DNA of 38,660 nucleotides from positions 1 through 38,660 of the IMG/VR virus record IMGVR_UViG_3300042556_000604; one strand, given 5' to 3'. The notes under the pieces are model-generated. The model was not told where the DNA came from and searched no databases. It was given only the letters and a program-made list of their open reading frames with translations. Position 1 is the first letter of the stretch; the number at the start of each line of letters is the position of its first letter. A program made the position numbers and the translations under genes. Below are positions 1 through 38,660 of the stretch, piece after piece. Origin of the DNA: a virus.

Positions 1-212
1 CCAGACGCTCCTTTTGCAAGATAGAATATGCCAGCAAACTCCTGTGCCGTTGGTCCCATTGCAGGCATTGGTATCCAGTAAGTGGGATACATCCACGGAT
101 CGCTTTTTGCGTATTCGCTGTACAGTTTGTTCACGGTCATTATTCCTTGGAGAGGGTGGATCTCCGAGGTTCCCACATAACCGCCATTTGATCTGTTCAT
201 TGAAAACTTCAT
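1..212 (-). CDS. Adhesin-tip-like protein, N-terminal part (runs off left edge)
   Basis: About 70 residues are visible before the window ends. The ATG at 212 overlaps the TGA of the LRR gene at 209-211 (ATGA), the same coupling seen at other stem/tip junctions here. A second in-frame ATG lies at 200, and a third at 140 has the best ribosome site (AAGGA). I prefer the upstream start because residues 5-13 (NRSNGGYVG) reproduce the N-terminal motif of the other tip proteins. The segment YWIPMPAMGP, then FAGIFYLAKGAS, aligns with YWLPLPVPAEG and FVGLVAIFQGAS of the LRR protein at 209-1954 and with [11 protein letters not shown] of the one at 35942-38176. It is therefore probably a third member of that receptor-binding family. 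Whether LRR repeats follow cannot be seen. Confidence 0.7.
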   Translation of the reverse strand, partial: MKFSMNRSNGGYVGTSEIHPLQGIMTVNKLYSEYAKSDPWMYPTYWIPMPAMGPTAQEFAGIFYLAKGAS

Positions 213-1954
213 CCAGTCACCGTCCATCCTTTTGCAGTTGCTATGGAGCGATCACAGGCAGCAGCGCCCCAGTTGTTCGTTATATTTATGGTGCAAGTTC
301 CCTGACTCGTCACCCCTCCAAGACCAGTGAATATTCTGTTCAGTTCTGTTGGAGACAACACGCATCCGCTGCTTGCAGAGCCTGTAAAATTGAGGCTTTT
401 TCTTACATTTTCCATTGTTGCTCTGCGTATGTCAGGACACGCGTTGAATGTGTTAAACAGAGGACCAGTGAATGAAAGAGTGGACCCACTCAAGTTGTTT
501 GGAAACTTGAATCCATCTGGCAGATGGGTGAGTGCTGTGCAATTGTTGAACATGGTATTAAAAGTAGCGGATGTGCTGGAAAAACTGTAGGCAGGCACAC
601 TAATGAGATTAAGGCAACCGTCGTACATGGAAGAAAAGGCTGTTCCAGAAAGAGTTATGCCTCCGGTTGGTGTCCTTACTCGCGGAGCGTATCTGAGGTT
701 GGAGCAACTGGCGAACAGGTTTTGCAGGTTCACCGTGACAGCACAGGTTATGCCTTCCACTTCGGTGAGTGTGAAGCACGAATTGAACAGGTTTGTTCCT
801 ACAGTGCAGTTGGGTGCATTGATGTGACCAACCCTTTCAAGACTGTCACAGTTTTGGAATGTGCTGGAAAGTGTTGTGGCAGCGTTGAATTGCCACGGTG
901 GAAACTCACGAATACACCTCTGCCGCAGAAAGCAAGAGGACCAGTCGGTAATGAGTGCGGTGTTCCACATGGGGAGATTGCTCAATATTCCGCCAGGAGC
1001 CACAGAAGGCATAGGTGTGTCGCCAATTCCCACAGATTCTGTAAATCCCTGTTGCATATTTGTGACTTTGCTTGTCACGATGGGAGGGGCTTTTACTAGT
1101 CCTTTTGCATCACCTGCCCAATACTGAAGAGTAAGGAGCGCAGGGGTCTTCAGCAGAGGGAGCGAGCGGATGTTGATTGCACCACTGATAAAGTGGCGGA
1201 AGTCTGTCTGTCGTTCAGTCCAGTTCGTTCCCGTGATCCGCTCCACACCAGTGCAAGCGTGGAGGAATCCTGGAACATTTCCGAATCCCGTGAGACTGGT
1301 CATGTGCCCGATCATGTTCACTCTTTGCAGGAGGAAATGGCGGGTGCTGTTGTTGCCCGTGAAAGACGATCCGCCTATGATTACGCTTGAGAGGTTTGGT
1401 CCAGACATTGCCACATCAAGCCATTGGGTGGTTGACTTGAAATCTATGGTTGCTACCCCTGCTTGGGAGAAAGCCCTGTTCAGATTCACGGTTGTAAGAG
1501 TCTGTCCAGTCTGTGGATACGCTTGAATCACCACCTGACGGTATCCATCAGGTGTGAGTGTGGAAGCAGGCACATCCACCCAGTTGTATTGCCGCTGTGC
1601 ATCGGTATTGGAGGTGTGTGCGGTGGTGACACCGTTGGGGTTTGCTGGTGTGGTTATTCCCCAATCAACAATGTAGTTTCCCGAACAACGGAAAGACACA
1701 AAGTTGGAGTCAGCGGTGGAACCTGTGTTGCCAGATGCACCTTGAAATATAGCCACAAGCCCCACAAATCTCTGCGTTCCCTCTGCGGGAACAGGAAGCG
1801 GCAGCCAGTAGGAAGGACGATTCCAGTCCTGAACCTCTCGCTCCACCAGATGGCATTTGTTTGGAGTAATAACACCGTATCCGTCCGTGTATCGGAGTGG
1901 ATACCGTGCGCCTCCAACATATCCATTGTTCATTCGGCTGTTTCGTCTTCTCAT
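209..1954 (-). CDS. BspA-type leucine-rich-repeat adhesin (tail fibre tip)
   Basis: A 581-residue protein. The ATG at 1954 overlaps the stop of the stem gene (ATGA); a TTG three codons upstream is possible but less likely. Residues 1-35 carry the NNGYVGG motif followed by GVITPNK. A domain shared with the 35942-38176 protein follows (WNRPSYWLPLP, FQGASGNTGSTADSNFV). The second half has roughly ten degenerate 23-26-residue repeats of the BspA/DUF285 kind, for example FNSCFTLTEVEGI, FASCSNLRYAPRV and MFNNCTALTHLP, with a conserved Cys before the Leu. The C-terminus ([32 protein letters not shown]) is almost the same as in the 744-residue paralogue. BspA repeats mediate surface adhesion in bacteria and protists. 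A receptor-binding tip role is inferred from the repeats and the position after a fibre stem. Confidence 0.8.
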   Translation of the reverse strand: MRRRNSRMNNGYVGGARYPLRYTDGYGVITPNKCHLVEREVQDWNRPSYWLPLPVPAEGTQRFVGLVAIFQGASGNTGSTADSNFVSFRCSGNYIVDWGITTPANPNGVTTAHTSNTDAQRQYNWVDVPASTLTPDGYRQVVIQAYPQTGQTLTTVNLNRAFSQAGVATIDFKSTTQWLDVAMSGPNLSSVIIGGSSFTGNNSTRHFLLQRVNMIGHMTSLTGFGNVPGFLHACTGVERITGTNWTERQTDFRHFISGAINIRSLPLLKTPALLTLQYWAGDAKGLVKAPPIVTSKVTNMQQGFTESVGIGDTPMPSVAPGGILSNLPMWNTALITDWSSCFLRQRCIREFPPWQFNAATTLSSTFQNCDSLERVGHINAPNCTVGTNLFNSCFTLTEVEGITCAVTVNLQNLFASCSNLRYAPRVRTPTGGITLSGTAFSSMYDGCLNLISVPAYSFSSTSATFNTMFNNCTALTHLPDGFKFPNNLSGSTLSFTGPLFNTFNACPDIRRATMENVRKSLNFTGSASSGCVLSPTELNRIFTGLGGVTSQGTCTINITNNWGAAACDRSIATAKGWTVTG

Positions 1955-3894
1955 ATAAACCAATGCCTCGCCACGCTTGTGCCTGTAACCGCACCAGTCA
2001 ATCCATTAAAACTTGTCACTCCATCTCCTCCTCCACCTCCTCCCGATGCTGCAATGGTGATGCCGCCAGCAACAGAAGAAGTAATAGTCACATTGGAACC
2101 TGCATTAAGAGTGATTCCACCAGAAATACCATTGAGAACTGTCACTACCCCGTTGGTGAGTGCCACCGTTCCAGTTTGGTTGGGAAAGATAATTGTTTTG
2201 TTGCTCGTTGCGGTATTTGGTGCGGATAGCGTAGTGGTGAATGCGTTGTTTGCATTTCCAAAAATTATGTCTGATGGCTCTGTTATCTCTGAGTCGGATC
2301 GTGTTCCTAGATACAGATTTCCACCAGATATTTGAACCTGACCGGTTCCACTATCCGAGTTTTGTATCACTACTTTAGGAACAGTTCCACCAACTCCAAT
2401 TCCGACTTGCTGTGGTTCAAAGATTAATTGACCGTATGGGTTGAACCACAGGGTTCTTGCAGTGGTTGATGTTCCAGAAAGAACCGTGAGTGTGGCACCA
2501 GGACTGACAATGGTGCTGACAGCCAAAGATGAATTGAAAGTGGCACCGCTGCCCACATAGAGGAATCCTGCATTGGTTATTCCTGCACTTGAGGAGTTTA
2601 CGGTAAGAGTCTGTGAAGATTGCAATCCAGCAACACTCATGCAGATTCCACCAGCAAAAGATTGGGTGGCAGTGAATGTATTTGTTACCGCAGCACACAC
2701 GCCACCAACAGCACCAGTCAATCCATTGAAAGACTGAACGCCGATGTTGGTGATTGTGACCGTACCAGTGTTTGCGTTTACGCTGATACCTGTGCCAGCA
2801 ACGGCTCGGGTGACACCAGCATTGGTGATTGTGACTGAACCGGTGGCACCCGACACGGAAATTCCGTCACCTGCCACCGCAGCGGAGACACCTTGCACCG
2901 AACCAGTCCTACCATTGAACGAGGTGACCGTATCTGCAACAATTTCGTTTTGGACAAATGCGGTAGTGGCAATCTGTGTGGTATTGGTACCAACGGCAGC
3001 AGTTGTTGATGCGGGAGTTCCTGTGAAGGTCGGAGATGCCAACAATGCATAACTTGCTGCTGCTACTCCCCCAAGTTGGGTAGAGTTGGTTGCGGTTGTG
3101 GCGGTGGTTGCGTTTCCGCTCAGAGGACCGCTGAAACCTGTTGCAGATGACTGTAGACCTGTGAATGTGTTGGCACCAAGTGATGCACCCGTCACCGCAC
3201 CTGTTGCGCCGTTGAATGAATGAACTCCGGTGTTCTGCACAACAACTGCGCCAGTGGTGGGAGAAACAGATATCCCATTTCCTGAACCAGACACAGAAGA
3301 AACTGCTCCGCCTCCGCCACCACCAACAAGATTCGTGCCTACACTTGCACTGACACCAGACAGATCAATGTAAACACCGCGATTGGTTCCACCACTTTCA
3401 AAGATACGCAATCTGTTTTGGTAAACATCAATTGCTACACCACCAGTCAAACTGGTGTTTGTGGCAGGCAAACCAAAATCTATTTGACCACCCTCGTCAC
3501 CACCAACCGTCAGCATTCGGAGGTTTTGGGCATTCAATTGAACAGAGAAAGTTCCGCCGTTTGCGCTTACGCCAGAATTGAATGATTGTAGTGCGGTGAA
3601 TGTGTTGGCTTGAGCGGCACAAACACCACCAACGGCACCGGTCAAACCATTGAAAGATGCCACAAAGTTTCGCCGTGCATATTCGTATACCGCGTTCTGT
3701 GTGGGAACTCGGTTTTGTGAAGCAGCAGAACCTGCACCCATGTCCACGCCACCGGTTATTTCTCCGCCCATCCATCGCACCGCTGCGGTGTTTCCAATAA
3801 AGAGTCTGCTGGTAGCGGTATCAAAAGCAGGCTCACCAACGGTCAGACCGGTGGGAGTTGTGGTTCCTCTTTTGAATTGTATCTGTGTTGGCAA
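1951..3894 (-). CDS. Repeat-rich tail fibre stem (cassette B)
   Basis: A 647-residue protein with a TTG start at 3894. The start is supported by AGGAG upstream and by alignment of its N-terminus (MPTQIQFKRGTTTPTGLT) with the ATG-started paralogue at 6967. Residues 1-60 form the GLT-GE-A domain (GLTVGEPAFD, RLFIGN) common in marine phage fibres. The body consists of SFNGLTGAVGG-type repeats and one copy of the phage tail fibre repeat LASPTFTGTPASTTAAVGTN, nearly identical in protein sequence to copies in the 1757-residue fibre. Gly-Gly-rich linkers occur near residues 190 and 620. The protein ends in a Trp-Phe tail (ARHWFI) that overlaps the start of the LRR tip gene. Probably a trimeric fibre shaft in the virion. 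Confidence 0.8.
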   Translation of the reverse strand: MPTQIQFKRGTTTPTGLTVGEPAFDTATSRLFIGNTAAVRWMGGEITGGVDMGAGSAASQNRVPTQNAVYEYARRNFVASFNGLTGAVGGVCAAQANTFTALQSFNSGVSANGGTFSVQLNAQNLRMLTVGGDEGGQIDFGLPATNTSLTGGVAIDVYQNRLRIFESGGTNRGVYIDLSGVSASVGTNLVGGGGGGAVSSVSGSGNGISVSPTTGAVVVQNTGVHSFNGATGAVTGASLGANTFTGLQSSATGFSGPLSGNATTATTATNSTQLGGVAAASYALLASPTFTGTPASTTAAVGTNTTQIATTAFVQNEIVADTVTSFNGRTGSVQGVSAAVAGDGISVSGATGSVTITNAGVTRAVAGTGISVNANTGTVTITNIGVQSFNGLTGAVGGVCAAVTNTFTATQSFAGGICMSVAGLQSSQTLTVNSSSAGITNAGFLYVGSGATFNSSLAVSTIVSPGATLTVLSGTSTTARTLWFNPYGQLIFEPQQVGIGVGGTVPKVVIQNSDSGTGQVQISGGNLYLGTRSDSEITEPSDIIFGNANNAFTTTLSAPNTATSNKTIIFPNQTGTVALTNGVVTVLNGISGGITLNAGSNVTITSSVAGGITIAASGGGGGGDGVTSFNGLTGAVTGTSVARHWFI

Positions 3895-3911
3895 CGGCGG
3901 CTCTCCTGACT

Positions 3912-3920
3912 AGTATTTAG
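3912..3920 (-). promoter_or_regulatory. Late-promoter-like motif CTAAATACT
   Basis: CTAAATACT on the minus strand overlaps the stop codon of the 75-residue gene and lies 17 nt upstream of the TTG start of the stem fibre. It resembles the T4 late -10 element TATAAATA. A start of transcription about 6 nt downstream would give a short leader that still contains AGGAG. Identical 9-mers occur at 14533-14541 and 21993-22001, each just before a fibre gene. Confidence 0.5.
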
Positions 3921-4144
3921 TAGGTGGAGCCATCAAGTACGGGTGCGTCTTTTTTCCGCTTCTTGCCCTCGGCGGCTTCCAATTTTGCAATTCGTGCGGC
4001 TAGTTCGTTTGCTTGCTTCAGGAGGGCTTCCTTTTCCTGTTCAAGCAGGATGGTCTTTGCTTCAAGCATGATGTTCTGCGACAGCAGTTCGGCAACGCGC
4101 TTATTCAGCAGGGGGATAAGAATGGTTTCATTTGGATTACTCAT
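3917..4144 (-). CDS. Small coiled-coil protein with basic LDG-Y tail (cassette B)
   Basis: A 75-residue protein; ATG at 4144 with AAGGAC upstream. The N-terminus (ETILIPLLNKRVAELLSQN) leads into a heptad-like helix (about residues 20-58), a Lys/Arg cluster (KKRKKDAP) and the tail VLDGSTY. It is paralogous to the 73-residue protein at 14549-14770, with the same layout and the same place directly before a stem fibre. No known function. Its position and size suggest a fibre-associated factor such as a chaperone, trimerisation helper or connector; this is inference only. Confidence 0.75.
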   Translation of the reverse strand: MSNPNETILIPLLNKRVAELLSQNIMLEAKTILLEQEKEALLKQANELAARIAKLEAAEGKKRKKDAPVLDGSTY

Positions 4145-4174
4145 GGATATAGTCCTTTCACTATTGGATCAAAA

Positions 4175-5599
4175 TCAAGTATACGAACCACCGTCTATGG
4201 CAGTAATGGTGACTGCTCCGCTAGTCACGGTGAAGTTAAACGAATCAAAACTGGCTAGACCCTTCACGGATGATGTGGCATTCTGTATTCTGTATTTACC
4301 GCTTGAGATTGTTGATACGCCGTTACCGCTAGCATCGGCAATCAGGAGTTCTCCCCATGCAAAAAGTCCTGCGCCATCTGCTTGAATCAAGTGTCCTTGT
4401 GTATTGCTTACTGCAAGTTTGGATAGAGCCGATCCTGCGGCAGCAGCATACAGTATGTCGCCCTTTGCATACGAACTGAATCCCGTGCCTCCATATGTTG
4501 CGCCAACCACGGTTCCTTGCCACACACCTGTAGAAATGGTTCCAACCTTTGTGAGGTTGGAGTTTACAATATTTGTCCCAAGGCTTGCACCATCAATGAC
4601 TACCGTTCCATTGATGTAGTAGGCAGGATTTACGGACTTGGTAAGGTTTATGTCTTGGTTGAAGTTCCATGCAGCAGCAAGAGTGGTGCCTGATGTGGTG
4701 TTTGACCAAACAATGGTCTTGTCTGTTGCGCCCTTCAGGGAGATTCCACCGCCATCAGCCGTGGTGTCTGTGGGAGAGGTGACGCTTCCCAACTCAATGT
4801 TCTTGTCATCAACCGAGATGGTTGTGGAGTTTATGGTGGTTGTGGTGCCGTTGACCACAAAGTTTCCTGCCACCGTGAGGGTGGCACCCACATACAGATT
4901 GGAGTCAAATGTAGAACCGCCGTATGCCTGAATGCTGGTAGTGTTCAGGCTGCTGCTTGTGATTCCCTGTGTGGCTGTGAGTAGACGGGAGAACGATGCG
5001 GTGGCTCCGTTGAGGGTGCCGGATACAGTGACTCCTGCGGCAAATCGTGCAACTCCACCAACATCAAGCGTTGACTCTAGAGTGGTTCCACCAACGACAT
5101 CAAGAATTCCACCAATATCAACTCTTCCTCCAAGCGTTGCTCCACCGTTTACCTGTAGTGTTCCACCGAAGGTAGAGCCGATGGACGAATACAGATAAGA
5201 TGTGGTGATTCCTTGGCTTGCAGTCAACAGTCTGCTAAATGTGGCAGTCGCTCCGTCTACGGTGCCAGAGAATGTTACTCCGCCGCTGAATGTGTTTGTG
5301 CCTGTGAATGTGTTGTTGAGCGGCAGGATGTTTGTTCCTGTGCCCATCTGAAATTCTGTTGTCCATCCGCTGTTCGCTGTGGTGCCAATCAAGGCATAGT
5401 ATGCAGACACTCCGCTCACATACACCATCATGCCGCGAGTACGGCGACGGTCAAAGATGTTGTTCAGATCAGCAGTGGTTCCAACGGTTCGCAGACCACC
5501 AAGCCCGTGGGCGGTGTCAAACAGGGGAAAAGTCTGTGTGTCCGTGAAAGGACTTATCTGACTGTTGATTCTTACATTTGTGCTTGGAAAGTCTGCCAT
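4175..5599 (-). CDS. Tail fibre protein with hinge-type domain (cassette B)
   Basis: A 474-residue protein; ATG at 5599, 15 nt after the previous stop. Residues 1-80 include FDRRRTRGMMVYVSGVSAYY, a short N-terminal domain also recognisable in the 675-residue paralogue at 14788-16815. The middle has beta-rich repeats (ATFSRLLTASQGITTS twice). These are followed by a block widespread in marine T4-like fibres (VNGTTTTINSTTISVDDKNI) and a segment with GATYGGTGFSSY near residue 370. The C-terminus reads ITAIDGGSYT. The paralogue matches in order across the whole length. Probably a homotrimeric fibre or baseplate-proximal fibre segment; exact place in the virion unknown. Confidence 0.75.
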   Translation of the reverse strand: MADFPSTNVRINSQISPFTDTQTFPLFDTAHGLGGLRTVGTTADLNNIFDRRRTRGMMVYVSGVSAYYALIGTTANSGWTTEFQMGTGTNILPLNNTFTGTNTFSGGVTFSGTVDGATATFSRLLTASQGITTSYLYSSIGSTFGGTLQVNGGATLGGRVDIGGILDVVGGTTLESTLDVGGVARFAAGVTVSGTLNGATASFSRLLTATQGITSSSLNTTSIQAYGGSTFDSNLYVGATLTVAGNFVVNGTTTTINSTTISVDDKNIELGSVTSPTDTTADGGGISLKGATDKTIVWSNTTSGTTLAAAWNFNQDINLTKSVNPAYYINGTVVIDGASLGTNIVNSNLTKVGTISTGVWQGTVVGATYGGTGFSSYAKGDILYAAAAGSALSKLAVSNTQGHLIQADGAGLFAWGELLIADASGNGVSTISSGKYRIQNATSSVKGLASFDSFNFTVTSGAVTITAIDGGSYT

Positions 5600-5614
5600 G
5601 TTAGTTTTTCCCTA

Positions 5615-6967
5615 TCATTCAGAATAGATGGAAATTGATGTAATGTCTGTTGGTTCTGCTGAACGATACACTTTGTAATTTGCGGCAAATCCTGAAGCAT
5701 TTGTTACTGAAAGGGTTGCTCCCAGAGGAGCGCCACCGTTTCCTGTCATTCCAAAACCAAATCCATCCTTTGATTCTTTCCAAGACGATATTGTGTTGTA
5801 GTAATCATGCACAAGAATGTACAAATACTGAAGTCCTCCTCCGCTTGCTTGGCTCGGAGTAAATGTCAGAGTTGTTCCGCTTGTGTTTGCAAACGAAAGA
5901 GCAGCATTGGTGCTTGTAATCATTCTGGCACTTTGACCCATTCCAGTGCTCACCAACTGTGATCTGTTTGTGATTGATGTTCCACTGGTGTATCCGAAAT
6001 ATATGTTTGAATACCAGTTTGTTGTTCCAAAACTGTAGGTTGCAGTTGCACCAGTGCTAATATTTGATGGAATTGAAGAACCACCCGCTGCCTGATACGC
6101 AGTCCACTGGCTAGCCCTGGCGGTTACAGAGAAAGAACTGCCGATTGTGTAGCCGCGAATTTCTGGCAAAGATCCCACTCTGTTGCTTGTTGGACCGAAT
6201 GAAGTGGCTCCCATCACGGTGCCAGACGCTATTCCGCCTCCACCCGTGTAGACCACAGACATTCCGAGCGAGTCAATATTGCTAGAATTTGACACATTCC
6301 AAGAGAAAGTATACAGTCCCAAATCAGCAGCAGTCTCTCCTAGTTCTAGGTTTCTTGTGTCGTATTGGGGAGCAATGGTCGCTGATATAAAAGACACATT
6401 CTGATAGGAAAACAAGAGGCTTTCAAGAATATCAAACACGGTTTTGCCTGCCAGATTTGTTCCGTTTGCGATTCCGCCAACCGATCCTGCGTTTGTTGGG
6501 GTTGCCGATCCCCATGTGGCACCCGAAACCAAAAGAGCGCCGGTAGAACCACCGAAAATGGCAACCACAGATTTCTTCCAGTCTCCACTCAACCCGAGAG
6601 TGCGAACACCGTTGTTTGTGACAGTGATGCTGCCTGACGCAGACGAAACCCCAATATTTGAACCACCTAGAAGATTCAGTGTTCCTGTCAGGGAGTTCAG
6701 GCTAGCCACACCAGAGGTGTTTGTAGCCACATAATCCGTAACATAGTTCTTTACCGCTGCAAGACTGGGAATCTGTAGTGTAAGCCCTGCCGCAATGTCT
6801 GAAGACAGACCGCTGATACGGGCACCAATCCACGCTGCCGTTACTCCTGCGCCCCGACCGATGTGAAGCGTCTGATCGGTAGTGTTGAACGCTGGCTCGC
6901 CAAGCGTGAGTCCCGAAGCCGCTGTTGGAGCCGCCGTTCCACGGCGTATAATGATTGTTGTTGGCAT
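5615..6967 (-). CDS. Tail fibre protein with N-terminal GLT-GE-A domain (cassette B)
   Basis: A 450-residue protein; ATG at 6967 preceded by AGGAAG. The N-terminus (MPTTIIIRRGTAAPT, SGLTLGEPAFN, LHIGRGAG) is the domain shared with three other fibres here. Residues 95-120 carry an SLNSLTGTLNL repeat. About residue 180, a helix-like segment (GKTVFDILESLLFSYQ) opens a beta-sandwich region (LYTFSWNVSNSSNIDSLGM). The 562-residue protein at 16835-18523 has the same helix plus beta layout (GKSPIEVILDALVEY), so the two are paralogues in duplicated cassettes. Structural role inferred. Confidence 0.75.
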   Translation of the reverse strand: MPTTIIIRRGTAAPTAASGLTLGEPAFNTTDQTLHIGRGAGVTAAWIGARISGLSSDIAAGLTLQIPSLAAVKNYVTDYVATNTSGVASLNSLTGTLNLLGGSNIGVSSASGSITVTNNGVRTLGLSGDWKKSVVAIFGGSTGALLVSGATWGSATPTNAGSVGGIANGTNLAGKTVFDILESLLFSYQNVSFISATIAPQYDTRNLELGETAADLGLYTFSWNVSNSSNIDSLGMSVVYTGGGGIASGTVMGATSFGPTSNRVGSLPEIRGYTIGSSFSVTARASQWTAYQAAGGSSIPSNISTGATATYSFGTTNWYSNIYFGYTSGTSITNRSQLVSTGMGQSARMITSTNAALSFANTSGTTLTFTPSQASGGGLQYLYILVHDYYNTISSWKESKDGFGFGMTGNGGAPLGATLSVTNASGFAANYKVYRSAEPTDITSISIYSE

Positions 6968-7005
6968 GAGTGCTTCCTGTATTCAAATATTAGCAGTCTA
7001 TTCCC

Positions 7006-7019
7006 TTTATTATTTATGC
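7006..7019 (-). promoter_or_regulatory. Possible T4-late-like promoter CATAAATAATAAAG
   Basis: In the 75-bp gap 6968-7042, the longest in the window, the minus strand reads CATAAATA, one base from the T4 late consensus TATAAATA. It lies about 45 nt upstream of the fibre ATG at 6967 and leaves room for a leader with AGGAAG. No clear hairpin terminator is seen in the gap. Single example of this form, so only moderate support. Confidence 0.4.
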
Positions 7020-7042
7020 GCCGCGCAACAGTCCGTCTATGG

Positions 7043-7366
7043 TCAGGTAATTTCTAAAACAGAAACAAAGGCATGGATGTATCCTGTTGCTCCGGCGGTG
7101 CAGCGCAGAGTGTTGCCTGTTTCCAACACAATAGGCGCGTCAAGTGCTTGCAGGGTGGACGAAAACGGCACTGCTGCTCCAGTGATGAGTGAGTATCCTG
7201 TAGAGCCTTTCACGGCTTCCAGTGTGGCAGTGGTGTTGTTGACACCGTTCACATTGCTCAACATGACACCGTTCACGATGGTGGTGGTTGAGGCTGGCGT
7301 GGTGTAGATGGTGGTTGCAGCAGTGGTGCCGAGAATGGTTCCGAAACTCTTGTAGGTGTCTGGCAT
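7043..7366 (-). CDS. Small beta-rich virion-type protein (107 residues), paralogue of 35406-35726
   Basis: ATG at 7366 with a strong AAGGAGA site. It is rich in Thr, Ala and Val and starts MPDTYKSFGTILGTTAATTI. The paralogue at 35406-35726 starts MPNTYRSYPVVMGTTAATAL; both share LQALD, then a segment ending SVLEIT. No signal peptide or catalytic motif is visible. The size and hydrophobic strand pattern would fit a small decoration or fibre-associated protein, but I know no assigned function. Both copies lie downstream of a tip protein gene, which suggests a link to the adhesin cassettes. Confidence 0.65.
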   Translation of the reverse strand: MPDTYKSFGTILGTTAATTIYTTPASTTTIVNGVMLSNVNGVNNTTATLEAVKGSTGYSLITGAAVPFSSTLQALDAPIVLETGNTLRCTAGATGYIHAFVSVLEIT

Positions 7367-7379
7367 GATGTCTCCTTAG

Positions 7380-7733
7380 TTAAGCAAATCTTCTCACTGG
7401 ATGCGATGGCGGTGGTATAAGAGGGAGGTACTGTTTTTGTGCTTCGTACAATTCAGTGGTGGTTCGTAAATTGGTGTGCCATCGAGAATCCTTCACTCCA
7501 CCACTTGCATCGAAAATGTTCCCACTATTTTTAAGTATTTCTGGTTCTGGCGGCGGCTCTATACTTATATGCGGACCCATGTGGTCTACAGCCACCCCCG
7601 TGTTTTCCACAAAACAGGTTACGCCTTGAACTTGAACATAATGCCCAAGTCCTGCACCCACAAGACGAGACTCCATCTCTTCTTTGGTATCAGTTCTCAA
7701 ATAATAATCGTAGTAATTATACAAGTTATACAC
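7380..7733 (-). CDS. Unknown phage protein (117 residues)
   Basis: GTG start at 7733 overlapping the end of the lectin-like gene by 8 nt (GTGTATAA). It begins MYNLYNYYDYYLRTDTKEEM and ends with a proline-rich stretch. Short proteins with a YYLRT-type start and a late H-x-N-x-R motif (here HTNLRTT, near residue 87) recur beside fibre genes in marine phages, from memory of such genomes. No function is known to me. A small accessory structural protein is a guess from context. Confidence 0.55.
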   Translation of the reverse strand: MYNLYNYYDYYLRTDTKEEMESRLVGAGLGHYVQVQGVTCFVENTGVAVDHMGPHISIEPPPEPEILKNSGNIFDASGGVKDSRWHTNLRTTTELYEAQKQYLPLIPPPSHPVRRFA

Positions 7734-9243
7734 GGGTAATGTCTCTCATTTCCTGTGCTGTGAGTTCCCGAGGATAGAATCGAACTTTACGAATAATTCC
7801 ATCGTAAAAATTAGAGTATCCACTTGTGAGTCCCGTGCTGCGAGAGCCAATGGTGATCCATTGTGCTGCGTCTATGTTGAAATCACTTGTGGCAATTCCT
7901 GATGCGGTTCCTCCGTTCAGGACTATTTGAACACTTGAACTTGCACCGCTTACTCCTCTTACTGAGAACGCAACACGATTTAGTCCAGTGACTCCACCAG
8001 GCGCAGTGGTGGAGCCTCCAGTCCACCGAAGTGCCACTGTTGTTCCACTTGGAACATGATCCACGCAGATAAATCGTCCATTTACATTGTCCGTGGCAAT
8101 AATGGTATTTTGCGTAATGTTTGTTCCGCTTGCTAACCCGTCCCTGCGATAGTATTCCACAAAGAAAGTACCAGGAAACTGCAACCAAGAGGTCACGCCA
8201 GAAATGTACACCTGATCGGCTTTTCGTGTTGAAACTGCGCCAGAAGGATTTATAACATATCCTGGAGGTTGATAAATTTCACCAATCGGATCGTAGTTTC
8301 CTGTCCGTATGTAAGATGTTGGATAGTACGCACCTAGTTCACTTTGGAATCCCCACAACAGCATTCCTGTCTGACCAGGTGTGCTTGCCGTGTATCCGTT
8401 GTAAACGGGACCATACGGATTGGGAGTTTCGTTGTTTGAAGGATAGGCACCAATATTTGGTGTTATGATGCCTATTCTTGAAAACGAACACCGCCACCAC
8501 CCATTCCCGTAATTTTCTATCCACGCAGAACATACACCCGCTTGTGATATAATAGTTCCGCTTATTATGTTGTATCGGACATTAAAGGCATTGTTTCCAG
8601 CATCACCGATTTGCAGACGGGTGGGTGCGGTGCCGCCTTCCACCGTGACCCCGTAGACTTTTGCAAATATAGACATAACTCCGTGAGTGGCACCTGATTT
8701 TGTAATATATGGGTTACCGTGATAGCACATTTTCTGTCCAGCAGAACCCGGTACATATAAATCAGCAGTAGGAAATCCATCGGGAGCGCAGGCTCCCGCA
8801 AAATCAATGATGGACCATCCTCCGGTTGCACTTTGGGTGGCAGTCCACCCGCGTGTCCATTCAGGATTGAAGAAAATCCACGGTCCTCCGTAGATGTGGA
8901 ATGTCTCGCTGTTACCGTTGCCCCAGTTTGAAGTTGTATGATTGGTGCTTTGGCGTTCCACCAAAAGACCAAGAGTCACGCCAGAGGTACGCCCGTATTC
9001 AATACGAAGAGCACCTGAGTTTGATCGTAGAGTCCCTGTGCTGTCCGTATATGAACCCAATGACATACGATCAATATTTACTTTGCTATAGTATGATCCC
9101 GTGGTGAAATCGTATTCCACGAACCGTCCTTGGTTCATTGCGTCAAGGTATTCTGCACGGGGGCGGAATATACCATCGTTGCCAACACGCTTGTCTACGC
9201 CGATGAATCCACGATTGAGAGAATTGTTCCTGTTTACTGCCAT
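7726..9243 (-). CDS. Lectin-like (ConA-like) adhesin, tail fibre tip (cassette A)
   Basis: A 505-residue protein; ATG at 9243 with GAGGACACT, 7 nt after the stem stop. The N-terminus NSLNRGFIGVDKRVGNDGIF matches the N-x-G-[YF]-[IV] motif of the LRR tips. Residues about 110-330 look like a carbohydrate-binding-like beta-sandwich common in phage fibres (IENYGNGWWRCSFS, then LLWGFQSELGAYYPTSYIRT). Residues about 345-500 look like a LamG/ConA-like domain (TFFVEYYRRDG, VRFYPRELTAQEM near the end). Glycan binding at the host surface is the expected role of such domains. It holds the same cassette position as the LRR tip at 209-1954, so tips of unrelated fold seem to swap on similar stems. Confidence 0.8.
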   Translation of the reverse strand: MAVNRNNSLNRGFIGVDKRVGNDGIFRPRAEYLDAMNQGRFVEYDFTTGSYYSKVNIDRMSLGSYTDSTGTLRSNSGALRIEYGRTSGVTLGLLVERQSTNHTTSNWGNGNSETFHIYGGPWIFFNPEWTRGWTATQSATGGWSIIDFAGACAPDGFPTADLYVPGSAGQKMCYHGNPYITKSGATHGVMSIFAKVYGVTVEGGTAPTRLQIGDAGNNAFNVRYNIISGTIISQAGVCSAWIENYGNGWWRCSFSRIGIITPNIGAYPSNNETPNPYGPVYNGYTASTPGQTGMLLWGFQSELGAYYPTSYIRTGNYDPIGEIYQPPGYVINPSGAVSTRKADQVYISGVTSWLQFPGTFFVEYYRRDGLASGTNITQNTIIATDNVNGRFICVDHVPSGTTVALRWTGGSTTAPGGVTGLNRVAFSVRGVSGASSSVQIVLNGGTASGIATSDFNIDAAQWITIGSRSTGLTSGYSNFYDGIIRKVRFYPRELTAQEMRDITRV

Positions 9244-9250
9244 AGTGTCC

Positions 9251-12200
9251 TCACATGAACCAGCCTCTGGCGTTGCTCTTGGTTTCCAGAGCGACGGTTC
9301 CGCTTTCGTTTGGAAGGGTTATGGTCTTGTCGCTCCCTGATGGATTAGCCGTTAGTGTGGTGTAACGAATCGGAAAAGAGGTTCCAGTGAATTCCAAAGC
9401 GACTGGTGTGTAATCTTCTCCATTAGCAGATTTTGTCCCGAGAACCAGATCAGAGCCATTGACAGTGACTGAACCGTCAGCATTTCCAGTTCCAGCATTC
9501 AAAAGCAACTCTGCATAGGTGCCTAGTCCAATTCCTCCACTAGGATTAGACGAATACAGACCAATGTTTCCAGAAGCATAAACATTTAAAGGGCAATTTC
9601 CAGCAAAACCAGAGGTTGTTCCTGTGTATACATTAAAAATAGAGTTGTTCAACAGATTCAGCGGTCCCCCGCGAACGGTGAGTGGAGCGCCGCTTGCAGA
9701 GCCAAGCGTGGTTCCGCGATCCACGATCAAGCCTCCAGCATTGTCTATGTTGGATGATACTCTGGTCTGCCGCAATCCGTATTCAAAAACCACTCCTTGT
9801 GGTGCGCCAAATGTGGTTCCTCCTCCGTTTACATACAGTCCACCACTATTGATGGTCTGCAAGCCATTGAATGTGTTCGCACCAAGCGATGCACCCGTGA
9901 CCGCACCAGTGGCTCCGTTGAATGACAGGACACCACTATTCGTGATTGTAACCGTACCAGTATTTGCATTTACGCTGATGCCAGTTCCCGCAACCGCTCG
10001 GGTGACACCAGCATTGGTGATGGTAACGGAACCAGTGGCACCTGAAACAGTTATGCCGTCACCGGCAACAGCAGCAGAGACACCTTGAACTGAACCAGTG
10101 CGCCCGTTGAAAGCAGTGACTGTATCAGCAACTATTTCATTCTGAACGAAAGCAGTAGTAGCAATCTGTGTTGTATTGGTTCCAACAGCAGCAGTGGTTG
10201 ATGCAGGAGTTCCGGTGAAGGTTGGAGATGCTAGCAGTGCATAACTGGCAGCAGCAACACCACCCAATTGAGAAGCATTGGTTGCACTTGTGGCATTTCC
10301 AGTCAATGGACCGCTAAAGCCCGTAGCCGATGTCTGTAGACCTGTGAAGGTGTTTGCTGATCCTAGTTGTGCCCACCCACTGGCAGCGGTATTTCCTAGA
10401 GCAGACGAATTGGAAGCAGTTCCCGTCAACGAAGCAGTAATAGTACCAGCAGAGAAGTTTCCGCTGGCATCACGGAATACTATTGTGGAAGCAGTGTTTG
10501 CATTGGTTGCGTTTGATGTAACAGTGAATGTAGCGGCACTGGATTGATTGGCAGTAAATGTCTGAGTACCAGAAATTCCGTTGCCGCTGGTGTTCATCGT
10601 CAGGGTTCCATTGTTCACCGTTGGAACAGTCGCATTTATTGTGACTGCACCCGTTCCGCCTGTGGGGGAGATGGTGACATTGGAACCAGCGACGATTGAA
10701 CCCACACCTGATATAGCACCAGTGCTGCCGTTGAATGACTGCACACCATTATTTGTTACTGTTACAGCACCTGTGCTTGCATTGACTCCAATACCAGTTC
10801 CTGCTGCAAGACTGGTGACACCGCTATTGGTTATGGTAACCGTACCAGTGTTTGCGTTTACACTGATGCCAGTGCCAGCAACCGCTCGGGTGACACCAGC
10901 ATTGGTGATGGTTACAGAACCAGTGGCACCTGATACGGTTATGCCGTCACCAGCAACGGCAGCAGAAACACCCTGTACCGCACCCGTGCGACCGTTGAAT
11001 GAGGTTACGGTGTCGGCAATAATCTCGTTCTGAACAAATGCGGTGGTAGCAATCTGTGTGGTATTGGTGCCAACGGCGGCAGTGGTTGATGCAGGAGTCC
11101 CCGTAAAGGTTGGGGATGCTAGCAATGCATAGTTGGCAGCAGCAACACCACCCAATTGGGTGGAATTGGTTGCGGTGGTGGCAGTGGTTGCGTTTCCAGT
11201 CAACGGACCACTAAAACCTGTAGCCGATGTCTGTAGACCAGTGAATGTATTTGCTGCCGCGAGTTGTGCCCATCCACTAGCAGCAGTATTTCCCAAAGCA
11301 GACGCATTTGATGCGGTTCCAGTCAGTGCAGCAGTAATAGTTCCTGCGGAGAAGTTGCCACTGGCATTGCGGAACACAATGGTGGAAGCGGTGTTTGCAT
11401 CAGTGGCATTGGATGCCACTGTGAATGTAGCGGCACTGGATTGATTTGCGGTGAATGTTTGAGTACCAGAAATCCCGTTGCCACTGGTGTTCATCGTCAG
11501 GGTTCCATTGTTCACCGTTGGAACCGTTGCGTTGATGGTAACAGCACCCGTGCCACCTGTGGGTGAGATGGTGACATTTGAACCAGCGACGATTGAGCCT
11601 ACGCCAGTGATTGCACCAGTGCTGCCGTTGAAAGACTGAACTCCATTGTTGGTGACAGTAACAGCACCAGTGCTTGCATTTACGCCGACGCCGGTTCCTG
11701 CTGCAAGACTAGTGACACCGCTATTGGTTATGGTAACCGTACCAGTATTTGCGTTTACACTGATGCCCGTGCCAGCAACGGCTCGGGTGACACCAGCATT
11801 GGTGATGGTTACAGAACCAGTGGCACCTGATACGGTTATGCCGTCACCTGCCACTGCTGCCGATACACCTTGTACCGAACCAGTGCGTCCATTGAACGCG
11901 GTTACGGTGTCGGCAACAATCTCGTTCTGAACGAAAGCAGTGGTGGCAATCTGTGTGGTGTTGGTTCCAACAGCAGCGGTGGTTGATGCAGGAGTTCCCG
12001 TAAAGGTTGGTGATGCAAGGAGTGCCCAAGAAGCGGCGGCTGTTCCACCCAATTGGGTGGAATTGGTTGCGGTGGCTGCGTTACCTGTGATGCTGATGCC
12101 CCAAGTGCCGCTAGCGCCTCCGCCAGTGGTTCCTGCCTTGTTCGCAAGAGAATTGGTTATGGTTGTGGAGAAGTTTGCGTCGTTTCCTAGAGCAGCAGCC

Positions 12201-14524
12201 AGTTCATTCAGTGTGTCTAGTGCAGCGGGCGCAGCATTCACCAAATTTGTAATTTCAGTTCTAACAAATTGAGTGGTGGCAACCTGTGTGGTATTGGTTC
12301 CTGATGTGGCAGTAGGTGCTGTGGGTGTTCCTGTGAGGCTTGGAGACACCAAAGTAATTCCAGCAGCAGCAGAAATGCCGCCAGTAAAGGTTTGCAGAGC
12401 AGTGAATGTATTCGCTGTTCCTGTTCCGACTGCACCGATTTCACCAAGAGTCCATGAAACATCTGCGCTGCCGTTCACTGACTTTCCAGTGGAACCAATG
12501 GTTATGGTTCTGCTCGTTCCCCAGTTCGCTGTGGTAATGTCGGCGGAACCATTGAAAGCGGTTCCGTTGATGTTTCTAGCGGTCTGTAGGGTGGTTGCAG
12601 TGGTGGCATTTCCTGTTACAGCACCTGTAATAGGACCACTGAATCCAGTTGCTGATGTCTGTAGACCCGTGAAGGTGTTTGCACCTAGAGATGCACCCGT
12701 GACCGCACCGGCGTTCCCGTTGAACGACAGGACACCAGTATTTGAAATGGTCACAGAACCAGTTGCAGCCGATACTGAAATTCCACTGCCTGCCACTGCT
12801 GCCGATACACCTTGTACAGAACCAGTGCGACCATTGAAAGCGGTCACTGTGTCAGCAACAATTTCATTCTGAACGAAAGCAGTAGTTGCTATTTGTGTGG
12901 TATTGGTTCCAACAGCAGCAGTGGTTGATGCAGGAGTCCCCGTAAAGGTTGGTGATGCTAGCAGTGCGTAACTAGCAGCAGCAACCCCACCCAATTGTGT
13001 GGAATTGGTTGCGGTTGTGGCATTTCCTGTGAGAGGACCACTGAAACCCGTAGCCGATGTTTGTAGACCTGTAAATGTATTCGCGCCAAGAGATGCACCC
13101 GTCACTGCACCAGTGGCTCCGTTGAAGGACTGAACACCTATGTTCGTGACGGTCACGGCACCAGTTCCCGCACTGACGGCAACACCCGTTCCTGCGGCAA
13201 GACTTGTGACACCACTGTTTGTGATAGTAACTGTACCAGTGTTAGCCGAAACGGAAATTCCTGTGCCAGCAACCGCTCGGGTGACACCCGCATTTGTAAT
13301 AGTTACTGCGCCAGTAGCACCAGAAACGCTTATGCCGTCGCCTGCTACCGCTGCTGATACTCCCTGAACTGAACCAGTTCTACCATTGAACGAGGTGACC
13401 GTATCCGCAACAATTTCGTTTTGAACAAATGCAGTAGTGGCAATCTGTGTGGTGTTGGTTCCAACGGCGGCAGTGGTTGATGCAGGGGTTCCCGTGAAAG
13501 TGGGAGATGCCAGTAGTGCGTAACTGGCGGCGGCAACGCCTCCCAACTGAGTTGAGTTGGTTGCTGTAGTGGCAGTGGTTGCGTTTCCAGTAAGAGGACC
13601 GCTGAAACCAGTAGCCGATGTCTGTAGACCTGTGAATGTATTTGCACCAAGGGATGCGCCTGTGACTGCACCTGTTCTTCCATTGAAAGATGTAACTATG
13701 CCATCAGATACTATTGCAGTTTTTAGATTTGTAAACGAAATGAATCCACTGGTCAGTCCAGGATCTGATCCACACGCTCCTTGAAAGCCATTGAGATTAA
13801 ATTGTGGAAGTGCTGAAGTTGCATCTCCAGCACCAAATCCTGTTGGTGGTCCTTCTGTGTTTATTTCCGTGTACAATGCAACCTTCAGGGCAGGAAGGTT
13901 TGCAAGGTACATTGAATTGGGCGTTCCGCTCTGTTGAAATGCAATCCAGTCTTCCGGACCTATCTTTTTCGACGGCATCGTTGAGCCACCGAACAGGTAA
14001 TTTAGATTGATGTGAAATGTGTTTCCCGCCGGAGACATGGGGAATGTTATTCCAAGACCGGCAGACAATCCAACTGTGCCGGTTTTTCCGTTTACAGATG
14101 AAACAAGAGTGGTAATTCGTGTTCCGTTTAGGGTGATTCCTGAAGTAGAGATGCCGAGTGGAGTATTAACATATGCATTTCCAAATTGCACATAAGGACT
14201 TGTCAGAGCATCAATAGAGTCAACTCCAATGTTTGCGTAGAAAAACGCACTAGTGTCAAATTGTGCTTGACCAGAAACGAGAATACTTTCATTGAAAGTT
14301 GCCGATTCATCGAAATACACAGGCTGAAGGAAGGCTGCTCTTCCGGTGAATGTGTTTCCAGCACCAAGACCAACCAACTCAAGGGTGTTAGCAGTGCTGC
14401 CAATGAACATTCGATTCTGAACAAGGTTGACAGCCAATTCACCTGTAGTAAGACCAGATGCTCCATCAAATGTGGGAATTCCACCTGCTCCATTGGTGCT
14501 GTATTTGATCTTGATTTTTGCCAT
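9251..14524 (-). CDS. Giant repeat-rich tail fibre stem, 1757 residues (cassette A)
   Basis: ATG at 14524. The N-terminus MAKIKIKYSTNGAGG then GLTTGELAVN and RMFIGST is a variant of the GLT-GE-A domain. The rest is built from a few modules repeated many times: SFNGATGAVTGASLGANTF, five copies of LASPTFTGTPASTTAAVGTN plus one variant (SLTGTPTAPTATSG), and blocks with ATGSVTITNAGVTRAV. The repeat modules are of the phage tail fibre repeat type. A unit of about 295 residues is tandemly duplicated (10141-11925). The protein ends in ARGWFM, the Trp-Phe tail also seen on two other stems before a tip gene. There is no Shine-Dalgarno before the start, only the motif at 14533. Its length suggests a long trimeric shaft. 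Confidence 0.85.
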   Translation of the reverse strand: MAKIKIKYSTNGAGGIPTFDGASGLTTGELAVNLVQNRMFIGSTANTLELVGLGAGNTFTGRAAFLQPVYFDESATFNESILVSGQAQFDTSAFFYANIGVDSIDALTSPYVQFGNAYVNTPLGISTSGITLNGTRITTLVSSVNGKTGTVGLSAGLGITFPMSPAGNTFHINLNYLFGGSTMPSKKIGPEDWIAFQQSGTPNSMYLANLPALKVALYTEINTEGPPTGFGAGDATSALPQFNLNGFQGACGSDPGLTSGFISFTNLKTAIVSDGIVTSFNGRTGAVTGASLGANTFTGLQTSATGFSGPLTGNATTATTATNSTQLGGVAAASYALLASPTFTGTPASTTAAVGTNTTQIATTAFVQNEIVADTVTSFNGRTGSVQGVSAAVAGDGISVSGATGAVTITNAGVTRAVAGTGISVSANTGTVTITNSGVTSLAAGTGVAVSAGTGAVTVTNIGVQSFNGATGAVTGASLGANTFTGLQTSATGFSGPLTGNATTATNSTQLGGVAAASYALLASPTFTGTPASTTAAVGTNTTQIATTAFVQNEIVADTVTAFNGRTGSVQGVSAAVAGSGISVSAATGSVTISNTGVLSFNGNAGAVTGASLGANTFTGLQTSATGFSGPITGAVTGNATTATTLQTARNINGTAFNGSADITTANWGTSRTITIGSTGKSVNGSADVSWTLGEIGAVGTGTANTFTALQTFTGGISAAAGITLVSPSLTGTPTAPTATSGTNTTQVATTQFVRTEITNLVNAAPAALDTLNELAAALGNDANFSTTITNSLANKAGTTGGGASGTWGISITGNAATATNSTQLGGTAAASWALLASPTFTGTPASTTAAVGTNTTQIATTAFVQNEIVADTVTAFNGRTGSVQGVSAAVAGDGITVSGATGSVTITNAGVTRAVAGTGISVNANTGTVTITNSGVTSLAAGTGVGVNASTGAVTVTNNGVQSFNGSTGAITGVGSIVAGSNVTISPTGGTGAVTINATVPTVNNGTLTMNTSGNGISGTQTFTANQSSAATFTVASNATDANTASTIVFRNASGNFSAGTITAALTGTASNASALGNTAASGWAQLAAANTFTGLQTSATGFSGPLTGNATTATTATNSTQLGGVAAANYALLASPTFTGTPASTTAAVGTNTTQIATTAFVQNEIIADTVTSFNGRTGAVQGVSAAVAGDGITVSGATGSVTITNAGVTRAVAGTGISVNANTGTVTITNSGVTSLAAGTGIGVNASTGAVTVTNNGVQSFNGSTGAISGVGSIVAGSNVTISPTGGTGAVTINATVPTVNNGTLTMNTSGNGISGTQTFTANQSSAATFTVTSNATNANTASTIVFRDASGNFSAGTITASLTGTASNSSALGNTAASGWAQLGSANTFTGLQTSATGFSGPLTGNATSATNASQLGGVAAASYALLASPTFTGTPASTTAAVGTNTTQIATTAFVQNEIVADTVTAFNGRTGSVQGVSAAVAGDGITVSGATGSVTITNAGVTRAVAGTGISVNANTGTVTITNSGVLSFNGATGAVTGASLGANTFNGLQTINSGGLYVNGGGTTFGAPQGVVFEYGLRQTRVSSNIDNAGGLIVDRGTTLGSASGAPLTVRGGPLNLLNNSIFNVYTGTTSGFAGNCPLNVYASGNIGLYSSNPSGGIGLGTYAELLLNAGTGNADGSVTVNGSDLVLGTKSANGEDYTPVALEFTGTSFPIRYTTLTANPSGSDKTITLPNESGTVALETKSNARGWFM
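10141..11925 (-). repeat. Tandem ~0.89-kb super-repeat inside the giant stem gene
   Basis: Two consecutive units of 888 and 897 nt, measured from one conserved point (tctgaac at 10141, 11029 and 11926). Each includes the module NGTLTMNTSGNGISGTQTF, a VASNATDANTASTIVF-type block and one tail fibre repeat. Protein identity is very high. Nucleotide differences are mostly synonymous, although stretches such as the one around 10584 and 11481 are almost unchanged. Confidence 0.8.
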
Positions 14525-14532
14525 AGTGTATC

Positions 14533-14541
14533 AGTATTTAG
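14533..14541 (-). promoter_or_regulatory. Late-promoter-like motif CTAAATACT
   Basis: It lies 8 nt upstream of the ATG of the giant stem gene, in the short gap after the 73-residue gene. No Shine-Dalgarno separates it from the start codon. If it acts like a T4 late promoter, the transcript would have a leader of only a few bases. Confidence 0.5.
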
Positions 14542-14548
14542 CGACAGA

Positions 14549-14770
14549 TTAGTAGACCTGTCCGTCCAAATGAGGCTCTTCACGCTTTTTGCGCTTGGAC
14601 TGTGATTCTATTTTGGATTGCAGTTCTTCTATTTGCTTGTGTAGAAAAGCATTCCGTTCCCGTTCTATGAACAGGTTTGCTTCAAGGATCAGATTCTGAT
14701 TTGTAAGTTCTCTAAACTTGTTTTGTAAAAAAGGAATGACAACAGTTTCATTGTAATTAGGTTCACTCAT
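14549..14770 (-). CDS. Small coiled-coil protein with basic LDG-Y tail (cassette A)
   Basis: A 73-residue protein; ATG at 14770 with AAAGGAG. It starts MSEPNYNETVVIPFLQNKF, runs through a charged helix (about residues 20-55) and ends KRKKREEPHLDGQVY. The copy at 3917-4144 has the same plan (VIP/LIP start, helix, Lys/Arg cluster, LDG-x-x-Y end) and also precedes a stem fibre. Function unknown. A role in assembling or joining the adjacent fibre is inferred from this repeated placement. Confidence 0.75.
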   Translation of the reverse strand: MSEPNYNETVVIPFLQNKFRELTNQNLILEANLFIERERNAFLHKQIEELQSKIESQSKRKKREEPHLDGQVY

Positions 14771-14787
14771 GGGGATTCTCCTTTAGA

Positions 14788-16815
14788 TCAAGACCAGACA
14801 CCACCGTCTATGGTGGCTTCAATTTGTGTGCAACTCAAAATATTTGTATTCGCATTAAATGTTATTCCAGAAGCCTTGTCAATCCACAGGTCTAGTGCGT
14901 CACCAGCATCAGCCACAAAAGTAAGGAACATTTCTCCATTAGTGGTGTTTCTGTCCTGAACTTTAACTTTGTTTGCCGTTCCTACGGTGAGTCCCGTTGG
15001 AGAAGTAAAAACAGGAACTCCAGAAGCATTGGCAAGCAGAATTTGTCCATTCGTACCAGCAGCGGTTGCAGTAAGACTAGTGGCTGTCTTATAAATTACT
15101 CCATTTGTTGCAACCCCACTTATGTCTGCTCCTGCACCACCGTAAGCAAGACCAATCGCGGTTGCGTTCCATGTTCCGTTGGTAACGGTTCCCACGGATG
15201 CCAGGCTTGATCCAACAACTCCACTTCCAAGGAATGTTGATGCAAGAGCAGTGGCTCCATTTATTCTGTATGCATAACCAGAATCTAAATTGAAGTGCTG
15301 ATTGCTTGTCCAAGCACCACCATTATCGTTTTTCCACAGGAGTGTTTTCTGTGTAGGATTTCCTGTTGTGTTTACTGCAATACCTGACCCATCCATTGCA
15401 GAATCAGTACCGGTAGAGCCACCTCCAATTCCGTTGTTTCCAAGTTCAAAAATCTTGTCGTCTATCTGAACATTGGTTGAATTTATTGTGGTCTGTGTTC
15501 CGTTTACAAACAGGTTTCCACTGACAGTAAGAGTAGCACCTATGGTAGCATTTCCAACTGTATCAAAAGTGGTGTTTCCTGCACTGCCAATAATAGTCAG
15601 TGTTTCGTTAACAGCAACTTTACCGTTGAAAGTAATTCCGCCAGCAGCAGACAGTCCTGCGGTGAGGGTTTGCAGACCAGTGAATGTGTTTGCACCAAGA
15701 GATGCGCCTGTGGCATTTAGTGTGATTGCTGCCGATCCATTGTAGGGACCACCTGATAGGAGGTGACCAGCAGACAGGTTTGCAAGGTCACTGCCCAGTG
15801 CAATACCAGAAATGGTTGAATTGGCTAGTTTGGTATTCGCTATTGAACCAGTGGGAATTGTGGTGGTCAGAGTGACATTTGCAGTACCATCAAAGTTGAC
15901 TGCTGGAGCCGTAATATCACCAGAAAGCGAGAACCCTCTGGGTGTATTTAGAGCGGTTGCAGTAGAAGCATTTCCTGTCAGGCTGCCAGTGAATGTAGCG
16001 GCACGAACCGCGCCTGCAAAATCAACTGCTCGTTCAAATGTGGTTCCCACACGAACATACATTACTCCCTGTGTTCCGCCTGGCAGAACTCCTCCGCTCG
16101 GACCAATCAGCACATTCCCATTGAAACCGGCATTGGTCAGAACAGCAAAGGAAATTCCCTGACCAAGAGATGTGCCAGCAGGAATATTTGCTAGTGGATA
16201 TGTTACTCCACCCAAAGTTCCAAATATGTTTTCTGTATGCAATCGTGCGTAACTGGCACCCGAAATACCTGCAAGATTCCACGAATCGTTTGCAATTCCG
16301 TTTAGATTGCCAGTAAATGTGGTGGCAGTTACAGATCCACCAAATGTGGCATTTCCATTAAGAGACAACCCATTCATTCCATAGACAAGACCCGCAAATG
16401 TGGCACCATTAGACACCCACAGATTAGATGTGGTGATTCCTTGCAGTGCGTTCACAAGTCTGGTGAATGTCGCACCAGCAGCGGATATTCCCGTGACAAA
16501 CTCTGATCCTGTTGCTGAACCAGACGCAAACTCTACGAGATCACCGTTACCTGTTCCACCACGATACCAATACACATATGCCTGAGTGACACCACCTGGA
16601 ACTCCTGGTGTGCTGTTTGCAACAATTATTACCTTTTGACCAATGTAACGAACACCGGGAACAATCAAGCCATTTACTAGTGCAACACCAGCGGCGGTTG
16701 TTCCAAGCGGATCTTCCCACGGACCCAGATACGCATCTGCTGGTCGTGGAACGAGAACCTTGAAACCCTTTGCGGGTTCATTGTTTGCTTGGAATGCAGA
16801 GTATCCTATAGGCAT
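14788..16815 (-). CDS. Tail fibre protein with hinge-type domain (cassette A)
   Basis: A 675-residue protein; ATG at 16815 with AGAGGACAT. The N-terminal ~90 residues include VPGVRYIGQKVIIVANST and VYWYRGG, matching in layout the N-terminus of the 474-residue paralogue. Shared blocks follow in the same order: ATFTRLVNALQGITTS, then VNGTQTTINSTNVQIDDKIF (about residue 435), GLAYGGAGADIS (about residue 575) and the C-terminal IEATIDGGVWS. The middle has several TTFTGNLNG / TFTGSLTGNASTA segments typical of phage fibre repeats. Probably a fibre subunit upstream of the stem in the assembly path; exact place unknown. Confidence 0.75.
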   Translation of the reverse strand: MPIGYSAFQANNEPAKGFKVLVPRPADAYLGPWEDPLGTTAAGVALVNGLIVPGVRYIGQKVIIVANSTPGVPGGVTQAYVYWYRGGTGNGDLVEFASGSATGSEFVTGISAAGATFTRLVNALQGITTSNLWVSNGATFAGLVYGMNGLSLNGNATFGGSVTATTFTGNLNGIANDSWNLAGISGASYARLHTENIFGTLGGVTYPLANIPAGTSLGQGISFAVLTNAGFNGNVLIGPSGGVLPGGTQGVMYVRVGTTFERAVDFAGAVRAATFTGSLTGNASTATALNTPRGFSLSGDITAPAVNFDGTANVTLTTTIPTGSIANTKLANSTISGIALGSDLANLSAGHLLSGGPYNGSAAITLNATGASLGANTFTGLQTLTAGLSAAGGITFNGKVAVNETLTIIGSAGNTTFDTVGNATIGATLTVSGNLFVNGTQTTINSTNVQIDDKIFELGNNGIGGGSTGTDSAMDGSGIAVNTTGNPTQKTLLWKNDNGGAWTSNQHFNLDSGYAYRINGATALASTFLGSGVVGSSLASVGTVTNGTWNATAIGLAYGGAGADISGVATNGVIYKTATSLTATAAGTNGQILLANASGVPVFTSPTGLTVGTANKVKVQDRNTTNGEMFLTFVADAGDALDLWIDKASGITFNANTNILSCTQIEATIDGGVWS

Positions 16816-16834
16816 ATGTCCTCTTCCTACTTAA

Positions 16835-18523
16835 TCAGGGTGCCGATGTTTCATCCGACCAAATCGTTCCATTGAATGCGACAACTAGGTTTTGATTGCC
16901 TCCATAAGCACTACCAAGAGTCATACTGTAAATAACATAACCATGAGCCACGCCTGATACATCATCAGCCTGAGCCAATGATATTTGATTAAACGAGTCG
17001 TTTTCTTGAACAGAATTTCCAAATAGAGTTTCATTACCAGCGTCTATATTCACCACTCCTTTGATAGACTGGTTTTTATCATTTAGGGTTAGACCTCGTG
17101 GAAGGGCTATGACAAATGTTGAGTATTGCGTTCCTGATGCCATATTAAAGGTTGATCCAGCAACCCCCGCTGCAATCGCGGTACCAGAAGTTGGTCCCAA
17201 GAACGAATTTGGAAGACTTCTTACAGCGGCAGAGGTGGTTGGAACGCTTGCTGTTGGTCCATAGAAAATTCTCTTTCGGAACGACACATATGTGTTTGTT
17301 CCGTCTGCAAGCATCTGTATACCGTTTCCAGTGTTTGCAGTCAGACCTTCTTTTGCGAAGAATCGGAACATCATTGAGGTAAGACCAGCAGCAGGATTTA
17401 CGGGATTGTTCACCGTAAATGTTGTTCCTGTTGATCCCACATTTGGAGTAACCAAAACAAAGTTTACTCCGTTTTCAGTATGAGTAGTGCTGTACCAGTT
17501 TGTGCCGTTGTTTGGCGAGTACTGCATTCCCACTTCTGCAATATTGTGGTATGTAGTACTCATGTTGGGTCCAACAGCAATGGTCACATTTACACTTGTG
17601 CCTGTGTTTCCGCGTTCTCTCCGTCTTCCAATTTCTCCTATATGGACACCCGTGAGGGTGGTTGTCCCCGTAACTCCAGTTGCACTTACTGTTGCGGTGG
17701 GATTAGCGAATGTCTGTGGCTGTATTGTGGTGTAGGTAAGTGTAAATCCAGTTGGCTGACCAGAATTGTCCTTGACTGTATATCTGTAGTGGTATGGAGT
17801 GGTTATCCACTGCGTGATGTTTGCCGTATGGGTTGCACTTGCGGTGTATCCTCCTCCATTTACGCTCGGAAACTCTGCAAATGGAGCGGATGTATCGTGG
17901 AATGGAGATCCGCTGATGGAAGTTGTTGACCACCCACCAGGATTGGCAATAGCGGCGGCAAGACTGGCGGCTTGTTGCCATTCAAGTGTTGATCCATTAG
18001 CAGTATATCCTGGAGTGAGCAAGTTATAACTAAAAGTCAATCCGAGAGAGACATTTCCCTGAACTCCATACAAAATTGTGTTTGCCTGTGTATGCGAAGT
18101 GAGATGTATTCTCATGGTAATATACTCTACCAACGCGTCCAAAATTACTTCAATTGGACTCTTTCCCGCTGATAGTATTGTTTCTCCTGTCCTAAATCTT
18201 CCAAAACTTTTATTATCACTCAGGTTTAGTGTCACATTGGATGTGAAAAGAGTGGCACCAGCAATGGCAGCAGCAAGATCGTATATGCCTTTGACGGTGC
18301 TGAGAGTTGCAGCGGCAGTAATGCCTGTGGGACCGCCCTGAATGTTCAGCAGATTTCCGTTTGTGATGCCTGCTCCGACCCATACAGAGCCGCCATCTGC
18401 ATTTCCAATGTACACTCTGTTTGCAAAAGTGCCACCAGTCTGACCCATGAAAGCAAATTCACCAAAGGTCAATCCGCTTGGGACTGTAGTGGTTGTGGTG
18501 CGCTTGATCCTAATAATTGCCAT
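16835..18523 (-). CDS. Tail fibre protein with N-terminal GLT-GE-A domain (cassette A)
   Basis: A 562-residue protein; ATG at 18523, 2 nt after the previous stop, with GGAGGAG upstream. The N-terminus MAIIRIKRTTTTTVPSGLTF, then FAFMGQ and RVYIGNADGG, is the shared fibre domain. After residue 100, FGRFRTGETILSAGKSPIEV and ILDALVEY introduce a long beta-rich region with a YHYRYTVKDNSGQ segment, ending in SDETSAP. It matches the layout of the 450-residue protein at 5615-6967, although the central region is longer. Structural protein by family resemblance and context. Confidence 0.75.
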   Translation of the reverse strand: MAIIRIKRTTTTTVPSGLTFGEFAFMGQTGGTFANRVYIGNADGGSVWVGAGITNGNLLNIQGGPTGITAAATLSTVKGIYDLAAAIAGATLFTSNVTLNLSDNKSFGRFRTGETILSAGKSPIEVILDALVEYITMRIHLTSHTQANTILYGVQGNVSLGLTFSYNLLTPGYTANGSTLEWQQAASLAAAIANPGGWSTTSISGSPFHDTSAPFAEFPSVNGGGYTASATHTANITQWITTPYHYRYTVKDNSGQPTGFTLTYTTIQPQTFANPTATVSATGVTGTTTLTGVHIGEIGRRRERGNTGTSVNVTIAVGPNMSTTYHNIAEVGMQYSPNNGTNWYSTTHTENGVNFVLVTPNVGSTGTTFTVNNPVNPAAGLTSMMFRFFAKEGLTANTGNGIQMLADGTNTYVSFRKRIFYGPTASVPTTSAAVRSLPNSFLGPTSGTAIAAGVAGSTFNMASGTQYSTFVIALPRGLTLNDKNQSIKGVVNIDAGNETLFGNSVQENDSFNQISLAQADDVSGVAHGYVIYSMTLGSAYGGNQNLVVAFNGTIWSDETSAP

Positions 18524-18525
18524 TT

Positions 18526-18975
18526 TTAGAACTCTCCTCCGTCAAGGGATACATCCGTTATTGGTTCCACAGTACCGTCTAGTGTGAATCCACTGAAGCC
18601 TGTCTTGGAAACAATCACACCATCCACGAGCAGTTTTCCTGTGATATTTATATCACCAACCACTCCCAGAGTGCTTGAGAGAGTCACCCCCGAAGGGCTT
18701 CCGCTAAAGGTGTTTCCATTAACATTGAAATATTGAGCAGTGAGGGTGTCTGTTACAGTCACATTGTCGGGCAACCCTATGGTGTAGGTGTTGCCGCTGG
18801 CTGTGATCTCTATTTCATTTTCCGTTCCAACCAGTGCAGCACCACCCGATGCACCGCTTGCACCTATTACAGTAAAGGTGTACGACTCCCACCCCTCGCC
18901 GTTCCACCGCCAGGTCTTGCCGTAGGCAGTGTAGAGTTGATTGGAAACCGGTGAGTTGGGAAAGTTCAGGGGCAT
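18526..18975 (-). CDS. Small virion-type protein (149 residues)
   Basis: ATG at 18975 overlaps the upstream stop by one base (TAATG). The start MPLNFPNSPVSNQLYTAYGK with TWRWNGEGW is a motif I associate with marine phage structural proteins (LNFP-x-x-P, GQ-Y, W-WNG-GW). A short beta-repeat part follows, and the end reads DVSLDGGEF, close to the IDGG-[YW] ends of two fibre proteins nearby. Probably a fibre-associated or baseplate-linked protein. No enzymatic motif seen. Confidence 0.65.
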   Translation of the reverse strand: MPLNFPNSPVSNQLYTAYGKTWRWNGEGWESYTFTVIGASGASGGAALVGTENEIEITASGNTYTIGLPDNVTVTDTLTAQYFNVNGNTFSGSPSGVTLSSTLGVVGDINITGKLLVDGVIVSKTGFSGFTLDGTVEPITDVSLDGGEF

Positions 18976-20216
18976 TACAGTAGTTCAAACCATCCCAATT
19001 CACCCAAGAACGATGTTCCGTCCGTATACGGGGACACCACAAGGGTCACGGTATCGGATGTGCCGCCAATGGTGTGTCCCAACTGGTACGAAAACTCACG
19101 CGCACCATCCGATCCGCCCAACTCCATTATCGCATTAGAATCAAAATATCCTGACCGTATAGAAGTTCCGCCGGACACGGATATGGCTCCCCCTGACGGA
19201 TACGCATACTCCACCGCGCTGTTCGCGCTGTGTGCAGTCCACCCTGCGTTGGTGAGGGTGGCATTGGAGAACAGTTCCCACCGAACCACACGGGGCTGAT
19301 TTGCATTGAGAGGAATAATTGCAGCAGAAATGTTTGCAGGAATCACGATGGAGTCCAATCGGTCACTCCTCAGCCGTATGGACGCAACATGGTAATACTG
19401 CCCTGCGGTGGCAAGATTGACTGGAGCAAGAGTGGTTCCCACATGGAACAGGGGAGATATGGGTTCAAATCCACCCTCTGATATCACGGACGAGCATATG
19501 GTCTTCAGAGTGCTGCCACTGCCAGCGGTGTTGCCGTTGAATATCTCTGCCCGTATGGGAAGACACGCGGTAGTCATGTACGGGGTGCTGTACAGGTTGT
19601 CATTGTGGAAGGTGTGTGCAATCACTGGCTTGCCGTCGTGGAAGAATCCGCAACGAACATCACCCACACCAAGCCACTCCACATCCATCCAGAAAATGTT
19701 GCCCTTTGTTGGGTCAAGGGTTATTCCTGAAGCCCCGCTGCCGTCTAGTTTGTCTCCGTTCCACTGACCCTGATACACGCGCCGCTCTGCGGAAGAACCA
19801 GTGACGCTTGAGCGCAGCACGAACGCAAGACTTACTCCCATCAGCCCTGCCTGCTCAAAATATATTCCGTTGTCTTGGTTGTAGAAGCCCACGCGCTGTG
19901 TAAGATTGGCTTTTCCAGGATTCATAACAAAGGTGTTCAGCACCAACAGGGACTTGCCTGGCTGATACGCAAAAATTCGTTTGGTCTGACGAATCACGGA
20001 CGCTCCTGCCGTGGTGCCGATCACCATGTCTACGGAACTCTGATTTGACAGATAGGATGTGGTTCCGCCGTTCACCACAGCAGTATCAAACTTTCCGTTG
20101 TCCTTGTATCGGTGCTGCGAATCAAACAGGGTGAACGGCGTGGCTACCTTCAGGCGGTTGAATGCGTCAATCGCACCGTCTTCAAAGCCAACCTTGTTGT
20201 TGAACAAGTAACTCAT
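18975..20216 (-). CDS. Virion structural protein of the DAF-x-RLK family
   Basis: A 413-residue protein. ATG at 20216 overlaps the stop of the collagen-like gene (ATGA); a GTG four codons earlier is less likely. The segment DAFNRLKVATPFTLFDSQHR near the N-terminus and AYQPGKSLLVLNTFVMNPGK are hallmarks of a family that I recall as common in T4-like marine phages, with no biochemical role known to me. The rest is beta-rich with a jelly-roll-like feel (GNIFWMDVEWLGVGDVRCGF). It is likely a virion protein because it sits between two fibre genes and is coupled to them. Confidence 0.7.
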   Translation of the reverse strand: MSYLFNNKVGFEDGAIDAFNRLKVATPFTLFDSQHRYKDNGKFDTAVVNGGTTSYLSNQSSVDMVIGTTAGASVIRQTKRIFAYQPGKSLLVLNTFVMNPGKANLTQRVGFYNQDNGIYFEQAGLMGVSLAFVLRSSVTGSSAERRVYQGQWNGDKLDGSGASGITLDPTKGNIFWMDVEWLGVGDVRCGFFHDGKPVIAHTFHNDNLYSTPYMTTACLPIRAEIFNGNTAGSGSTLKTICSSVISEGGFEPISPLFHVGTTLAPVNLATAGQYYHVASIRLRSDRLDSIVIPANISAAIIPLNANQPRVVRWELFSNATLTNAGWTAHSANSAVEYAYPSGGAISVSGGTSIRSGYFDSNAIMELGGSDGAREFSYQLGHTIGGTSDTVTLVVSPYTDGTSFLGELGWFELL

Positions 20217-21988
20217 ACGATTCTCCACCCGTTTCTGTATATGAAGTGTAGAGCAGCACTATTTATGTTGATTACCGCAGACGATTTGTTGTCTATGAGT
20301 TCACCATCCGCTCCCACGATGGTTATTCTCTTGTTCCAGTTTCCGCTATGTCCTGCTTCATCCTTCACGATGATTTCGCGTCCTGTTTCTGGCTCGGAAG
20401 GCATCACCACCGTGGTTGGACCGTTGTAACTGATTCCAATATAGTAGTCCAACTGCGTGGCAGAATAAGTCTCGCCCGTGTACCCAACCACCGTATTGAT
20501 GGTTGGGCTGATGATGCTCGGAACACTGGGCTGAACCCACTGCTGCGAGTTTCCGTCATCAATGTAAATATACTCTTGACCATTTTCCGAGTCCATCCAC
20601 CGCGAACCAACGGTGACTCCTGCCACCGGAGGAGTTGTCTGATAGAAGAAGTTTGTTCCTCCATCTGCTGTTGCAGTGGATGATATGGTCACCGCACCAG
20701 TGGAACCGGATATGGTTATGTTTGATCCTGCGATGAGTTGGCTTACACCAGTGACATCACCAGTTGAACCGTTGAATGTTTTTACATAGTCTCCGCTTAT
20801 TCCACCAGATGCAGCACCGTTTATATTAACGGTGACCTTTCCTCCCACCTTGGTGTGAGTTACAGTAACTCCTGTGCCAGTAAAGTCAAGAACACGAACA
20901 TCAGGAGTTACTTTTGTTCCGTTCACATATACAGCCACCTTGCCACCACCGCCAGTGGATGCAAGCCATCCCATGTCTGCTGCGGAAACAGACTTTCCAC
21001 CAATTATTCGTTTGAGGATTTTTTCTAGTCTCTGCTCGTCAATCTTGATTGACTTCTCGTCTTTGTCGTAGACAAGAGGAAACTCTGCACTTATTACGCC
21101 AGATTCTCCTGTGTCGCCACGATCACCCCTTTCGCCTTTTGATCCCTTCGGACCACGCTTGCCAGCAGCACCCGGCTTGCCGTCACTACCGCGCTCACCT
21201 CTTTCACCACGCGGACCAACAGGACCAATAGGACCAGCAGGACCGACTGCGCCAGCAACACCATTCTGTCCTTTGTCTCCCTTGTCGCCCTTTTCGCCGC
21301 GCTGTCCCCGTTCTCCCCGTTCTCCCTTTTCACCACGATCACCCTTCTGTCCCTTTTCACCCCGCTCACCCCTTTCACCTCGCGGACCAATTTCTCCACG
21401 ATCACCCTTATCGCCCTTTTCTCCTGTTGATCCGCGCTCTCCCTGCGGACCAGTGGCTCCAATAGCACCAGCAGGACCAGTGGCACCCATCGGTCCCGCA
21501 TCGCCTTTCGGTCCACGATCACCCTGCACTCCTTGGAAGCCACGGGTTCCGCGTTCCCCCCGCTCTCCCCGTTCACCCTTGACCACAGGGGACGGCAGTG
21601 CCTGAACCTGCTCGTTTAATCGCTCAACTTGCTTCTGTAGAACGGATTCTTCGGGTGGGGCAGTCTCTTCCGCCTCCTCCAACACCATCTCAAATGGAGT
21701 TTCCACATATTCAAATATGGAATCAATCTGTTTGTCGCCTGCCTCTATCTTCAGAGGCAGACCACGGGGATCGGTGAAGAAGGCTTCACCCACTCCACCC
21801 AATTTCAATATATTAGGATCATGGCAGTCTGCTTCATCCAAAAGCATGAATTGATCGCCCACAGAGTACGCGGAACCACGGATTTCGCGCACTAAACGAA
21901 ACAGCGAACCCGACACGAACTGACCAGTTGAAATGGCGGCAGTTCGGCGTGGCTCTGTGGGCTTGGATGACTTGCGAGGTCTATTCAT
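20213..21988 (-). CDS. Collagen-like fibre protein
   Basis: A 591-residue protein; ATG at 21988 without a Shine-Dalgarno, just after a CTAAATACT motif. Residues 1-137 form a non-repetitive head ending in a short coiled coil (QKQVERLNEQVQALPSP). Residues 138-297 are about 53 Gly-X-Y triplets, highly charged (GERGERGERG, GEKGDKGDKG), expected to form a collagen-like triple helix. The C-terminal part has SFNGSTGDVTG, then SRWMDSENGQEYIYIDDG, a motif common in phage fibres, and a beta-rich end. Collagen-like shafts in phage fibres are an established theme. The head presumably anchors it to the virion. Confidence 0.8.
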   Translation of the reverse strand: MNRPRKSSKPTEPRRTAAISTGQFVSGSLFRLVREIRGSAYSVGDQFMLLDEADCHDPNILKLGGVGEAFFTDPRGLPLKIEAGDKQIDSIFEYVETPFEMVLEEAEETAPPEESVLQKQVERLNEQVQALPSPVVKGERGERGERGTRGFQGVQGDRGPKGDAGPMGATGPAGAIGATGPQGERGSTGEKGDKGDRGEIGPRGERGERGEKGQKGDRGEKGERGERGQRGEKGDKGDKGQNGVAGAVGPAGPIGPVGPRGERGERGSDGKPGAAGKRGPKGSKGERGDRGDTGESGVISAEFPLVYDKDEKSIKIDEQRLEKILKRIIGGKSVSAADMGWLASTGGGGKVAVYVNGTKVTPDVRVLDFTGTGVTVTHTKVGGKVTVNINGAASGGISGDYVKTFNGSTGDVTGVSQLIAGSNITISGSTGAVTISSTATADGGTNFFYQTTPPVAGVTVGSRWMDSENGQEYIYIDDGNSQQWVQPSVPSIISPTINTVVGYTGETYSATQLDYYIGISYNGPTTVVMPSEPETGREIIVKDEAGHSGNWNKRITIVGADGELIDNKSSAVININSAALHFIYRNGWRIV

Positions 21989-21992
21989 CGCA

Positions 21993-22001
21993 AGTATTTA
22001 G
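21993..22001 (-). promoter_or_regulatory. Late-promoter-like motif CTAAATACT at the replication/fibre boundary
   Basis: It lies between the thyX stop and the collagen-like fibre start, only 4 nt before the ATG. If used like the T4 late element, transcription would start at or next to the A of the ATG, giving a leaderless message; no ribosome site is present. It marks the switch from metabolism genes to virion genes. Confidence 0.5.
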
Positions 22002-22006
22002 GCGCG

Positions 22007-22723
22007 TCAGACAGGCTCTTTGCCCGTCAAAGCCGCCCAAGAATGGGGGAAAAGAGGCTGAATTATTGTGTGTATTCCCTCTGCATACTGGCGGCACTCC
22101 CATTGGGCGTGTGGATCGCTCCGCTGCGAGAACACCCGTGCATACGCTGAAAGCGAACCCGTCCACCACCACTCCGTATATGTTCCCTGCGGCAGGACAG
22201 CCCGTGCCTGCTCTGGAGCCACGCCCCGCTTCAGGAGTTCGTCGTATGTGAGCAATGCCTCTTTCACAGTCATTTCATAGTGACGGTTCACCGTGTTGTA
22301 GTCTTCGTCTATGGGCATGAAGTCTTCCGACCCCTGCTTTGCACCATTGATGGGCTTGCCTCTCCACCGTGGCATATACACAGTTGGGGGATCGCTCACA
22401 TAACGGCGGCTCACCTCGTTCTCCGTGAATCCCACCTTGTGCTTGAACAGTTGAGTCCGCACAAAGATGGGAGCCTTGATCCGCAGGGTGATCTGTGGAT
22501 GTGCGAACGGAGTCCAGTGCTTATGTGTAGCGAGATACTTGATGAGTTTGCGATCCCGATCAGACAGTTTCTGCTTTCGGTAGCCTGTCCAATTAGGTTC
22601 ACTGTCCCAATCGCTCTCCTTGTTGAATGAAACTCGGGCAGCGTTCACCACCGTAAGATCGTTGCCTAGATGGTCAACATACTCAACGAATCCACTATCA
22701 AGCACTAGAACATTTTTTGTCAT
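22007..22723 (-). CDS. thyX: Flavin-dependent thymidylate synthase
   Basis: A 238-residue protein, the usual ThyX length. It makes dTMP from dUMP with methylenetetrahydrofolate, FAD and NADPH. The signature lies at residues 94-108 (KHKVGFTENEVSRRY), a variant of RHR-x(4)-NE-x-S-x-R with Lys for the two Arg and one extra residue before Asn-Glu; I recall similar KHQ-type forms from other phages. The preceding HKHWTPFAHPQITL segment and the C-terminal HAQWECRQYA (substrate-binding region) are as in the family. ATG at 22723 overlaps the previous stop. With dUTPase and the DUF1599-like gene it forms a thymidine nucleotide supply set. Confidence 0.93.
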   Translation of the reverse strand: MTKNVLVLDSGFVEYVDHLGNDLTVVNAARVSFNKESDWDSEPNWTGYRKQKLSDRDRKLIKYLATHKHWTPFAHPQITLRIKAPIFVRTQLFKHKVGFTENEVSRRYVSDPPTVYMPRWRGKPINGAKQGSEDFMPIDEDYNTVNRHYEMTVKEALLTYDELLKRGVAPEQARAVLPQGTYTEWWWTGSLSAYARVFSQRSDPHAQWECRQYAEGIHTIIQPLFPHSWAALTGKEPV

Positions 22724-22950
22724 GGCTGATTTTCCTTCTCTAGTTCACTGATCCTTGCACGCAGAGTCTTTATCTCCTCCGCAGAGGCTATAAGCGTTTC
22801 CTGTATTTCCTTCCAAAAAGAAAACATCTGAGACATGGACGCAGCCTGAGTGCGTTCAACGATGTCCATGTTTGTGATTCTGTTGTGAAGCAACCTTCCG
22901 TTTTCGGTGTTGCAAAATTCATTTATTGGGTTCAATTCATAATGACTCAT
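22720..22950 (-). CDS. Unknown small protein (76 residues)
   Basis: ATG at 22950 overlaps the primase stop (ATGA) and has GGAGAG 4 nt upstream, so longer versions starting further upstream are unlikely. It begins MSHYELNPINEFCNTENGRL and ends in a predicted coiled coil (EEIKTLRARISELEKENQP). No family recognised. It is coupled on both sides, between primase and thyX. Confidence 0.65.
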   Translation of the reverse strand: MSHYELNPINEFCNTENGRLLHNRITNMDIVERTQAASMSQMFSFWKEIQETLIASAEEIKTLRARISELEKENQP

Positions 22951-23936
22951 CGCACTCTCCATTGTGAAAATCGTGCCAGTGCAGTCAATCCGCTGCACGA
23001 ACACTCGTCAATGATACGCTGAACTTCCTGCGGGGATCGTCCCGCAAGCACCATGTCGTTGATGTCCTTCTCGCCTATGCTGTCGCTCCACACACATACG
23101 GAATATCCACCTCGTATGGCTTCTTCGATTTTCTTGGTGATTTCTGAATTGCGTGGCTCATTATCATAAACAATAACGCAATCACGGAACAACTTGACAG
23201 CAGAAGCCAGTTCGCAGCCAGCGAGAGCAACGCTATTATCAAGAAATACAGAATCAAGTGGACCCTCAACAACATAAACCCTCTTGGAATAATCCAACCG
23301 ATCCTCTCCGTAAATGGCTCTGCCGTCCTTGCTGAACTTTACGGTGATGTATCGGATTGAGTTCTTGGAGCCGCTTATGCTGCGTCCTTGCGCTGCAACG
23401 AGTTCTCCTGCCTTGTTCACGAATGGGATGACGATACGCTCGTCATTCGGGATGGTGGTGTATGTAGGGTCAATGGCACGAACCCAGTCACCAAACGCAT
23501 TTGAAAAATAGAACCTGTCCAATTCTTTAATTCCTCTGCCTTCCAAATACAGCCGTGCTGCGTGATCTGGTGGCAGAGTGTCGCACCGAGGAAGTTTGAT
23601 ATTTGCATTTGGCAGGAGTTTGGGTTCTTCGGGCTTTACATAATTGCTCTTCCCGTTCTCACCGTTTCTCCACCGCTCAAGTGCATACTCTTGAGCCATT
23701 GCAGGAGCAACAATCTCAAGAAATCTGTAGACCGAGTGCCCTGCTCCGCAGTTGTGGCACTTGAAAAAGTAGTCGTTCTTCTTTGGAAAGAAAAACCCAC
23801 GCGCCTTGCTCTTGTTCTTCCGCGAGTCTCCGCAGATAGGGCAACGGCAGTTTGCAAGGTTCGGACCCTTCCACTTGAATCGCTCAAGTTGAGCCGACAC
23901 CATGTTGATGTATTTCTTGTCAATATACGCAGACAT
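22947..23936 (-). CDS. 61: DNA primase, gp61-like
   Basis: A 329-residue protein. The N-terminus resembles gp61 of marine T4-like phages (YINMVSAQLERFKWKGPNL). A zinc-binding domain has Cys pairs at 32/35 (CPIC) and 60/63 (CHNC). A Toprim-type core follows with VYVVEGPLDSVFL (metal-binding Glu) and VIVYDNE. It primes lagging-strand synthesis together with the helicase encoded just upstream. Start ATG at 23936 shares one base with the helicase stop (TAATG). Confidence 0.88.
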   Translation of the reverse strand: MSAYIDKKYINMVSAQLERFKWKGPNLANCRCPICGDSRKNKSKARGFFFPKKNDYFFKCHNCGAGHSVYRFLEIVAPAMAQEYALERWRNGENGKSNYVKPEEPKLLPNANIKLPRCDTLPPDHAARLYLEGRGIKELDRFYFSNAFGDWVRAIDPTYTTIPNDERIVIPFVNKAGELVAAQGRSISGSKNSIRYITVKFSKDGRAIYGEDRLDYSKRVYVVEGPLDSVFLDNSVALAGCELASAVKLFRDCVIVYDNEPRNSEITKKIEEAIRGGYSVCVWSDSIGEKDINDMVLAGRSPQEVQRIIDECSCSGLTALARFSQWRVR

Positions 23937-25351
23937 TATATCGTCCAGTCGCTTGTGTCTCGCTTGTCGCCAAACTTTGCCTTGAAGTCCTTTGCACCGA
24001 ACCCTGCTCCGTATCCGTCGTTCTCACCCTTCTCAATGTTGGAGTCCATGAGGTCTTCGGATAGTTCGCTGTCAATATCATAGAACTTCATCTTGGCATA
24101 GTTCAAGCCCACGATGAATTTCTTGTTTGCAGTCTTGCCGTTGTAGCGATTCTTCAACTGCTTCACCATGATCTGCCCTGCCTTTTCCAACTCGTCCGTT
24201 GTGATGAGGGCAATCATCAGGTCAGCGGTGTGGGGCAAGCCAAACGATTCTGAAGTATCCGTGAGGTCAACATCGGTGGACGAGAAGCCTGCTCGGTTTA
24301 CCTGTGTGGCACTCACGATGGGCACATCCCGTTCCATTGCCAACCCACGCAACTCCTCTGCAATAGCCTTGATGTATCCGTATGAATTGATGTTGTTGCC
24401 GTGCTTGAACCGTGCAGACGAGCAGATATTGATATAGTCCACGAAAATAATGTCAGGCGTGAACTGCTTCTTTAGCCGCAACTCGTCCAACAGGACACGG
24501 AAGTGGTTCACATTCGCAAACGAAGTGGGATACTCCTTTACGATGAGTTTTCCGCTTACTCCCCGTGTGCTACCAAGCAGCCGCTTCTCATACATTTCAA
24601 GCGGCAGGTCTTGCAGTTCATCCATCGTGATGTCCATGATGTTTGCATCAATTCGCTCTGCAATCCGTTCCTCTGCCATTTCAAGAGTGATATACAGCAC
24701 ATTCTTGTTCTGCATGAGGCAAGCAGCCGCGTGATGGCACATGAACAGGGACTTGCCCACACCTGTGCCTGCCATGATGATGTTCAGAGTCTTGGGCGAG
24801 ATTCCGCCCTTTGTGATGACATTGAACATCTCAAGATCAAACGGAATCTTCTTCTCCACCCTGTGGTAGAACTCATGCCGCTTCTCGTAGTCCTCAAGGA
24901 AATCGTGTCCCACATTGGTGTCAAACGAAACCGCAAGTGCCTTGGACAGGATTTCAGGCAGGGCATGGGGCGTGAGGTTCTTGTCCTTGCCGTCAATAAT
25001 CTGAATGGACTGCAAGATGGCATTGTAGATCGCTTTGTCCTTGCAGAACTTTTCCGTGGTGTCTGTGAGCCACGCGGTGTCCTGCTGCGGACTCTTGCCC
25101 ATGTCCACTACAAGAGTCTTGCACTTGGAGAACTCGTCCTCCGTCAGCCCCTTGTTGTCTTCAAGTGCAATAAGCAGGGCATCCTTTGTGGGAATGCCCT
25201 TGTACTGATTGACGAAATCCCTGATGGATCGGAACACTGCACGATCCACTCGGTCAAGGAAATACTCCTCCTGCAAGAACGGAATGGTCCGCTTGCAGTA
25301 TTCGCTGTCGTTAAGCAGCCCCGCCAGTATTGTCTTTTCGGTTTGGCTCAT
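23936..25351 (-). CDS. 41: Replicative DNA helicase, DnaB/gp41-like
   Basis: A 471-residue protein. It has an N-terminal helical region, then a RecA-type ATPase core with Walker A GTGVGKS at 195-201 and Walker B IIFVD at 301-305, and later an SATQVNR motif typical of DnaB. The linker FDLEMFNVITKGGISPKTLN is as in gp41 relatives. The acidic, Gly-rich C-terminal tail ends KRDTSDWTI. It unwinds DNA ahead of the polymerase and binds primase. Its first 41 nt overlap the end of the upstream 133-residue gene, and a sigma-70-like promoter may lie inside that gene. Confidence 0.92.
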   Translation of the reverse strand: MSQTEKTILAGLLNDSEYCKRTIPFLQEEYFLDRVDRAVFRSIRDFVNQYKGIPTKDALLIALEDNKGLTEDEFSKCKTLVVDMGKSPQQDTAWLTDTTEKFCKDKAIYNAILQSIQIIDGKDKNLTPHALPEILSKALAVSFDTNVGHDFLEDYEKRHEFYHRVEKKIPFDLEMFNVITKGGISPKTLNIIMAGTGVGKSLFMCHHAAACLMQNKNVLYITLEMAEERIAERIDANIMDITMDELQDLPLEMYEKRLLGSTRGVSGKLIVKEYPTSFANVNHFRVLLDELRLKKQFTPDIIFVDYINICSSARFKHGNNINSYGYIKAIAEELRGLAMERDVPIVSATQVNRAGFSSTDVDLTDTSESFGLPHTADLMIALITTDELEKAGQIMVKQLKNRYNGKTANKKFIVGLNYAKMKFYDIDSELSEDLMDSNIEKGENDGYGAGFGAKDFKAKFGDKRDTSDWTI

Positions 25352-25712
25352 TTAGTCCAAGTTCCTCATCAAGTTCAGCCAGACGATCCATTGCTTCCTG
25401 ACGCTCTTTGTATTCGGGGGTTTCCCGCAACTGAAGAAAATACTCCAATGCACCATCTGCTGTAGGGGCATTATACATTGCTTCCGAGCGATCATCAATC
25501 TCTTTCTGCAACTTCTTGCCGTCTTCTGATGCCTTCCACGCTTCAATCGCAGGATGGTCGCAGGAACATACAAGAGCCTCATGGGAGTTTGGTCCTACGA
25601 GCATACCGTCCCACTCAAGGCACCAATGCCACCCTGCTTCAAACTCTTCAGGAGTCAACTTCTCTTCCCAATTGTCCATGAGGAAGATGTATCTCTCTCT
25701 ACTCATCTCCAT
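25311..25712 (-). CDS. Unknown acidic protein (133 residues)
   Basis: The ATG at 25712 is chosen because GGAGGAG lies 7 nt upstream; an ATG two codons later (25706) is the alternative. It overlaps the end of uvsX by 14 nt. The sequence is acidic and Trp-containing at the start (FEAGWHWCLEWDGMLVG), has a CSC motif near residue 50, and continues with a charged helix. No family recognised. Its place between the recombinase and helicase genes suggests a replication or recombination accessory role, which is only context. Confidence 0.65.
   Translation of the reverse strand: MEMSRERYIFLMDNWEEKLTPEEFEAGWHWCLEWDGMLVGPNSHEALVCSCDHPAIEAWKASEDGKKLQKEIDDRSEAMYNAPTADGALEYFLQLRETPEYKERQEAMDRLAELDEELGLNEPNRKDNTGGAA
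25470..25498 (-). promoter_or_regulatory. Possible internal sigma-70 promoter before the helicase gene
   Basis: On the minus strand TTGATG (25493-25498), 17 nt, then TATAAT (25470-25475). The -10 and spacing are ideal and the -35 matches 4 of 6. It lies within the 133-residue gene, about 110 nt upstream of the helicase ATG, so it could be chance. Confidence 0.35.
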
Positions 25713-26748
25713 TCGATGGCTCCTCCGCTGGCTTTTCGTCTGTGCCGTAGCAAAATTCCTTTCGGACGGCAAGATCAATAGCCTTCAGGACATCTTCCGT
25801 GAAATACTTCTCGGGATCGCGGTTGATCTGTGATTCGAAAGCAGTCTTCCCGTTGGGCAACTGAATCTTTGTGGACACCTTTTGGAAAATTCCATACTTG
25901 ATGGCAATGTCCAAAAGCCCGTAATACTTGTTCAGCCCTGTCTCAAAGTTCAACTGAACATCCACCATCTTGTCCTGCTTCGTCAGTCGGCTCTTGTAAG
26001 TCTTGCAATGGATGATGTTGCCAACCACCTCGTTGTCCACCTTGTCCTTCTTCTTGGACAGGTAGATGATGGTGGACGCAGCATACTTCAGACCACTACC
26101 GCCGCCCATCTCCTTCGTGGGCACATACGCACCCACCACATCGTAGGTGTGATTCGTCATCAGCAGGGGAATCCGTGCGTGACCCAACTTGATGGTGAGA
26201 ACGCGGAACGCCGCCTTCGTGACCTGTGCGCGAGTCATGTCGCGGGTGGTCTTGCCCTCTGCGGTATCGTTCATCTCCTTCTCGGTGGACAACATTCCAA
26301 GCGAGTCAAGCACGATCATCATGCGGGGGCGAGTGTCCTTGTCCTCTTCAAGATACTTGTCCACAGACAGGACGCACTGGTGACGGAACTCTTCCACCGT
26401 GGCAACAGGCAGCACAGCCACGCGGTCGGTGTCAATCCCGCGTCCACGGAGCAGATCAGAGGTAATGGCTTGTTCCGTATCAAAATACAACACCATTGCC
26501 TTCGGATCGGAATTCAGGAACTCACGCACCACATTGAGAGCAAAGTAGGTCTTGCCCGTGGCTTGCTCTCCTGCAAGAGCAACGATCTTGTTGTCGGGAA
26601 TACCACCGTGGATCGAACCGCTCAAGAGCGCGTTGAACGAATACGATCCCGTGGAGATGAACCCCTTGACATCGCTGCCCTCAAGCCCTTCGGATGCCAC
26701 GGTTGCGTACTTGTTTCCTGCTGCCTTCAGAATGTCCTTCAGTTTCAT
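25699..26748 (-). CDS. uvsX: RecA-family recombinase, UvsX-like
   Basis: A 349-residue protein; ATG at 26748 with GGAGAGACT. The N-terminus (GNKYATVASEGLEGSDVKGF, then FNALLSGSIHGGIPDNKI) is UvsX-like of the marine T4 type. Walker A GEQATGKT is at 60-67, and Walker B is in RMMIVLDSLGML. A strand-exchange recombinase for recombination-dependent replication and repair. The C-terminus is acidic (EKPAEEPSNGDE), as common in UvsX and RecA. Confidence 0.92.
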   Translation of the reverse strand: MKLKDILKAAGNKYATVASEGLEGSDVKGFISTGSYSFNALLSGSIHGGIPDNKIVALAGEQATGKTYFALNVVREFLNSDPKAMVLYFDTEQAITSDLLRGRGIDTDRVAVLPVATVEEFRHQCVLSVDKYLEEDKDTRPRMMIVLDSLGMLSTEKEMNDTAEGKTTRDMTRAQVTKAAFRVLTIKLGHARIPLLMTNHTYDVVGAYVPTKEMGGGSGLKYAASTIIYLSKKKDKVDNEVVGNIIHCKTYKSRLTKQDKMVDVQLNFETGLNKYYGLLDIAIKYGIFQKVSTKIQLPNGKTAFESQINRDPEKYFTEDVLKAIDLAVRKEFCYGTDEKPAEEPSNGDE

Positions 26749-26918
26749 AGTCTCTCCAATGATTTGGTCTGTGTGTCAATGAGAACCATCTCGTTCTCGT
26801 TAGCCCTTATTGTATCCAGGGGCGTGAGTTTGTCAACGATCATCTGCTGCGTTTCACGGCGCAGCAGGTCTTTTCGCGCTGCGAGAAGACCTTTCAAGTA
26901 TTCAATATTAAGATTCAT
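26745..26918 (-). CDS. Small helical protein (57 residues) coupled to uvsX
   Basis: The ATG at 26918 shares one base with the previous stop (TGATG), and its TGA overlaps the uvsX ATG (ATGA). The sequence starts MNLNIEYLKGLLAARKDLLR and ends IDTQTKSLERL; it is charged and likely all-helical. It fills an otherwise empty 170-bp interval exactly, which supports its being real. No family recognised. Confidence 0.65.
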   Translation of the reverse strand: MNLNIEYLKGLLAARKDLLRRETQQMIVDKLTPLDTIRANENEMVLIDTQTKSLERL

Positions 26919-27247
26919 CAGGTTGTAATCTTTAGACCTGGAGCCTTAACGCCCTTGTCGGGCACCACGATTCCGCTGCCGAACGCAGAACTGAATTCAT
27001 TCATAAGGTCAGTCATGGGTTCAGCAGTGAACATTACATACGATGCAGGAACAGTGATAGCCTGATCCTTTACCGAAGCCATCCACGGCACGACCGCGAT
27101 GTTTGCGCCGCCGCCCTTTGTAGGCACGGGCACAACCATGCACGGATTCTTCAGCGTGTATGCCACGATCTTTTCGCCTTCAAACTTCTCGGTGACCGAT
27201 GCAATGAGTTCTTCGCCGGTCTGAACCTTCACGATCTTTATAGCCAT
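26918..27247 (-). CDS. Conserved phage protein of unknown function, possibly Sm-like
   Basis: A 109-residue protein; ATG at 27247 with AAAAAGGA. The opening MAIKIVKVQTGEELIASVTE, then TLKNPCMVVPVP and VVPWM, resembles a short family that I recall from T4-like marine phages near replication genes, with a possible Sm-like small beta-barrel (VKVQTGEELIASV resembling an Sm1 strand pair). RNA binding would follow from that fold but is not shown. The C-terminal tail is Gly/Lys-rich. Confidence 0.6.
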   Translation of the reverse strand: MAIKIVKVQTGEELIASVTEKFEGEKIVAYTLKNPCMVVPVPTKGGGANIAVVPWMASVKDQAITVPASYVMFTAEPMTDLMNEFSSAFGSGIVVPDKGVKAPGLKITT

Positions 27248-27281
27248 GATATATCCTTTTTGTAAGAGTTACAGTATGTAG

Positions 27282-29834
27282 TCAAGCGAACAGAGATTCA
27301 AGAGTATTTCGTTCTTCGGGACTCCACCCCACTGCATTTGTGATTGCGCGAAGCGGTTCAAGAAATGTCTTTTCAAATTGGAGTTGGCGATTGATGTATT
27401 TCTCAAGCGCGAACTCCTTTGGGATGGATGACGGAAAACCAATGACACTTTCGTGAAATGGATTGGGTGTCTTCAAGTAGATGAACTTGATCTTCTCGCC
27501 GTCACCGATGGTGCGGTACTTCTTGTCTAGTTTCATCCGCTTTATGTGGTGATTGTACAGCAGCGCACCCTTGACTGCAATAGGCGTGGACTTTTTGTAT
27601 ACGGTGCCGCTGTGTGCGTACTCTTCCATTCCCGATACGGATCGGGGAGAAGCCACATCCTCAACAGGCAGGGACATGAACTCCTTCTCCGTTGCCTTCA
27701 CAAACTGCTGAAGTGTGCCCTCGTCGCGCATGAGGATCATCTCAATGGCAGTCTTCAGTGCCTTGCGGACATACGCAGGAGTGGATGAACGGGCAGTCTC
27801 AATACCCATGATCTTGAACTTCGGAGTCTTGTAGCGGACACCCTCTGCATCCCATACGGACAGCATATACCTCTTCTTCGCAGTCCACACGCCCTGCTCG
27901 GCAATGACTTCGCGTCCCATTACCATCTTGTTGGAGTAGGCATTCATGCAGTCCGCAAGGGTGGCGAACTCCCGCTCAATCTGTGGCTGAATCACCCGCT
28001 CACAGAATCCGTTCAGGAAGTCCACCACCCGTTGCGTGTCCCGCTCGCCCTTGAAGGACGAATCCACCACCTTGCCAAGTCTCAAATACACGGAGTCGGT
28101 GTCCATGTAGATCACATACACCTCGCCCTCCGTCTTCAGGATGCGGTTCAGGAATCGGTTGAGTGCTTCACCGATCCATCGGATGCTCAATTGCCCTGAA
28201 AGCGTGATGGCTTCCGCAAGCGCCACATCAAAGAATCTGAAGTATTGGTTGCCGATTGCGCCGTATGCGGAGTTCAACTGAATCTTACGCACCAACTGAA
28301 AGTTGTGATACTTGGAAATCTCGTATTCAATCTTTCGCCGCTCGGACTCGGGAGCGTTCTTGTCCAATTCCACAAGCCGCTTCTGTGCTGCAATCATCAG
28401 GCTCTTGTAGTGCTTGCGTTCCACATACATCTTTTCCATCAGTTCGGGAAGGAAGCCTTGGCGGTCGCGGACGAACGCAACACCGTTTGCGGCAACACTC
28501 GCCCCGTCTGCCTTCGCAGCGTTGAGATATTCCGCAGGATCAACAAACTCCTTCACCGACTCTCCGCTGTTGCGGGACAGCAAGGACTCTGGAGTAATGC
28601 TCCCGCGCCGCCACACGGGATTGGTGTGCTTTGTCTCGGGCGAGATGTTGTACTGCATGATGAGGTGTGGATACAGGGAGTTCAGGTCAAAACTCACCAC
28701 CCAATCGTGCTTGCCCACGATGGGGTCCATCACATACGCACCAGCGTACTGATCGTCTTTCTTTTGTTCGGTCTTCTGCGGGATCACCATGCCCTTGCTC
28801 ATCAGGTGGTGGTGGATGATGGCATCCCATGTGCGAACTTGGGAAAACACATCCTCAAAGTTCACCCGTGCCGAATACGCAAGGGCTACAGCCAGTTCCA
28901 TCAGTTTCAGTTTGGATTCCAAGCGGTCAACGAGCCGCACATCCTGAAGGTTATACTCCATGAACTTCTGAAAGTTCTGTGCGTAGAATTCCTGAATCGT
29001 TTCGTATTCCGCATACGACAGTTTTTCCTCACCCAACTCCACCTTGGAAATGTGGTTCAGGGAATACGCTTCCTGCTTCACATAGGTGAAAGTCCTGTAC
29101 AACTCAAGGTAGTCAAGGGTGGCTACACCGCTAATCACATACGCGGTCTGATCGCGTCCCATGCGGTTCACCACAGTCTCGCGCAGTCTGCCCCACGGCG
29201 AGAGGGAGTTTCCCCATCCTTCTTCAAGATAGTTCATCCGTGCCACAAGGTACGGAATGTCAAAGAAACGGATGTTCCATCCTGTCACGATGTCGGGATC
29301 AAGGAACTTCCACAGTTCAATGAATCCCGCGAGGAGTTCTCGTTCGTCATCGTAAGGAATGCAGGACACTCCCTCTCCCTCAATATGAAAGTCTCCCAAG
29401 CCTAGCACATAGGTCTTGTCACCCATTGAGATCGTGATCGCAATGACTCGCTCCGTGGGAGCGGAGGGCGTGGGAAAACCGCCGTCACACGATGTCTCAA
29501 TGTCCAAGTTGGCTATGCGGAGGCTGCTGAAGTCATAATCCACTTCATTGGGAAACTCCTTGTAAAGGTATTGGTAAACAAAGTTCGTGTTGCCGTAGAT
29601 TGGATAGTTCCCCACATCCTTGAACTTATCCATGAACTCTCGGGCTTCTCCAATACCGTCAAACTGCACAGGCTGCACAGGCTTGCCGTTGATGGTGGTG
29701 AACTCCCCCGCCTCCTTGGACGGAATGTATAGTGTGGGACAGAACGGAACGCGGAGGTGCTGCCTCTGCCCGTTCTTCCATCCACGATACAGGATGTTCT
29801 TGCCACGAATATCAACGGAAGTGTAGAAGTCCAT
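27282..29834 (-). CDS. 43: Family B DNA polymerase, gp43-like
   Basis: An 850-residue protein. The ATG at 29834 overlaps the previous stop (TAATG) and has GGAG upstream; reading further upstream would only add residues from another gene. 3'-5' exonuclease motifs: DIET at 111-114, NIRFFD at 187-192, and YNLQD at 294-298. Polymerase motifs: DLNSLYP at 383-389 (A), KIQLNSAYG at 517-525 (B), and YMDTDS at 576-581 (C). All catalytic residues are present, so it should replicate and proofread phage DNA. Length and the N-terminal domain (MDFYTSVDIRGKNILYRGWK) fit T4-like polymerases. Confidence 0.96.
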   Translation of the reverse strand: MDFYTSVDIRGKNILYRGWKNGQRQHLRVPFCPTLYIPSKEAGEFTTINGKPVQPVQFDGIGEAREFMDKFKDVGNYPIYGNTNFVYQYLYKEFPNEVDYDFSSLRIANLDIETSCDGGFPTPSAPTERVIAITISMGDKTYVLGLGDFHIEGEGVSCIPYDDERELLAGFIELWKFLDPDIVTGWNIRFFDIPYLVARMNYLEEGWGNSLSPWGRLRETVVNRMGRDQTAYVISGVATLDYLELYRTFTYVKQEAYSLNHISKVELGEEKLSYAEYETIQEFYAQNFQKFMEYNLQDVRLVDRLESKLKLMELAVALAYSARVNFEDVFSQVRTWDAIIHHHLMSKGMVIPQKTEQKKDDQYAGAYVMDPIVGKHDWVVSFDLNSLYPHLIMQYNISPETKHTNPVWRRGSITPESLLSRNSGESVKEFVDPAEYLNAAKADGASVAANGVAFVRDRQGFLPELMEKMYVERKHYKSLMIAAQKRLVELDKNAPESERRKIEYEISKYHNFQLVRKIQLNSAYGAIGNQYFRFFDVALAEAITLSGQLSIRWIGEALNRFLNRILKTEGEVYVIYMDTDSVYLRLGKVVDSSFKGERDTQRVVDFLNGFCERVIQPQIEREFATLADCMNAYSNKMVMGREVIAEQGVWTAKKRYMLSVWDAEGVRYKTPKFKIMGIETARSSTPAYVRKALKTAIEMILMRDEGTLQQFVKATEKEFMSLPVEDVASPRSVSGMEEYAHSGTVYKKSTPIAVKGALLYNHHIKRMKLDKKYRTIGDGEKIKFIYLKTPNPFHESVIGFPSSIPKEFALEKYINRQLQFEKTFLEPLRAITNAVGWSPEERNTLESLFA

Positions 29835-30097
29835 TATCGCTCCACTACGGCAACCCAATCCTGATGCACCATGTCCTTGTCTTCGTGACCCTGCCCCTTG
29901 TTCTGTGTACGATCCCAAAGAACACGGTCACCTACGCGAATGTCTTCCGACAGTTTATCACCGATTGCCACAACCGTAGCCCAAATGTAGCGAGAATTGA
30001 TTATTTCGTTGTAAACAATTCCTGCCGATGTGGTGGTCTGACCTCCAAGGTGAGACTGCACCCAAATCCATTTTCCAATTGGCTTGAATTTACCCAT
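29834..30097 (-). CDS. GroES-like co-chaperonin (gp31-type role)
   Basis: An 87-residue protein; ATG at 30097 with GAGGAG, overlapping the methyltransferase end by 8 nt. It follows the cpn10 pattern: a mobile-loop-like TTTSAGIVYNE (GIV at 26-28), then ATVVAIGDKL, the turn IRVGDRVLWD, and a final strand DMVHQDWVAVVE. GroES partners cap the GroEL barrel during folding; T4 gp31 does this for the major capsid protein. The loop tripeptide GIV-Y is close to the GroES IVL anchor. The placement directly before DNA polymerase is unusual. Identification rests on pattern, so it is fairly but not fully sure. Confidence 0.7.
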   Translation of the reverse strand: MGKFKPIGKWIWVQSHLGGQTTTSAGIVYNEIINSRYIWATVVAIGDKLSEDIRVGDRVLWDRTQNKGQGHEDKDMVHQDWVAVVER

Positions 30098-31055
30098 TTA
30101 GAATCTCCTCAAGTGTTTGTGGAACGGCTTCCTTGATCCGTTCCTCTGCGATTTTAACATATTCAGGATTCAGTTCTGTTCCGATGTAGTTGCGTCCATT
30201 TTTGAGTGCAACCACAGCAGTGGTGCCGCTGCCTGTGAACGGATCAAACACAGTGCCTCCCACGGGGCATCCTGCCAGCACACACGGCTCAATCAGGTTC
30301 TCGGGATACACCGCAAAGTGTGCGCCCTTGTAGCCTTTTGAGTTTACCGTCCAGACAGACCGCTTGTTTTTTAGTCCACTACTCAAATTACCAACAGCCT
30401 TCATGTTACCGTTGGTCTTTGCTCCACCGTTTGCTCGGGTAGAACCAGTTTGTGATTGGATGTTCTGTTGTAGTCGTGAAACGGAACTTTCTGCCAGTGG
30501 CTCCTTGATGGCTTCAAAATCGTAGTAATACTTGGGCTTCTTGGACAGAAGGAAGATGTATTCATGCGACTTTGTGCAGCGGTCTTCCACGCTTTCGGGC
30601 ATGGGATTTGGCTTGCTCCAAATTATGTCCTGCCGCAGATACCACCCGTCCGCTTGCAGCGCAAAGGCTACGCGCCAAGGAATGCCAATCAAGTCCTTGG
30701 TCTTCAGCCCCTTCTGATCTTTGCGGTTTGCAGGAACAAAGTCTGAAGGCATTCCGCGCTGACCGCCCTGAGTCTGCGGGGGCGGGGCGCAGTTCTTTGC
30801 GCTCATGTACGAGTCGCCAAGGTTCAGCCACAGGGTGCCGTCATCACGCAGGATACGGCGCACCTCGCGGAATACTTCGGTCATCTTCTGCACATAACCC
30901 TCAACGGTGTCTTCTTGACCGATCTCGCTGTCCCCGCCACCGTAGTCGCGGAGTCCGAAATAGGGAGGTGATGTAATGCAAGTGTTAACGATTCCATCGG
31001 GCAGCGTCTTCATGCCCTCAATGCAGTCTCCGACAATAATGCGGTGGGTGTTCAT
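30090..31055 (-). CDS. DNA methyltransferase, TSPPY class (N4-cytosine or N6-adenine)
   Basis: A 321-residue protein. Catalytic motif IV is TSPPY at 28-32 (continuing FGLRDYG), and the AdoMet-binding motif I, FDPFTGSGTT, is at 270-279. This order (IV before I) is the beta class of amino-methyltransferases. Between them is a long variable region (about 90-245) that probably reads the target. The motif does not by itself separate N4-cytosine from N6-adenine methylation. It is adjacent to a BstYI/BglII-type endonuclease gene and could be its protecting partner. Base composition is like the neighbouring replication genes, unlike the endonuclease. ATG at 31055 has no strong ribosome site. Confidence 0.85.
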   Translation of the reverse strand: MNTHRIIVGDCIEGMKTLPDGIVNTCITSPPYFGLRDYGGGDSEIGQEDTVEGYVQKMTEVFREVRRILRDDGTLWLNLGDSYMSAKNCAPPPQTQGGQRGMPSDFVPANRKDQKGLKTKDLIGIPWRVAFALQADGWYLRQDIIWSKPNPMPESVEDRCTKSHEYIFLLSKKPKYYYDFEAIKEPLAESSVSRLQQNIQSQTGSTRANGGAKTNGNMKAVGNLSSGLKNKRSVWTVNSKGYKGAHFAVYPENLIEPCVLAGCPVGGTVFDPFTGSGTTAVVALKNGRNYIGTELNPEYVKIAEERIKEAVPQTLEEILNG

Positions 31056-31076
31056 ATACTATTATTCCACATAATT

Positions 31077-31661
31077 CTACTTGTCTGATATTCCTATAAC
31101 GACAACTGGAACAGAAGGGGATGTGTTTCCTATCATGTTTAAATCCCACACTAATTGTTCGTAACATGATACACCACTACACATAGATTCCGCAAATCTT
31201 TTTGTTGGAACTATTTCTACACCACAGTCTATTAATCCTAGTTTCTTAAAAACTGGAATCTTTCCTAGAATGTCATAGACCATGAATGAATATTTACCAA
31301 ACTGAACTTCCACTCCAACTTTAGATTTTACAAAATCAATTTCTCTGAAACCTTTCAAAAATTTGGTTTGGGGCACAACCCCGTCCTTGTACTGAAGAGG
31401 AACATAATCACAGTCTATTCTCTTTCTTTCCCACCCACCATCAATATCTTGTGTTCCGAAGAGTCTTTTAAACTCCGAATTCAATTTCACCTGACTATAC
31501 AGAAGTTTTCCTTTCATCTTCTTCTCTTTGCTAACCTTCGTTTTAAACTTACGAGCATTTATCTTTTCTATAACTGTCTGAATTTGTTTTAACTCGCAAT
31601 TATGATATTCGTTCATAAACTCTATACCACCATTGAACGAATAAATTGAAGATATTTTCAC
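31077..31661 (-). CDS. Type II restriction endonuclease, BstYI/BglII family
   Basis: A 194-residue protein. The GTG at 31661 is chosen because AAAGGAG lies upstream and the first residues (MKISSIYSFNGGIEF) align with the BstYI start as I remember it; an open frame extends further upstream but overlaps speD. Residues 107-124 (REIDFVKSKVGVEVQFGK) contain Asp109, Glu118 and Gln120. BglII uses Asp84, Glu93 and Gln95 with the same spacing. The following FMVYD, then GVEIVPTK and SGVSCYEQ, and the end VPVVVIGI also fit BstYI. It should cut a GATC-centred hexamer such as AGATCT or RGATCY; the exact site is not predictable. The gene is clearly AT-richer (about 30-35% GC by eye) than its neighbours (about 50%), pointing to recent acquisition. 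Confidence 0.88.
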   Translation of the reverse strand: MKISSIYSFNGGIEFMNEYHNCELKQIQTVIEKINARKFKTKVSKEKKMKGKLLYSQVKLNSEFKRLFGTQDIDGGWERKRIDCDYVPLQYKDGVVPQTKFLKGFREIDFVKSKVGVEVQFGKYSFMVYDILGKIPVFKKLGLIDCGVEIVPTKRFAESMCSGVSCYEQLVWDLNMIGNTSPSVPVVVIGISDK

Positions 31662-31683
31662 TTGCTGGTCTCCTTTACGATAA

Positions 31684-32079
31684 TCATCTGATATCTCCGT
31701 ATCCCATCCCACGCACAAAGAAATGCTCTTCGTGCTGCTGAAACCCAAAGCACTCCCGTGCGTAGTCAAGAATGATCTGCTTGTCAAACTTGTTGCACGA
31801 ATACACATCAAGGGTAATGAATCGCTTTGGTTCCATTGAGTGAATCTGAATACCGCTCTCAATGAGTGGAACCCATCCGCTGACTCCTGCCTTGTCGGGA
31901 TAGAGTTCCACACCAAAAGCAGTTGGACCGTGAATCACGATGGGCTGACTCATGCGGGTCATGCCGATCTTGTCCACCACTCGCTCAAGAAAGCGGTAGT
32001 GGAGTTCTAGATCATCGGCTGCACCGATGCGACAGTTGTACATATCAAGGTAATACGAATATCCGAATGGCTTGCTCAT
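31684..32079 (-). CDS. speD: S-adenosylmethionine decarboxylase (proenzyme)
   Basis: A 131-residue protein, matching the short bacterial/archaeal class. The enzyme cleaves itself to make a pyruvoyl group and supplies decarboxylated AdoMet for spermidine synthesis. The predicted cleavage is between Glu74 and Ser75 in LIESGIQIH. The catalytic His80 and Cys95 (DVYSC) lie 5 and 15 residues further on, the same spacing as Ser63, His68 and Cys83 of the Thermotoga enzyme. All key residues are present. ATG at 32079 overlaps the HNH gene stop (ATGA). speD is a known auxiliary metabolic gene in cyanophages. No spermidine synthase gene is visible. Confidence 0.88.
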   Translation of the reverse strand: MSKPFGYSYYLDMYNCRIGAADDLELHYRFLERVVDKIGMTRMSQPIVIHGPTAFGVELYPDKAGVSGWVPLIESGIQIHSMEPKRFITLDVYSCNKFDKQIILDYARECFGFQQHEEHFFVRGMGYGDIR

Positions 32080-32885
32080 GTGAAAAAATCCTCTAATGTT
32101 GGCTTGCTCTTTAGCGGCTTGCCTGTAATCAATGCGTCCAAATCGTCTTCACCCAATCCTAGTCCGTCCGCAAGTTGTCGCACAAACTCCCATGCTCGTT
32201 CAGGGCTGACCCGCTCAGTATACAGGCGGAAATGATCGGGCGCAAGAGCAATCGCTTCGGGAAGGAGTTTTGCATTTTTTGATTGATTTTCGGAGCCTTC
32301 AAGTATTCTCAAGTTGAGGGGGTGATGGATGCCACCGTGAATGATCGGAAGAATATGGTCAATGTGATATTCTCGTCCTGTCTCCCTTTGGAGTTCTTGG
32401 CGAGTGCGTTCTAAAATGAGAAGTTGTTGGTTTTCATTTGCGGTCAAGTGAATTGATGCATTTCTCTCTCTGCATCTTCGTCTTCTACCTCTTTCCGCTA
32501 CTCGTTCGGGATTGCGTTCACGCCAAGCCTTGCTTGCTGCCGCTGCTCGTTCGGGATTGCGTTCAGCCCAAGCCTTGCGTACTGCCGCTGCTCGTTCACG
32601 ATTGAGTTCACGCCAAGCCTTGTCTGTTTCCGCTTTCCGTTCACGATTGCGTTCAGCCCAAGCCTTGGCTACTGCTGCTTTCCGTTCACGATTGCGTTCA
32701 CGCCAAGCCTTGTCTGCTGCCGCTTTCTGTTCACGATTGCGTTCACGCCAAGCCTTGCGTACTGCCAATGCTTGTTCACGATTGCGTTCATACCAAGCCT
32801 TGGCTACTGCCGCTACTCGTTCACGATTGCGTTCACGATAAGCCTTTTCTGTTGCCTTCTTTTTTTCGGGATCTTTGTATGCCAC
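32076..32885 (-). CDS. HNH endonuclease with eight 15-residue N-terminal repeats
   Basis: A 269-residue protein with a GTG start at 32885 just after a GGGGGTGA stretch. Residues 14-133 are eight copies of a KAW-RERNRE-type 15-mer, very rich in Arg, Glu and Ala, expected to be helical and DNA-binding or coiled-coil. Residues 173-206 carry an HNH-like pattern: YHIDHILPIIHGG, then HHPLNL and SENQSKNAKLL, with the His-x-Asp-His, Asn and Asn-x-x-Lys positions in place. Free-standing HNH enzymes of this kind are often homing endonucleases. No intron or split gene is apparent nearby. Confidence 0.8.
   Translation of the reverse strand: MAYKDPEKKKATEKAYRERNRERVAAVAKAWYERNREQALAVRKAWRERNREQKAAADKAWRERNRERKAAVAKAWAERNRERKAETDKAWRELNRERAAAVRKAWAERNPERAAAASKAWRERNPERVAERGRRRRCRERNASIHLTANENQQLLILERTRQELQRETGREYHIDHILPIIHGGIHHPLNLRILEGSENQSKNAKLLPEAIALAPDHFRLYTERVSPERAWEFVRQLADGLGLGEDDLDALITGKPLKSKPTLEDFFT
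32487..32846 (-). repeat. Eight 45-bp coding repeats in the HNH gene
   Basis: Direct repeats with a 45-bp period around the plus-strand core cgttcacgccaagccttg. They encode the KAW-RERNRE 15-mers. Copies differ at several bases and there are no spacers. Confidence 0.85.
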
Positions 32886-32888
32886 ATC

Positions 32889-33275
32889 TCACCCCCGCAT
32901 CGCCTTCACGATCTTACGCCAATACTTCAGGGTTCCCGACAGGCGGTGCCCCTTTGGACCGCCGTTGTGAATCCGTGCCAACTGCTCAACAGTCGCGCCC
33001 TTCGGGGCATACCGCGTCCAATACGCACGGATGATCCGCTCCGAATACGCCTTGTCCATGCAGTCACGATACGAGCCGCCGATGGAAGGATCGTGTTCCA
33101 CAGCGTCCTGCCAGTACTCGCGCCAAATCTGATACGGACCAATGGCGCGTCCACCGTCACCCACAAGATTCTTGCCACTGGTGGACTCCACCGCATACAT
33201 GGCATCAAGCAGAGGACGGGTATCAACGGTGGGGGGAACAAGGCACAGAACTGCGGACAGAATCAAACCAAACAT
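32889..33275 (-). CDS. Lysozyme-like muramidase with N-terminal signal segment
   Basis: A 128-residue protein. Residues 2-16 (FGLILSAVLCLVPPT) form a short hydrophobic segment, consistent with a signal or signal-arrest peptide. The catalytic Glu is probably Glu30 (DAMYAVES). Next comes GDGGRAIGPYQI at 39-50, and later ARIHNGGPKG; this order is typical of small transglycosylase/lysozyme-fold proteins. It would cleave peptidoglycan either for lysis or for other cell-wall remodelling. No holin or spanin is visible beside it. It overlaps the end of uvsE by 13 nt. Confidence 0.75.
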   Translation of the reverse strand: MFGLILSAVLCLVPPTVDTRPLLDAMYAVESTSGKNLVGDGGRAIGPYQIWREYWQDAVEHDPSIGGSYRDCMDKAYSERIIRAYWTRYAPKGATVEQLARIHNGGPKGHRLSGTLKYWRKIVKAMRG

Positions 33276-34195
33276 GGCGAGTAGACCTTTCTGTACTCTA
33301 GTAGAGCCAAATCCTTTGCTTTGGCTTCAATCATCACATCGTACTCCACCGTATCCGACAGTGGAGGAATTTCCTTGCGAATGTAGTCGGAGTGGGCTTG
33401 CGGTCGCGCACCTTCCTTGGATTCGGAGTAGTGAACTTTTGGAATCTCGCAGAAGCCGCTCCATGTGCGGAATGCCATGTCTGCTGCTTCGCGCAGGGAC
33501 TCCTGCTGACAGAAGCGGTGGTGGTGGATGTCCAACACTAGTTTCACAGTGCAGTGCTTGCCAACCTCCTTGAACAGTTCGGTCATGCTCCACATTGAGG
33601 GCTTGTCATCGTTCTCAAGTGTGAGCCGCCGCTTGATGTTGTCAGGGAGTCGGGAGAACTCGCGGAGAAACCGCCCTGCGGTTTGGTGCTTGTCGCCGTA
33701 GACTCCGCCCATGTGGATGTTGATGGCAAACTCGTCCCCGTAGCCCAACAGGTCTGCAATGAGCGAGTGCATTTGGAGACACAGCACACTCTTCTTAACG
33801 GTGTCGGGATCAGGGGACGCAATACAGGTGTAAGGACCGGGATGGCACGACAGGCGCAACCCGTTTGCCTTGCCGTAGTCCCCTGCTGCCTTCAGTGCCG
33901 CACGGATTGCCCCTTCGTGTTGTGGGGACAACTTCCCGATCCCGTAGCCAAGTGTGGGGTGATCCATGAACGGAAACATCCCGCTGCCAATGCGGAAGAA
34001 TCGAATCCCGTTGGCAACATTCCACTGTAGGATGGGGAGGAGATCGGCAGCGTTCCGCGCACCAAGTTCTCCCACACGCTCTAGAGAAAAGCGATCCATC
34101 CGCAGGGTTCGGTCTGTGAAGAACCGATCCTTTGCTTTCCGTCCCTCACACAGGGACAGGTTTTGACAGGCGTAGCCTAGGTGTCGGATGGGCAT
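33263..34195 (-). CDS. uvsE: UV damage endonuclease (UVDE/UvsE)
   Basis: A 310-residue TIM-barrel-type repair enzyme that nicks DNA 5' of UV photoproducts. The start MPIRHLGYACQNLSLC, then LQWNVANGIRFFRIGSGMFP, matches the family. Putative metal-ligand segments occur in order: SCHPGPYT, NIHMGGVYG, LTLENDD, VLDIHHH, KVHYSES and VMIEAKAKD. ATG at 34195 has no Shine-Dalgarno, and an extended -10 element ends 6 nt before it, so the message may be leaderless. Phage copies would repair sunlight damage, consistent with a surface-water habitat. Confidence 0.92.
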   Translation of the reverse strand: MPIRHLGYACQNLSLCEGRKAKDRFFTDRTLRMDRFSLERVGELGARNAADLLPILQWNVANGIRFFRIGSGMFPFMDHPTLGYGIGKLSPQHEGAIRAALKAAGDYGKANGLRLSCHPGPYTCIASPDPDTVKKSVLCLQMHSLIADLLGYGDEFAINIHMGGVYGDKHQTAGRFLREFSRLPDNIKRRLTLENDDKPSMWSMTELFKEVGKHCTVKLVLDIHHHRFCQQESLREAADMAFRTWSGFCEIPKVHYSESKEGARPQAHSDYIRKEIPPLSDTVEYDVMIEAKAKDLALLEYRKVYSPCLV

Positions 34196-34201
34196 GGGTG
34201 C

Positions 34202-34210
34202 AGTATAGCA
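34202..34210 (-). promoter_or_regulatory. Extended -10 promoter TGCTATACT before uvsE
   Basis: TGCTATACT ends 6 nt before the ATG, so transcription would begin at about the A of the start codon. The candidate -35 at 17 nt (TAGATT) is weak, but extended -10 promoters need little -35. The same TGCTATACT occurs in the promoter before dut (35170-35197). Confidence 0.5.
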
Positions 34211-34246
34211 GACGGCATTATTTCAATCTACCGTGGACTGAATATT

Positions 34247-34573
34247 TTACGGCTTCTGTGCTTCTTTGTCTTTCAAATATGCAGCAAGCAGCACCATGTA
34301 ATTAATAACATCCACACAGGTGTCCTTGAAAGACTCGTCCTTGATGTGCATCTTACCAGCGCGGACAAACGAGGACAGGCGACTCATCTTGTCCGTGAGG
34401 CGCACCATGAACCCCTGCTCTGTCTTGCAGATGCCCATAGCCTCCACACGGGTAAAGTTTGCAAACGGCTCAAGCCCTTCGTTTCCTGCGTAGTCCCGAT
34501 TCTTCAGGCTCATCAGGTCACGGGCTTCCTTTGTGATCTCTTCGTGAAACTTCAGCAGTTCATCTCGGGTCAT
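34247..34573 (-). CDS. DUF1599-like (MazG-related type) protein
   Basis: A 108-residue protein. ATG at 34573 overlaps the dut stop (ATGA) and has AGGAG upstream. The pattern NRDYAGNEGLEPFANFTRVE, then GFMVRLTDKMSRL and DTCVDVINYMVLLAAYL, is that of DUF1599 proteins, which phages often carry near nucleotide genes. The biochemical role is not established to my knowledge; a nucleotide-related role is likely from its coupling to dut. Confidence 0.72.
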   Translation of the reverse strand: MTRDELLKFHEEITKEARDLMSLKNRDYAGNEGLEPFANFTRVEAMGICKTEQGFMVRLTDKMSRLSSFVRAGKMHIKDESFKDTCVDVINYMVLLAAYLKDKEAQKP

Positions 34574-35148
34574 GGCTGTGCTCCTGGGTTTGCGTCCCAA
34601 CTAAACTGTCCTGTGCTGCCGAATCCACCGTCGCGCTGTGTCTTCTGCATGGGTGGGTGGTCAATCCGTGCCAGCGACACGGGCTGATTCCGCACCAGTT
34701 CGCCTTGGCAAATGCGCGACCCGTTAGGAACGGACACGATGCACGACGAGATTGCGGTGACCATGATCTTCAATTCGTCCGTGTAGTCGGAGTCAATTAC
34801 CCCCTCCGCATTCGCAAGCACCAAGCCCTCCTTCAGCGCAAGTCCGCTCCGTGCATGGAGCCGAACGGAGTAGCCCTGCGGAATATCCAAAATCAGTCCT
34901 GTGGGAATGAGGAAACGCCAACCCGCAGGCACATCCAACACCCCATTCGTGGGGTGGAGTTCCATGCGGACATTCTGTGGTCCGTAGGCAACCACTGTCT
35001 TGTATGCGGTCCAGTCACCTTCGGAATTGGTGGGATCGTGATGGAATCGGGCACAGATGTCAAAACACGCAGAGCCGTCTGTGGCAAACGCGGGAACCTC
35101 TGCGCCTGTGTCTGGAATGATATAGAAACCGAGTGTGGGTGTATCCAT
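34570..35148 (-). CDS. dut: dUTP diphosphatase (dUTPase)
   Basis: A 192-residue trimeric-type dUTPase: dUTP to dUMP plus pyrophosphate, keeping uracil out of DNA and feeding ThyX. Motif 1 DGSACFDI (24-31), motif 2 RLHARSG (96-102), motif 3 GVIDSDYTDELKI (116-128), motif 4 GSRICQGEL (143-151), and motif 5 RDGGFGSTG (172-180) are all present. It is about 40 residues longer than most, mainly by an insertion at about residues 36-66. ATG at 35148 has AAGGAG, and a sigma-70 promoter lies just upstream. Confidence 0.93.
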   Translation of the reverse strand: MDTPTLGFYIIPDTGAEVPAFATDGSACFDICARFHHDPTNSEGDWTAYKTVVAYGPQNVRMELHPTNGVLDVPAGWRFLIPTGLILDIPQGYSVRLHARSGLALKEGLVLANAEGVIDSDYTDELKIMVTAISSCIVSVPNGSRICQGELVRNQPVSLARIDHPPMQKTQRDGGFGSTGQFSWDANPGAQP

Positions 35149-35169
35149 GATGTAGTCTCCTTGGGGTGG

Positions 35170-35197
35170 AGTATAGCACAGGGTGCAGGAGTGTCAA
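35170..35197 (-). promoter_or_regulatory. Sigma-70-like promoter with extended -10 before dut
   Basis: Minus strand TTGACA (35192-35197), 16 nt, then TGC-TATACT (TATACT at 35170-35175). The -35 is perfect and the -10 matches 5 of 6, followed by a leader with AAGGAG. It is likely the early promoter for the whole dut-to-thyX block. The -35 lies in the last codons of the 71-residue gene. Confidence 0.7.
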
Positions 35198-35409
35198 TCG
35201 TTTTGCTTCAGGATTTTGGTGAACTTTTCTTTTTGCAAAATTACCCCTGTGAGTTCATCGGTTTTCAGCACAGAGCGGTTGTTTGTTTTTTGAAGCACCA
35301 CACCGCTTGGCTTGGGTTTCACCGAGATTTCGCTTGTCCGCACCACCACCTTGCCCTCTGTCTGCTTGGGCTTAGTGTCGTGGGAACGGGTCTTGATCCG
35401 TATCTTCAT
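35194..35409 (-). CDS. Unknown basic small protein (71 residues)
   Basis: ATG at 35409 overlaps the previous stop (ATGA). It is Lys-rich (MKIRIKTRSHDTKPKQTEGK) with an internal repeat (SGVVLQK and TGVILQK). No family recognised. It is the last gene of the right-hand fibre block, so perhaps fibre-related. Confidence 0.6.
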   Translation of the reverse strand: MKIRIKTRSHDTKPKQTEGKVVVRTSEISVKPKPSGVVLQKTNNRSVLKTDELTGVILQKEKFTKILKQND

Positions 35410-35726
35410 GTTATTTCAAGCACCGAAACCACTGCATGAACAGAACCGGTATTACCTGCTGTGGCACGGAGAGTGTCGTTTTCCTGCAACACCAACGAAG
35501 AGTCAAGTGCCTGTAATGATGTGCTGTTTGGAAGCACTCCGCGAGTGAGGAGTGAATACGCCGTGAGTCCACGAACCATTTCAAGAGTAACGGTGGTGGA
35601 GTTTGAAGGGTGAACATTTGAAAACACTACGGCATTGACAATGGCAGTTCCGCTCAAGCCCGGATATAGTGCTGTTGCAGCAGTGGTTCCCATGACTACA
35701 GGATAACTTCGGTATGTGTTAGGCAT
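35406..35726 (-). CDS. Small beta-rich virion-type protein (106 residues), paralogue of 7043-7366
   Basis: The ATG at 35726 has GAGGACACC and overlaps the previous stop by 8 nt; starts further upstream would only extend into the 70-residue gene. MPNTYRSYPVVMGTTAATAL and the end SVLEIT match the 107-residue protein at 7043-7366 over the full length. Both sit in the same position relative to a tip protein. Function unknown. Confidence 0.65.
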   Translation of the reverse strand: MPNTYRSYPVVMGTTAATALYPGLSGTAIVNAVVFSNVHPSNSTTVTLEMVRGLTAYSLLTRGVLPNSTSLQALDSSLVLQENDTLRATAGNTGSVHAVVSVLEIT

Positions 35727-35931
35727 TGGTGTCCTCGCTCTGTTCGTCCGCAGTGATTCCAAAATGGGTCAGTGCATCGGTTCGTGAACCAAACCACCAC
35801 CACCCGTTCACAGGATATGTATGGGTTGAGTGGCTGTCCCTGTACAGGGCAAAGTCTGGTCCTTCCACGAAATTTGGTCCGTAGAAGAGTTCGGTGTTTT
35901 CTAGTTTGTAAAATCCTGATGTGTCTTCCAT
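35719..35931 (-). CDS. Small Tyr/Trp-rich phage protein (70 residues)
   Basis: ATG at 35931 with GAGGACC. The sequence has ENTELFYGPNFVEGPDFALY and YPVNGWWWFGSRTDALTHFG. I recall short proteins with a KLENTELFYGPNFV-type strand and a W-W/F-D-S-x-x-E-A segment beside fibre genes in marine phages; none has a known function. It is likely a small virion or fibre-assembly protein. Confidence 0.6.
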   Translation of the reverse strand: MEDTSGFYKLENTELFYGPNFVEGPDFALYRDSHSTHTYPVNGWWWFGSRTDALTHFGITADEQSEDTNA

Positions 35932-35941
35932 ATGGTCCTCT

Positions 35942-38176
35942 TTATCCGGTTACGGTCCAGCCCTTGCCTGTTGCAATGCTCCTGTTGCAGGCAGCAGCGC
36001 CCCAGTTTCCGGTGATGGTTACGGTTTTTCCTGCGCCAGTGGACGACAGATTGGTGAATATGCGGTTCAGTTCAGTCGGAGACAGGTTGCAGTTTTGATA
36101 TGAGATGCTTGCGTTTGTTCCATACAGAGTGGCAACAGACAGGTTGTAGCAGTTGGAGAATGTGCTAGAAAATGATGTTATGGAAGACGCGGTGAATCCT
36201 CCAATAGAAGACAGCCTAGAGCAGTTTGAGAACATACTTGTCACACTGTTAGAAGCAGATGAGGGCATAGTGATATAACCCACACTCTGTAATGACAGAC
36301 ATCCAAAGAACATACTGCCAAAAGAAGTGCATAATGGAGCGTTTATATCTGAAACTCTTTTGAGAGAAGTGCAACTGGAGAACATACTCGAAAGACTTAT
36401 AGCCTTCGATACATCCAAATTAGGAACTTGTTCCAAAGAATAACAGGAGGTGAACATCTGAGAGAAATCTGTTGCTTTTGATGTATTCAGTTCTGGAACA
36501 GTAATCAAAGCCCCACAACTATCAAACATACCCGAAAGACTGTTTCCATTAACGGTATTCAACGAAGATACCTGCCTCAAGGCTCGGCAATTCCTAAAAA
36601 TATTAGCAAATGTCTGACAGGAGGAAGTGTCTCCAAAAGCAACTGTTTCTAGACTTCTACAACCAGAGAACATGGCTGTCATGTTCGTTGCTTTGGATGT
36701 ATTGAAAACAGGAACACTCTTCAGACTAGTGCATCCTTCAAACATATATGTAAAATTCAAACATCCACTCGTATCGAAAAGAGGAATCTCACTCAAACTA
36801 TTGCAACCGTTAAACATATATGAGCAACTTGTTATGTTTTGAGTATTGATTAGTCTGGGAACAACTCTTAGTGCGTAGCAATTTACAAACATATTAGCCG
36901 TAGAATTGCAATTGCCTAGAGAATATACACCCTGAACATCTCTGAGAGATTTGCAGTTCCAAAACATCTGAAATACACTAGTGCATTTGCTCAAATCTAG
37001 GGGGGGAACTGATAGCAGAGACTCACAACCCAAAAACATATTTCCAAAATCCGTTCCTTTGGATGTGTTCAACTGAGGAATGGTCTTCAAAGCCTGACAA
37101 CTTCCAAACATGGTATTGAACATTGTTCCATTTGATGTGTCTAGTGGAGGAATTTTTTTCAAGGAATAACAACCAGCAAACATTCCAAAGAAATTACTAA
37201 CTTTTGATGTGTCTATGAGTGGAATGCTTTTCAATGCAAAGCATTGATTAAACATATAACCACAATCATTGTTTCTAGAGGTATCAAGTGCTGGTATTGC
37301 GGGTAAAGACCAGCACTCAGCGAACATACCATTCATGTTTTGTCCATTTGATGTATTGAACCTAGAAATATTCACAAGGGACCGACACCCATCAAACATA
37401 TTTGAAAAATTTGTTCCGTTTGATGTCCAATCAGTACCAGAAACATTTCTAAGACCCCGACACTTACCAAGTATATACGAAAAATTTGAAATGGAACTAG
37501 ATCCAACCCATTCAAAGTTTTGCAAAAGGTCTAGTGTTACTACGGGAGTTGTAATTGGCTGCTTCAGTCCAAAAAAACAACCAGTGATTCCAGATCCTGC
37601 AATCTTGATGTCTAACCAATTTGCTCCAAGATTTCCTGTTGGAGTTGCACTACCATAGAAAGTAACTCCAGGTTCACGATACTGTTTCTGCAAATCAATG
37701 AATGTCAGTGTTGCTCCGCCGACATATGCAGGATATGCCTTAATGAGCACCTGCCTGAATCCACCAGATGTTGTTGTTTCTGCTGATACTCCATCATAAT
37801 TGTACCGGTATTGTGCTGTTGCTCCAGAAGCATACTGTTGAGTTACACCATTTCCCCAGTCAACAATGTAATCTCTTGCCAATCCATTCAATCCTAGAGA
37901 AAAAGCAACAAAATTGCTGTCAGCAGATGCTCCCGAATTTCCACTCGCTCCCTGATAAATAGCAAGTATTCCACAAAACATCTGATCGCTCGGTGTGAGT
38001 GTTGGCATTGGCAGCCAGTCCGCAGGGCGATTCCATGCCGTTGGAAGTTCTGCATCAGATTCATTGGTTTCTACCCCACGAACATATCGTTTAGACGGAG
38101 AAACCAATCCCCTATCTTCATAGTCAAGGGCATTTAGAGCAATATATCCGTTGTTGTATCTGTTCTTCTTGCTCAT
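35942..38176 (-). CDS. BspA-type leucine-rich-repeat adhesin, 744 residues (tail fibre tip)
   Basis: The ATG at 38176 overlaps the collagen-like stem stop (ATGA); an in-frame TTG four codons earlier is less likely. It starts [20 protein letters not shown] with [10 protein letters not shown], then the shared tip domain ([30 protein letters not shown]). The central part has about 18 repeats of 23-24 residues, each with a conserved MF-x-x-C-x-x-L core ([34 protein letters not shown]) and an N/DTSK turn. The end ([32 protein letters not shown]) matches the other LRR tip. Local GC is near 38-40% by eye, lower than most fibre genes. It is probably a long curved receptor-binding solenoid with an aligned Cys column. 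Confidence 0.85.
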
Positions 38177-38660
38177 GCGAAAAACCAAGAAAGAGTGCTG
38201 TCTCCTCCACCGCCGCCGATGGAAGATATGGTCAAAGTCTGTCCAGATACCGTTATAGTGATGTTTGTTCCTGCTGATATACCCACTGGTCCGGACAGTC
38301 CGTTCAGAGAAGAAACATAAAAATCAACTGGTCCAGTGTCTCCCTTTGGACCAGTGGGACCAGTGTTTCCTTGTGGTCCCGTTGGACCAGTCGGACCCGT
38401 TGGACCAGGAACTGTGGAGTCTGCGCCAGTATTTCCTTGTGGACCTGTTGGTCCGGTGTTTCCTTGTGGTCCCGTTGGACCTATTGGACCAATCGGACCA
38501 GTTTCACCTGTGCTGCCTTGCGGTCCTGTCGGACCCATCGGACCTGTTGGACCAATCGGACCAGTTTCACCTGTGCTTCCCTGTGGACCAGTCGGTCCCG
38601 TATTGCCTTGTGGACCAGTCGGACCCATTGGACCAATCGGACCAGTTTCACCTGTGCTGC
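38173..38660 (-). CDS. Collagen-like fibre stem, C-terminal part (runs off right edge)
   Basis: About 161 codons are visible up to the right edge; the frame stays open there. It is almost pure Gly-X-Y with the triplet run [20 protein letters not shown] repeated, then [15 protein letters not shown], a short beta-rich cap and a Gly-rich linker. It ends STLSWFFA. The Trp-Phe tail before a tip gene matches the two other stems. Unlike the charged collagen block at 20213-21988, this one is Pro/Thr/Gln-rich and nearly uncharged. Confidence 0.8.

Follow-up and report, generated by a model that had tools for sequence, protein, structure and literature searches.

Two fibre gene sets of an uncultured T4-like phage and the predicted joints between their products

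The nearest known systems to the genes described here are the branched receptor-binding proteins and the long tail fibre of T4. In Klebsiella and other phages (K1-5, G7C), branched receptor-binding proteins employ a T4gp10-like docking domain together with conserved short peptides at the N-terminus (Latka et al., 2019; PMC6872550). The present locus resembles these systems in having exchangeable tips that would be held via short conserved terminal peptides, and in the reuse and swapping of modules. A short conserved N-terminal peptide, NGYIG, is indeed present on its exchangeable proteins; searching the cassette proteins against Pfam and PHROG detected no T4gp10-like docking domain. In the branched systems there is a shared docking partner, whereas here the predicted partners are head-to-tail neighbours in gene order, and one joint appears to consist of a C-terminal body and an N-terminal socket of ~90 aa, in two forms that do not mix. 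The T4 long tail fibre, gp34-gp35-gp36-gp37 (PMC5537660), is likewise made of several gene products placed end to end, as proposed here for another T4-like phage. No sequence match to gp34-37 is among the reported hits, and the PHROG matches are to unnamed tail-fibre families. Phage Sf14, with its two long tail fibres (PMC11821841), also has more than one fibre type; both of its fibres have been seen on the virion, whereas the sets described here are known from genes alone.

The window, the whole stretch of 38,660 nucleotides analysed (IMG/VR record IMGVR_UViG_3300042556_000604), is contained with 99.98% identity in an 80.5-kb IMG/VR contig (3300044858_001565; L050-L053). The phage is uncultured and is T4-like by its replication and head genes. 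Its DNA polymerase matches cyanophage gp43 at 49% over 100% of the length and also has a PHROG DNA polymerase match, and sheath, tube, portal and gp23-like proteins are recognizable by eye in the 80.5-kb contig. This T4-type polymerase, together with the head and tail genes, places the phage in the T4 superfamily. Elsewhere in the window, an open reading frame at 32076-32885 has about eight 45-bp tandem repeats (RNRERxAAVxKAW units) followed by an HNH-like end, and the product of 33263-34195 resembles a UV-damage endonuclease, both judged by eye.

An earlier note described ten open reading frames as a five-gene adhesion cassette present twice. All ten are on the minus strand in the order it gave, with position 1954 as the start of copy B's gene 5. 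The fibre-related genes of the window are as follows.

18526-18975, minus strand: D, 149 aa; head of WNG type, tail SLDGGEF at the C-terminus; in other phages joint blocks split this gene
16835-18523, minus strand: A1, 562 aa; Mtd_N-like head at 18338-18523, plug A body at 16838-18238
14788-16815, minus strand: A2, 675 aa; socket A at 16507-16815, body 2_C at 14791-15552, C-terminal tail TIDGGVWS at 14791-14814
14549-14770, minus strand: A3, 73 aa; small coiled coil of A type, tail LDGQVY
9251-14524, minus strand: A4, stem, 1757 aa; Mtd_N-like head, SFNGxTGAV repeats, C-terminal tail NARGWFM at 9254-9274
7726-9243, minus strand: A5, tip, 505 aa; N-terminal peptide NRGFIG...G at 9139-9243, laminin-G-like end
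7380-7733, minus strand: X of set A; no homology to its counterparts in sets B and C
7043-7366, minus strand: Y of set A, 107 aa; family phrog_1276
5615-6967, minus strand: B1, 450 aa; Mtd_N head at 6743-6967 (Pfam Mtd_N, 1.8e-6), plug B body at 5618-6529
4175-5599, minus strand: B2, 474 aa; socket B at 5330-5599, body 2_C at 4178-4900, tail IDGGSYT at 4178-4198
3917-4144, minus strand: B3, 75 aa; small coiled coil of B type, tail LDGSTY
1951-3894, minus strand: B4, stem, 647 aa; Mtd_N head, stem repeats as in A4, tail VARHWFI at 1954-1974
209-1954, minus strand: B5, tip, 581 aa; NNGYVG peptide at 1850-1954, BspA/DUF285-like leucine-rich repeats
38173-38660, minus strand: C4, collagen-like stem that runs past the edge of the window (551 aa at L052 5910-7565); tail TLSWFFA
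35942-38176, minus strand: C5, tip, 744 aa; homologue of B5 (BLAST E 2e-55) with leucine-rich repeats and an NNGYIA peptide
35719-35931, minus strand: X of set C
35406-35726, minus strand: Y of set C; 56% to Y of set A (7043-7366)

The small genes X and Y come after each tip. X of sets B and C is widespread, and matches to X of set A (7380-7733) are confined, among the fetched loci, to its own contig. A third set, comprising a stem with a WFFA end, a tip, X and Y, occupies 35406-38660. Immediately outside the window, on its left, L050 6297-7964 encodes another B tip. Thus, where at least two complete fibre systems, which would widen host range, had been proposed, at least two related fibre gene sets are indeed present, but the five genes do not make a complete set, as both A and B continue with X and Y and there is the third stem, tip, X and Y set. 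D, upstream of set A, shares the DGG tail with A2 and B2. The Mtd_N family (PF18454) is present in the B1 head at 28.2 bits (Pfam cut-off 26.3); B4 scores 22.0, below the cut-off, and the heads of A1 and A4 have no Pfam match and are here called Mtd_N-like. Tips B5 and C5, with BspA/DUF285-like repeats, match leucine-rich repeat proteins. In this locus, domains of the Mtd_N and BspA types would belong to a larger assembly.

Sets A and B probably represent a single segmented fibre in two versions that diverged long ago; its parts would be chained by orthogonal, movable end-joints whose binding is predicted from sequence. Each gene product would be one fibre segment, and the segments would be joined head to tail in gene order; we infer both the physical binding and the chain order on the virion. 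In a first joint, a short C-terminal DGG-aromatic tail would pair with the Mtd_N-type head of a following segment. In a second, the C-terminal body of gene 1, termed the plug, would bind the first ~90 residues of gene 2, termed the socket, and forms A and B of this joint would not mix. In a third, the C-terminal WF tail of the stem would hold the N-terminal NGYIG peptide of an exchangeable tip.

The motif [ILVM]DGGx[FYW] ends 80 non-redundant open reading frames, where 0.05 are expected. Counting the next gene either directly or after a coiled coil, an Mtd_N-type gene follows a DGG-ending gene in 100 of 128 cases, versus 38 of 2140 other genes (p 3e-115). Numbers of DGG and Mtd_N genes, coils excluded, are ~1:1 in most loci. 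In the window, the gene immediately before B1 lacks a DGG end, although B1 has an Mtd_N head. A literature search for C-terminal motifs in cyanophage fibres returned nothing.

The small coiled coils A3 and B3 may serve as an assembly factor or as a connector. At 73-75 aa, coiled-coil-like, one per set and encoded just before the stem, they could be assembly chaperones rather than structural parts, of the kind of T4 gp57A, a protein that they presumably resemble; many T4-like contigs retain, at another location, a relative that lacks the DGG tail. A3 and B3 nonetheless carry the C-terminal tail of larger fibre-type proteins, and the chaperone role, while a real possibility, is to our mind somewhat doubtful. 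That small coiled coils and several further proteins in a single phage bear the same tail can also be read differently: each DGG-tailed protein would dock on its own at a shared baseplate component, and gene order would reflect nothing but operon history. The occurrence of an Mtd_N gene after a DGG gene far above chance, and the ~1:1 numbers outside the coils, make such separate docking unlikely.

At the other end of the stem, an NGYIG-headed gene comes next after a WF-ending gene in 14 of 17 cases, versus 5 of 2004 others (p 4e-29). Two of these five are second tips and three follow near-WF ends. Tips that bear the NGYIG peptide, partnered with WF stems, vary in fold, and none of 62 leucine-rich tips without the peptide comes after a WF stem.

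The chief finding lies at the gene 1/gene 2 boundary. Plug and socket each have two matched forms, A and B. Junctions were gathered from IMG/VR by searching gene 2 heads and gene 1 bodies; since most loci were retrieved with the socket, presence of a plug upstream was not built in. Taking junctions as independent, the forms agree in 102 of 103 (38 A-A, 64 B-B and one mixed; p 2e-27), and after clustering at 70% in all but one (28 A-A, 49 B-B, one mixed; p 2e-20). Sets A and B of the window both fit this rule. The lone mixed junction, L267, has a weak socket match (E 1e-3). Eight sockets have no recognized plug upstream, and several of these are truncated or in other contexts. Contexts around the junctions are diverse, with 18 and 24 unrelated clusters upstream and 11 and 19 downstream. 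In three loci (L266, L273 and L296) one protein has a socket at its head and a plug at its end, in series. In L357, socket A and plug B are in one protein and socket B begins the next gene; therefore the form match holds between neighbours, not within a protein.

Plug and socket halves are always adjacent on the DNA, and linkage alone could for that reason keep them together. One fibre would then end in the plug, as its receptor-binding part, and a second, separate fibre would start with the socket as its base, and the block would move as one piece because its halves sit side by side. The plug model, moreover, resembles Ig-type sandwiches, a fold also used for adhesion, although the PDB matches are weak. 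On the other hand, the forms do not mix even though members of one form are often just ~25-35% identical to the window copy, and in L357 the next gene still matches despite different forms within one protein. Absence of the block also leaves a fused protein, which a terminal adhesin plus a new base explains less simply. Linkage alone, with two separate fibres, seems rather improbable.

Loci that differ by the presence of the block bear on the head-to-tail model. The pairings, insertions and fusions are facts of the sequences. In six loci (L074, L075, L079, L231, L232 and L086) the block is absent and the gene 1 head is fused to the gene 2 body. A-form blocks are found inside D, with gene 1-2 unsplit, in L081, L085 and L087, and B-form blocks inside D in L069 and L298. 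Sisters L085 and L086 differ at this place by a block of ~1.5 kb, with flanks 94% and 79-89% identical. The linker repeat SFNGLTGAV flanks this block and was considered as a general recombination site; of the block boundaries, just 6 of 102 on the upstream side and 9 of 94 on the downstream side have it, and because it is so rare there, a role in recombination is retained only as a local possibility at L085/L086.

In the model, the plug-stop-start-socket block would be a movable unit. Its insertion would split a fibre protein into two that rejoin non-covalently, its removal would leave a single fused protein, and recombination could insert, remove or swap joints. We know of no precedent for a joint block that is inserted, removed or moved between fibre genes. 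Whether the block is a movable genetic element in its own right, encoding a protein joint, inserting in fibre genes and existing in at least two orthogonal forms with predicted rejoining, is in our judgment evenly poised. One form would then be common to T4-like, T5-like, Bacteroides and jumbo phages.

Socket B was examined in 11 records of an annotated phage collection, consisting of ten isolates and the uncultured record LR756502. In six of the 11, plug B, as detected by HMM, ends the gene just upstream: LR756502 (E 3e-48), Tunturi_5 (1e-12), SJC03 (8e-12), DAC19 (4e-11), pVp-1 (2e-6) and Ceto (4e-4). In PaBG and Yoloswag the ending of the upstream gene is similar to plug B by eye alone. The isolates phi18:1, Lu11 and HRDY3 show no plug upstream by HMM, and a large part of the first ~30 residues is missing from their sockets. 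A3, B1 and plug A have no relatives among the records of this collection, and A2 has weak partial matches there and nothing better.

Structure predictions differ for the two halves. The plug predicted alone folds well (pLDDT 84). A search with its fold gave no PDB match at E < 0.001; in BFVD it found 25 phage proteins, mostly uncharacterized or tail proteins, those of crAss-like phages included. The socket predicted alone is poorly ordered, its conserved first ~35 residues being without structure, and the modelled disorder is consistent with an arm that would fold on a putative binding partner. Gene 1, gene 2, plugs and sockets have no relatives among solved structures.

Compared gene by gene, sets A and B vary in their relatedness. 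The first four genes had been taken as paralogues, which holds for genes 2, 3 and 4. Gene 3 copies are clear paralogues (BLAST E 1e-13, 46% identity in the alignment). The match between gene 2 copies (E 2e-11, 41% over 176 aa) is also significant and is confined to the C-terminal part; the first ~100 residues differ, and profile comparison of the heads gives E 2.4e-4 and a probability of 44%. Gene 4 copies align at E 5e-71, mostly through common stem repeats. For gene 1 the relationship is remote: A1 and B1 have no direct BLAST match among the window proteins (shuffle z 4.6), and were rejected as plain BLAST paralogues as the match is not significant. The B1 N-terminus is nearer to B4 (E 9e-10) than to A1. 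A1 and B1 are linked through a relative, L054 6240-7469 (36% over 175 aa to A1, 26% over 474 aa to B1), and profile comparison of gene 1 bodies A and B gives E 3e-5 and a probability of 73%. Gene 5, as had been noted, differs in fold between the sets (laminin-G-like vs leucine-rich repeats), yet the N-terminal peptide is common to A5 and B5.

The coiled-coil tree resolves the A copies and the B copies as distinct clades (support 98/97 and 98/95), and a larger tree agrees. The tree of gene 2 bodies is largely sorted by set, with weaker support than the coiled-coil tree. Sets A and B occur together in the window contig and in G002, L067, L074, L075 and L079. Related genomes also include some with set A alone (G003) or set B alone (L231 and L232), contigs that may be incomplete. 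The separate clades, the co-occurrence in several phages and the phages with A alone or B alone argue that the sets are old; judged by these comparisons, A and B are separate lineages, predicted to have been gained and lost. The two five-gene sets of the earlier note therefore exist, but not as a simple or recent tandem copy: a recent duplication into two redundant systems, which would account for the alike gene order and the paralogy of genes 2, 3 and 4, is rejected by trees that place A and B, together in several phages, in separate old clades, and with gene 1 copies lacking direct similarity it is very improbable.

Two further observations concern relatives of these genes. A coiled-coil relative without the DGG tail is found at L050 1917-2102 and in many T4-like contigs (L101-L142); its position is conserved, with a conserved gene on either side, one of which looks RuvC-like by eye. 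In L054/L055 (G002), at 20446-25021, gene 4 of the B set appears split around three short lectin-like genes which end in LRGRFGL-type motifs; a similar ending is found in L081 and L085.

Two candidate joint families can now be named that have no match in solved-structure searches, and the duplicated cassette would give way to an old, modular and recombining system. The comparison suggests that many phages may build their fibres as head-to-tail chains with a few interchangeable joints. If true, there would be simple sequence rules for which fibre proteins join, in phages whose fibre genes mostly lack annotation, and this would account for the splitting, fusion and reshuffling of such genes with assembly preserved.
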